NCBI RefSeq assembly: GCF_007655135.1
Contig: NC_045128.1
Span: 2,294,001 to 2,358,000, forward strand
Direction of reading: 5' to 3'
Length of the DNA: 64,000 bases
Source: Punica granatum
Taxonomy: Eukaryota; Streptophyta; Magnoliopsida; Myrtales; Lythraceae
The stretch's first letter is position 1, and every line of letters begins with the position of its first letter. The notes under the pieces are model-generated. The model ran no database searches and had not been told where the DNA came from. It was given only the letters and a program-made list of their open reading frames with translations. Shown here one piece after another: positions 1 through 64,000 of the stretch. A program made the translations under genes and the position numbers.

Positions 1-2215
1 ATTATCCATATTACAGTCGGAACATTATCCATCTGGGCATTACACGTGAGTCGGACCTTTTCCATCTTTTTATTTATTATTTTATTTTATTTAATAAACA
101 ATACTCTACTCGAGCTGTCACGTCATGCATGCTTTTTTGGGTAAAGCTTAGGTACGCATGCTTCAAATTCAAACTAATAAGCTATAAACATATGCTTCAA
201 ACTAGACCAAACATGCTTTCTTCATAGACCAGCAGCCCGTGAAAAGGATAGATGGGCCGAGGCCCGAGGCCCCAGGAAATAATGCCAAGCGGTCGGCTCG
301 GCCCAAAACCGCCTAGTCTTTAAGCCGAAGCCTTCAGAAAAACGGAACTAGCTATAAGGAGTCTCAACGGCAAATATTATCATTTGATTCACAATAAACA
401 ATCATTGTGATCAATACAGTTTGCAAATTTCTATACGGAATCGATCGGGTTTTGTGAAAGAAAGAAATCACGGAAGAGACAATTCTCATCAGTCATAGCT
501 AGCTATAAACCAAATCCCCGATTATAGATTGTGTAACGTTTGATGCTGACCGTGAATTAATTAATATGTATCGAGCACATTTTAGAATCTTATATGGTAA
601 TTTTTAGTCGAAAAGAAATGAAGGACGATACACATACAAAAAAAAAACTCGTATACACGGGATTAGATTGCAAGCCATTTAAGATGCTTACAAATTTGAG
701 CTTGCCAAATATAAAGAAGATAGTACTCTATAGTACCGGAATACTGATTAAGTATAGATTGGTAAAATTATGTATAAATAGCCGTTTGTAGATAAACTAT
801 ACTCGTGTATCATTTCTCTTTTTCATTGATTTTTTGGACCGTTGTGTACCGGGAGAGACTCCTATGATAATTTATTCTTCTGTTTTTCTTTTTTCCTGAA
901 TAACTCTTATGATATTACATTTACGCACGCACATGAATCTTCATAATATGTATGCTTAATTACATGAATATATATTATACATATCCTACCTAAAAATGCA
1001 TGTATATATATATATATATATTATAGAATATGTGTGTATGCTTTGATGTAATTAAGCAAATAAGAGGGCTAATCAATCGGTAAGATGTTTCTTGTGTCCA
1101 TAAGATTCACCATCACCATCAAATCTAGCTACTTGAGCACCCCATAGAAAATAGATTTACAACTCGACCAAACCATATTAACTAGAACAGTCAAAGAACG
1201 AGACTCCGGAGAGAAGATATGGAAATTTGAAGAATATCGACTAACTTGACTAGTTTGGAAAAAACCTATCTCCAGACCGAGCCCAAAATCATAAACAATC
1301 AACGGTTAACGACATGCCCATATCTCTTCCAAGAACCAATCGGAAATATTTACACGTTGTTGTCCAAATATTAATCATTTATTTAGAAACTGGATAAATC
1401 TAAGAATTTATGTCAACGTTAGGTTATATGATGCAATATATCCAATAACAATATGTAAGATATCATAAAATTCTAGTACTCATTCGAGTCCTTCCGAAAT
1501 AAATCACTAATATTCTGTAAATGATGATGAAAAGTTTAAAATCGACCAAAATATTACCAGTGAAAAGTGCGGGATCTTCCTTCATATATATACATAAATA
1601 CTAGCTAGCAATAACTTTGTTGCAGACAAATATTTATGTATCGATCCTCCAAGGACCTTATTTCTCAGGACGGGACAGTCTCTGTGGCAGGCAGAGAGTC
1701 TTTAACCTAGTGGATAAGTTATCGCATAGTGTCATGCGGTTATTTCGGGTGGATGAATAACACGTTGCAAGCTTCGCTAGTTTCCTTCGAAACCGCTTCT
1801 GAGATCTTATTGCTCCTTCCAAGCCTGTGAAACCTCTTTAAAATCCGACCAAAGCATCCAACCACGTTCATCAAGCATGACCACGAGGCTAAACATTCAA
1901 CCCCGACGTAATTATACGAGCTTGATTAATGCTAGGGAACCTGCTTGTTCACATAGGTCCAGAAGCTCCTGCAGAAAAGGTCGCCGGGCAATTGACAAAA
2001 AAGAAGTGAATTTCGCATGCACTAATGCAGTACGAGGATATTGCAAACTGTTCAAGCAAAGTCGTAGTCGGGTACGGTAATGCACATGAATATAAATACA
2101 TACATCAGGAGCTAACTGAGAGATTAATAAGGCGAAATTTTGGGCCATCAATTCATAATAGCGCAAGACAGTCCGTATCTTCTCAATCGATGGCTCCTCA
2201 TCCAAATATTTTTTT
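1..2215 (+). repeat. Arm A of a 2.2-2.3 kb inverted duplication
   Basis: This stretch reappears as its reverse complement at about 36872-39215. Matching landmarks include the block near 240-330, the (TATA)n stretch near 1003-1021 and the gene-like part at 1700-2205. By eye, long blocks are roughly 90% identical or better with scattered indels. The left end may continue beyond the window. The segment at 1680-2205 reads like exon remnants on the minus strand, with open frames of about 60-97 codons. These frames break in both copies and I recognise no family. I see no intact gene, terminal inverted repeat or target duplication, so its origin (a transposon that captured a gene piece, or a segmental duplication) is open. 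Confidence 0.85.
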
Positions 2216-2444
2216 ATTTTTAAAAAAGAAATATTATTTTATTAATGTAGATTCTGATTATTTATTAAATTATTGCTTCTAATAAGACTAGAGTTTCATT
2301 AATACAAGCACAAGAATCTCAACTGTTCATAGCATTATATTCTACCAAAATAATCACATATCATTTTTGATAAATAAATAATTATATATTTTATTTTGGA
2401 GTCACATGCGCAATGCAAAAGTACTCACCTAATTTGTCTTGTAA

Positions 2445-4737
2445 TTAGATAACAACTAGCTTCACCTTGGATGACAGAGCTTGCTTGAGCTCTAAGGCAT
2501 TTCTCCTCACCTCTCCTATCTTTTCCTTTGCAAAACCATACTCGTCGATAATGCTTCCCAGTAATAATGGGGCCCGACAATCAATGATAAGCTTCTCGAG
2601 TGATGTAACACACTTAATCAGGTGCACAGCGAGCTTGCACTCCATCTCATGACCTCGCCACCCTACTATCTCTATCACCCGTAGAAACTGAAGATCAAAG
2701 TTGGCAAATTCATCTCTGACCATTAGCTGTCTGAAGGGACTAGATTCCTAATTTGAATTTAAAAAAAAAAATGAAGATTCTGCAAGTCATTATATTATTA
2801 AATGTGTAAAATGGTCAAAAAAAAAAAAAAACAGGAACAAATCTCTAAATCGTGCCTCGTAAGACAAAGCAGGCTTTATATTGAGTTGATCTTTATACCC
2901 CAACCAATTGATGAATGATATTTTGGTTTAAATTTATTGTACCGCGCCGCAGATCATTATGTTAAAATATATTAATATTAAAGATTTAAATATGAAAGAA
3001 ATTGTAAGGTCTAACCAATTTAGTTGAGATCCTTTCCAATTTTTCACTTCACAATCTTTATAAAAAAGATAAATTGTATCAAATTCCGAATGAAATTTCA
3101 TAAAAAAGAACATACATAAAGGTTTTGTGAAATATTCTAAGATGTAGGTGGTAAAAGAATGGGAGTTGGTTGTATGTATTTACTGCATTAACTTAATAGT
3201 ATGCAAGAAGTATGCAACCAGCTTTCTCAATACAGGAAGAGTTGATCAACGAGGAAGGTAAAAAGTTTTAAAAATTTAAAGGTTAACAACAATTTTAACA
3301 AACATATAATTTTCTACACTAGAAGACTGATCGATTGACTTTAGTCATTGAGAAAGAAAAAGCCCAACGACGACTCACCATGACCAGTGTTAGGTGTTGC
3401 ACGGACGGGGCTGCCTTTATCAGGGAAGTTAGACCGCGGAGATCCTCTCTTTCAAGAGATAGACCATAATTGAGCCAAGCTAGTGACAACTTCAGGTGCT
3501 TCAGACCGCTTAGGTTGGGAAAACGATGCAAGTCCCCTTGTGCCTGCAAAAGTTAATACATATTATGCAGAAACTAACTTAAATTAAGATCAAACAAAAT
3601 GGGACTCAGCAGCTATAGAGAGACTAATCGAACTTATAAAGTTGCAAAGTGGAACTAACCAAGCTCCAATATTCTATGTGCAGGTGAAGGGTCTGGAGCT
3701 GGGCAACATAGCGAGAGAGTGGGTGAGCAAAAAGATCGAAATTGCTGGCAATGAACAGATCAACAAGCCGAGGCGCAAGCTCAACATGCACGTGAGGATT
3801 TGCCCAATCACTGTACGTGAATGACACAAGGTCAGGCGTAGGGGCTGATAACATGATCGAACGCACACATAGGCAGTGGGACAGGTCTATGTATTGCAGC
3901 CTCGACACGGGACCGGTGACGTTGACCGCGGTTAACGGCTTCAAACAGCAAAGGTGCAGTCTCTCGAGGAACTCGCACCCCAGCAACAGATGCTCCAGAG
4001 AATCATTTTTTATGGATACACCAGCCAGGGAGAGCGATTTCAGTAAATTAAGCTTGGGAAATAGACGGGGCTGAATGGAGGGGAACCTGCAGGGACGATA
4101 CCTCTCTTTGAGCAATCTACGACAGGAATCGAGCTCAAGCACCTCCACTCCCTTTTCTAGGGAGAGCATAAGCCAGGAGTCGATATCCTGGGAGAAGCTC
4201 TCATCCAAGAGAAAGCGAATACGGAATAGACGCAAAGAATTCGAGCGCCTACTGTGAAAAAGGACGACTCGATTCACCCAGTCGACATAATCGGAAGCTG
4301 CTCTGCTGCCGTAGCGGAAGAATTCTCTTCGGCTATCCCTATCAAGAAGAGGGCATGCCGCAACCATTTTAGAGGCGTCGAAATCCAAATCCAAGAAGGG
4401 AACACGGGGCCAAAGGAATCTCCATCTGCGTGACAGGATGCTGGTTCTCGCTGCTTCTTTGATTGGGAAAAGTGGCAGGATGTTGTCAATAAGGATGTCA
4501 TCAGGCAACGAGCTGAGCCGATCCTTTAATTTCAAAAAAAAAAAAGAAGAAGCTTGATTACATTTACGTAATTAGAACATCTAGCAGACCATCAACAACC
4601 GGTGTATACAAATCTATCAGGCGAACCGAAGAAAAAGAAAGCCAAATATCACGGCGCGGCGAAAGCCAAAAGAAAAAGGAAAGTGATCAGCGTACCACGA
4701 GTTCCGAACACTGAGCCAACTCGACCCCTTTCGCCAT
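2445..4737 (-). CDS. F-box/LRR protein with FBD-like C-terminus, four exons
   Basis: Likely a substrate receptor of an SCF E3 ubiquitin ligase; the target is unknown. Minus-strand exons are 4737-4696, 4523-3660, 3543-3379 and 2726-2445. All junctions are GT-AG and phase 0, giving 450 aa. The F-box covers about residues 15-55 (motifs LSSLPDDIL, TSILSRRWRFLWP). Leucine-rich segments follow (for example LEVLELDSC and LERLHLCCL types). The last exon carries an FBD-like block with GWRGHEMECKLAVHLI and LEKLIID. The large exon has no ATG before the F-box; its open frame begins at a TTG. The true start is the 14-codon exon beginning MAKGVELAQ at 4737, as in relatives where about a dozen residues precede the F-box. 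Spacing and splice signals look intact. It lies alone, downstream of a repeat-rich promoter. Confidence 0.85.
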
Positions 4738-5690
4738 TCTTATAATTAAAACACAATTCATGCGTATTATTATATTATATTATATTATATTATATTAAAA
4801 AAGAGCAAATTAATCAAGAAATTTTAAAACTAAAATGTGAGGGAGAAGAGAACTACCCAGCCCAGCTCGGCCACAAGGATGGATAGCGATTGCACTGCTG
4901 GACATATACATACATGTGTATATATATATATTGTGAAAGATAAATTTATATTGATTTGAAATTTAAATTAAGGAAATTTTAATTCACCTCTCAGTCTATC
5001 TGATACGGAATTTATGGCCTCGTGATGCAGCAGCAGCAGCAGCGAATCGAACTCGTTTGAAACAGTACGGAGCAGCTCGGCCGGGAGGGAGGGGAGGAAA
5101 GAGCACCAGCTCCACCAGATCGTTGGCGACGGTGAGCTGTGCTGAGGAGAGACCGATTGATTGAATTTAGTAAGAGAGGTTAATTGAATTGGCGGATGTG
5201 AGTTTGTAGAGAAGACATTATTATTATTTATTAGCTGTGCTGAGGAGAGACCGATTGATTGAATTTAGTAAGAGAGGTTAATTGAATTGGCGGATGTGAG
5301 TTTGTAGAGAAGACATTATTATTATTTATTAGGGTTTTACAGGGTTAGGCATGGTAGGCTGAGGGTGAGACAGAGAGAACGAGGAAGACGAAGAGAACAG
5401 AGAAACACAATCCAACCCTAGGATCTTTATAGCTAGTAGTACTACCAGGACAACAGTGACACGATTTTTGTCTTATTAGGATTGACCGCCAGGACCCAGT
5501 TTTTACTTTCCCGAAATTTTTGCCCCCTTTTTTTTTTTCTTTTTTTCAAAGAAGCTCTCTCTCTCTCTCTCTCTCTCTTCTCTTATTCCCTCGAATTCAA
5601 ATAAACTTCGAAAAATATATAAATAAAAAATAATAATTCACCCAAAAAAATAATTATAGAAAACATCGAAGCCCGAAACGACCTATTTCA
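4738..5690. other. Upstream region of the F-box gene with short repeats
   Basis: This is non-coding as far as I can see. It holds an imperfect run of ATATT units near 4765-4798, a short TA run near 4918-4931, a CAG/GCA-like run near 5028-5042, a 98-bp tandem duplication (listed separately) and a CT microsatellite near 5551-5580. It should contain the promoter and 5-prime UTR of the F-box gene, but I cannot place a TATA box with confidence. Confidence 0.6.
5135..5330. repeat. 98-bp perfect-looking tandem duplication
   Basis: The 98-bp unit at 5135-5232 is repeated directly at 5233-5330. I see no difference between the copies, so the duplication is recent. It lies in the upstream region of the F-box gene. 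Confidence 0.9.
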
Positions 5691-6880
5691 ATTCAAGTGT
5701 TTAGTATTTTAGTTAAATCTTTTGTACCTTTCTATTCGGTGATGAAGAACGAAAATACCAAAATTTAAACTGAAAATACCAAACGCGTCACCATAACTCA
5801 AAGTCATGTTACTAGAATTGTCCTAACCTTAGTAACTCAAAGTGCTGAAGTCGATCCAATTCAATACTCTCAGTTTTGAACTTAAAGCAGTGAAATTTTT
5901 AAATATTTAGCATTTCAGTTAAACATTAAGTATTTTATAAGTACATATTATAGATATTAATTTCGAAAACTAAGAGTACTAAAATTGGTTACTCTACAAT
6001 ACTACATTAATAGTTGTACTAAAATTTTTAAATATTGTATTTCGTCTCGCATATTTAGTATAATTAAAATATAAGTAATACTGACTTAATAATTAAAAGT
6101 CATAAAAGGGATCTAAATTTTAGAACTAATTTTTTTTAATATTTAGAATTTTAGTTGAAACTTTCGGTTTGATATATACAAATACTAACCTCAAAAACTA
6201 AAAGTGCTAGAGTCAATATAATTTCAGTACTTCATTACTGCTTGAAGTAAGTATTACAATTTTTGAATGTTTAATATTTTAGTTCAAATGCTTAATATTT
6301 TAGTTCAAATACTTAGTATTTTTTGATGAAAATGCAAATTCTAAGATTAGCAATTAGTGTTTTGTAAGTACATACAAATACTAATTGCTAACCTTCATAA
6401 CTGAAGTACTAAAGTCAATCTCATTTCAATATTTTATTAGCACTCGAAGTACCGCAATTTTCAAATATTTAGTACTTCAGCTTGAACACTTAATATTTTT
6501 TAAGAATGTGTATGTACTAACTTCAATAACTTGGAAGTACTTAAATCAATATAATTTCACTACTCCATCAGTACTTGAAGTACTACAATTTCCCAATATT
6601 TATTATTTTATTTCAATCGTTTATTATTTTGTAGTACATCAAATACTAACCTTAAGAACTTAAAGTGTTAAATTTGACTTAATTTCAGCACTTTGATTAC
6701 ATTTGAAATGCTGCAATTTTCATATATTTAGTATTAATTTAGTTCAGACATAAGTATTTTGTAAGTACCTTTAGACACTAATCATAATAATTGAAAGTAC
6801 TAGATTTGATCTAATTTCATATAGTCTTAAAGAACTGCAATTCTCGAAAAGTACTTTAAGTCAATGTTTATATACTAGTA
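5690..6880. repeat. Decayed satellite-like tandem array
   Basis: A motif containing AATACTAACCTT, AGTGCTA-AGTC, AATTTCAGTACTTCATTAG and TTTAGTATTTTAGTT recurs with uneven spacing of roughly 130-200 bp. Clear restarts lie near 5820, 6180, 6380, 6510, 6645 and 6775. The units have diverged strongly. No coding capacity is visible. Confidence 0.65.
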
Positions 6881-7548
6881 TTAAAAAGCTTGATATAAAT
6901 GTAATACGTACATACACTTTTGGTGATTCTTTTCTGTTAGGTCTGATTTTGTAAGTTGAGAAATTTTTATTGTTGGGTAGTTAAGATTTGTATACAATAT
7001 GTTTTATTTGCCGAAAATATTTATTTTTATGAAATTTACCTGTGATCGTTGTTTGTTGTAAATTTTTCTTACTTTATTAAAAGATCGAATAAATAAATAA
7101 AAGAAAAGGAAAGAATGTCATAGTTTGTTTAATTCTATGTAATCTTTTGGATAACTTTTAAATTTTTTTTGTTTTAATTTAATCTCAAAATTAAAATATT
7201 AAATAAATAAAGAAAATAGTATGAGGCCAGATGGGGTTCAAAGAATTTTTTTTAAAGTCGGACCGGTAAGGCGGTTGAACCGGTCGACCGCGAACCGGAC
7301 ACCTTCTCTGTCCAACTCCACTTGCTCGCTGGCCCACCACTTTTCGTAATGACTTCAGGGGAAATGTAGTGCCCATTTTCAACACAATCTGTCCTGAAAT
7401 TAGCAAACTCTGGAATTTCTCCAAAGTACTAAAACCTGGCTCACATTTTCCATCCACCATATTGGGGTTAAGTGAGAACGTTTCATGTCCAACATGCTTG
7501 CAAAACAACTGAACAGAGCATTTTCTACTCTGTAGATCAGAAAAGTAA
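6881..7548. other. AT-rich spacer without a recognisable gene
   Basis: I see no supported gene. The right part (7190-7510) has an open minus-strand frame of 105 codons without any family resemblance. It could be the 3-prime flank of the broken PHD/MBD-like gene that follows. Confidence 0.4.
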
Positions 7549-8978
7549 TCAATAAAGTTTTTGAGACATTTTTTTCCAGGCTAATGATGAGGAACGTTCT
7601 TCCGCCACAATCTCGCCGACTGCATCTTTGACGTGCAATTTATCACGTAAAGAAGTTCCCCATCTCTGTAGACCACAAATAGCTTCAACTTGCATGGCAT
7701 CACCTGGGACTCCACAAGCTTTGCCTAGAATTTCATCAAGGAAAGTTGATATCTCATTTGCTGTGGGTGGAAGAGGATTGGAAAGAATACCCCGACTCTT
7801 AGCATTGCCATCCAACTCCGTAGCAGAAGTACAAGAGCCACTCTCTTCACCTTCTTGAAGAGGAGATTGTTGTAGTGCCGGCCGGATGAAGAAGATGGCA
7901 GATCCATTTGGCACAGATTCTATGGAGCACGAGCACCTTCTGATCCTCAAAACAGGTCCAGACTCACTGCCATATGACACTTCCCAAAAGCAAAAGTGAT
8001 CCGGTGATCTTATCATGCCAACAAGATCTGTAACCTACAGGCCAAATTTTATCCAGCCCATGATACGAAGGCCCCGAATCAATTGTTCCTAAAGAGAGAA
8101 GAAAGAAATCTTCAAACTGCACAGTTAGTCCATCCTGTTAAAACAAAAAAAAAAAAAAAAAAAACCAAATTTCAGTCAGAAAATGGGTTATCATGAGGAA
8201 ACGCAGAAAATATCGGGGTCATACTCTCCATCTCCAACAAACTTTTGCATTTGTAACATCCATAATAAAATACAAGTATAAATAACAGATATTGGCAGCG
8301 ACAAGAAGCACAAATGGAAACTCATAAGAGATAGCTGGGAGATGAAATCACCACCCTCCTCAGTTTCAGCTTCAGACACTTTTATCACATTCGTCTTGCT
8401 ACCAGCATTAGCTTCTATCCTTTGAGATTTGGACGGAAACTCCTTATAGTAAGCTAGCAAGAGAAATTCCTTAGTTTCAATGAATCCATTGGTTGCCGTA
8501 GATCTAGCTGGCTTCCTTTTCCTATGCAAATGAAACTTTTCTGGCAAGGAAGACCCCTGACTGCCTGCTTTCGGTTCACTCACCATGTGATCCGGCCCCC
8601 CAACCCAAGATGAGAAGCAACTTCAGACATAGAGTTGAATTTCTCTCCACTAGGTGCACAAAAATTTGCCTGTATTCCACCATTCAACTGTTTCAAATCC
8701 ACATGCCAGCCTTCCTCAAGTACACCATGCCTTTGAGAAGTATAATCCCTGAGAGCAAGCAAGATCATCTCACTGGGATTGTGATAGGGAATTCAACGCA
8801 CTGAACTATCATGGCACTTTGTACTTTCCACTGGACACCCAAAGCCAGCTTCAAATCCTTTGCACCTCATTAGGGCATGATGCCGGATATCTCCATTTTC
8901 GCACCGTAGAAGTTAGGATGTCTCATTGAAGAACCCAACTGATGGCCGCCAAAAGGAATATCACCCAGAGTGCACTTT
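7549..8978 (-). pseudogene. C-terminal half of a PHD/MBD-like chromatin gene (broken)
   Basis: Minus-strand exons resemble the middle and C-terminus of a plant nuclear protein family that has a PHD finger followed by an MBD-like fold. The first exon of this half starts at 8978 (KCTLGDIPFGG). Next comes an MBD-like block near 8770-8590 (EEGWHVDL, APSGEKFNSMSEVASHLGL). A basic segment follows near 8580-8340, and last a block at 8016-7560 with SYGSESGPVLRIRRCSCS. The frame shifts near 8585 between the MBD block and the following segment, and in-frame stops lie near 8870. The N-terminal half with the PHD finger is at 41838-42684 on the opposite strand. The splice phases agree: the donor side ends AG and this side begins with A. 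The assignment rests on motif resemblance; the exact family name is uncertain. Confidence 0.6.
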
Positions 8979-9486
8979 CTAAAATCAAAATAATTGCGAA
9001 TATTAGCAGCTAATATCAACAGCTAATAATGGAAATCTGTATCAAGGATTAAGATAGTCACTGAAACATGCAAAAGGCACAAACAGAACATAACAAGACG
9101 CAAGATAATACTAGGGTAGTCCAGGTTGCAAAAACGCAACCTGGACTAACCAATTAACCGGTATCAGAAATTACCATCCCTGTCCCTAGGTAACGTGCGA
9201 GTGATGCATACGAGTGCTAGATTACTCTATAATTATTACGAGATTTCCCGGTGCCCAATAAATGTTACCATGCAAGATGCCGGAATCACCGAAATGCTAA
9301 GGTATCCTAACAATTACTTCAATATCACTCTGCAAAAATCTCGTCTTTCAGCTCAGCAGAATTCAATTTTCAGTGAATGCATGTCACAAGGACTCTTATA
9401 TAATACAAATAAAATTTTCAAGTCGAACTTAGGCCAAGAAGTGCTTGAAACAGGCGCAGAAACAAGACCAGAAATCACTAACTTAC
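8979..9486. other. Left inversion breakpoint interval (fused intron remnants)
   Basis: This interval lies between the first exon of the PHD/MBD-like C-half and the last exon of the ArgRS N-half. Under the inversion model it joins part of a PHD/MBD-gene intron to part of an ArgRS intron. It holds a perfect 13-bp hairpin at 9117-9148 and no coding sequence that I recognise. Confidence 0.55.
9117..9148. repeat. Perfect 13-bp stem hairpin, 6-nt loop
   Basis: The arms TAGTCCAGGTTGC (9117-9129) and GCAACCTGGACTA (9136-9148) are exact inverted repeats around a loop of AAAAAC. The hairpin lies within the left inversion breakpoint interval and not at the end of any recognised transcript. Confidence 0.9.
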
Positions 9487-11022
9487 AATGCTCGATATGA
9501 GTAACTTTCCTACGAGTCTTAGCTTCATCAAACAAATCCACAAGTCTAACCACTTCAGCACTTCGGGGTTCGGAACCTTTTGCCATCTTGACCAAGAACA
9601 AGACCAAATCCAACATGGTCTGCCCTGGGACATAAATTACTTTCGGCAGGAAGCCAACCAGCTCGTTTGGCCGCCTGAAGAAGGTGAACACAGGAATGTT
9701 TCAGAGATGGTTGTATTAACCTTAGACAAAGTTATGGTGCATGATCATATATCCGATTCAAGCATGATGCAAACTGGCGAAACAAAAAAGGAACAAACCA
9801 TAGACCAGTACACTGGAAAACCACGTGTGGATCTTGTCATTAACCTTAAACAACTTTTGGAAGTGTTGAGACTGACCAACATCAGTGACATATATTATCC
9901 GCTCGGCTTTTTCTTCATTGAGATGATACCTGAGTCCTAGCATGATGAATCTGTCAACATATCTAACACTGGAAAAGTTAAGAGGAAATACTTGTTGAAA
10001 CTTTCAAGGAAATCTAACCAAAGAGCTGTGAGATCAGTTGTTGCATAGTTGTAACCACCATTACTCTTTACAACAATAAGAGGTTCATCGAACCCCTCAA
10101 TACATATCACACGAGCGCCTTGGCTCTCTTCAACTAATCCTAGGCTGCTCAAGCTTACCAGTACCCCAGGAACATATGGATTATAGAAGCTTTCACCCTG
10201 GCAACAGGAAAGAAATGAATGAACACTCAAAATTGAGAATTCAAATGGGTAACTACAAAATGAATGAAGTAAAATAGATGTGTAATTTCAGCAAAGTTTT
10301 AGAAACACCTTGTCATTCAACCAGGATTAGTCGGAATGTATAAAAATAGCTAAATACATAAGATTATGGCGAATAAATAATCAAATGATACCTTTTCCTC
10401 TAACGTAACTCCAAGGCGTTGATAGACCTTATCAAACTCCCTTCAGCTTATGTCACAAATCTGTGACCATGCCTTGCGGTACTTTGGCTCCCCACTCTGC
10501 AACATTAAAATAGGCACAAAATGACCGATCATGTCAGAAACATCTAACATTGAACAATGAACTTTAGCATCTTTGTTCCACTTCAAGTCCAAGAACTAAA
10601 GTATATGAACATCTATGTATAAAAATAAATGAGAAAATTGAATTATGGAAAGAGATCTTAAGCATATGGTTCTTGCGAGTGCTAACCTGGAGTTTAACAA
10701 CAGCGCTTTGTGCCCTTTTCTTGAAAGGGGGATCCTCATCAAATCTCTGCTTTGACGCTCTATAGAACACCTAGCAAAACCCAAATGAAATCATAACAAT
10801 AGTCGTGTCGTGACATTATTATCATATACTTTCTTTTCCCAATTAAATTTATCCTCGCATTCTCCCTCCCTGTCACGCTTGGTGCAAGGACTCCTAGCAA
10901 ACAGCTCTAAGAAACAGAAAAATTAGCATATTGCAGATAACCTGTAAACCTCCAATGACAGTTCGGCTTGCTTCTTCCCAATCCAGAAGCTCTTCGAAAA
11001 GGAACTCAATTAGCATCCCAAA
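9487..11022 (-). pseudogene. Arginyl-tRNA synthetase, catalytic-region half (broken)
   Basis: Six consecutive minus-strand exons of a class I arginyl-tRNA synthetase: 11022-10942 (FGMLIEFLFEELLDWEE), 10770-10687, 10496-10392, 10197-10019 ([26 protein letters not shown]), 9929-9845 (EEKAERIIYVTDVGQSQHF) and 9674-9487 ([26 protein letters not shown]). The enzyme would charge tRNA-Arg. Two lesions are visible: an in-frame TGA at 10445-10443, where relatives have arginine in the S-R-R-E-F stretch, and one extra base in the G/C run at 9564-9568 that shifts the frame after FRT. The N-terminal exons, including the HIGH motif, are missing upstream, where mobile DNA begins near 11.37 kb. The C-terminal exons lie at 42814-45072 in the other orientation. 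Once the extra base is removed, this half ends in phase 1, matching the start of the other half. Confidence 0.9.
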
Positions 11023-11373
11023 CTGCGAGATCAATCAACCAAAACCAAATGAATGTGAGCACTTGAGATAAGGATGATTTCCTAATGACTGTCTTACTTC
11101 AAGACAATCTTTTTTATTTCTCCTCCAATGTTAGTGGTCCCAAATCACCAATTCTTTTCGAGAGGAATGACACATGCTTGAGTTCCCCAATCACCAACAT
11201 GGTTTCGACACAGAACCTCAACATTTCAAAACACAAGCATGCGCGCCAATGCTTCAAATTCACACTCAATTACCAACTCCAACTCCAGTTTCACCCCAAA
11301 TTTCCCCAATCAAACGTGATGATCAGGCCATTGCCAATCGATATATGGGCAAGGATTCGAGATTGAATGCAAT
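11023..11373. other. Remnant ArgRS intron or flank
   Basis: I see no further ArgRS exon here. The sequence is AT-rich, with overlapping short open frames that show no family resemblance. Confidence 0.4.
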
Positions 11374-11945
11374 ATACTTCACTAGAGGGATACAAATGTC
11401 ATAGTGACATTAGAAAATTACAGATTAAACAGAAGTATATGAAATATTAATATGACCAGATTGGATTTCATTGAGAAAAGGTTCAGTATAGACTCTGTGG
11501 ATGCAATATATGTACATAAAATTGATATGTTTAATAATTTTACAAGGAAAAAGGGAAATTATATTTCCTACATAAAAAAAAGGAGGAGAAAAGCTCAAGT
11601 GAAGGAACACCTTAACAAAATTAGTCATAGAAAAGCAAAAAATTAAAGGGGAAAAAAGAATCGTATATTCGCGCCGTTACAAAAAGAAAAAAAAAGGAGT
11701 AAATTACAAAAAGTGTATATATAGTAATATTAATTGCTTGTTCTTCATATGGCTCCAAGGCATTTTAGTTTTGATACATTTTCATCAAAATAACTTCTCT
11801 TGCCAATTGCTCCCCAGTCTTGTATTAGGTTTATGGGCTATTTTCAGTTATGGAAAAAAAATTAAAACCTTGACAAATAAAAAATAAGCACTTTTCACTT
11901 ATAAAAAGTAAAAAGAAGAAGCCCCTTTCATTATTGCGTACGTAT
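11374..11945. repeat. Dispersed repeat X, copy 1 (left part)
   Basis: This segment matches 53157-53703 in the same orientation, starting TACTTCACTAGAG and continuing through GTACATAAAATTG and TCATTATTGCGTACGTATG. The 53-kb copy then jumps to sequence matching 13719-13857, skipping about 1.77 kb. No coding sequence is visible in this left part. Confidence 0.8.
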
Positions 11946-12122
11946 GGTGCAGTGTATTGGTTCATGCTTGATTGTCCATAGAATTTGGGCGATATGGGAT
12001 TATATGATGCATATGAAAAGTTACTCTAGTGAGGGATATTGATGATTTCTTATTAACATATTCATTTAAAGAATCATAAACACATTTAAGTTGCCTTTGC
12101 TTTCCTCTAGAAATTAATTCTT

Positions 12123-13690
12123 AGGCTATCTCCAATATTAGTCTCAATTTAGGTCTCTAAACTAGGCTCACTGCTACCACATAAACGCTAAGCTCACTTA
12201 CCAAAAAGAAAGACTCATTATTCCAGTCATAGTCTCTGATTTCATATCTCTTAATGGGCCCCACACACTTATTTATATACATATAATGAATGTACATAAA
12301 AATAATTACTAATTATTTTTATTGATAATAATTTTATTGATAATGAAATATAATTAATTAAATCGTTTTAATAATTAAATAATTATTTAATTAATATTAA
12401 TCAATAATAATTAATTATAAATGCTTGATAAAATTCATAAAATAATTTAAAAATTACATGACGGGAAAAAAAATACACGTGCAACGAAAAGATAATTACG
12501 CGAGCAATGAAAAAATTACGTGAGCAAAGAAAAAACTACACGAGCAATGGAAAAATAAATTTAATTGACATTGTAGGTGTCCCTCTCATGCTCAACAATC
12601 ATATTATGCAATACGATGCAAGCTATCATGATCAATCCAAGCTTATTCGCGGACCACGATTGAGCGGGGCCATTAATGCAAATCGAGCCTGCAAAACCCC
12701 GAAAGGGTGCTCTACATCCTTCCGTACCCTTTCTTGATGTTTGGCAAATAGCTGTCTATTCTCTCCTTGAGGTTAAGGGATTGATTTCACTAACGTTGAT
12801 CATTCAGGATATATATATACCATCTGTCAAATAATATCCCAAGGTATAGTTGGTGTCATTGATAGTATAATATGCTTAGGGAGCACGGTCTTCTAAGACA
12901 TCATCAAGAACCGGTGATCGTTCTAAAATGTTAATGTCGTTGTTGGATCTAGCCACGCGAAAAAATGAATGTCATATCCAAAGGTCAGGTCCCGCCACCG
13001 CTTCAAGTATTAAAGTTAGAACTCCATGGTAACCTCTATACATATCGTGCCCTGCCTTCGAGCAATTTTTCCACTTCCAATGCATGCAATCGATGTTGCC
13101 CGTCATGCCCGGAAAACCGCGTGACGTTCTAATTCGTAGTAGGTGTTGGAAATCTTCTGCATTAGACTAGTGCAAGTACTGAAGGCCGAAAACCGAGATG
13201 ACTCATTCAAAAAACTTGTAGAGGCATTCAGTCGCGGTGATCTCTGCTAGCTGGAGATATTCGTCAACGGTGTCAGAACCTATTCCATAGGCCAAATATG
13301 CATGGCCGGGTGCAATTTTATAGTGGAGATAGGCCTACTTTGCCTACAACGTCTCTTCTCTGTGGGAAAAATAGATCAACACTTGAGAGGCTATCCACAA
13401 TTCGAAGGAATAGCTGCTTCCTCATTCTAAAAACTTCGTCGGAATATCTAGACAGACTACATCAGCTCGTCAATGAAGTAGTCTAGCATAAGCTGCTTAT
13501 GACCTACTTCGCGATCCCTGTCGGTTGTCTTCTTTTTCCGTCTGGAGGAAGAGCTTTCACCATAGACGGCCTACTCCATCTTCTAAAGGAGGTCAAAGAC
13601 GCATGGATCCGTAGCATGTTCAACAGATCTTCCATCCAGCCCAACGAATCCATGGACATATTATTGGGATCATTAGGGTTTTCAGACATA
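12123..13690 (-). mobile_element. Decayed PIF/Harbinger transposon with transposase relics
   Basis: Minus-strand reading from about 13690 to 12560, in shifting frames, gives the order of a plant PIF/Harbinger (HARBI1-like DDE) transposase: SDEVFRMRKQLFLRIVD near 13440, RRDVVGKVGLSPL near 13350, the N-terminal part of the DDE region near 13090, NDTNYTLGYYLTDGIY near 12830, and NKLGLIMIACIVLHNMIVEHERDTYN near the 3-prime end. Many stops and frameshifts make it inactive. The sequence GGCTATCTCCAATATTAG at 12123, preceded by TTA, may be a terminal repeat. A weak partner, TATTGGAGAGGGAG, lies near 13979. The ends are therefore tentative. Confidence 0.75.
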
Positions 13691-13714
13691 TTTTGAAGGA
13701 TGTGAATTGGAGAT

Positions 13715-13857
13715 GAGGGGATATGAATGGGAGATGATATGAGGATATTTGGGGTGAAATTGGAGTTGGAATTGATAATTTAGTGTGAATTTGAAGTAGG
13801 AGTTGAAAATTGGATGTGAAATGGAGTATTTATATATGTAATTTTTTTAAAAAAATA
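13715..13857. repeat. Dispersed repeat X, copy 1 (right part)
   Basis: This matches about 53700-53830 (shared stretches include TTTGGGGTGAAATTGGAGTTG). It lies just upstream of the Harbinger transposase start on the minus strand. At 53 kb the same sequence is fused directly to the 11374-11945 type sequence. Confidence 0.7.
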
Positions 13858-13869
13858 TTATACACAGAT

Positions 13870-14095
13870 TGTGATATCTCGATACGGATAACTCAAGCCT
13901 CTTATAAATACCTCTCCAAGTACTCATAAACCCTAACTTCAATTTCTTTTACTTTCCGAGCACACTCTCATTTAGGTATTGGAGAGGGAGATCGAGACTC
14001 CCCCTCGATCCTCCCCTTTTCGCAAGTCGCTTGTGGACACTCGAGGCTCGTGGCCTATACGTGATCAAGGTTCGAAAACCGAGATCCTAACAATA
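13870..14095 (+). repeat. Possible old LTR or promoter-like fragment
   Basis: The segment contains a TATA-like box, CTTATAAATAC, near 13893. About 70 bp later come CT-rich and polypurine stretches, and it ends with ATCCTAACA near 14095. This resembles the U3-R part of an LTR, but no partner or target duplication is visible. Most of 14096-14287 has no recognisable feature. Confidence 0.25.
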
Positions 14096-14287
14096 AACAT
14101 ACCCATTTGGACTAGATCTAAATGTACCTAGCTATATTTCTTTAAAGTACTTGGCTCATACGAAGACATACAGCAAATCTAATCCCATAGTTGGAGCTAA
14201 TAACGATGAAATCTTCCATTTATTTCATATACATGGCATATTTTGTTGTCAATATAGCGGACACAGTGTTGCTCAAGACGAACTGTG

Positions 14288-15222
14288 TGCTAGTTCCACG
14301 GGGCGCAACGGAAGCGAAAAGGAACAGAAATTCAAAATTTCCTACCCGTGAAACTAATTCCAAGACCTACTAGAAGAATAAGAGTAAATAAAAACGTACC
14401 TGGAATATTTAAAGTTGTCGACCGAGCGTCCCACGCGTGACGCCTCTACTGGAATCCACACCGACTTTGTCGACGAGTTTTCGAGATCGGCGGTGCTAGC
14501 GACCAACACTCGAAAGAAACACCGATGCGACACCCGAAATTTTCAGACTAATGGACCTAATTTGAGTTGAACAATTCAACCCAAATTATATATATTTTAT
14601 ATGCACACATATATGCACGTACATATATATATTAGCATATATATATATAATATGTGTGCGCTTTTATATATAAGCATATATATATATAATCATGCTTACT
14701 GCCCCTTTTTATAAGCAATATGGGGGGGTGAAGACGAAATCCCAACCGATGTGGGATTTAGGGAATTAAGGTTCCCTTATGACATGTGTCCTTACACATG
14801 TTAATCCACATAAAAGCCATGTGTCACCATATTAATCGTGCATCAATTTGGTCCATTTAATCTAATAAATCGAGTCTAATTAATCGACAAATTTAATCTC
14901 ATTAAATATCCAATTAATTAGTCGCACCATAAATCATCTAATCTCTATTAGATGATTTTATTGTTTCAAAATATCTCGTCAATTTAGTCGTAGTGTGTGA
15001 CCCTGTAGGTTCCCAATTACGTTGACAGTAATATCAAAATCTCTATTTCAATATTACAAACAGTGAGTGGCATCTAGCAATGCATCACTGTTACTCAAGT
15101 AATCGGAAAGTCAATTTCTCGACGAACCTTGTGACCTCCGTTACCGTGTAATATAATGAAATACATGTCATATTACAGAACTGATGATAGATTGCATCTA
15201 GGGCATACACCAATTCCCAACA
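14288..15222 (-). repeat. Copia 3-prime LTR
   Basis: 935 bp, TG...CA bounded in plus-strand reading, identical to the right LTR except at 14735. It contains nested TA-rich stretches near 14585-14690. Confidence 0.97.
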
Positions 15223-15240
15223 ATCTCCCACTTGCACTAG
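15223..15240 (-). promoter_or_regulatory. Copia polypurine tract
   Basis: On the minus strand, GTGCAAGTGGGAGAT directly precedes the 3-prime LTR. Its position and purine richness fit second-strand priming. Confidence 0.7.
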
Positions 15241-18200
15241 AGCCAATCTGGCATCTGTCTAATGCCAATAGATCTAGTGTGAGCCTCGTGCTTGCGCTGC
15301 ACAAGAGGCTTCGTAAGTGGATCTGCGAGATTCTCATCTGTTGGTATTCTGCATATCTTCACATCTCCTCTGTCAATAATCTCGCGAATGAGATGGAAGC
15401 GTCTGAGTATATGTTTGGATCGCTGGTGAGACATGGGTTCCTTAGCTTGCGCAATGGCTCCATTGTTGTCACAATAGAGATCCACTGGGTCTGCGATGCT
15501 AGGAACCACAACAAGTTCTGTCACGAACTTCTTGATCCAAACGGCCTCTTTTGCAGCGTTAGAGGCAGCAATATACTCGGCCTCTGTGGTAGAATCGGCT
15601 ACTGTCTCCTGTTTGGAACTCTTCCAACTCACAGCACCTCCATTCAGGCAGAACACATACCCTGACTGCGATCTACTGTCGTCCTTATCGGTCTGGAAAC
15701 TAGCATTGGTGTAACCTCTTACAACGAGCTCTTCTTCGCCTCCATATACCAAAAACATCTCCTTAGTCCTTCGTAAGTATTTAAGGATGTTCTTTACTGC
15801 AATCCAGTGTCTTTCACCTGGATCTGATTGGTATCGACTCGTCATACTCAAAGCATACGAGACATCTGATCGAGTGCATAACATAGCATACATGATGGAT
15901 CCAATAGCTGACGCATATGGAATCCTATTCATGCGGTCCCTCTCCTCTCGAGTAGAAGGACACTGAGCCTTCGAAAGGCTTATGCCATGTAACATAGGCA
16001 GCGACCCTTTCTTAGAATCCTGCATGCTAAATCGCCGAAGCACTTTATCTATGTATGCACTCTGACTTAAGCCAAGCAGTCTCCTGGATCTATCTCTATA
16101 GATCCTGATACCTAGCACGTAGGTAGCTTCGCCTAAGTCCTTCATAGAGAAACACCTTCCCAACCAAGTTTTCACAGACTGTAAGGAAGGAATGTCATTC
16201 CCGATCAGAAGTATGTCATCTACATATAACACCAGGAAGATTACTATGCTCCCACTAACCTTCTTGTAAACACAGGGTTCATCTTCATTCTTGATGAAGC
16301 CAAACTCTTTGATTGCATCATCAAAACGAAGATTCCAGCTCCTAGAAGCTTGCTTCAGCCCATAAATAGACCGTTGTAGCTTACAAACTTTTCTGGCACT
16401 ATGTGGATCGACAAAACCCTCAGGTTGCGTCATATACACATCCTCGAGGAGATTCCCGTTCAGGAAAGCAGTTTTGACATCCATTTGCCAGATCTCATAA
16501 TCATAATAAGCTGCAATTGCAAGCAAGATCCTGATGGATTTAAGCATAGCTACCGGGGAAAAGGTTTCGTCATAGTCAACACCATGAACTTGTCTGAAAC
16601 CTTTTGCCACAAGTCGGCCCTTAAAGGTAATCACATTACCGTCCATGTCAGTCTTCTTCTTGAAGACCCACTTACACCCAATGGGTTTTGCCCCTTCAGG
16701 TGGATCAACCAAAGTCCATACTTGGTTAGTGTACATGGACTCCATCTCAGATCTCATGGCCTCCAGCCATTTCTCAGAGTCTGGGCCTATTACGGCTTCC
16801 GCATAGGTTGTAGGCTCATCATTATCTATGAGCAATACGTCATTGTCTTGAGTCACGAGAAATCCATATCTCTCGGGCTCATGACGTATCCTACTAGACC
16901 TACGAGGCTCCTGTGTCACCTGTGTAGAAGATTGTGCCACAACAACTTGTGATACTTGTTCTGCAACACCGCCCGTCGATTGGTCAATGTCATTTTGTGG
17001 TAGAACTTCCCCAAGTTCTAATTTCCTCCCACTAGTTCCTTTGGAGAGAAACTCTTTCTCAAGGAATACCGTAGTTCGAGCGACAAACACTTTGCCCTCG
17101 ATGGGATTATAGAAATAGTATCCTCGAGTTTCCTTAGGATACCCCACAAAGTAACATTTGTCCGATTTAGGGCCAAGCTTATCCGAAGATAATCTCTTCA
17201 CATAAGCTTCGCAACCCCATATCTTTAGAAAAGACATCTTGGGACGCTTCCCATACCACATCTCATATGGTGTCCTTTCAACTGATTTCGACGGAGCATT
17301 GTTTAATATGAGAGCAGCTGTCTGTAGAGCATATCCCCAGAAGGAGTCAGGTAAGTTTGCATGACTCATCAAAGATCGAACCATATCTAATAAAGTTCGA
17401 TTCCTCCTCTCAGCTACACCATTCCATTGTGGTGTTCCAGGTGGAGTCAGTTGAGATAAAATCCCACACTGTTTAAGATAGTCAGCGAACTCATAGCTCA
17501 AATATTCACCTCCTCGATCTGATCGAAGAACTTTAATGCTCTTACCCAACTGATTCTCCACTTCATTCTTAAATTCTTTGAACTTTTCAAAGGATTCAGA
17601 TTTGTGTTTCATCAAAAACACATATCCAAATCTACTGAAATCATCAGTAAATGTAATAAAGTAGAGATACCCACCTCTAGCAAGCTTGTTCACTGGTCCA
17701 CATACATCGGTATGTATGAGAGCCAAAAGATCACTAGCTCGCTCACCTTTTCCGGTAAAAGGGGCTTTAGTCATTTTCCCCATTAAGCAAGGTTCGCATG
17801 TCTCGATCGATTCTAAATCAAACGAGTCCAGTAATCCATCCTTATGGAGTCTAGAGATGCGATTCTCGCTAATATGGCCTAAACGACAATGCCAGAGGTA
17901 AGTCGGGTTCGAATCATTAGATTTGAGCCGTTTGGTTTCCACATTATAAATAGGCGTATCTAGATCAAGAACATACAGACCATTACTTAAATGTGCACTG
18001 CCATAATATACATCATTCATGTACATAGAACAACACTTGTTCTTTATAGTGAAACAAAATCCCTTCTTGTCCAAACAAGAAACAGATATTATGTTTCTAC
18101 TAATAGCAGGTACATAATAACAGTCGTTAAGATCTAATACAAGCCCAGTAGGTAAAACTAGGTGATAAGTCCCTACAATTAATGTAGCAACTCTTGCTCC

Positions 18201-19190
18201 ATTTCCAACTCGTAGGTCCACCTCGCCCTTTGTCAACGATCTACTGTCCTTTAGGTCCTGCATATTTCCACAAATATGAGCACCACATCCGGTATCTAAT
18301 ACCCAAGATGTAGAAGTAGTAGATACATTAATCTCTATAACATGGATACCTGAAGTGGAAGTCTCACTTCCCTTCTTCTTCTTCAACTCTTCCAGGTATA
18401 TCTTACAATTCCACTTCCAATGTCCAGTGTTGCCACAATGGAAGCAGTAATCATTCTTCGCCACCTTGGCTTTAGGCTTCAACGCACCCAAGTCAAAATT
18501 GGATGCACCTTTAGCCTTCTTGCCTTTACTCTTGCTCTTGCCCTTTCTTTTGGTCCCTTGGACCATTAGAACAGACGTCCCCTTGTTGATATCATGCTCA
18601 GCTGTTCTCAACATGCTAAGCAGTTCAGGCAATGGTTTATTGTAGTCATTCATATTATAGCTCATAATGAACTGACTATAACTGCTGGGCAGCGACTGTA
18701 GGACTAAATCTGTGGCCAACTCTTGACCAAGAGGAAATCCCAGTTTTCCCAGAGTCTCAACGTACCCAATCATCTTGAGTACATGAAGACCCACCGGGCT
18801 ACCCTCAGTCAACCTTGCTTGAAAAAGTGCTTTAGAGATCTCGAATCTCTCATGTCGGGCCTGCTCTTGATAGAGCTGCCTGAGATGCACGATCATATCG
18901 TACGCCTTCATGTTCTCGTGTTGCTTCTGAAGCTCCGAGTCCATGGTGACTAACATGAGACATCCGACGTTTACGGCATCATCATGATGCTTACTATAAG
19001 CATCTTTCTCAGCTTGGGGGGCATCGTCAGGCGGTGGCGCAAGAAGAGGTTGCTCTAAGACATATAACTTCTTTTCTTGGGTGAGAACAATTCTCAAGTT
19101 TCGATACCAACCAAGGAAATTATTCCCTGACAGTTTGTCCTTATCAAGGACGGATCGCAAACAGAAAGTACTAGAAGTGTTCCCTGCCAT
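15237..19190 (-). CDS. Copia gag-pol polyprotein
   Basis: A single frame runs from 19214 to 15237 (1325 codons). The ATG at 19190, starting MAGNTSSTF, is the more typical gag start, eight codons inside. In numbering from 19214, the order is: gag; zinc knuckle C257-C270 (CFHCGNTGHWKWNC); aspartic protease with DTG at 307-309; integrase zinc site H442/H447/C473/C476; integrase catalytic D503, D566 and E602; reverse transcriptase with D912 and YVDD at 997-1000; and RNase H with a TEAEYIA motif and a DNNGA stretch. The order protease-integrase-RT-RNase H is diagnostic of Copia (Ty1 type). No stops or frameshifts are seen. It encodes everything needed for its own reverse transcription and integration. 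Confidence 0.96.
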   Translation of the reverse strand: MAGNTSSTFCLRSVLDKDKLSGNNFLGWYRNLRIVLTQEKKLYVLEQPLLAPPPDDAPQAEKDAYSKHHDDAVNVGCLMLVTMDSELQKQHENMKAYDMIVHLRQLYQEQARHERFEISKALFQARLTEGSPVGLHVLKMIGYVETLGKLGFPLGQELATDLVLQSLPSSYSQFIMSYNMNDYNKPLPELLSMLRTAEHDINKGTSVLMVQGTKRKGKSKSKGKKAKGASNFDLGALKPKAKVAKNDYCFHCGNTGHWKWNCKIYLEELKKKKGSETSTSGIHVIEINVSTTSTSWVLDTGCGAHICGNMQDLKDSRSLTKGEVDLRVGNGARVATLIVGTYHLVLPTGLVLDLNDCYYVPAISRNIISVSCLDKKGFCFTIKNKCCSMYMNDVYYGSAHLSNGLYVLDLDTPIYNVETKRLKSNDSNPTYLWHCRLGHISENRISRLHKDGLLDSFDLESIETCEPCLMGKMTKAPFTGKGERASDLLALIHTDVCGPVNKLARGGYLYFITFTDDFSRFGYVFLMKHKSESFEKFKEFKNEVENQLGKSIKVLRSDRGGEYLSYEFADYLKQCGILSQLTPPGTPQWNGVAERRNRTLLDMVRSLMSHANLPDSFWGYALQTAALILNNAPSKSVERTPYEMWYGKRPKMSFLKIWGCEAYVKRLSSDKLGPKSDKCYFVGYPKETRGYYFYNPIEGKVFVARTTVFLEKEFLSKGTSGRKLELGEVLPQNDIDQSTGGVAEQVSQVVVAQSSTQVTQEPRRSSRIRHEPERYGFLVTQDNDVLLIDNDEPTTYAEAVIGPDSEKWLEAMRSEMESMYTNQVWTLVDPPEGAKPIGCKWVFKKKTDMDGNVITFKGRLVAKGFRQVHGVDYDETFSPVAMLKSIRILLAIAAYYDYEIWQMDVKTAFLNGNLLEDVYMTQPEGFVDPHSARKVCKLQRSIYGLKQASRSWNLRFDDAIKEFGFIKNEDEPCVYKKVSGSIVIFLVLYVDDILLIGNDIPSLQSVKTWLGRCFSMKDLGEATYVLGIRIYRDRSRRLLGLSQSAYIDKVLRRFSMQDSKKGSLPMLHGISLSKAQCPSTREERDRMNRIPYASAIGSIMYAMLCTRSDVSYALSMTSRYQSDPGERHWIAVKNILKYLRRTKEMFLVYGGEEELVVRGYTNASFQTDKDDSRSQSGYVFCLNGGAVSWKSSKQETVADSTTEAEYIAASNAAKEAVWIKKFVTELVVVPSIADPVDLYCDNNGAIAQAKEPMSHQRSKHILRRFHLIREIIDRGDVKICRIPTDENLADPLTKPLVQRKHEAHTRSIGIRQMPDWL

Positions 19191-19877
19191 GGTAACTACC
19201 ATAGAAATATACAAAATAAGTATTATGACACAACAATATTTAATGAGGACTTTATAAATATTGCTCCCACTATTTATATCAAATCAATGACCCTCAACAT
19301 TGATTCAGAGAATATCATTCTCATAGTAGCTCAAGATCCATATCTCACCAAGCTCTGAGTCAGCAAGGGCTGATTCACCCAGAACTGGCTATTTAGGTAG
19401 GGAACTCACTTTCCCAATTGCATCACATGCAACTCTTGATTAGTTGAGTGAATAACTCCTTATTCAAATCTATCTTATAGATCGATGCCCAACTACATGC
19501 CTCTGAACTCCTAATCCTATTAGGCTTGCTCAGTTAAGTCCGACCCACTGGTAAACACAACGTCTTACTAGGATAGATAAGGGCATCCTGCGAAGGCAAG
19601 GTCTACACACTCATCGATCTTGGTCTTGACGAGCGTTACACGGTGGAAAGATATGGACTTAATATTTTGAGGGATTTGATTAACATTTAATCGATCTCAC
19701 TATACACTATTATGTAACTATTACATAATAGTCCACACGTATAACTATTATACTAACACAACTAGGACATAGTCCATGTCTAACAGTCATGCACCGCAAA
19801 TATCAAACATAATCATACCAGTACCAAGCATAAAATCATATTTTATGCTATTATCTACTCAGATTCTAACTAGCTAG

Positions 19878-19889
19878 TCTCTGATACCA
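19878..19889 (-). promoter_or_regulatory. Copia primer-binding site (tRNA-iMet)
   Basis: On the minus strand, TGGTATCAGAG lies two or three bases inside the 5-prime LTR. This is the usual complement of the initiator tRNA-Met 3-prime end in plant Copia elements. Confidence 0.9.
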
Positions 19890-19891
19890 AT

Positions 19892-20826
19892 TGCTAGTTC
19901 CACGGGGCGCAACGGAAGCGAAAAGGAACAGAAATTCAAAATTTCCTACCCGTGAAACTAATTCCAAGACCTACTAGAAGAATAAGAGTAAATAAAAACG
20001 TACCTGGAATATTTAAAGTTGTCGACCGAGCGTCCCACGCGTGACGCCTCTACTGGAATCCACACCGACTTTGTCGACGAGTTTTCGAGATCGGCGGTGC
20101 TAGCGACCAACACTCGAAAGAAACACCGATGCGACACCCGAAATTTTCAGACTAATGGACCTAATTTGAGTTGAACAATTCAACCCAAATTATATATATT
20201 TTATATGCACACATATATGCACGTACATATATATATTAGCATATATATATATAATATGTGTGCGCTTTTATATATAAGCATATATATATATAATCATGCT
20301 TACTGCCCCTTTTTATAAGCAATATGGGGGGGTGAAGATGAAATCCCAACCGATGTGGGATTTAGGGAATTAAGGTTCCCTTATGACATGTGTCCTTACA
20401 CATGTTAATCCACATAAAAGCCATGTGTCACCATATTAATCGTGCATCAATTTGGTCCATTTAATCTAATAAATCGAGTCTAATTAATCGACAAATTTAA
20501 TCTCATTAAATATCCAATTAATTAGTCGCACCATAAATCATCTAATCTCTATTAGATGATTTTATTGTTTCAAAATATCTCGTCAATTTAGTCGTAGTGT
20601 GTGACCCTGTAGGTTCCCAATTACGTTGACAGTAATATCAAAATCTCTATTTCAATATTACAAACAGTGAGTGGCATCTAGCAATGCATCACTGTTACTC
20701 AAGTAATCGGAAAGTCAATTTCTCGACGAACCTTGTGACCTCCGTTACCGTGTAATATAATGAAATACATGTCATATTACAGAACTGATGATAGATTGCA
20801 TCTAGGGCATACACCAATTCCCAACA
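19892..20826 (-). repeat. Copia 5-prime LTR
   Basis: 935 bp; differs from the other LTR only at 20339. Together with the CTGTG target duplication it defines the right end of the element. Confidence 0.97.
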
Positions 20827-20839
20827 CTGTGATCCTACC

Positions 20840-22626
20840 CATGGTTCTTAGAATCATGATTCAAGGGGGGTAATGCGATTTCGCACGATTCTACGATTCA
20901 AGGGGGGTTATGCGATTCCGATACAATGGGCTAAATCAGAAACCGTTGAATCTCATCTGAATTGGGTCGTGAATCATGGAATTGAGCCGATTTTGCGATT
21001 TTGGATTCGGCCCAAACTCAGGCGAAGGCCAGGCTTGATTCGGGCTCTCGGGCCGAAGCCTAACCTATTGGTCCTGAGCTCGACAATTTTTTTCCCCTCC
21101 TTTTCCCTTTCTTCTCTGGCGCTCCCCCTTTCTTCCCGACATTTCTGTGCCCTAATCTACTGGACCTCCTCTTCGTGTTCGGCATTTCTTCATATTCTTC
21201 TTGTGCCGCAAGTGCCGGGGTCTCTTGTTCGGTTGTTCTGACTCCGACGAGCTTGAAGCTCTGCAGTTCCGAGTTCCGACTTCCGCGATTTTTTCTGCAG
21301 TTCGAGCTTCGAGTTGTTCGAGTTGATCTGCCCGAGCTTCGACCTCCCAAGCAACTGCCAAGGACTGCTCATCAGTGAGAGTGGCCCCAGTCATCAGCGA
21401 GCCGCGAGTCTCTCCGATCCAATTCATCGGGTGATTCACCAAGGGGACGACCAACTTATCCCAACACCTCAACATCAATTCTCGCTTTCTGACGCTCTTG
21501 AAATTGCCTGGAGACTGGTGCATGACATTGAGTGCAATAGACTTGTCCTCAGGCAACGCACTCGCCGATCCTTCTCTTACCTTGGGCACTGAAAGCAGAA
21601 ATCTCACTGTCTGCACAAACAATGTAAGTATGTATGTGATTATGTGTGTGTACATATAAATATATGGTTATATACTAGCACCTGATGCAGTAACTGGAAC
21701 ATTAGAAGATAAAACCAATTGCAAGTATGAGCACCATATTCTATATTTGTTGAAGAAGTACGCACAAGAACCTGAACGTGACAAGTAATTAATGGCATAA
21801 AAGCATGCACCTTCCTATGATGTCAAGCCTAATTGAATTAGTTTGAAGCAAATTGTTGTGCTGATAGTATCTATACCTTTGGTTTTGATGAGTCTGTGCT
21901 GATTGTACTGTAATTTCTAATGAGTTTATACTGATTGTGCTGTAATTTCCAATTCTGCTGGATGTTTTTTTTTGAGTTTCTGTTAGATTTGTTGTGTGAG
22001 TTATTATTGAGTTTGGGTTGAACAGAGATGGCTTCTGCAAGTGGATCTAAGAGTGCATCGGCTAGTAATACCGGGGTCCGGGGCAGTGGCCAAATCTATA
22101 AAAAAAATGCAACTGAAGTTAGAGATAATCCGGCATGGGCACACGGTTATGAAGTTCCAGGAGAAAGGCTAAAAATCAAATGTAAATATTGTGACAAGGT
22201 AGTTTCTGGAGGTCCCTATAGATCCGGCATGCCACGGTTGATGACTTGGAGTTTCCTGAAGAAGAGTTTGATACTTTGTATGATAATGATGTTGGTAACG
22301 ATGAATATTTGGATGAGATTTGACATTCTATGTTATGACTTATGTTGTTAACTGTTTATTTTGAGAGTTTGAGTTATGATTTGGACTTTGAATTTCCATA
22401 ATTTGTAACGATGTCTTGTGTTTTTATGACTTATTATTAGTTTGTTGGTTTGTGGTCCTTTTTTGGATACAAGGAATCAATGATTGATTTTTTTTTTCTC
22501 AGGAAAATATGATACATATATATATATATACGGTATTTTTTAATTACATGTATAATTTTACGATTCACGATACGATTCTACGATCCTCGATCGATTTTAG
22601 GTAGAATCGCAATTATGAAAACCTTG
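20840..22626 (+). mobile_element. Internally deleted hAT transposon
   Basis: The ends are imperfect inverted repeats: CATGGTTCTTAGAATCATG at the left; the right end, reverse complemented, is CAAGGTTTTCATAATTGCG. The subterminal zones are rich in ACGATTCTACGATTC motifs, a hAT-like arrangement. The same termini bound the smaller element at 43623-44369. The flanking octamers ATCCTACC (20832-20839) and GTTCCACC (22627-22634) agree at only five of eight positions, as expected for an old insertion. Inside is the start and the end of a BED-type transposase with its middle missing (next feature). The Copia target duplication abuts its left flank directly. Confidence 0.8.
22028..22323 (+). pseudogene. 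BED zinc-finger hAT transposase, core deleted
   Basis: The frame starts MASASGSKSASAS at 22028. It carries a BED finger N-terminus (NPAWAHGYEVPGERLKIKCKYC, with the CKYC pair and the VSGGPYR stretch) up to about 22230. It then changes frame directly into an acidic tail (DDLEFPEEEFDTLYDNDV...YLDEI) ending at a TGA near 22323. Such acidic C-termini are usual for these transposases. The whole catalytic RNase H-like core is missing, so the element cannot move by itself. The break lies near 22230 (GGCATGCCACGG). Confidence 0.8.
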
Positions 22627-22634
22627 GTTCCACC

Positions 22635-23377
22635 CGACGTCACACATACAATCCTAGAAGCTCTCCCATTTTCTGCATTTATTATTGAAATCAGCTTGAT
22701 CTTTAGCAAGAACACGAGCACAATTTATAAAATTAAGGGTAAATTATGCTAATAAATATCATTCTGGGAGCTGCTACGAATACTTTATCAACACGTACAA
22801 AGCTCATATCATCTCCGCTTTACCAAGAATCCTCTACCGGTGGAAAAATAACCCAATCAACCAACTCCTTTGCAATTCAATCAACCATTTATTTCCTTAT
22901 CTCCAAAAAAAAAAAAAAATGTAAAACAAAGAGTTCTCCTTTGTGATCTCTGCAATGTCCTGAAATATGACCTCTGTTTCCCCAAAAACAAATTTCTCCC
23001 ATGACTGATCTCCAAAATCACCACGCAATTCCACTCAATAATGTGTTCGCCCATCTATAAAATCCAGATCCCATCAACAGAGCATCTACCAGGTTACTTC
23101 AACTATTTTCAGAATTCTGGCAAAGAAAAGAATACTTTTCTCAATTATATCTAAACATCTTTAAACTTTCGCACGATCATTTTGGCCATATTAATTTCTC
23201 ACTGCAGATGCGAAGGTTTGTCAACAACACCAATAAGCTACACGAGCAGTGTTATGCTCGTTAACTGCCAGCAGGTGCACTATCACTTGCTAAACAACTT
23301 GTTAATTATGAACAATATACCTGTGTAATGGATATAACAAACTGACATATAACCACAAATTTTTATGTAGAATGCTA
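22635..23377. other. Spacer between hAT and PPCS-like exon
   Basis: AT-rich, with an A run near 22906-22918. I looked on the minus strand for the next exons of the PPCS-like gene and did not find them. Confidence 0.4.
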
Positions 23378-23548
23378 AGCTCACCTAAACAAGCTGAATG
23401 CCGCTCGATAAATCCCTTTAACTTCTCAGAGATTTCCGAACTATTCCTCAAAGGAGGAGCTGAGTCGAAGAAGGACTGGATTTCTTCCTTCAGGGCAGAG
23501 TCTTGTAGAGCTCCTGGTCCATTAGTTTTACGAGGATATATGCAGACT
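23378..23548 (-). pseudogene. Isolated exon of a phosphopantothenate-cysteine ligase-like gene
   Basis: On the minus strand, one open stretch reads ...LKEEIQSFFDSAPPLRN followed by SSEISEKLKGFIERHSACL and ends at a GTGAGC donor at about 23377. Plant phosphopantothenate-cysteine ligase (a coenzyme A synthesis enzyme) has a very similar N-terminal segment. No start codon is in frame upstream (a stop lies about 30 bp before it), and the strongly conserved next exon (SGGTTVPLEQ type) is absent downstream. I therefore read it as an orphan exon. The family assignment is from memory of the motif. Confidence 0.6.
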
Positions 23549-24267
23549 CTGAAGAAAATTTACCCAACAAATCATCCATGAAGAGCGAACTAAATGAGCC
23601 CTCTTTCTGCTAAGGACAAGGATGCAATCCCAAATTTCAATTTGTGGATATGCACAAGAAGGGACAGGAACTATGATCTGCGGAGAAGGTGATTGAATTG
23701 GATCGGATAATTCTGGAAATGGAGGTTATGAAATCAAGAAATTAATAAATAGAAGGAATAAGCAGAGAGAAGGGCATTTGATGAAGCAGTGGTCGCATCT
23801 GCAGACCAGCAAAAGCAGATTGAGAGGTCAGCAGCAGCAATGACTGTACTCAAATCAGTAGCTCCAATGCAAAATCAACCATTCAGTACTCAAATCAGAA
23901 GCTCACAAGCTCAAAATGCAAAATCAACAATTTATTATTCAAATCACAATGCAAAATAATAGGAATATGACATCAAATAATGAACAGGATAGTAACTTTG
24001 AATCTTTCTAATGCACTAACTGGGCATTTGGTATGACTTAATACATGTGATTACTAGGAATATGATTTTAAATTCCTTGGACCTATCAGATCACCATGCT
24101 TGTAATATACTTTCCCAACGGGGGACGACTATCTAGATTACCAGCAACGTATATCAAAACCAGTCCATACCAAACACAGTAATGAATGTTATCGGTAATT
24201 TTAAAAGCGAGAAATTTTTTCAGTTAGAACAATTACTAGTAATCTCAAACGGTAAAGTACCAAATAC
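23549..24267. other. Spacer, no gene seen
   Basis: No coding or RNA gene is recognised. Short A-rich and CAAAATGCAAAATCAAC-like repeats occur near 23860-23960. Confidence 0.4.
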
Positions 24268-24443
24268 TAGGGATGTCCATTCGGCTCGAACCGAACCGAA
24301 CCGACCCGACCAACACGAATTTCAAAACTCCCATAATACACAGACCGAAAACCGAATCGAAGTACTCTAGAACCGAACCAAACAGTACACATACATTCTA
24401 TTTTATTTTCTATCTTTGAACATTGTGTCCTGAGAGGATATAT

Positions 24444-24640
24444 TGCTCCGTTTGGTTTCGCAGTTAAAATCATAAAAATTTTAACTTTAACTTTAACTCA
24501 ATACACTATACAACAAAAATACACATTTTTCAAGTCAAAAATTTTAACTTTAACTTTAACTCAACACACTACACAATCATTTGTCTTTTTCCACAATCAA
24601 AATCAAAATTAATTTAATTCTGAAATCAAACGCACCATAA
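24444..24640. mobile_element. Short MITE-like element
   Basis: The ends form an imperfect inverted repeat: TGCTCCGTTTGGTTTCGCAG on the left; on the right, reverse complemented, TTATGGTGCGTTTGATTTCAG. Inside, TTTTAACTTTAACTTTAACTC occurs twice, about 60 bp apart. The size (about 200 bp) and lack of coding fit a MITE. Confidence 0.5.
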
Positions 24641-25004
24641 GATCTCCCAAAAGATCCAGCTCAAAAGAATCGAAAATTTGGATGGATTGCTCCTTCAAGT
24701 TCGATTCTTAAATCCATTCTTGGATTCTTACAAAAAAAAAACTGACACGAACCAAACCGAATTGAATTTATTAATTTACATATATACATATATATTTTTA
24801 AAAAATTATTTCATGTTCGTATGAGTATTGTTACATTTCGCACTTACTAAATAAAATTGAAAACTCAATTACATTGACCAACCGCCTAAAGAAAAGGAAC
24901 ATAATACGTATTATTCTCTCTACATTTGTTTTAAACAAATCAATATATGTTCTCGTCGGGGGGTCGAGAGACTCGAGAAATTATGTTGAGACTAGGAACT
25001 TCTT

Positions 25005-25025
25005 CCCCCCCCCCCCCCCCCCCCC
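25005..25025. repeat. Homopolymer of 21 C
   Basis: An uninterrupted run of 21 cytosines between CTT and TCTCT. Two G runs of similar length occur at 42512-42533 and 62041-62062. Confidence 0.95.
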
Positions 25026-25182
25026 TCTCTTGGAATTCGTAATTTTGGCCTCCGGTTAACTCGAGAACTCGATCCGAAAAACCCAACCCTATAGTTCAGT
25101 TTTGACATGCTCCATTTGGTTTCCGGGTGGGTTCCAAACGCACAAAAACCCGACCCGACCCGACCATTTACACCTCTCAGGA

Positions 25183-26699
25183 TATCATCTGTTGGGCCTG
25201 CTGAGTGTTGACAAACTCAGAACTTTGTATGGGCCGGGGCCGAATTACGGCGAGGCAGTGGCATTTTGGTTAATATGTAAAAGATCAACTTCCTGCTGAC
25301 CTCTAATTTTAGGGTTTGCCGTTCCCTTTCTCCTCCAGGAACTGCTCCAGAAACGCAGTTCCTCCCTCAGGAATCAAGATCTTCGTCGGCGGCAGCTCCT
25401 CCAGGTATCGGAAATCCTTCGCTCAGCTCTTCTCCGCTCTGTTTTGCATGAATCGGTCCACCCCCCTCTCTCTTTCGGTACATGTTCTTCCATGTAAACT
25501 GATTTCGTGAATCAACCGCTGTCGGTAATGTGAGTCCGCTTGCACTCCTGTTGATATGCACAGTCGAGACAAAGAGTTGTCTCTCTCTACTGTATGAGAA
25601 ATAATTCCTAATATACTACTAATATAATCAGAAAGGCACTCTACAATTACTTTAATGCCGACTCACCAAATGGTATCACTTATTGCAACTAACAGCTACT
25701 GTCACAGAGTCCTTTAGATGAAGTTCTTTCAGGCAATATACAATCAAAATGACGTATTTTAGTCTTAATCTTCATTATTTTTTAATTTGTTACTTTAAAT
25801 AAATATAACTCATTCTCACTCTTTTTAATAGAGTAAATATCTGTCACTAACTTTTACAAATAAAAAATATGTAAAAACTAATTCGACAATATTTTAATAG
25901 CGATAAGAATGATATATTACGAAAGACTAACCTAAAATACATTTAGAGGGGTCCCAGAAACTTAATCTCGACTCTTTTAAAATATTGGTGGGACCAATTT
26001 TTAGATCATGCTTAGTTCACGGATGAATGAATTATGCCCGCACATGGATGAACTCTTCAAGAGCTGAGCTCGTGCAAAATCGCCGTTGAGTTCATCTTTT
26101 ACATACGGATGAAGTCTCCTGCCGTCAATCGCCAATGAGCTGAGGTCTTGAGCTTCTCTAGTCTCACCGACACTTCGTCCCTTCTCAATCCGTCTCCTCC
26201 GATCCATTCAGCTGCAAGGTTTCGGTTACCCTTCGGTTTCCTCCAATTGATGCCTGTCACCGGGGAATCGAAAACAATTTTGCGGCAATTTTGTGAAAGG
26301 AACTCCTTCTTTCTTTGGTCGGCGGGAATTTGAGCTGCTTTGCTCCGATAGGTTTGCATTTGGTGATGCTTGCTTTAGCTTTGGCAGCTTCTCATGAGTA
26401 TCATGAATTGAATTCCTAGTTGAGTGTCGGTGCTTGAATTGTTCTTATCTTCAGTTCAGTGTACCCCAACGTTTGGGCTAAATTGGTGGGAAAATTTGAT
26501 CGGGGCCTTAAAATATGTCTGTAAATCTGTTGCCATTGGATAAGTTCCTGAGGAAATATAACAGTGTGTGATTTTTTAAGGTTGTAAATGCGACAGAAAA
26601 GCTATGTGCTGGAATCTTGAATGGGATCTAAAATTTGGGGGAAGACATCGTGGAACTGAAAGGGAATGTTGCAAGTTAACAAATCATAGGTAGGGAGTG
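25183..26699. other. Upstream region of the site-2 protease gene
   Basis: Spacer and presumed promoter/5-prime UTR. Short open frames near 25316-25510 and 26001-26359 have no family resemblance. The GC-richer stretch at 26140-26340 may be a 5-prime UTR exon ending at a GT near 26352, but I cannot confirm this. Confidence 0.35.
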
Positions 26700-29600
26700 A
26701 TGGAGGGAGGAAGGAGATTCAGGAGGTTTGGGTTACATAGGGGACTAGCACTCAATTATCCTCTTAGCGTGTTACCTCTGCACAATGTGTCCCGGGCCTC
26801 AGCCGCCACAAGGCCTCGTCTTTCCTGCACCTTATCCTGTTGGTAGGTTACAAATTTTGTTCGTTGATATTCACCATGATTATTTCTTCTCCATTCCTGT
26901 AGTTTCGATAAAATTTTGTCGATTGTGGCCGGTTTTTTCAGGTATTGCGACCTCCGGATATATGCATTTACCGATCCCATCTTTCGTATTGGCAGAAGAT
27001 ATGCAAGGTGCTTCTCCTTACCCTTCCACCTTTAATAATTCCCTTGGTTTATTTAGATCCTGCTGCAGAAGTTTCTTGCTGACACGCACTTTCCATATAT
27101 GCAGGTATTTGCGAGTTTGGTTTTCAATGGGAGTGGGCTTTGGAGCAACCTTAATGATTGTTCTTGCGTTGGTTTGTGCCGAAGTCTTCATTCAGCATGA
27201 ATAGTTACTAAAGTTCGTGTATTTTAAGTAATCCATCAGATGATTCTCTTATCATTGCTAAAAGGAAAAAGTTCATTCATGTTGGACAATTGGATGGTAA
27301 CTGTTAACAATAGTAATATGCTAAAATTGGGATGTCGTAATGTAGAGACATAACAATGAATACAGATCCATGTCCTTGTTTATACCAAGTATATGTGCCG
27401 TGAGCTCCACATATTACGAACCTTGACCTTCTATTAACCTCTTATGAATTTGCAGCTTCTCCTTTGGGAGCTAGCAGGGTTCCTACATCTTCACAAAAGC
27501 AACGCCAATCTCAACAAGCTTGTTTTTGGATTCTCTCCTACAGTTACTTATTATTACCCTTCTTCATGATGAATTGATTCATGACAATCCAGTTGTTCCA
27601 TGTCCAATACTGTGATATTCGTGGCAGGTCTATGGTTTGAAAATTTCGCTTGCTGATGCCGGATTTATAGTTTTGTCTACCTTGATTTCCGTATGTGCCC
27701 ATGAAATTGGGCATGCTATTGCTGCTGCTAGGTGAGTACCATTAACCTTTTTTGTTTTTTAAGCAGTTCATCTTTAGATTGTATAGCGAGTAACTAAAAT
27801 TGTGTTACCTCCATTTTCTAGAGGTGAGGATCCTGAAACCTAGTAATAGATAAATTTGAAATGTCAAATTCATAAGTATAGATCATGTGTCATATTGTTC
27901 ATAAATCTGTGATAAAATTAAGTCGGAAGGCTAGAATGATATAGAACACATATATGCTCTATGTAATTTATTGGTGTATTTGAAAGGAATCAATGTAGTA
28001 ACTGAGCTTCAATGAAAAGCAGTGAAGGAGTACAGGTGGAACATGTTGCCATTTTCATCGCAGTTCTGTTTCCCGGTGCTTTGGTGGCTTTTAATCAGGA
28101 TTCACTGCAGGCGTTACAACGTATATCTGCTCTACGCATATATTGTGCCGGTATTTGGCACAATGCAGTGGTGAAACTGCAGTCTTTTGTCTCATTCCTT
28201 ATGTGCATATATATCACAGAGTTCCGTTTTTCACGCGGTCCATTTCATGTTGACAGTTATTATATAGTCAATAATTTCTTAACAGTCACTTTTGCACCTT
28301 GTGTACTCATGAATATTCATCTCCCTGCAGTGTTGTGCAATCTCTGGATTGACGTTGTTGCTCTTGCCGTCTATTTTGTTTCCTTTGTATGTGCATGGTC
28401 AAGGCCTAATGGTACGTGGTGATTTTTAGATACACTTGTTTCCTCTATAGATGCATTATGCAATACGGGTTAGAAGAAAGAAACTTACATGACTGCAGAA
28501 ACAAGGACAAAAGACATTAATATTAGGCTTCTTCTATCGACTGGACATTCATGCTGCGGCTCTCGTTTCATGAGCCTGAACAAATTGAGACTTCTGGAGA
28601 CCTATATTCAAGAACACCACTTGCACTACACATTCCTTCTTTTTGCTGATATTATCACATTACACAGGTTCTGGAAGTACCATATTCTTCACCTTTGCAC
28701 GGGTATTTGTCTCCAGGCGATATGATTGTGGCTGTAGATGACATACCCATTCGTGATAAACAAGATTGGGTGGAGGCAATTTCTTTAATAGACATAGATT
28801 CGAATCAGGAATCAAATCATACTCAATATGTGGGGAAAGGCAGCAGCAAGAAGGGTTATTGTGTTCCTTTGGGCTCGTTGGAAGAAAGAGAGAGCATACG
28901 GCATGTGGATAATGTATCTACTTGCCTTGACGATCTTACCGCCTTCATTAGCACGCCTTGCTCTGATATGGACACCACAGATTATAATGATGGTAGCGGT
29001 AGCGCAGAAGAGCATGCACGCTGCTTGGATGCTAAGGAGGTTATCAAGCTCAGGAAATGTGGTGATGGGTGGTCCCACATTGTCAACGGCAGCAGCTGCC
29101 TCTGTTTGCAGGTTTCGCTCCAAGCTAAGCTTCAAGTTGATGATTGTTACTTATAATATTGAAATACATAGACAACACTCGGCTTAAATCGAGGTTGTTG
29201 GACCTCAATCAATAGATAGCCCTTTATCTAGGCTTGCTGTAATCTTTGTGTAATTTTAGATCCAAAATACTTATTGTTTCTAAAAGCCTTTTGACTAATG
29301 CAGGATGAGTCTTGTGTCACTCCAATAAAGAAACAGGGTTCGATGTGGGTTGAGGTCACATGCTTCAGCTCGTATGGTTCTCCTGCGTGCTCTCGAATTG
29401 AGCAAACCCCGTTGCCCACTTCTCAAATCTCAAAACTTACGGAGAGAAACTGCAGTAGGAGTTTTGTGTATGTTGGGGATCTCTTCTCATTGTCAAATTC
29501 AGTTCACTTTACCTCATATAGACCACGTCTCTGGGCATCCAGTGTTGGTGCTTACGTTCCGTATGTCATGGAAAAGATTCTGATTTTGACATACCATGTT

Positions 29601-29896
29601 TCTCTTACGTTAGCCCTTATGAATACTTTGCCAGTAAGTCTCGAATGCAATTCTCTTAATTTTTCTCAGTGCTTTTGATTTGATGAGTTTGTGCTGATTT
29701 AAATTTGTGTCTCTTTCTTGCTTATTATGCTTCTCAGGTTTTTTTCTTGGACGGGGAATCCATCTTAGAAGTGAACTTAAGCTACTGTTCTTGGTTGAGC
29801 CATCGGAAGAGTAAAGACCTTCTTCAATTGATCCTTGCTGTGGGAACCTTGATTTCAGTACTTTCCTTTGTGAAGATGATTGCTAAAGGCTATTGA
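26700..29896 (+). CDS. S2P: Site-2 protease homologue (membrane-bound transcription factor peptidase)
   Basis: An intramembrane zinc metalloprotease (M50 family) that releases membrane-tethered transcription factors, expected in the Golgi/ER system. Exons are 26700-26842, 26942-27007, 27105-27171, 27456-27542, 27628-27731, 28023-28170, 28331-28411, 28668-29111, 29304-29633 and 29738-29896. All are GT-AG and in phase, totalling 542 aa, close to plant homologues. The start MEGGRRFRRFG matches the arginine-rich N-terminus of relatives. Catalytic features: HEIGH at residues 146-150 (zinc-binding HExxH) inside a hydrophobic helix, and NTLPVFFLDGES with D495 (the third metal ligand). Exon 8 (residues 233-380) carries a PDZ-like lumenal region (HGYLSPGDMIVAVDD) and cysteines typical of S2P. 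Several hydrophobic segments surround both motifs. No lesion is seen. It converges with the GT14 gene. Confidence 0.95.
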
Positions 29897-31139
29897 ATGC
29901 TATGGAACTCGACTCTTGTGGCTCTCTCTTTTTCTCGTTATGAGGAACAGCTTCTGCTCATATTTTTTCCCATTCGACAGTAATAGTATCTCAGCTCGGA
30001 TGGTCTATTAAATATGTGGACAATTTTCATTGGGATGGATGAAGCACGCGACTCTTGTAGGAGAGGTAACTATGATCTTCATTTACAAGTTGTTACGGTC
30101 ACCTCAGTAAAGTCATGTCTCAATGAATTTGTCAATATCCTAAATTGAGTTAGGGGACGGGGCACATTTGGTTCGAGTATATTTGGATTGTAAGGAACGT
30201 TAAAATTACATGAAATTTTTCCATAAGATTGTTCATATGCATTATAGGTTCAAATATGAGATTATTGTGTTTGGTAAGTGTAACAAATACTAGGACTATG
30301 TTTGATGATAGAACATACGATTTGTTTTACATGTATGAAATATGATCCCTTGAAATATTGTCTTAGTTAAATTTTTGACAATTAATACGACTGAATTTGA
30401 ATATATGATGTTTTTTTTTCTCAGTAAATCAATGAATGTCCATTGATGGCAAGAACAAGTACAAGATAAAAATGTTCAATAGAAGATTACAAGGATAAAA
30501 AAATGTAGCAAATCCACCGGATCATTGTAAAGGAAAGAATATAATGGAAAGAATACAATGTGATAACTCATATATAGTTGCAAAGTCGACCCTCAATAGA
30601 ATAGGTTGTAAAGATACATACTCATATCAAGGTCCTCTCATCGTTTTCCTTTCGTGCTCTGCCTCTATTGGCATTACTTTAATTTCAGAGACTGTAACAT
30701 TACTTCCAACCCTAAGCACAGGAAATGCGACAGGAGGCTATGTATATTGTCACTAATAATTTGAGCACCCTCTGCATAGTCTGACATAAATGCTCTTCAT
30801 CTTTATTGCATTTAATCGGAAAAAAAAATAAAACAAATTTACACCCGAAAATCCTTGTAATTTTTGCCTATATATATATATATATATATATATATGTAAA
30901 ATGTAGATAACACATCCCTTTATTCTATAGAGCAGATGATCAAACAGCCCTCCTCCATGGAGGTTTCCTCTTCTGATGACCCTACGCTAATACTAAGGTT
31001 CAACTACTATTTACTTCGTCAGTGCCCGGAAGATTTATCGATCCCCTCTCGAAGCTCCCAGTGCAGACTGTTCGATCAAATAAGGGGGACCATTATAATC
31101 AGAAGCGATCCAAGTGAATGAAGAAAAAACACCAAGAAG
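29897..31139. other. Intergenic region between convergent genes
   Basis: This holds the 3-prime ends of the protease gene and of the GT14 gene. A TA microsatellite lies near 30871-30896. Sequence near 30160-30440 (CACATTTGGTTCGAGTA, TGTTTGGTAAG) looks like a decayed MITE. No gene is recognised. Confidence 0.5.
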
Positions 31140-34100
31140 TCATGCTTGATAAGGTGAATTCTCATTACTTGTGGGATTTGGAAAGCATACCGAATTGAGA
31201 AGCCTGATAGCAGCAGGCCGAGTAAATTTTCTGGCGAAGAGAAAGCATCCTGATGGCTTGCCTTTGCTGCTGCACCATTCTCTCCGGTGCTCAGTCTCAT
31301 AATAGATATTGTTGATATCCTGCAGAAGTGTATCATAAATGATATATATCCAGTATCGCTATGAGGACTCGAACAAGCCAACTTATCAGGAAGGCAAGTT
31401 TATAGGGTTAAATACAACGTTGGATAGAGGAGAAAAAATTGTTATAGCCCTCATTCACCAACAGGTACAATGCTTTTCAAAAGGCAGAGAAGAAAGTAAT
31501 AATGAAGGACAGAGAGTAGATACCTTTATAGATTGTACAAGCGAGTGAGTAGCATCAGAATATTTGTAAGTGACAGGATGCCATCCTCGCCGCTCTCGAT
31601 CTTTGGAGGATGAAAGATCCCATGACGAATGTGTTAGCGATCTTCGTGTGATTTCTTCTTCAAGGCCTTCCTGCTGTATTTGCAAAAAAAGGATAGACTT
31701 GAGGGATTTTTTACTCTGGCTAGGAGTCTATAGCATAACAAATATAAAAATTTATCCTCAGAGGGGTAGGCAGGGAGGGATTTCAACTTACAGCAAGTAA
31801 GGTCGGGACATAGTGTTCATCTGGTATACAGTTGTGCTCCTTTGAGTTATCGATTGGCTGCATGTGGTAAGAGGAATCAAGGTTACAGAAGGAAAGTCCT
31901 TGAAACATCCTCCAAAGATAGACTCTGAATCTTCCCTATAACACATGGATACGCAGTTTGGAAGTATCACAAAATTTTACAAGCAAACTTGATACTTCCG
32001 TTGCATTAGGCATCGATATTGCATACCATCGGCATTACCATGGCGAGCCCACACAAAGGTTGTTCATAACATCAAACAAGGAGAACTAAAAGAGATGAGG
32101 ACAACTCACCCTACCATGCTCCCTCCAAAACTCTGGCAGCGATTTCCTCTGCATGATAAAAACGCATCCAGTTTAAGCTGAGGCGACAAGACATATTTAA
32201 TGATGATGATGATGATCATAAGTTCAATAACATTTGTGGAAAAAGTGTTCAACTGCATCGTAGATGTTATACGTGCAGCATAAGATCCAATTTATGTTGC
32301 ACAGCTTGCTTAATGGATACTGGAGCACACAATTTGTTTCAATCCTACCCTCCCCAATCCCAATAACTAAGGTTTTATAATTATGAAAAAGCGTCTGCTA
32401 CACAATGGTGGCAAAACCTGTTCTTATAACACTTACCCTACAATGCAATTGAAACATGGGAAAGACAGTATTATCGTTCACGATGACCTCAGCATGTTTT
32501 CTTGTCAGAACAACCCACTGCAGGAGTAATTGCGCAATGGTCAGAAACATCAACCAACATAAGACAGTCTTGAATGTTGTTAAAAATAAAAATAAAAAAT
32601 CCATTGACTATATTTTCTGTTACCTGAGATCCTTTCCTCCAATTAGAGACTGGGATGACAGGATCCATTTTAGGATTATAGCGACCTTCCTTTGTGTCTG
32701 CAAAGCTGCATCAATGTTACAGTTTTCAAGCATCAGCACAGTAATTGTAGGCAACCCTCAACAGTGCAAAATATATTCATTTTTTTCTACAACCACTTAA
32801 TGGGAACAAGATCCATCAATTGTGAAGAAAGTACAGGAGCACCTAAATGGAAACACAAAACTTAGACGACAGATAATACTCGGCATCCACGTAGGTAATT
32901 AATGACATATCCAATATGTTAAGTGTCCACATTTTGGTTTACAGAAGGAGACCAGTTACCTGTGGTATAATTATAAACTTGATACAACTAGAGTATGAAT
33001 GTGACGCAATGAGTGTTCTTTCCTTGGACATATGAGAGAAAATTATTCTGTCTTTTATCATCTGGAACCATGCCACGAACAATAATATATTTATATATAT
33101 ATGTATGTATGTATATATACACAGCCCAAGCACATTAAACTAGCAGGTTACAAAAGGGAGAGACCGGTCCACAGCTGAGAAGATTGATAAACAGAGAGTT
33201 GACGGTTCCCTAACTAACCTGTCGACAAAACTAGTTGATGTTGACATTATGTAGTCATATGTATAGCTGAAGTTATACAGCGGTATGCAACTGAGAAAAT
33301 ATACGAGTTAGAAAATATTGATTAGATAGACATTAACTCAACATCTTTAATGAAACCAATGACTCTTCAGACAATGAAATCAGCAAGTTACAATTTACCT
33401 GTCTGAAAGAAAAACAAAGCGTTTATTAAGAGGATCCTGGAGTGCATATGTAAGAAGTATACGCTCTGCTTCTATCATGGTTGCTCCTCCCCAATCAACC
33501 TGTCAAAGATCACATGAAAAATGAGTACGATCTTGCTGCACATGCAAGTTTTAAGTTTCTTTTCTTTTTCGGGGATAAGTGTTGGTACTTCTATTAATTC
33601 AAACAAACATGCAAGTGCTTTTCGTAATTCTAGAAAATGAATTAGACCATCAGATCACATTGCATAAACTACAACAAATATTAAAAGTACTGGTTGTCAA
33701 ACGAAGCATTATATTTAGTGGAACCTGTATGCTATCGTTAATTTGCCGATTGTAAAAATACGGAGATCTTGTCGTTGCCTTGTTGAGGAGAAAACCAGGC
33801 CTAGAGTGAACAAATACAGAAAAACTATCCTCCTCCCCCTGCCAAAAATCAAAAGAGCATCTTTACCATCAAAGCAGGAAACTTTTAAAGTACAGCACAG
33901 AATGTCAAAGCTCAGGATAAAGAAGCCAGATGATCCTGAACTACTCTTCTCAATTCGATCCATCACTACTTCATAATCTGAGAAACATATATCCTGCAAT
34001 GCCGTATGAATTAATGTGATCAAGCACAACCTTGTTTGACACAGATCCATCACTACTTCATAATCTAAGAAACATACATCCCTCAATGCCGTATGAATTA

Positions 34101-34747
34101 ATGTGATCAGGCACAACTTTGTTTGACACAGATGCTCGGAACTATAGCTCATCCTAAAATCGAACCCATCTAGCCAACAGCATAAAACCATCGTACAGAG
34201 CGATTATAACATAAATTTCAACGAACTATCCAAATTAACCTGAGACGATCCATTAATCATATCCTAAATGTATGAAGCAAGACATCAGTCAATACCCAAA
34301 AAGAAAAATACTTGCATTATTGTTCCGAAGAACTAAAGCGAGTTAGACCATTAATTGGGCCTCAACATTTTACGCATCTTACGTTATGTTCCTGAACCTT
34401 AAATACAACACAAGACGACACAATAACAATGACAGCGACAGAGACAAGGCTTCAACCCCACAGATCATAAGCAATTTTGATTTCTATCAGAGGACATGAT
34501 CTAGTGAATGTACCTGGAAGAATGCATCCCAGACCATGTCCAATGGGAGGCGATTGCGGGCAATGAACAGGAACGCGATCTTCGGCTTTGTAGCGGACAG
34601 ACGGCGCAGGGATGCCAACCTGATGATTCGACTGTACTGAGTCTGCATAAGCATCAAGCTGACGAAACAAAGCCCCATCAGCACCCCTGCGAACACTTTC
34701 CTCTTCCATCTGTGCTGGTTCTTCTGCTGATTCACTTTCCGCTTCAT
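31140..34747 (-). CDS. Core-2/I-branching GT14-type glycosyltransferase
   Basis: Predicted Golgi type II membrane protein of the plant Branch (GT14-like) family, described as beta-1,6-N-acetylglucosaminyltransferase-related; its plant substrate is not known. Minus-strand exons are 34747-34514, 33838-33725, 33499-33399, 33290-33219, 32705-32624, 32517-32437, 32148-32110, 31857-31792, 31673-31524 and 31319-31140. All junctions are GT-AG and in phase, giving 372 aa. Residues about 18-36 are a signal anchor (VFAGVLMGLCFVSLMLM) after a basic cytosolic tail. The Branch domain follows: KIAFLFIARNRLPLD, VFVHSRPGF, VDWGGATMIEAERILL, FVFLSD, GSQWVVLTRKHAEVI, CIPDEHYVPTLLA and RGWHPVTYKYSDAT. It ends with CSSKGKPSGCFLFARKFTRPAA. 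No lesion is seen. Intron 1 holds an 87-bp tandem duplication. Confidence 0.93.
33957..34130. repeat. 87-bp tandem duplication in GT14 intron 1
   Basis: The unit beginning GATCCATCACTACTTCATAA at 33957 is repeated at 34044 with a handful of substitutions. Both copies lie inside the first intron of the GT14 gene, so they do not affect coding. Confidence 0.9.
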
Positions 34748-35812
34748 TGACGGAATCCCTCAGCCCTCTTCACCCGACAATCCTTCGAGCATCTTCAGTC
34801 CCTATATATCAAGCTGGAGCTCCAAACATCCAACTGCCAGCTCCGACATCTCCGCGCGCACCAGGAAAGTTGTACGGAAGCTCGGAGCAGCTCAAAGTTA
34901 CTGCCGAGCTGCCTGCCGCGGTTGCAGGGGTCTGCTCCCGGGATCCGAAGGGGGATCAACGAACAACACTACCAACCAACCAAACACAATGCTCCGAGAA
35001 TTCCGAGCGGAGTCTAATCACGAGGAGAATCAAAATTGGGAATTGACGTGAAATCAGCGGTGGCTCGGAGATCGAAGAATGGGAGACACGTGAAGCGACG
35101 GAGGCCGGCCAGAATGGAAGGTCCTCTGAAGTCTTCCGCTCCTCTCCTCTGCCCGGAGCTGAAAGACAGAGACGGAGAGGGAAGGAGAGAGAGAGAAGAC
35201 CGGCGAGGCGAAGAAGGATACCGAAGACACTGACTTGGGGAAGTGGGGAGGAAGGGCCCAGCTTCACAGACACTGCTCTTTGTAGTAATGGTGGCGTAAA
35301 GGTTGCAATGTCGCCTCGGTTGCGTGCGAAGTAGGAGATCATAACCCTTTTTAATCATTTCTTCTTCTTTTGGAATTCCAATTCCAAACCCGTTGGATCA
35401 TACGCTCTCATAGCACGGGTTTCGAATCATTTCATATGAAGTTATGATATATACCACATGTTATCTTTTTCCTAAGGAGGGTAACACGAAATTTCCATCC
35501 TGGTACGTAGAGCATATAAAATAAACCATATCTTTTACAATTTTAAATCGCGAGAGTTTTTATTCCATACCGATCTCGTTTAAGATAAATTAGGTGATCC
35601 GATACGGTCTATTTTCCCGTTTGAATCATTATATCACATATATAGCGTAACGAGCCGAAGGTGCCTAGGTTCTTGCGCATTCTGTTGAGGGTACAAGCCG
35701 TATTTGTTTGAAACTTATTGTCACAACGAAGTGAAGTTCTGAAGTTTGTATCGAGGGTGAAATTGGCACGACAATGTCCAAAAAAAAATGTAAATAATGG
35801 TCAAGGGAAGCC

Positions 35813-35857
<45 letters not shown>

Positions 35858-36871
35858 TTATGATGGGATTTTTTTATTGAAGGGAAAAAAAAAAAAGAGG
35901 ATCATAATCTTAACGAACATTTGATGGTGTTTTATTTAAGTGAAAGCAATGCCACCAAACTGAGTTGGGTAGTAGCCCGCCAAGGTTGCTTTGTTTATGC
36001 ACTCAATACTAACCGATGTTGTGTCAACTTCAATTGACATTTGCTCACTAACCATACATAATTTCTTCCTGTCAGCCCAACGACAACGATCAGCATTTAA
36101 TGAGGTGGTGAATATATAATATAATACATCAAACACACACAAAATAAATAAATAGAATGACAATAGTAAATTTTTTTTGGGTAAAAGAAATGTAATACTA
36201 GACTGGCTTGATATAATTTTGATAACATCGGATAATGATTCATTTAATGTGGTATCCATGTATTCGGACGGCCACCTAATGCTCTCCCATGTTACGATGT
36301 GGAATCGTTTTAATAAAAATCGTGAACATAAATCAGTAAGTCTTTTGGAAATAAAAAAGTATATATGTTTGATAAATTATATAATTTCTCAATGAATATT
36401 TAATTTTTTATTGATAATTAAATTGATCGTCATCTCCATTAATACAATTTTTTTTAATGCACCCCTGCAGCTCACGGGCTGTACTTATTATTCTACGACC
36501 GAGATGATATTTTCTTCCCGCTAGGAATCAGGCTCATGCATGGGAGCCCAAGCTCATGGTGTTGCATGCAGTGACTTGCCAACTCTGTAATCAGGAGAAA
36601 AGAATGAGAGCCGAGAGACCACTCAATTCTTTGCGTGCAGTTTAATTTAATACCCTAAAAGGAAAGGATTTGAGAAATTAAAAGGAGTTGAATAAGGAGG
36701 TCGGTGCATGGTATCTATCCAAAGGGGCCGGCTGATGGTCGGTCTAGTGAGCTGAAACTGGGCAATGTTGTCATCTCAAAAGGCAGAACTCAATCATGCT
36801 ATTCTAATTTCAAACTTGCATGGAATTCATATGCATTTAACTCTGTTGGAGTGCTCGTAACTTGAAGATCT
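34748..36871. other. GT14 upstream region and AT-rich spacer
   Basis: The first about 600 bp are GC-richer and purine-rich (near 35165-35220), as expected for the promoter and 5-prime UTR of the GT14 gene. Short open frames there have no family resemblance. From about 35350 the sequence is AT-rich. A (TA)n(GA)n microsatellite lies at about 35814-35855 and poly(A) tracts follow. No other gene is recognised. Confidence 0.5.
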
Positions 36872-37485
36872 ATATATGGGGATGAAGAGCAATCGATTGA
36901 GAAGATACGGACTGTCTTGCGCTATTATGAACCGATGGCTCAAAATTTCGCCTTATTAATCTCTCGGTCAGTTCCCGATGTATATATTTATATTCATGTG
37001 CATTACCGTACCGACTGCGACTTTGCTTGAACAGTTTGCAATATCCTCGTAGTGCATTAGCGCATGCTGAATTCACTTCTTTTTTGTCAATTGCCTGGCG
37101 ACTTTTACTGCAGGAGCTTCTGGACCTATGTGAACAACCAGGTTCCCGCAGCATTAATCGAGCTCATATAGTTACGTCGGGGTTGAGTGTTTAGCCTCAT
37201 GGTCATGCTTGATGAACGTGGTTGGATGCTTTGGTGGGATTTTAGAGAGGTTTCACAAGCTTGGAAGGAGCAATAAGATCTCAGAAGCGGTTTCCAAGGA
37301 AACTAGCGAAGCTTGCAACGTGTTATTCGCCCACCCGAATAACTGCATCACACTATGCGATAACTTATTCACAAGGTTAAAGACTCTCTGCCTGCCATAG
37401 AGACTGTCCCGTCCAGAGAAATAAGGTCCTTGGAGGATCGATACATATATATTTGTCTGCAACAATGTTATTGCTAGCTAGTATT

Positions 37486-37523
<38 letters not shown>

Positions 37524-39215
37524 GGAAGATCCCGCACTTTCCAATGGTAATATTTTGGTCGATCTTAAACTTTTCATCATCATTTACAGGATACTAGTGA
37601 TTTATTTCGGAAGGACTCGAATGAGTACTAGAATTTTATGATATCTTACATTTTATTATTGAATATATTGCACCATATAGCCTAACGTTGATTTATATTA
37701 TTAGATTTATTCAATTCCTAAATAAATGGTTAATATTCGGACAACAACGTGTGTATATTTCCGATTGGTTCTTGGATGAGATATGGGCATGGGTTTGAAG
37801 CTTAATCAGGACAGAGTCGTTGAGGAGCAACAACTTATGATTTTGGGCTCGTTCTCGAGATAGGTTTTTTCTAAACTAGTCAAGTTAGTCGATATTCTTC
37901 AAATTTCGATGTCTTCTCCCCGGAGTCTCGTTCTTTGACTGTTCTAGTTAATATGGTTTGGTTGAGTTGTAAATCTATTTTCTATGGTGTGCTAAAGTAG
38001 TTAGATTTGATGGTGATGGTGAATCTTATGGACACAAGAAACATCTTACCGATTGATTAATCCTCTTATTTGCTTAATTACATCAAAGCATACACACATA
38101 TTCTATATTATATACATGTATTTTTAGGTAGGATATGTATAATATATATTCATGTAATTAAGCATACATATTATGAAGATTCAGGTGCGTGCGTAAATGT
38201 AATATCATAAGAGTTATTCGGGAAAAATGAAAAACAGAAGAAGAAATTATTATAGGAGTCTCTCCCGGTACACAACGGTCCAAAAAATCAATGAAAAAGA
38301 GAAATGATACACGAGTATAATTTATCTACAAACGGCTATTTATACATAATTTTACCCATCCATACTTAATCAGTATTCCGGTACCATAGAGTACTCTCTT
38401 CTTTATATTTGGCAAGCTCAAATTTGTAAGCATCTTAAATGGCTTGCAATCTAATCCCGTGTATACGGATTTTTTTTTTTGTACGTGTATCGTCCTTCAT
38501 TTCTTTTCGACTAAAAATTACCATATAAGATTCTGAAATGTGCTCGATACATATTTGTAGTCCGTGATTAGCATTCAGAATGTTTGATTAAGATCACAAT
38601 ACGAATCAATAACTTGCGATTGACCAACGTCATATTAATTAATTCACGGTCAGCATCAAACGTTACACAATCTATGATCGGGGATTTGGTTTATAGCTAG
38701 CTATGACTGATGAGAATTGTCTCTTCCGTGATTTTTTTCTTCCACGAAACCCGATCGATTCCATATAGAAATTTGCAAATCTGTATTGATCACAATTATT
38801 GTTGATTGTGAATCAAATGATAATATTTGCCGTTAAGACTCCTTATAGCTAGTTCGGTTTTTCTGAAGGCTTCGGCTTAAAGACTAGGCCGTTTTGGGCC
38901 GAGCCGACCGCTTGGCATTATTTCTTGGGGCCTCGGGCCATCTATCCTTTTCACGGGCTGCTGGTCTATGAAGAAAGCATGTTCGGCCTAGTTTGAAGCA
39001 TATGTGTACAGCTTATTAGTTTGAATTTGAAGCATGCATACCTAAGCTTTACCCAAAAAAGCATGCATGACATGACAGCTCGGGTAGAGTATCATTTATT
39101 AAATAAAATAAAATAAAATAATAAATAAAAAGAGGGAAAAGGCTTAATGGGTGATGTTCAGTTAAATCTACATACTCCATCTCACGTGTAATGGTCCGAC
39201 TGCAATATAAATAAT
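36872..39215 (-). repeat. Arm B of the inverted duplication
   Basis: Reverse complement of 1-2215, from ATGAAGAGCAATCGATTGAG at the left to the GGTCCGACTGCAATATAA region at the right. The plus-strand open frames here (for example 37209-37400, starting MMNVVGCFGGILERFHKLG) correspond to minus-strand sequence in arm A, where the frame is broken by small indels. A longer TA microsatellite (about 37487-37520) is one of the length differences. Arm B directly adjoins the truncated XPG fragment. Confidence 0.85.
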
Positions 39216-39437
39216 CCGTGAATTTGTGGAGCTTAATGAAAAATAGATGACGGAATTAGTTTGAAGCATGTTTAGCGCTAGCAAGATGGTGTGTTGATTC
39301 TCATCCACTCTCTTTTACTACGAAGCAGAGCATGGATCTAACATACAATCGACCACAACAAAAAATTAGGGAACGATGAATCAATCATGGAAGTCTTGAT
39401 GATAATTGAATCAACAAAACAACAAGAGCACGCTTAC

Positions 39438-40069
39438 AACTCATCTAGCATTTCCTGATCATAACCCCTTAAAGCCTCGCCATCGTCTTCAAGATGATGG
39501 TTCGGAACCTCGGTCTTTCTTACCCTGGAATCATTCATCCGTCTCTGATTCTCTATATCGTTCGCCAACTCCTTCTGTCTCAATGACTTAAGGTGCCACA
39601 GAAATAACAGCAAGCAAAGCAGACCATCATGGACGAGACAACAGGGGCAGAAAGTTGCACTCCATTGACATGGCGATGGAGCAGAGGAAAGGTCAACTAA
39701 ACCACAGCCCTAACAGATTAACGGACTCACATGATTGAGGAGCAACTTCTCGGCCGTTTTCCGGATTTTGGCCAGGGCATTCTCCCGCTGCCTCCGGCGA
39801 GCGATTACATTACTCCTCTTGAGGGCCGGCGTGCCACCGTCGAAGACGAACGCGGGCTTGGTCCTGAGGAACAGGAGCTTGCAAATGCGGCGGAAGAACT
39901 CGAGCAGGTGGGCGTTCCGCGCCATCTCCCCCTTCTTGTCTCGCATCGCCTTCATGAACTGGACCAACCATATGCTCGCGTCGATGGCGAGCCTCTTCCT
40001 GGCGAGGGTCTCGACGGACACACGGCGGCCGACGGGGGCCAGTGTCTCCCACACACCTTGCACTCCCAT
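39438..40069 (-). pseudogene. XPG/UVH3-like endonuclease, exons 1-2 only
   Basis: Exon 1 (40069-39731, 113 codons, donor CAT|GTGAGT) encodes the XPG N-domain: [53 protein letters not shown] and a basic tail RRRQREN. XPG/Rad2 proteins are structure-specific nucleases of nucleotide excision repair. Exon 2 (about 39592-39438) continues with LRQKELANDIENQRRMND and ends YDQEMLDE before a GTAAGC donor. Its expected 3-prime splice site reads GGCAC rather than GCAG, so splicing may be impaired. Plant XPG proteins are well over 1,000 residues, and nothing further is present: within about 220 bp arm B of the inverted duplication begins. I call it a truncated fragment. Confidence 0.9.
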
Positions 40070-41637
40070 AGTTCTGGCGTTTGCTTTGCTACGCTTCTCC
40101 TCCCCTCCGATTTGTTGATTCGGTCAAAAAATAACTGAGAATTTGGTATTTGTCGCAATATATGTATTCCCATACAATATATGAGAATTTGGTTTTTTAT
40201 GTCGTTTTCATATATATATATATATATATATATATTAAATTTAGACATTAAAAAATCGTTGTTAATTAAATTATTCTATTAAATAACTGATAACACCATC
40301 CAAGAAATTTGAATCAAAATCTTCTTAGTGATAAATTCTATGTACGTTATGCAGTTAACATGTTTGTATAAGGGTCACCTCATAAAATCTGCGCATGGTA
40401 TGGTTCAAGATCTAATCTAAATGAAGGCCTCCTTTGATTTAAGTTCATAAACCTTTCTTATAGCCCAAAGGGATAATGCATAGAAGCCTTTGGGCTTTTC
40501 ATTGATCTCTCGTAATTGGGCCTATCCATTTCTCACTATGCATGCTAAAACTTTCGATGCAAAAAGAAGAAAAACCCAGACGATATGACGACGTCGTTTC
40601 GAGCCAAGTGCTGGTCGTTGACCACACCATAATCCACAAGTCAAACGTCTTCATCATCTTCTTCCAGTTCCACTCCCTTCGCTTCACTTCTTACTCTGCT
40701 CCGACGACACAAATCTGTCTCTGCTCTCCTTCCATGAAAGGATGCTCCTTTCTCAGTGCTGTAACCAGCACCACCGCTCTCCTATCTGCCCGAGAACCAT
40801 ATCCCATAAATCCCGCCTCAATCCTTCATTCACCTTCCCCTTCCCCTTCCCTTCACCGCCTCTCACCTCTAAGACCCCCAGAACGCCCGCCGCTAAGCTC
40901 CTGACCGATAGGGGAAAAAGAACTGTTCAGCAAAATCATGTCCATCAAAAGCAACCAAAACATAATTAAGCATCTTTTTTTTTTTTTTACTGAAAATACA
41001 AGTATGCCATTAAATAATGAGCGACGGTCTGAAATATCTTGTACTTAACAAATTATTAAAAATATTTTGTAACAAAAACTGGGAAAGAAAATTAGATAAT
41101 ATTCTGTGGGGGTTACAAATTAGACTACATTCCATTTTATCTGAATCTTCTAAAAGAATTGTTTAAAAAAAAAATAAAGTTCGTTTTTTTCTTCCTCCAC
41201 CCTTCCCTATCACTTACTTCATTAATAAATGACCCCCCTGCTTTATGGACCTGCAAATAGCAAACATAATAATTAACATAAATATATCCCAAAAAAAAAA
41301 ACTCATGAACCAAATTAACATGTTAAATAACATCGGGTACCTCAACATATCAGGGTGAACACCTGTTTGAATATATGGAAAAGAAAAGGAGTAAAGTATG
41401 AGATTGGAATTAGTGCTGGGAATTAACATTATATCAGAAGAGATAGTAGTATGATGGCATGGATGATAAAGAAGGAAAGCATATCGTCATGATAAGAGTC
41501 ATCAATATTAACGACGGCGATTGCTTTCCAGTACTTCTGAAAGCAATGCATGAATGATGTTAACAATAACAATGAAAACACATGAGCCAGTGTCAATATA
41601 AGACGTTCTATACATCCAGCTAGATCTACGGCAACCA
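40070..41637. other. Spacer upstream of the XPG fragment
   Basis: Holds the XPG 5-prime flank and a TA microsatellite near 40210-40234. A GC-richer stretch at about 40730-40930 has short overlapping open frames rich in S, P and T, resembling a transit peptide but without any continuation. Beyond 41000 it is AT-rich. No gene is supported. Confidence 0.4.
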
Positions 41638-41766
41638 TAGAATCTGTGCCGAATGGATCTGCCATCTTCTTCATCCGGCCGGCACTACAACAATCTCCTC
41701 TTCAAGAAGGTGAAGAGAGTGGCTCTTGTGCTTCTGGCTACGGAGTTGGATGGCAATGCTAATAGT
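41638..41766 (+). pseudogene. Duplicated exon fragment of the PHD/MBD-like gene
   Basis: About 129 bp matching 7790-7925 as reverse complement (shared landmarks ATAGAATCTGTGCC, ATCTTCTTCATCCGGCCGGC, AAGAAGGTGAAGAGAGTGGC and GGAGTTGGATGGCAATGCTAA). It lies just before the N-terminal half of the same gene, so a piece of a late exon has been copied upstream of the first exon. Confidence 0.85.
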
Positions 41767-41837
41767 CAGGGCATTTTTACCTGATCCAGTAAATCATAAA
41801 CCAACAACTGACCTCACCCACTTCAACCACTTCCACG

Positions 41838-42684
41838 GCATCAGTTCGCCTCGCCGTTGGCTGCCTCCGCCTCGGCCTCGTCCTAGTCCACGTCCACGTC
41901 CGGTCCATCTATCAAATCCATCAACTCGTGGAGCTGCTCAAAGATGTGATCAGCTTGAGCATCGTCGATGCCGCGTGCGTCCAGTACGATTTCGTACTTG
42001 CATCGATACCGAGCCTTCAAAGCTATGGCCCAGCGTTCATCTTCTCCCCAGATGATGACGACGTCGTCGAGCGCCTGGAGTTCGGCGGAGTGCGTTGAGG
42101 TTGGCGAGTTGCCGTTCGTCTTCCCTCAGAGCAATCGCGAGGTTGCGGCACCTGCGAAGAACCAGGGTGGAGGGGTGGAGGTCCCCGAGGTGCGCCCCGA
42201 GCGGATGAAAGACCGCCATGAAAGGTGACTTGATGCGCGCTGAGCGAAAAGCTCTGCTCTGAGCGGAAGCGACCGACTCAGAGAGTCAACTCGCGCCTAC
42301 CTCCCTCGGCATCGACATCAACGAGATCCCCTCCTCCTCGAACTCATTCGACGTCGTCCGGACCTACCAGGACGTCCCCGACCTCCCGCCGGAGCCCGCT
42401 GAAGACCCTGTGCTAGCCCGTGGGCCCATCACTTGCGGCCGGATGGAGGACGGCGGCGGGCGCGTGTTCTACATGGCATGCGCCGGGTTACGCGGGGTCG
42501 GAGATATAGACGGGGGGGGGGGGGGGGGGGGGGCGACTGGGTGGGCTGGAAGTGTACCAAGGATGGAGTGAAGAGCCAGGGCTGGCCCCTAGGGTTTAAG
42601 TCCAAGAGGAAGCCGGTCTTTGACATGAACGCTTCGCCTCCCAGTGACGGTGACGAGGCCGGCGAGGGCTCGACCTCCTCGAGG
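41838..42684 (+). pseudogene. N-terminal half of the PHD/MBD-like chromatin gene (broken)
   Basis: Plus-strand exon reading CLRLGLVLVHVHVRSIYQIHQ, LVELLKDVISLSIVDAAC, SYGPAFIFSPDDDDVVERLEFGG, then (after a frameshift near 42095) VGELPFVFPQSNREVA and RPERMKDRHER. A stop follows there, then LMRAERKALL, a further stop, SLGIDINEIPSSSNSFDVVR and part of a degenerate PHD finger. The run of 22 G at 42512-42533 sits in the finger. The end, GWPLGFKSKR and MNASPPSDGDEAGE, closes at a donor TCGAG|GTATGC at 42684. The next exon in the family (KCTLGD...) is not here but at 8978 on the minus strand. The donor phase (AG) fits that exon's first base. A likely chromatin reader when intact; now a pseudogene. 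Confidence 0.65.
42512..42533. repeat. Homopolymer of 22 G in a former PHD-finger exon
   Basis: An uninterrupted run of 22 guanines between GAC and CGACTGG, placed where PHD cysteines and the linker would be encoded. Confidence 0.95.
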
Positions 42685-42813
42685 TATGCTTGTCCACCTG
42701 CAGCTCTGTCATCCTTTCCACTCGTGATGAATTGCGGTTTTGTTAGGGCTATATAGCGATTGAATATCATATAAGATGTATTTCAGGGGAAGAAAAGAAA
42801 GATAAATATCCAG
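42685..42813. other. Right inversion breakpoint interval
   Basis: 129 bp between the donor of the PHD/MBD-like N-half and the acceptor of the ArgRS C-half. Under the inversion model it joins the other portions of the same two introns represented at 8979-9486. Confidence 0.55.
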
Positions 42814-45072
42814 GTAAATATAAGTAGAAGGAGTGGACAGAGGATGAGCTCGAACAAGCTGCCGAGACTGTCGGTTGTGCTTCTATTAAGTAAGTTTCTC
42901 TTGGATAGCGGGCTTTTCGGTGCTTGTAGTCATTCCTCTCAGCATATCTGAGAATAAAAGAAGATATAGATAGTAGGTACCTCTTTTTCGGCGGAAGACA
43001 TCAGTAAATCTCATTAAGTATGCTGACAATAGCAAACTTCATAGATCTTAAAGACGCTGGGTCTTATTTTGGAAAACAGAAATCGTTAAATGCTCAAGCA
43101 AGAATGCACTTTGGATGAAGCTGAAGGAACGTTCTCTAAATAATCGCTCTGCACTGTTGATTTACCAAAGACAGATGGACGTTCTTGAACTACGTGGTTG
43201 CTTTTCGTGTTTTCTTTTATATTCATTTGATATCGATCTCTGGTTTTGACAGGTATGCGGACCTAAAGAACAAGACTCACCAACTACACATTTAGTTTCG
43301 ATACGGTAAAGCCGTCACCTATCCTCACCGTGTTTGACTGCAGACTAAAGATCATACATGAAAGAGTGCTTGCGTAATTTTGTAAAGGGATGTGGAACTT
43401 AAGGCTCCAGAAGTGACATTTCTTCCATTCATTCCTTTATTCGTTCATTTACTCGTGGCTGAACAGGGGAATACCGCTTCTCATTTGTTGTATGCTCACG
43501 CCCGGATCTGCTTACTAATCAGAGAATCTGGTAAAGATATAGAGGAACCGAAGAAAGTTAGAACTCATCTCCTAATGTTAGAAGCCCCACCTTGTGGTTT
43601 CCACTTGGGTCGTTCATCCAACCATGGTTGTTAGAATCGCGATTCGAATCGTAGAATCTTACGATTCTACGATTCAAGGGGTAGATACTGATTCCGATTC
43701 CATGGCATGAATCGAGAAGGTAGAATCGTGACTGAATCACGATTCGAATCGTAGAATCAGACTGATTCTACGATTCTAGTTTCAAACCAAAGTCATCTGC
43801 CCCCTCTCTATCCCCCCTTATCTCTCTCATTGTGCAACAGTATTACTCATCGGTTCTCTTTTTTTATGAAAAGTTTGAAACTTGTCTCCTGACTGTAAGT
43901 GATAGGGACTTGGAAAGTTTCTGGAACTGCTTCAAATTGGGTTCCGACTGATTCCTAATTGCCGTATGGTTTGAGATGATTTACGCTGAAATTTTTTCGA
44001 CTTTTTTAGATGCAAAGATGATTCCAAGAAAGGATAGACCAAGAAGAAATTAGGGAGAAAAAGAAACTTCGCCAATAGGATCCGTGACTATGGTACTATA
44101 TCAATTTTTATTCGAGATTGTTATAGTGTGAGCGCTCTCTTGTGAAAATTAAGCATCATCTGATTTTGACGAACGAAGTAGGAAGCAACAAGATTTATCA
44201 TTTGATGTTTACTTCTACAATTTCTGACATGGGATTTGATGTGTGTGTATATATATATATGCTTTTTTTAATTATAGGTAAAATCTTACGATTCACGATT
44301 CGATTTTACGATTCACGATTCCACGACCCTCGACCGATTCTAGGTAGAATCGCGATTCTCACAACCTTGCATCCAACAGAAGCCGGAACTCAAAAGCAAA
44401 AGCTCGAGCAAGTCGATTTTTTGCTAATGTTCCTTTCCTGAATTGATATTGCTTTCTGATCACAGACTGCAGAGATATCACTAGATCATCCCGGCGAGCG
44501 AGTGCTAGGCCTTCATTTGCTACGATTCGCTGAGGTATAACCATGCCTTCAATTTTAAGTTACATATTGATCGACCATTGGCCTTGAATCCTCCCAAGAA
44601 ATGATGACTTGTTTTCTGTTTTCCTCTTTCAGAACGTGGAAGAGGCTTGCACAGATCTTATGCCGCACATGCTGTACGAATACCTCTACAATCTATCAGA
44701 AAATTTCTCGGCATTTTATGAAAACTGCCCGGTATTCCTCATCTCCTTTTCACTTATCGTGGACTACGAGGTCGAGGATATACGATTTCTAGTGAATTTG
44801 TGTTCTGCTAGCACGCGTAAAGTTTGTGTTTTTTCTACAATATATGCATGTCAACATTCATGCAGCTTCTTCCATCCCTTTAGTTTCATCCTTTAAATGC
44901 TCTGGAACATGTACATATGTATGTGAAGAACCACTAAAACTCTTATCTTTTCGACCCACAGGTCCTCGAACAGCCGGAGGAAGCAAGTAGGTTGCTGCTA
45001 TGTGAAGAAACTGCAGTCTTTATGAGGTAATCCTTCCATCTCCTTGGGATAGTGCCCACGTACAAGATGTAA
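42814..45072 (+). pseudogene. Arginyl-tRNA synthetase, C-terminal half (broken)
   Basis: Plus-strand exons continue exactly where the fragment at 9487-11022 stops: 42814-42889 (KEWTEDELEQAAETVG, after an in-frame TAG at 42825-42827), 43253-43305 (YADLKN, then a 2-base deletion shifting THQLH), 43467-43556 (GNTASHLLYAHARICLLIRE), 44473-44534 (SLDHPGERVLGLHLLRFAE), 44633-44731 (VEEACTDLMPHMLYEYLYNL) and 44962-45072 (EEASRLLLCEETAVFMR, an in-frame TAA at 45028-45030, then FHLLGIVPTYKM and the native stop). These make up the anticodon-binding C-domain. A 747-bp hAT element sits in the intron at 43623-44369. No exon overlaps the other half, so the two are complementary pieces of one gene, not two copies. 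Confidence 0.9.
43623..44369. mobile_element. Non-autonomous hAT element with perfect 8-bp TSD
   Basis: 747 bp bounded by inverted termini CATGGTTGTTAGAATCGCG (left) and, reverse complemented, CAAGGTTGTGAGAATCGCG (right). It is flanked by the identical octamer CATCCAAC at 43615-43622 and 44370-44377. The interior has ACGATTCTACGATTC subterminal repeats and no transposase. It belongs to the same family as 20840-22626 and lies in an intron of the ArgRS remnant. Confidence 0.93.
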
Positions 45073-46344
45073 TTAAGGATAAAACTGATTATCTAAAACT
45101 CATGTTTGGGTTATCAGGTCCTGAAACCAACTTTATTAGGGTGAAAGCAGTTAAGAGTAGACACACGGAATTGCAAAACCGAGACATCCGGGTATTTGAA
45201 TTATTGAGTACAATAGCAAACACACTCTCTATGGTGCCCAAAAACAATGTGTGACATCCCTATCTGGGAGAGATTTTCCTGTTTGATTTCTCGTAATTCG
45301 CCTACTGTGGTAGCAATGATACATCAAATGTCATTAGTCAAGTGTTCTCTTTCATTGTCAGTGATTTTGGGCGATGTCTTTGAACCCAACCATTCAAAGT
45401 ATTGACATGAGCTATAGTTAACCGGTCCATGGTCCATCCACTAGGACAGATTATCTTTCCGTAACTGATTATGTGTTAGGCGCCTTAGGAGCATCTAAGA
45501 GACATACCGTCTTTGAAATTGGAATAAATTTCGACACAAACTATAGTACGTTGCTCTATTAAAGTTTAAACTAGAAATATTCAAAATTTTCTTTTGATTC
45601 AGGGTACTAAGCGTGGAAAGCTACCAGTGATCAGGGTGTCCCTAGATTCTTGAGTGTAGGATGCATACTGGTAGAACTCGAAGTTAATCTGTTATACCAA
45701 GAGGTATTGGGATCACGGGACTGGGACCACGAGCGAGAAGAAGATTCATGTAATCAAATGGGGAAAAGAGGGGATAAGGCCTTGTGAGTTTATGGAAGGA
45801 TCGTAATCCTAACCAAGTCAGGGCAGAAAATCGATGCTTCGTAATGTCTGGGGGGCACCGTGTCCCGCTATTGCCAGCAAGACATCATCGATCACCCAGA
45901 CATGAGGATAAAGTGATAGGATCCAAGGTATAGCATACCAAATCATCGGAAAATCTTGATCCCTGTAATTGTGTGAGAAATCATGTATGACTGAATGTAA
46001 CCGGAAAACATTCAGATCATCAGTTAGCCTCCAGTTCATCCAGTTGACTCGTTGAACAACTCGTTTTCATTGCATTAATGATTAATAAAAAAAGAAAAAG
46101 GAAACACATATAATCAATGCAATTTTCATTTTCCCCTCGATTTGATTGTTCAAATGTTCATGGATGGATAAGTCCAACTTACCATTTTCGACGCGTGAAA
46201 TACAGAAATTTACACTAGCACTAGTAAATGACACACTGAAGGAAAAATCTCTCCCTTCCATATATTATTATTAAAAATAAACTTTACATTTTTTTTTTTG
46301 CCAAAATTATGCCGGTGATCATAGGGAGCAGAGGATGGCTGTTA
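45073..46344. other. Spacer, no gene recognised
   Basis: No coding family is recognised. A minus-strand open frame of 73 codons near 45818-46039 shows no motif. The sequence is moderately AT-rich with a poly(A/T) tract near 46284-46297. Confidence 0.4.
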
Positions 46345-46464
46345 ATGAGGAAGGTGGATAACATGAAAGTGAGGGAGCTGAGTGACCGGTTGATGATGGA
46401 GGAGCGAACTTTCGTGGACAGAGATGGCCTTTCAAGTAGGCCGTGGTACAAGCACCTGGAATGA
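46345..46464 (+). pseudogene. Fragment of a NAALADase/glutamate carboxypeptidase-like gene
   Basis: A single plus-strand stretch reads MKVRELSDRLMMEERTFVD then RDGLSSRPWYKHLE and stops at a TGA (46462-46464). Plant NAALADase (M28 peptidase; AMP1/LAMP1-like) proteins have a very similar segment in the transferrin-receptor-like dimerisation domain, where K-H-L is followed by I-Y-G-P. Here the frame ends instead. No neighbouring exon of the family is visible on either side, so it is an isolated gene fragment. Confidence 0.7.
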
Positions 46465-48222
46465 CTTGTTAGTGCTGAACTCCGACTTACGATCAACGGC
46501 TCAGTTTGTTTCGCATATTCGTGATTTTCCTAGAAAATATTTCTGGTTTTTACAATCCTAAGAAGTAAGAAGTAAGAACTAGCTACAGCATGGTTTTTAG
46601 CCAGAGTCAGTAGAACGACAAAAGAATATAATGTAAATCGCCATGATCGCAACATCGAATTCAACCAGTTTCAACATGCATATCACCTGTAGACGTCGAC
46701 ATATAATTTGGATTTGTAGAACGAGTGACCAAGCGTAAGATACTAGAAGTGATATGCTACTTGTGTACGACTTTATAAGTAACTACACGTACATCTCGAT
46801 GTTACTTCCACACCTTGACAGCTCCGTCTCTGCTGCTCGACATCGAGAGTCTCTGGACACCTAGTCCAGCAGACAATGTAGGTAATCTACACAATCACGG
46901 ATCATTCAAGGTCCTAATTAAAAGTATTCATTATTTGTGTGTATTGCATGGACAAGCTGAAAAGACTACATAATTTTTTGCTTTTCAATTCTTTTACTCG
47001 CTGGTGAATAGCTAATTTAGTTGCAGAAAATTGAAGGAAATTTCCCATTTTCTAAAATAACAAGCAGCTACAATAAATGTTTAAAAAAGAATTGTTTTAA
47101 AATCGAATATCTAATTCACTTTGATACAATCAGCCTAAGTGTCCTGCTGCTGCCACTGAAACTCAAAAACTAAACAGTCAGCTGCCAAAACAACTCGATA
47201 TCATATCCCCATTACCAAAGAAGATGAGAACACAAAATTGAACAACTTCATGCTGAGAGCATTTTGGACCAATCCGATAAGAGCAAGACGCCACCTGTGG
47301 GCCAGGTAGTATATCATGGGCCCTCTAGAACTTTAGGCCCAGTTGTATCCAGCCCAAGTACCCACCAACTCTACCAATCAGTCCATATAGCCATCTCATT
47401 ACATATCTAAGCGCAGTTGGTTTGGTCGGTATACCCATCGAAGTGTCATTTTCATCGGCTAGAAAATGATCGAACTTTGAAGCAATTACTGCCCGGCCAA
47501 GCCTAATAGGGATCCTACCAAGCCAATGGTTACGAAGATCGGCACATTCATAGAAATCACTTCTCACAGTAAAGGGATAAGCCAAACCGACTCCCTCAGC
47601 TCGGCTTCGAATTATACCGAACCGAACAAGTAGCCCGCATCAGGTTCCCCTTTAATGCAGGGTGCTGGAGAATTGATCGGTCACGGTCCATCAAATCTAA
47701 ATCCTAATCTCCTTATTATCCACCACTAAAAGACGAAGCAACTCGATCCCGGACACGTGTGAGCACAAGCACCGACATGTAGTAGTAATAATAACAGTCG
47801 CTATTAGTTAAGACCAAGAAAAAGGCTGCTTCAATGTCTATGCTTTCAGACGACCAAATTGAATTTGCTCAGTTGCCACGCGTTGCAATTAGCAAACTGT
47901 ACATGAGGCTTGTCATTTCGCCAACTCCCTATCTTCCAGACAAATTGGATAAATTATGATGGGAACGTTCGAGCAACCGTCGGAGTTCGTTAGGCGGTCC
48001 CAAATCTCAGGTTCATACTATTTGACGTGTCACTTTGTCCTGTTTTTAGGAAGGGACGAGTTTTACCGTTACTTGTTTATTAAGTCTTTAGAGCTTACAA
48101 TGATATCCAGTTACATTTTAAGAGTCCACATAAGCTCTTGGATCAAGTCAGTATGGTTTCAGAGCTTCAAGTGCAACTCGTATAAGTTCCTCCAAGCAGG
48201 AACAGAAATGGGTCTTTGCTAT
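46465..48222. other. Spacer, no gene recognised
   Basis: No supported gene, RNA or complete element. Sequence near 47330-47640 has CCAAACCG/ACCGAACC-like motifs seen in other repeat families of this window. The open frame near 47956-48384 overlaps the start of the LTR element and has no motif. Confidence 0.4.
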
Positions 48223-48809
48223 TGTTGGAGATTTGCATTAAGTATAGATTGCGGAACTCTAAGACTCGGAGCGAGAAAGAAATCGGGGGAAAATGTTATT
48301 TCCCATATTTTTGGGATTTCTTGTAATCTTATAAGAGAAAATACCATAAGAAATATTCTAGAAGATATATTAGGATATCTCTAGAGATTTACGATATATT
48401 CTCTTGTAAGTCTATATATAGGGTCTTGTACGATTTTGAAATAAGCCTTGGTAACGCAAAACCCTAGGCCCTTGGGGGCCGGTGAGAGAGAGTTAAGAAT
48501 CACGGGATCGGTGATAGTGTTATCTTCTCGAGAAATTCTTTAGGTTATTTTCTTAGATTCTTAGTTCATAGTGAGATGACGGAGAGAATTAAGAGATCGA
48601 GTTAAACTCTTATCGGGATTAAATTTTGTAATGGCGGCTGGGATTAAGAGATATCTCTAAGGGCTGTAATATCATGTTTATCAATCTAGAGGATTCTTTT
48701 GCTCTGTCCATGGATATTCCCCCATTGAGGGGTTTTACCACGTATATCCGATGTTCAATTTTGCTTTCTTTGTTATTTCATCACGTGCTATAGGCATTTT
48801 GTCACAACA
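48223..48809 (+). repeat. 5-prime LTR of the non-autonomous element
   Basis: 587 bp, TG...CA. It includes CTTGTAAGTCTATATATAGGG near 48402, a plausible promoter region. Confidence 0.9.
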
Positions 48810-48811
48810 AT

Positions 48812-48824
48812 TGGTATCAGAGCT
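48812..48824 (+). promoter_or_regulatory. Primer-binding site (tRNA-iMet)
   Basis: TGGTATCAGAGCT two bases after the 5-prime LTR, complementary to initiator tRNA-Met. Confidence 0.9.
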
Positions 48825-49375
48825 AGGAGCCAAATTAGATCCTGAAGATGTTGACTGCGAGATTCGAGGTTGAGAAGGTCGATGGATCGAGTAGCAACAA
48901 ATGATGACAAATCGAGTTGAAGGGAGTGCTAGAAGGAGAAACCTTAACAACCTTGACCCAAACATCGGTGAAAAGGTAGAGCTTGGGAGAAAGCTCCGGA
49001 TACTCAGCCTGCCATAGAGGATATTCAGTCAGGATGATTTGAATGGAGGCCAAATCTCTACGGAATCGCATGCGTACAGAAGGCAGGTAGAGTGAGCAGA
49101 TGAGATTGAAAAGACATTTTTCAGACTTACGGGGTTAGTGATCTCATGTACTGTTGAAGTTGGCAATTCGACTTAAACAAAATGTTCAGCTTTGGAGGGT
49201 GCACCACACGAAAACTGAGGAAGCTCTCGACACCTCAAAGAAGTCTAAGGGTGGTTTGGACTAGAGCAGAGCGATCGCGCTGGACGAGGTGGAGCCCGAT
49301 GAGGGCTATGACATAGTAGGTGAGTCTAGACGGACTATTGCAATGCTTGGCTTAATGCAAGTCAAGGTGGAGAAT

Positions 49376-49947
49376 TGTTGGAGATTGTCTTGCATTAAAC
49401 CCGGATTGCGAAAACTCTAAGACTTGGAGCGATGAAGAAATAAGGAGACAATATTGTTTCCTATATTTTCAAGATTTCTTGTAACCTCTTGAGTAAAAAT
49501 ATCTTAAAAGAGATATTAGGATATCTCTAATGATTTAGAATATATGCTCTTGTAAGTCTATGTATTGTACGAGTTGTGAAATAAGCCTCGGTGCCGCGAA
49601 ACCTTGGGCTCTTAGGGTAGGTGAAAGAGAGTCTGGAATCATAGGGTCCGTGATGGTGTGATCTTCTCGAGAAATTATATGGGTTAACTTCTTGGATTCT
49701 CGGTTTAGAGTGAGAGGATATAGAGAATTAAAAGATCGGATTAGACTCTTATCGAGATTGAATTTTGTAATGGGGGTTGGGATTGAGGGATATCTCTGAG
49801 AATTATAATTTCCTGTTTATCGATTTAGTGGATTCTTTGCTCTATCCGTGGATGTTTCCCCATTGAGAGGTTTTACCACGTATATCCAGTATCCAATCTT
49901 GCTTTTTTTTTTATCTCATCTCGTGTAACAAGCATCTTGTCACAACA
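49376..49947 (+). repeat. 3-prime LTR of the non-autonomous element
   Basis: 572 bp with the same termini as the 5-prime LTR. It differs at many positions and by several indels. Confidence 0.9.
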
Positions 49948-52900
49948 GCTATTAGGAAAATTTCATGTTTCCATCGACAGTCTTGCCTACGAGTGGTATA
50001 ACCTCAGTCCATATAAAACCGGAAACATATGCAAAGGGCTTAGGCAAGCATTCGGGTCAGTGGATCAGCTTCAAAAAGAAAGTCACAACAAAATAACTTC
50101 TTGATTGCCGGTTATTAAGGGCAGATGACTAAAACAAATGTCTTGAAAGGCCGAAGTAGAGATGTCATTGCTAGGTAAGCAAGGGCATTGAGAGTTAAAT
50201 TTCAATAATCGAATGTGAAAGTTGTTGAGACGAAAAAACTACCACTTTACGATTTAAGCAATTGCTATAAAAATAACATTTATCATCCTAACAATTTTCT
50301 CATATAATTACAATAAGCTATGGGCATATTTATAAAAACATGGATAAATATTCTCATGCCCCTTGACAAAACTATCTATGTTCTAATAAAATGAACAGAG
50401 TTTTGAATAATCGGCGTTGTTAGAGTAAGAATGCTAAAACGACTCTATCGAGCAACACCCATGATCTATCAGAACACGTACTTTGCAACAACAAATAAAT
50501 ATATGAAATCTCTGAAAATTCTGAAAAACTCGATCGATTTTGTAGAGAATTGGATGACTTTAATTTTGGAGCAACTCTACCCCCGCCGCCCTTAAAACTT
50601 GGCTATGTTGTCAGTCAAAGTCACACAGACCCGCGAAAGCCGCGGCTTGAACTCGAAGTCACGCGCTTTCGAGGTCACTGAGTCCTCCGCCCCAGTCCTC
50701 CCTTGGTCGGTCGGTGGTGGGCCCAACAAACATTTATATTAATCTTTTACTTAACATTTTAAAGAAACAATAAAAAAAAAAAAAGGGATCAACAAGACTG
50801 GTACACATGGTAAGGTTTAATGATGCTGTCCTAAGGAAAGCAAAATTGGATGGGGGGTAAAAAAAAAAAGATAAAAAAAAGAGATAAAGATAAAGACATT
50901 TAGGCCATTAAAGTTTGAGTTTCGTGTCACTTTGCTATGAAATTTTCTTTTGTGGCGTTATGATCTCTCAAGATCCTAAAATTGAATCGATTTTTTTCGA
51001 TTCGGCATCCTCCTAACCCCTCGCATGAGACACATGCTCATGATTTTTTTTAATAATTACAATTATGGCACTGCGGAAGAGTCGGAAGATACGACTCGGA
51101 GGAAATAGCAATCCTCGCTAATGGAAATCAAAGATGCGCAAGGATCGCGACGACATATTATGGGGGCAAAGTTGCCTTTCAACGATTATCATCTTCTTCT
51201 TCTTCTACCTTCTCATCACCATGATTTAATGCTAACTCCTCACCAGCAAAAACGCTAGTTATTTCTGCAAAACATGAGTCCAAATATTAATTATGAAATT
51301 CGGGCGATTTAATTATGCACATGCAACGGATAAGGGCTTGATATGAGAATTAAGGCCATCTGATCCCAACAGACTTTGATGTCAATAACTGTAAGATTGC
51401 TAGCTATACGTACAATTTTATCAATGGTCAATTTTATCAAGTCCATGTAAATTATTCCTAGTATTATCAACGATGCATGTTCTTTGGGATTTCTAGTATT
51501 GAGAATATTCGAGTAGCGCTATATGAGCATCTCCAGTATTCGTGAAAATTTGAACAACGATTTGATAGTTAGTTTCATAATTAATATTTGGACTCATGTA
51601 TTGGAATTATTTTTTTTGTAGACACAACGCAATAATCGGAGTTTCGTTGAGCAGAAGAAGAGGAGGAAGAGGATAATAGCATTGAAAAACAATATTGCCC
51701 TCGTAATATGTCATGTGGCTCGCACGTGTTCAATTTCAAATCAAATTTAACGGCAATATTAACTACATAGTGAGTATAACAATTCAATTTTAGAATATTG
51801 GGTGATCAAAACGACTCGAGAATTTTTAAAAAAAAATTTGTTAGGCTAATTCTAACCGATTTAGTCGTACGTATAGTAAACAAACGCCAACTCAGTTCTT
51901 CCGAGAGTACATAAAAAGTAGATTCCTTGTACCATGTTGTTTCGAATTTTCTTCTCGTTTGATTCTGTCAATTAGATAAATGACAACATTATCTAATGTT
52001 TAATGAATAAAAGGAAAAAAAGCAATTTCTAATTCCATTATATTATTATTGTCGAGATCCTTGAAGATTCGAGGTGGTTGTTCGGCACTCGTAGACTAAG
52101 CGCGCGCGACCCTGCTGTATGTGTACCAGTCGAGAAGCCACACGTGTAACGGTCGCTGACGTGGCCCGGCCGTGATTGGTTGTGTCGGTAGTTGGAACAG
52201 GTAGTTAGTTGGAGCAGATGGGTACCCAGATTTTCTAACTCGCCCGTACGTCCGGCATTAACTTCCCTCGCACCGGCGCGCTGTCTCGTGGCGCAGTCAA
52301 CGACCGACACGTGCACGTAGGTCGACCTTAATTTTCTCGGGAAAACAGAGTAAAGGTCGGTCGTCTCTGGAGCGTACACGTGGCTGATGTCGGCACGCTA
52401 CCGCCGACTTCTGAGAGATGATCAGCACAGCAGGACCACTGGGGCTGGGGTTTTACCAATTTAACCTTTTTCATTAAATAAATAATAAATAATTAAATCA
52501 ACAACTTAAAAATAAAAGCTTCAATAAAAAGAATATATATAGGTTTAAAAAAAGGAGAATAATAATAAATAGGAAAGAGCGGCACAACTTGGGGAAATGC
52601 GAGAGGCAGAGATTGATCAAGGCACATACTTTTGCTCGACCGGCATCTGGCCCCACCCGCTTTGAATCCGAACATATTTCTCCCTTTATTCGCCATGGTC
52701 CGCATTGGGCATATATAGGACCGTGTAAAATGCTGACGTTGAGCAACATCATGTTCGATGAGTACCAATCATGGTAGAGTAGTTTTAGCTCCTCATGAGT
52801 TGTAATCATTATATAGTATTTATGTACGTGGTGTTTGTACAAGTATATTATTAGAATACCGGAATATAAAGATTACAAGAAAAAATTAACTTTGAAAATC

Positions 52901-53156
52901 ATTTTTATCTGAATTGTAAGTCAGAATGTAAGATTATTGTGTTTGATAAATATATTGAATTACTAAAATATGGATTGTAGTATAATATACGATTTATTTT
53001 TACAGACATAAAAAATGTGGGTCTCATGATTTTAATCTCGTTATAATATGAGAATTATTTCACGTATTTCCAATGCAAAAACGTCACCGAGCAAGGGTTT
53101 ATAAAAGCTTCAACTCGGGAAAAATTAATTGTCATTATTCGAACCTGAATTTAATA
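49948..53156. other. Long spacer with retroelement scraps
   Basis: Right after the LTR element, about 49960-50090 reads SIDSLAYEWYNLSPYKTGN and LRQAFGSVDQLQKES, reminiscent of an LTR-retrotransposon gag but too short to classify. A GC-richer island at 52060-52400 has several CACGTG-type G-box cores (near 52141, 52308 and 52376) without an adjacent gene. The remainder is AT-rich and I see no gene. Confidence 0.4.
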
Positions 53157-53830
53157 TACTTCACTAGAGCGATACAAATGTCATAGTGACATTAGAAAAT
53201 TACAGATTAAACAGAAGTATATGAAATATTAATATGACCAGATTGGATTTCAATGAGAAGAGGTTCAGCATAGACTCTATGGATGCAATATGAGTACATA
53301 AAATTGGTATATTTAATAATTTTACAAGGAAAAAGGGAAATTATATTTCCCATATCAAAGAGGAGGAGAAAAGCTCAAGTGAAGGCTCCTTAACAAAATT
53401 GGTCCTAGAAAAGCAGGGAAATTAAAGGGAAAGAAAAATTATCAAAAAAAAAAAAAAGAGGAGTAAATTAAAAAAGCATATATATAGTAATATTAATTAC
53501 TTGCTCTTAGTATGGTTCCAAGGAATTTTGGTTTGATACATTTTCATCGAAAGAACGTTTCTTGCCAATTGTTCCGGGATTAGGTTTATGGGCTATTTTC
53601 TGCTATGGAAAAAAAAACCTTGACAAATAAAAAATAAGCACTTTTCGCTTATAAAAAAGAAAAAAGAAAAGAAAAAAGGCCCTTTCATTATTGCGTACGT
53701 ATGAATGGGAGACTGCAGGAGGAAATTTGGGGTGAAATTGGAGTTGAACTTAATAATTGAGTATAAAGTTGAAGTAAGAGTTGAAAACTCGATGAGAAAT
53801 GAGGTATTTATATAAGTGATTTTTTTAAAA
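53157..53830. repeat. Dispersed repeat X, copy 2 (internally deleted)
   Basis: Collinear with 11374-11945 and then, across a 4-base TATG shared by both sides, with 13719-13857. About 1.77 kb, including all Harbinger transposase relics, is absent. The identity is high enough to follow by eye, with small indels. Confidence 0.8.
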
Positions 53831-53961
53831 TATAAATTAAGGAAAGAATTAAGGCCGTTGGGGTCCAACGACCCTAATTCTGGTCATTGGCCTTCAACGA
53901 CCCAAATTCTAACCATTATCCAACGGTTAAATTTTTAAACAATAAATAAATAAATTGAGGT

Positions 53962-54008
53962 GGGGAAGCTGTCGCGCGGGGGCTGATGCCGCCACGCGAC
54001 AGCTCCCC
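53962..54008. repeat. GC-rich imperfect inverted repeat
   Basis: GGGGAAGCTGTCGCG and CGCGACAGCTCCCC face each other around a 17-18-base centre (one extra A in the left arm). A strong stem-loop in otherwise AT-rich sequence. Near 53852-53930 the phrases GGCCGTTGGGGTCCAACG and CCAACGGTT suggest remnants of a larger inverted-repeat element. Confidence 0.8.
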
Positions 54009-56061
54009 AAGCGTTTCTCTGACGAGAGACACAAGGCAAGCCCCCAAGGGGGATCTCTGCCTGGTAGAGACCTCCATTGGGTTGGGGGTAGTCTTAGTAT
54101 TGGAGACCAACTGACGGCCATGGTCCCTTGCTATATATATATATATATATATAATTACTACAGATATATCAAGATTAATACTATATATATATATATATAT
54201 ATAATATTGCAAAGGAAAAGGAAAAAAGAAAGTTTTTTTTTTCGATGAACAAATTCTTTTTCTCCCCAAAAAAATCCAATTAATAATCTTGTTTATGCAA
54301 AAAAGAATTAATAACCTTCAAATCATGAAAAAATTATAAATAAATTAATAATTTCACATCTTCTTTCTGTTCGTAAAATTCTCTCTATCTCCCTCTCTTT
54401 TCTCTTTGTCCCAATCAATTCACCATTTCCCTTCTATTTTTATTCATTGATTTTTTATTTTACCGATACTTTTTAACTAACAATACTAGGTAAATTCTTT
54501 ATTTAAAAATACCATTATGCATGATCAATATACTAAAAATGGTTTCTACTTTGCTAGATACTTATACATTATGGCCGACTACAATATGTAAATAATATAT
54601 ATAAATTTGATTTCATACATATGTATGTGTGGGAAACGTGTCCCTCGTAGCTAGAGGTAGTATTTGAGTATCTCAAGTTGACGTGATACCAGTCATCTGA
54701 ATCTGAACATTACCGATGGATGTTAGGTCCAGAAGCTCGATCGGCTCCTTTATTCAGACCACTTTTTCTTTCCTAAGTAGAAAAGGCGTCGATGTCAATT
54801 AAATAAATTAGGCAATTAATGCAGAGTCGGAATTGAGCAGCCCCAAAATATTCGGAACACTTACTAACTTAAGAATGAATACAGGCAAAAATCATTCATG
54901 CTATATATATATATATATAATATACATATATATCAGATTTACGTATATTTTGCGGATCTATCTAGTTTGACATTACCAATAAGTTACTTAATTCTATCAC
55001 CACTCACAGAATCTAATTTCTAAAACTTAGAAGTATTTTCTAAGAGGTGCTAGAAAGTTACAAGTTTTAATTATTACTACTTAATAAGAAATTATATTTT
55101 CTTTCCGGAAGAATTTCCTAGAAGACGAGTTAAATATTATCTAAAATCATAGTACTGTTATGAGTTGCATGGTATTTGTATAAATACTGATAAAAATAAA
55201 AAATATTTTAATGTGTACATGAATGAATGCATATACATATTCTATGTACATATATATTATATGTATATATGATGAAGTAATAGAAAAGGGCACATCACCC
55301 TCACCGCCTCCCATGGGGATTCCTCGCAACACTACAGTGACATCTCTCTGGCCCTCTCTCATTAAGATAGATACCCTATCTATCAATATCATTATCGTAT
55401 ATACATGAGATGCTGCACACAACCAAACAAACTTTTTTATGCATTATATTCTGAGCTTTCTAGGCTGCTAACATCCCCTATTTAGAGTTTTGTTATAGTT
55501 ATTTTTTTTTCTATTTTTCATTAAAGAATTCAAATTTTCTTTTGGGGGGTCCAATTAGTCAACATTTAAGCAGCTTCATGCGGATGTTACTCATGTCACC
55601 TTGATCCCACGCATATAGCGCGAAATTTCCATGTCGCCTCCCGATTAATCTCCTAGAGTGAAGAACCTCCCAAAAACCCAATCCCACTGATCATGTTTCC
55701 CAAGTCTTAACGGATAATCTAAAATAATAACTTTTTTCATTAGGAAAAGTCACAAGATTTGGATGTTAATTTATACTCTTTGTTGTCGGTTGATAAATTT
55801 TATCTGTAAAGTAAATATTTAAAATTCATTAGAAATACTTTTTAATCATCATAAATTGATATTTAAATATAAATTATGCGTCCCAATAAATAAATAAGTT
55901 GAGATTATGTCACAGAATATATAATAAAAAAAGTGAGGAAATGACGCAGATAGATACCTCTCACTAGAATGACCCACACAACACAGAAAAAGTATTTTTA
56001 AAAAATAGAAAAATGAATTCAAACCAACTAATTAAACGTCCGCTTAACCTCCCTCCACAAC
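54009..56061. other. AT-rich spacer upstream of raffinose synthase
   Basis: Contains TA microsatellites near 54131-54152, 54182-54203 and 54903-54920. No gene is recognised. The right part should hold the promoter of the raffinose synthase gene. Confidence 0.5.
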
Positions 56062-56071
56062 TCTATAAATA
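56062..56071 (+). promoter_or_regulatory. Probable TATA box of raffinose synthase
   Basis: TCTATAAATA, about 330 bp before the ATG. It implies a leader of roughly 300 nt that includes a pyrimidine-rich TTC repeat at 56156-56192, typical of plant 5-prime UTRs. No uORF analysis was possible beyond noting an ATG near 56013 that precedes the TATA box. Confidence 0.6.
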
Positions 56072-56390
56072 TACGGTCCCTTACGAAGCACAAGCATTAA
56101 GAACAAATACAAACACAAACACAAACACAAAACAGCCATTAAACCACAAAACCTTATTCTTCTTCTTCTTCTTCTTCTCCTTCTTCTTCTTCATTTGTTA
56201 ACATTTGATTCCTTTCCTTTGCACAGAATCTTCACTGATTCTTTCATTTCCTTTTGTTGATACTTAGCTAACCCAACATTTCCTGTATATATACCCTTCA
56301 ATTCTTTCAGTTATTCACACTTTCACAAAAGCTTTTCTCCGTCCTCGGATTTCCTTCCGGTTTCGGGGTTTCAATTTCTTTGTTGTTTCG

Positions 56391-59300
56391 ATGGCGCCGA
56401 GCCTGAGCAAGGAGTCCTCCGGGATCTCCAGTCTGGTCGGCGGCTGCACCGAGTCGGTCATCACCCTCGACAGCTCGGGCTTCTCGGCCAACGGCCATGT
56501 GTTCCTCACCGATGTGCCCCCCAACGTCACCGCCACACCGTCCCCATACTCATCCGACGGGAAGTCACTGACCTCCCCCGGGTGCTTTGTGGGGTTCGAT
56601 GCTGCCCAGCCCAGTAGCTATCATGTGGCGCCTGTGGGCCGGCTCAGGGGCATCCGGTTCATGAGCATATTCCGGTTCAAGGTCTGGTGGACTACCCACT
56701 GGACCGGGTCCAACGGTCGGGACCTCGAGCGTGAGACCCAGATCGTGATACTGGAGAGCTCTGAGTCGGGACGCCCGTATGTCCTCCTGCTGCCCCTCAT
56801 CGACGGCCCCTTCCGGACCTCGATCCAGCCCGGGTCGGACGACTTCGTAGACATCTGCGTCGAGAGCGGGTCCACCAAGGTGACCTCAGACGGATTCCGG
56901 GCTGTCTTATACCTGCATGCAGGCGACAACCCATTCACCCTCGTCAAGGACGCGATGAAGGTGGCGCGAGCCCACCTCGGGACCTTCAAGCTGCTGGACG
57001 AGAAGGATCCCCCGGGGATCGTCGACAAGTTCGGGTGGTGTACGTGGGATGCATTCTACCTCACAGTGCACCCGCAAGGTATATGGGAAGGCGTGCAGGG
57101 ACTGGTGGACGGCGGTTGCCCTCCCGGCCTCGTGCTGATCGATGATGGGTGGCAGTCTATCGGCCATGACGCGGACCCAATCACCAAAGAGGGCATGAAC
57201 CAGACTGTAGCTGGCGAGCAGATGCCGTGCAGGCTGCTGAGGTTCGATGAGAACTACAAGTTCCGAGACTACGTGAGCCCGAAGGGCCAGGCCGCCGGGT
57301 CCTCCGACAAGGGGATGGGGGCGTTCATAAAGGACCTGAAGGGGGAGTTCAATACCGTGGAGTACGTATACGTGTGGCACGCCTTCTGCGGGTACTGGGG
57401 GGGATTGAGGCCCAACGTGCCGGGCCTGCCTGAGGCCACCGTGATCCAGCCCAAGCTAACCCCGGGCCTCGAGACCACCATGGAGGATCTCGCCGTCGAC
57501 AAGATCGTTAACAACAGGGTCGGCCTCGTCGCACCCGAGATCGTCGACCAGATGTACAACGGCCTCCACTCCCACCTCCAGAAAGTAGGCATTGACGGCG
57601 TCAAGATCGACGTCATTCACGTAAGATCTATCTCTTCCTAGCTCTCCATACAACCAATCGCTTTCCGCCTCTCATACCAACGTCCGTTAGACATTTGACA
57701 CGTGGCGTCTTTGCGTTAGCAACCTGCAGTTGTTAGTTGTTACAGTTAGTTTGACTTTGACTTGTTGCTCCCAAATTGGTCATATTGTACTCTAATCAGT
57801 TCGGTCGGCAAGTAATCGCAATTTTTTGTTGGTTAGTTGTCACTATTAGTTATTTCTTGAAGAAAGAAAATTTTGATCTTTCAAAGAAATTTACTTGAAA
57901 ATATTATCCATCTATTAGCGGAGATTGAGTCATATATGACGTGTTGGGTTCTATTACTCGATAAAATAAAAATTAAAAGATAATTAAGAAAGTCGTATTT
58001 AGTCTTTTGAGAAGCTACTGGCAGATCAAAAAAGATCGAAAAAAAATTAAGATAGGAAATAGTAAAGTGGTGCACCTCTCGCCTGATGATTAAGAGGTTT
58101 CAGTTTGATCATTGGTGAGACTACCCGTGTCTATTTATTAAATATTTATGAATTTTATTTCAATGCACTAGGCCTATGACATTCTTGATAATCGAAAAAT
58201 AAAAAGAACGAAAAAAAACACATGTGAATAGTAATTTGTGGATGATTAATCGTATCATTCATTGGGTCTTAATTCTTGAACAGTTGCTGGAGATGTTGTG
58301 TGAGGACTATGGCGGAAGAGTGGATCTTGCCAAGGCATACTTCAAGGCCTTGTCGGAGTCAGTGAGGAAGCACTTCAAGGGTAATGGCGTGATTGCGAGC
58401 ATGGAGCACTGCAACGATTTCATGTTCCTCGGGACTGAGGCCATCTCACTCGGCCGTGTCGGTACGTCTCCTCATTGACCAATTCCTTCGATCACGAACT
58501 GTGCCTGCTGCTCGTGATCAACTGGATTATGTCCACCTTGTACTTTATATAGATAGAATTGAGCTGATCGATTGCTTGAAACTCTCGTAGGTGACGACTT
58601 CTGGTGCACCGACCCCTCGGGCGATCCCAACGGGACATTCTGGCTGCAGGGGTGCCACATGGTGCACTGTGCCTACAACAGTCTGTGGATGGGCAACTTC
58701 ATACACCCGGACTGGGACATGTTCCAGTCTACCCACCCCTGTGCTGAGTTCCACGCCGCCTCCCGGGCCATCTCCGGGGGCCCGATCTATGTGAGCGACT
58801 TCGTCGGGAAGCACAACTTCCCGCTTCTCAAGAGGCTGGTCCTGCCTGACGGTACCATCCTGAGGTGCGAGTACTACGCGCTTCCGACCAGGGACTGTCT
58901 CTTTGTTGATCCCCTCCATGATGGGAAGACCATGCTCAAGATTTGGAACTTGAACAAGGTAATTATTATCTCCATCGAAAATATGTTTCGTTAGTTTATT
59001 TATCTTAACTTCAGAAATTTCGATCCAAGAAAATGACATTTGGCGTAACGTTGATATGATCACGCAGTACACTGGTGTAATTGGCGCATTCAACTGCCAA
59101 GGAGGAGGCTGGTCCCGCGAAAACCGCCGCAACCAGTGCGCTTCGCAGTTCTCCCATGCTGTGACCTGCAAGACGAACGTGAAGGACATTGAGTGGAACA
59201 GCGGGAAGAACCCGATCCCCATCGATGGGGTCCAAACCTTCGCCCTCTACCTGTCCCAGTCCAAGAGGCTGCTCCTCTCAAAGCCATCCGACGAGATGGA

Positions 59301-59634
59301 GATCACGCTTGAGCCGTTCAACTTCGAGCTTGTGACCGTCTCCCCGGTCAAGGAGCTCAATGGAAGCAACAGGGTGGTGGAGTTCGCCCCGATTGGGCTC
59401 GTGAACATGCTTAACACTGGCGGTGCCCTTCAATCCCTCAGGTATGGAGACAGCTCGGTCGAGGTTGGGGTCAGGGGGAGCGGGGAGATGAAGGTTTTCG
59501 CATCAGTGAAGCCGAAGAGTTGCGAAATCAACGGAAAGGATGTTGCATTCGAGTACGGAGGACTAATGGTGACGGTTCAAGTGCCATGGTCCGGGTCGTC
59601 TTCGGAGCTGAGTATGGTGGAGTTCTTGTTTTAG
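56391..59634 (+). CDS. Raffinose synthase (galactinol-sucrose galactosyltransferase), GH36
   Basis: Transfers galactose from galactinol to sucrose to make raffinose, a cytosolic step of the raffinose oligosaccharide pathway linked to seeds and stress. Exons are 56391-57620, 58284-58461, 58591-58958 and 59068-59634. All are GT-AG and in phase, totalling 780 aa, the usual family length. There is no signal peptide. GH36 landmarks: FGWCTWDAFYLTV near residue 215, LIDDGWQSIGHD near 245, VWHAFCGYWGG near 325 and GVKIDVIH (403-410) with the K-x-D nucleophile D407. Then come HCNDFMF, DDFWCTDPSGDPNGTFWLQG, HCAYNSLWMGNFIHPDWDMF and GGPIYVSD. The C-terminus ends with PWSGSS and MVEFLF. Exon 1 is markedly GC-rich compared with its surroundings. 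No lesion is seen. A relative such as stachyose synthase is less likely because the characteristic extra insertion is not present. Confidence 0.93.
58060..58200 (+). mobile_element. Possible tRNA-derived SINE in raffinose synthase intron 1
   Basis: In the first intron, GTGGTGCACCTCTCGCCTG resembles a pol III A box. About 35 bp on, CAGTTTGATCATTGG resembles a B box (GGTTCGATTCC type). The phrase GAGACTACCCGTGTCTATTTA is similar to that in plant SINE heads. No clear 3-prime tail or target duplication was found. Confidence 0.4.
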
Positions 59635-60749
59635 TAATGTCCGAGAGAACTAACGTTATGTCTCTTTTCATTCCCAAGGAGTATTGTTGATTTCAATATG
59701 GAAGCAACTACAAGTGATATTTAGTAATAAATCACCTCAAGGCTATAATAATCTTGCCTCTTTCTCTTTCGATGAGGTTCCTAATTACTTATCAAACCGC
59801 GATGTTACAACGTCCGTTTATATAAAATCCGATTTCACCTGATGATTCTGATTGCGATTCTGTACTGCAAACTAAAGGGGCCCAAGTAGTATTTAGTTAT
59901 AAATTATCACAGGATTATCCTAAACCATATGCCTGCCTCTCTATCTTGATGAGTTTATGATTACTTCTCGCACCATTACGGCATATATAAATCCGTCCGC
60001 GACCAAACAGCAGGTGATGAAATGCTTTGTATACGAACACGAGTGGATGTTCTCTCGATTCAAGGCAGTAATGTCACAAACTAAAGCTAAATGTAAGTTC
60101 ATTTATATGAAAACCGATCACGGAAGTCGCGAGTTCCATGGTCTTTCTAGGGTCAATGAACCTTCCACATGCCAGCATGCGTCTTTGCTATTCCCCACAA
60201 GTCAGAATGAAGCCCTCATGACATCGTTACGTGATGCAAGGAAAATTACGAACAGAAAACCGACCTCAGTCAAAGCACCAGCCTCAACCTGATTAAGCAT
60301 GAGCCGACTTTCGAGCCTGCAGTTTCTACCAATTGAGAGTTGCTCTGGCATGGTTCCAGAGATTCGAGAGAATGATCAATAATGATGAAGCAACTGCAAT
60401 GGCATAGAACTAAACATATTTCCCAAAAACAGGGGAAGATCTTTCTCGACATTGCATTTAACTTTCCAGAGTTTCCTCATGTAGTCTCAACATTGAAAGC
60501 CAAAGAACAGCGTTCTGCCTGCTGAGTACCCGTAACTAATCAACAGAAAACTTGCCTACATAACAGTTGACAGAATCAGGATCGACATCAAAATTTGCCT
60601 ATTACACGTCCCATTCTTCAATAAACAACACGAAGATGAAAATTCCAGGACCCTAGAGCAGGATTTCAGGAAAAAGAAATTCAAGTTTTAATATCTTATG
60701 ATTTTGCTTTACTGTACAAAGTACCATCACGTTTTGCCTCTGGCCGAAC
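59635..60749. other. Intergenic region between convergent genes, with a degenerate duplication
   Basis: Downstream of both the raffinose synthase and RRM-protein genes. Two diverged copies of a roughly 130-bp block start near 59712 and 59885 (GTGATATTTAGTAATAAATC / GTATTTAGTTATAAATTATC, then TGCCTCT and TATATAAATCCG-like phrases). No gene is recognised. Confidence 0.5.
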
Positions 60750-63427
60750 TCAATCCACTTCTTCACCAGATGCTGACGTTGGCACAGATTGAGAAACTTC
60801 AGTTGGCTCGGCACGATCATCCGATTTCTCTCTTTCAGAATGCTCAAACTCCCCATTTACTGGTTCCTCTGAAGATGTCGGAGCTGCTTTGTCTACGGAT
60901 TGTATATCAGAATCCAAGGGCTCCTTAGTAGCTGAGGAGGAATTTTCACTGCCCCCAGGATTAGTAGTGGCCTTCGCATGGGGGGTTGAAGCCAACCATA
61001 CAAACTGCAGGTAGTGGCCTTCCCAGGATTTACAGTTGAGGAATGCCCTCTCAGCAGTTTGCCGGTCTCTGAAACCTACCCGAGCGCAGCAGCTCTTCAC
61101 TGTCTCAGATCTGTTCGGATCGCCATGAGCTTCTGTATCTTCCAACTCCACAACAGTCAGATCACCATAGGATGAGAAGTGTTCTTTTAGGGCAGCAACC
61201 TAACAGGCAACATATTAACTCATTGATAAGTTTTCTTCAGGAGATTGTTCTCAATGCTCATTTTCGAAGTCGAGTATGCATGGGATGGAACAAAATGCAT
61301 TTCCAAAATAGCTCTCTGAAAACTAGTATATGGCACAGAGAGAGGAGAGAGAGAGAGAATTACATTTGCTAAACCAGGGGGCAGTGGCGGAAGGATCCTA
61401 AATGTTGCAGGCCGGTTGTCCAATTTGTATCTGTTCGGGGAAAAAGGCATCGCCAGATGTGCTAAAGGACGAGAATGCCGCTTCAAGCTAGATTCCTGTG
61501 AACCCATGATCGAGTTTGCATCGGATTTACCAGGCACAATGTTGTCCGGCAACTTGGTTTTATTATCCATTTTGTCCTCGCATGAAGTAGCAATATTATC
61601 AGCATCAGAAGGCCTTGGAGTTGGAACAGCGGAATCAGATCGTGGAGTGGCTGCTTTGTTTGGGTCAGAAGCCAGTTCGACTTTCTGTCTCTTTGAAATT
61701 TGCTCGGCCACATCCTCATCCTTGACTCCAGTAGCCTGCATAGTTTTTGTGCATGAGATTGGCAACAGAGCGAACTAAAGAATTCTAAAGCTACCCAGAC
61801 ACACTATTGATAAGTTGCCTAATAAAACTTAAAAGATGCCATCCATCCATATAGGATCTTGACAATATCATCAATGTTCACTTCTGGAACTCAATGCAAA
61901 AAGCTCAGAAATTGGCATTGGGCAGCAAGGGTCGCTTTTATCTGCTACGTTGGTTTTTATTGTAATCCTTGAGCATAATAACCTCATCTGACTTAAGAAA
62001 ATGCCCCTCATTTTCAGTAGAGTGCAGAATCAGGTGGTCCGGGGGGGGGGGGGGGGGGGGGGAGACATTTATCTTGCATGAAGAAAACATGCCTTCGTGA
62101 CAAGTGTTGATATATTGTCAATCATCTTAAACCCTCTCAACGGACCTCCATTTTATCGAAAATGTTATCACAAGAAAACCGTTTAACAGGACAAACTAAA
62201 AATAAAACTAGGACAGACCTGTTTTGCAAGTTTATCCAACTGCCGCTTGAAGTCGCTCCGTTTCCGGTCCAGCATTTCTTGCTTCTTGCGAAGCTCTTCC
62301 TTCAATTGCTCCAACTCCAACTTCTTTTGCAAAGGAGATGGAACCTTTGGGCTACTAGCAGCAGGCAATTTAGATTGGTCGCCATGAGAAGCAGAAGTAT
62401 CGCGTGATGGAACATCACCAGCCTTTGGAGCAGCAGGCTGGATATTGTCTTTCCCTCTACTGGGAATAGACAAAGCAGTTGGAATTGAACTAGAAGTTGC
62501 ACCACGGGGAGTTGAAGATACACCAGCAACACCATTTATTCCATCATCCACTATACTATCACGATTAGCCCACCAAAGTTTGATGAAGCGATTACCCATC
62601 ACAGCATCAGGTGCCTTTAGAGCAGCTTCTGCCTCCTCCCTCTTTGAGAACTGAACAAAAGCCCGTTCACTGTTTGTTGGAATGTAAATGTCAATAACCT
62701 TCCCGAATTTCTGAAAGTGAGCAAGAAGAGCATCCCTTCTATTGTTCTTTTGCGGAATGCCATTGACAAATAAAGTACGCAATGCCTTTTGAGTTGGCTT
62801 TCTCGTCAAGCGCATGGTATCACTTTGTGCCCTGGATGAATCTAGAGCTTTAGGGTCGGCATCCTCAGCCATAACCTTCTTTCCACGGTTGGAATTGCCT
62901 GGACCGTTGCCTAAAGCCTCCTGATTTCCTGCAACCTCATTTCGACCATTATCTGAAGTACCCATTCTCATTGAAGTTTTCCCTTTCGAACTTCCAATTC
63001 TTCCCCAGATAGATGAACTTGTGCTCTGCGAACCAACAGGAAGAGCAGTTCTGTCTTGCCTTTCAAAAGCAGCAGCTTCATTCATCTGGTTTTCGGAAGC
63101 ATCACCATTAGACAAGGATACAGCTTCATCAACTGGGGACGAGCGTAGAGCAACGAGAGCAGATGATGTTTCTGGACCATTATTATTCCACAGCGGTTGA
63201 TCAGGATCATAGAGATCAGCTCCAGCAGCATTAGCAGGCTCGGAATATGCTGATTTGAAAACCACATCGTCAGCCACTCCATGTTTACCATTTCTGCTGT
63301 GTGTTCCTTTGCTATTCAACATTGAAGTTGAGGCTGCACCAACAGAAGGAAGAGGTCCAGGAATGGCAGGTGCTCCCAGTATGGATCCACTTGAAAGTGA
63401 TACAGGAAGGTTGAATTGTGATAGGCT
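60750..63427 (-). CDS. RBM26/27-like RNA-binding protein, C-terminal part (continues past window)
   Basis: Minus-strand exons 63427-62219, 61735-61364 and 61199-60750 (stop at 60750), all phase 0, giving 403, 124 and 149 codons. The first carries an RRM (RTLFVNGIPQKNN, GKVIDIYIPTNSERAFVQF, FIKLWWANRD) and then a coiled coil (LQKKLELEQLKEELRKKQEM). A second RRM spans exons two and three (ATFRILPPLPPGLANVAAL, SYGDLTVVELED, ARVGFRDRQTAERAF). The C-tail is acidic and rich in S/E. This layout matches plant CCCH zinc-finger proteins of the RBM26/27 type (Arabidopsis C3H41-like), probably acting in nuclear RNA processing or decay. The CCCH finger and N-terminus would lie to the right of the window. 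The segment 63428-64000 appears to be intron. No lesion is seen. Confidence 0.85.
62041..62062. repeat. Homopolymer of 22 G in an intron
   Basis: An uninterrupted run of 22 guanines in the intron between 61735 and 62219 of the RRM-protein gene. Confidence 0.95.
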
Positions 63428-64000
63428 CTGCAGATCAAAATGCACTAAGTGATTTTCCAAAATCCCCAAATAAACGATAAAGAAAAACAAGCATAGCTCA
63501 GGCAGAGCAATTGAGAGTGCAAGCATATCTAACATAATTATACACGACAAATGTGGTAAAACAAGCAATACTACTCATTTGTTTTGGCCGCAGAAGATGC
63601 AAAGAATCCCCGCAACATAAGCAAGCAAAGTTCCTAAAATACGATCCCAAATAAAATGGCATCCCTAATTAATCAGCAGGATGAGAACCTAAAGTACATT
63701 GTCTAAAAAAATATTTCCTCTTTTTACTAAAGAAGCAATAATAACACAAGACAAGTAAAGTCAAAATAATGGATCAGGTAGTTGACCCTGCATGCTTTGA
63801 GCTACTCCTGATAAGACTAAGCATGCTGAATGTGTCGTGAGAATTTCACAGGCGTTTTTCCAAAAAATAGAGGAGACGCTATTACAAGATTGACTATTCC
63901 TACGAAGAGGTTCTAGCATAAAGCAAAATCTATCACGGCAGAAGCAAATACATGAAAAGCCAAAATAAATTGTAGTGGATTATAAAAATTGGTTCTTATA

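Follow-up and report, generated by a model that had tools for sequence, protein, structure and literature searches.

A 33.4-kb segment of the Punica granatum genome, probably inverted between introns of two pseudogenes that share an 8-bp sequence

Introduction

Parts of two genes, one resembling an arginyl-tRNA synthetase (ArgRS) and the other a protein with PHD and MBD domains, lie on opposite strands some 33 kb apart in the stretch of Punica granatum DNA analysed here (64,000 nucleotides, hereafter the window), which raises the question of whether one rearrangement divided both of them and of how it came about. An earlier note, made from the window alone, had proposed that a single ~33-kb inversion explains both split genes, and this proposal is borne out by the order and strand of the exons, by the rejoining of the introns and by the equal divergence of the halves. 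From sequence comparison, we consider it very probable (about 0.92) that a 33.4-kb segment (9402..42768, no strand assigned, with an 8-mer at each end) was inverted in a single real event with two breaks. The uninverted state was judged from paralogous copies in the plant's own genome (320 Mb, 474 contigs).

Gene halves at the two ends of the block

The same genome has a better-preserved ArgRS copy (C3, near 2.88 Mb), whose exons show the class I (R) catalytic domain and the DALR domain as the Pfam families tRNA-synt_1d and DALR_1; Pfam was run on the C3 copy, and the identity of the window copy comes from alignment to those exons. From the C3 copy, twelve exon segments were tested, beginning with the catalytic-domain exon at C3:2879968, and all twelve match the window, segments 1–6 on the minus strand (11022 to 9485) and the last six on the plus strand (42822 to 45068). 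The 5′ half (9402..11255, minus strand) holds catalytic-domain exons and lacks the first exons of the gene, since only residues 140–165 of a 165-residue N-terminal query matched in tblastn (11255–11178), and the 3′ half (42777..45069, plus strand) holds the end of the catalytic domain and the DALR domain, with C3 homology continuing to 45932. As previously claimed, the ArgRS halves do not overlap, no residue stretch being present on both sides of the block in tblastn. When they are joined, six extra bases adjoin the CAG of the ArgRS exon and the phase is kept; the extra base that had been predicted at 9564–9568 was found at about 9568.

The second gene, for which we assume the name MBD9, has its better-preserved counterpart at C2, near 1.99 Mb (1.994 Mb) in the same genome, where Pfam shows a PHD finger followed by an MBD; with the exons of this C2 copy, on which Pfam was run, the window copy has 87–90% identity in alignment. 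Exon 1, with the PHD part, and the start of intron 1 lie at 42270..42768 on the plus strand, and homology begins 20 bases after the start of the intact ATG. The earlier note had placed this exon correctly on the plus strand and ended it at 42684, whereas it ends one base earlier (42270–42683) and is followed by GTATGC. The rest of intron 1, exon 2 (the MBD part) and exon 3, in truncated form, occupy 7329..9393 on the minus strand; the segments after exon 1 are found at 8973–8334 and 8134–7329, the last covered over 804 of 1107 bases, and ~1.2 kb of the intact intron 1 is absent from the window copy, at 9117/9128. The proposed splice phases, T|GT for ArgRS and AG|A for MBD9, both hold. In a comparison of the window with one 20-kb stretch around each intact locus, matches were confined to the respective gene and to simple repeats, and no further collinearity was seen in these stretches; for positions 7300–8899, the comparison covered these loci.

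Further stops and frameshifts had been noticed in both genes, and, in fact, compared with the intact frames the two copies carry 11 frameshifting indels and four stops: one indel and one stop in the left ArgRS half, one and two in the right half, two and none in MBD9 exon 1, and seven and one in the left MBD9 part. Both retain introns, unlike processed (retro) pseudogenes, and resemble duplicated (unprocessed) pseudogenes in these introns, in the frameshifts and stops and in their truncated ends, although each copy is here split between the two strands, with 33 kb separating its parts. The ArgRS copy is a pseudogene, which the inversion may or may not have killed. The MBD9 copy, truncated at both ends and lacking a start codon and most of its 3′ part, is a fragment that probably never worked, so that the inversion was probably incidental to it and without effect. 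The view that two working genes were broken thus does not stand, and intact-looking copies of both genes, judged by open stretches and exon alignments, exist elsewhere.

Synonymous divergence is equal between the halves of each gene (0.32 and 0.348 for ArgRS, 0.175 and 0.183 for MBD9), as measured on few synonymous sites, 96 to 308 per half. We infer that the inversion postdates the MBD9 duplication (synonymous divergence ~0.18). The half-genes could in principle have come by separate duplications and never have been contiguous here, and the area does contain further copied pieces that differ in age (an XPG exon, a 599-bp piece, and the repeats dupB and fragment F described below); this, however, would require the two pieces of each gene to have the same divergence and all four pieces to stop at one and the same 8-mer, at complementary positions within the introns, which makes it highly improbable. 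The earlier note had itself named intact copies elsewhere, together with separate duplications, as evidence against an inversion: the intact-looking copies are there (C3 and C2), but a separate origin is countered by the shared 8-mer and the equal divergence. It had also named exons common to both halves, and one such piece exists for MBD9, and none was found by tblastn for ArgRS. This piece, fragment F (41616..41781, plus strand, ~165 bp), is a second copy of MBD9-pseudogene sequence, with 8511–8490 joined to 7925–7780; it places MBD9 exon sequence on the side of exon 1, so that the halves are not strictly disjoint. Re-inversion puts it upstream of MBD9 exon 1, head-to-tail and at a distance of ~490 bases, and a small local duplication is its best explanation.

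Breakpoints and their repair

At each junction, homology to the better-preserved copies switches between the genes inside an intron: C2 MBD9 homology stops at 42776 (plus) and resumes at 9405 (minus), and C3 ArgRS homology stops at 9397 and resumes at 42822. The breakpoints fall within the intervals that had been claimed (8979–9486 and 42685–42813, ~500 and ~130 bp), which are now narrowed to one common 8-mer, ATATAAGA, at 9394..9401 (minus strand, with MBD9 intron 1 below and the ArgRS intron above) and at 42769..42776 (plus strand, with MBD9 intron 1 before and the ArgRS intron after). The inversion is well resolved: thanks to the better-preserved paralogue of either cut gene, both breakpoints can be placed within the 8-mer and the signature of the repair is visible. 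One inversion rejoins both genes within introns, and re-inversion restores both cut sequences when compared with the paralogues, i.e., the junctions are reciprocal, sharply for MBD9 and less so for ArgRS. The MBD9 intron rejoined at the 8-mer aligns without gaps from 18 bases before it to 27 after it, whereas the ArgRS seam has a TA-repeat difference, the C3 copy having the expansion, and ~20 window bases starting ~14 bases beyond the seam are absent from both other ArgRS copies. These are the only irregularities at the ArgRS seam; no transposable element is seen at either seam, there is no inserted base at the MBD9 seam, and a transposon-mediated inversion was rejected.

Among the best 15 of the 1845 cut pairs scored on a grid, nine lie on the 8-mer with 279 each, four lying 1–4 bases off it score higher (284, 281, 281 and 280) and at least two further pairs tie at 279. 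For two random window positions, a match of at least eight bases in inverted register has a frequency of 0.0002 (200000 draws), and the 8 bp shared at the junctions exceeds chance.

Mis-orientation errors are common in scaffolded assemblies, and the block could have been flipped during assembly, the real chromosome being uninverted. A flipped scaffold usually shows gaps or long repeats where it was joined. Nothing specific favours such an error here, and we consider it very unlikely because the 264 kb made up of the window and its flanks (100 kb on each side) contain no N, neither junction recurs among the matches listed in searches of the plant's own genome, and the parts adjoin at 8 bp within introns. 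The large inverted repeat of this region also lies away from the breakpoints. Its arms are dupA (1..2209, plus strand, outside the block; its match with dupB starts 218 bases before the first position of the window) and the 2.5-kb dupB (36874..39419, minus strand, inside the block), which are inverted relative to each other, differ by ~9% mismatches and become direct repeats upon re-inversion. A long inverted repeat of this kind could itself recombine and invert the segment between its arms, but the breaks would then lie inside the arms (below 2.2 kb and at 36.9–39.4 kb), and they are found at 9.4 and 42.77 kb, outside both; this route was rejected, with hardly any probability left to it.

For the real inversion, we propose that one break occurred in intron 1 of the MBD9-like pseudogene and the other in the ArgRS pseudogene intron, and that the broken ends would have been rejoined the wrong way round at the 8 bp common to both sites, with no bases visibly lost or gained at the seams, a pattern like that of microhomology-mediated end joining. 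This is the likeliest pathway, and we regard it as probable. The short identical sequence at both junctions and the seams without filler are as in microhomology-mediated (alternative) end joining; what differs is that both junctions retain the same 8-mer. Eight base pairs are on the long side for this pathway. Staggered breaks, a variant compatible with the inversion itself in which an 8-nt overhang at one site was filled in and the event itself copied the 8-mer, would likewise yield two 8-mers, one inverted relative to the other. Nevertheless, the ArgRS intron fits both other copies better with the 8-mer kept than without it in six of six comparisons (two copies by three scoring schemes), by a margin of 2 to 11 score units; this is modest evidence, and the comparisons are mutually non-independent. 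Staggered breaks appear unlikely. The intact C2 MBD9 intron has 7 of the 8 bases at the same place. We infer that both sites probably carried the 8-mer already when the breaks occurred.

The inversion also created two hybrid introns with GT and AG ends, and functional fusion genes were considered and rejected, as both possible fusions stop at the join (AGG TAA from MBD9 exon 1 into ArgRS, and T|AA from ArgRS into MBD9 exon 2).

Conclusions

Small cut-and-rejoin inversions leave the halves of each cut gene at opposite ends, and the present case is like those with simple breakpoints in its two breaks, its reversed segment and its separated gene halves. It differs from them in that both cut loci are now pseudogenes, and the event is traced through their decayed copies with the help of better-preserved paralogues. 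The inversion is an ordinary kind of rearrangement, of which this is a tidy example, and it leaves the general understanding of inversions unchanged.

The copied fragments of this C2 stretch have divergences of ~3% to 19%, and the proposed sources lie within ~0.55 Mb: MBD9 (1.994 Mb), the XPG exon (92% to C2:1.938 Mb), the 599-bp piece (97% to C2:1.788 Mb) and dupA (2.294 Mb). It might be speculated, tentatively, that the stretch is a local hot spot for the repeated copying-in of gene fragments and that the microhomology-based repair involved also made the inversion; if true, a single repair habit would account for both the patchwork and the flip. The inversion would offer a clean marker for comparing accessions.

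Two pseudogenes divided by one inversion

The genome (320.4 Mb, 474 contigs, with the window at C2:2294001-2358000) was searched with window 8900-11100 and 42250-43610 as queries. Apart from the window itself, a better-preserved copy of the arginyl-tRNA synthetase gene (ArgRS) was found on another contig, at C3:2.880-2.884 Mb, as well as a better-preserved PHD/MBD gene, which we take to be MBD9, on C2 from 1.994 Mb onward, and an additional partial ArgRS copy at C2:12.778 Mb. Pfam tRNA-synt_1d and DALR_1 are present in exons of the C3 copy, PHD and MBD in those of the C2 1.994-Mb gene and, judged by their open stretches, both copies look intact. Another ArgRS-like fragment lies to the right of the window (C2:2399018-2399151), matching window 44403-44544 at 79%, with a weak ArgRS match by tblastn as well.

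All tested exon segments of the C3 ArgRS copy, from C3:2879968 onward, match the window (12/12), six on each side and with the order kept, and alignment to the intact C2 copy places MBD9 exon 1 on the right (near 42.77 kb) and the next two segments on the left (near 9.4 kb), in agreement with the earlier note's description of two genes in opposite-strand halves. Exons shared by both halves, which the note named as a refuting condition, are not seen for ArgRS, for which tblastn found no residue stretch common to both sides; for MBD9, a second copy of a piece of its exon sequence (fragment F) is located on the right-hand side.

Compared with the intact frames, 11 frameshifting indels and 4 stops are present in the two window copies together. 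The ArgRS copy is without its first exons: an N-terminal 165-residue query matches by residues 140-165 only, ending at 11255, and this end of homology adjoins a repeat arm starting at 11252. The repeat (11252-13852; inverted arms 11252-11308/13740-13796; related copy at 53137-53830) resembles, by eye, a PIF/Harbinger transposon. A dispersed repeat of ~750 bp is inserted in an ArgRS intron at 43619-44370 (~40 of 927 candidates scored and listed, 81-92% identity). The MBD9 copy starts 20 bases past the start of the intact ATG, lacks ~1.2 kb of intron 1 and ends at 7329, inside the third segment, past which point the open stretches of the intact gene extend ~7 kb more; as a fragment, it probably never worked.

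Relative to the intact paralogue, the two ArgRS halves have dS values of 0.32 and 0.348 and the two MBD9 halves have values of 0.175 and 0.183, with few synonymous sites per half (96 to 308). The halves of each gene agree while the two genes differ, which indicates one copy of each and not separate duplications. The dN/dS values (0.33 and 0.27 for ArgRS, 0.50 and 0.68 for MBD9; pairwise, intact lineage included) suggest that the MBD9 copy evolved near neutrality and that constraint on the ArgRS copy lasted longer.

Seams and mechanism

By BLAST, plus-strand homology to MBD9 ends at 42776 and continues on the minus strand from 9405, and ArgRS homology stops at 9397 and is found again from 42822. 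An identical 8-mer, ATATAAGA, is present at both junctions (9401-9394, minus; 42769-42776, plus), and the inversion ends are placed within it. Rejoined at the 8-mer, MBD9 intron 1 aligns gap-free with the intact intron, which has ATATAGGA at this position, from 18 bases before to 27 after. The ArgRS join is less sharp. Alignments of this intron with both the C3 and the C2:12.78-Mb copy continue across the seam, where the length of a TA repeat differs, and a stretch of ~20 bases that begins ~14 bases farther on is in neither copy. One inversion of ~33 kb (9402-42768) heals both genes, as had been proposed, and we consider it real with high probability. Among the best 15 pairs of a 41 x 45 grid of cut pairs, the nine placed on the 8-mer all score 279, a value reached by at least two others, and four pairs offset by one to four bases score higher (284, 281, 281 and 280). 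The breakpoint can thus be located to within a few bases, and the 8-mer describes its position most simply. Random pairs of window positions have at least 8 bases in common in inverted register at a frequency of 0.0002, which makes a chance match unlikely.

There is a small probability that the junctions reflect an assembly error, namely a scaffold flip, for which an 8-bp overlap with an MBD9 intron complete to the base would be unexpected; moreover, the sequence is free of Ns, both in the window and for 100 kb to either side of it, and no second copy of either junction was present among the own-genome search matches.

Two breaks followed by microhomology-mediated end joining would best fit the inversion. 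Staggered breaks with fill-in are disfavoured by 2 to 11 units in the ArgRS alignments, in 6/6 comparisons (two copies under three scoring schemes, not independent). No transposon end was seen at either junction in the seam alignments. Recombination between the arms dupA (window start to 2209) and dupB (36874-39419), which are inverted relative to each other, was excluded, since the breakpoints lie outside this long inverted repeat; the arms have 234 mismatches over 2500 aligned sites, and become direct repeats in the re-inverted order.

Age of the inversion

Fragment F (41616-41781) matches window 8511-8490 and then 7925-7780, MBD9 exon sequence. Over 140 compared sites it has 7 differences from the window MBD9 copy and 21 differences from the intact gene in common with it, and was therefore copied within this locus. 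At present it is 33 kb away, in reversed orientation; re-inversion puts it head-to-tail and upstream of MBD9 exon 1, at a distance of ~490 bases, which is the geometry of a local duplication. If fragment F was made before the inversion, an order that is unproven, the inversion would be younger than ~5% divergence; its age is bounded only from above, by the duplication that gave rise to the window MBD9 copy. The young Copia element was correctly assigned to the inverted block (14288-20826), and does not date the inversion. Its 935-bp LTRs have one differing site, and CTGTG flanks it on both sides, probably as a target-site duplication.

Other features and consequences

Window 40308-40906 is 97% identical to C2:1788452-1789044, an XPG_N exon stretch at 39416-40126 is 92% identical to C2:1938225-1938950, and dupB is 88-91% identical to dupA and 83% to C6:7568409-7569836, on a third contig, its match overlapping the XPG match by 4 bases. 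The region is a patchwork of copied fragments. M50-peptidase-like and PDZ-like pieces at 28012-29156, inside the inverted block and below the curated Pfam cut-offs, are probably the protease of the earlier note. A perfect tandem duplication of 98 bases is found at 5135-5330.

Hybrid splicing between the new neighbours would run into a stop at the join, whether from MBD9 to ArgRS or the reverse. A fusion protein is therefore not expected, and we observed no sign of a functional effect of the inversion, which is a rearrangement of an ordinary kind and affects gene copies that are degenerate.
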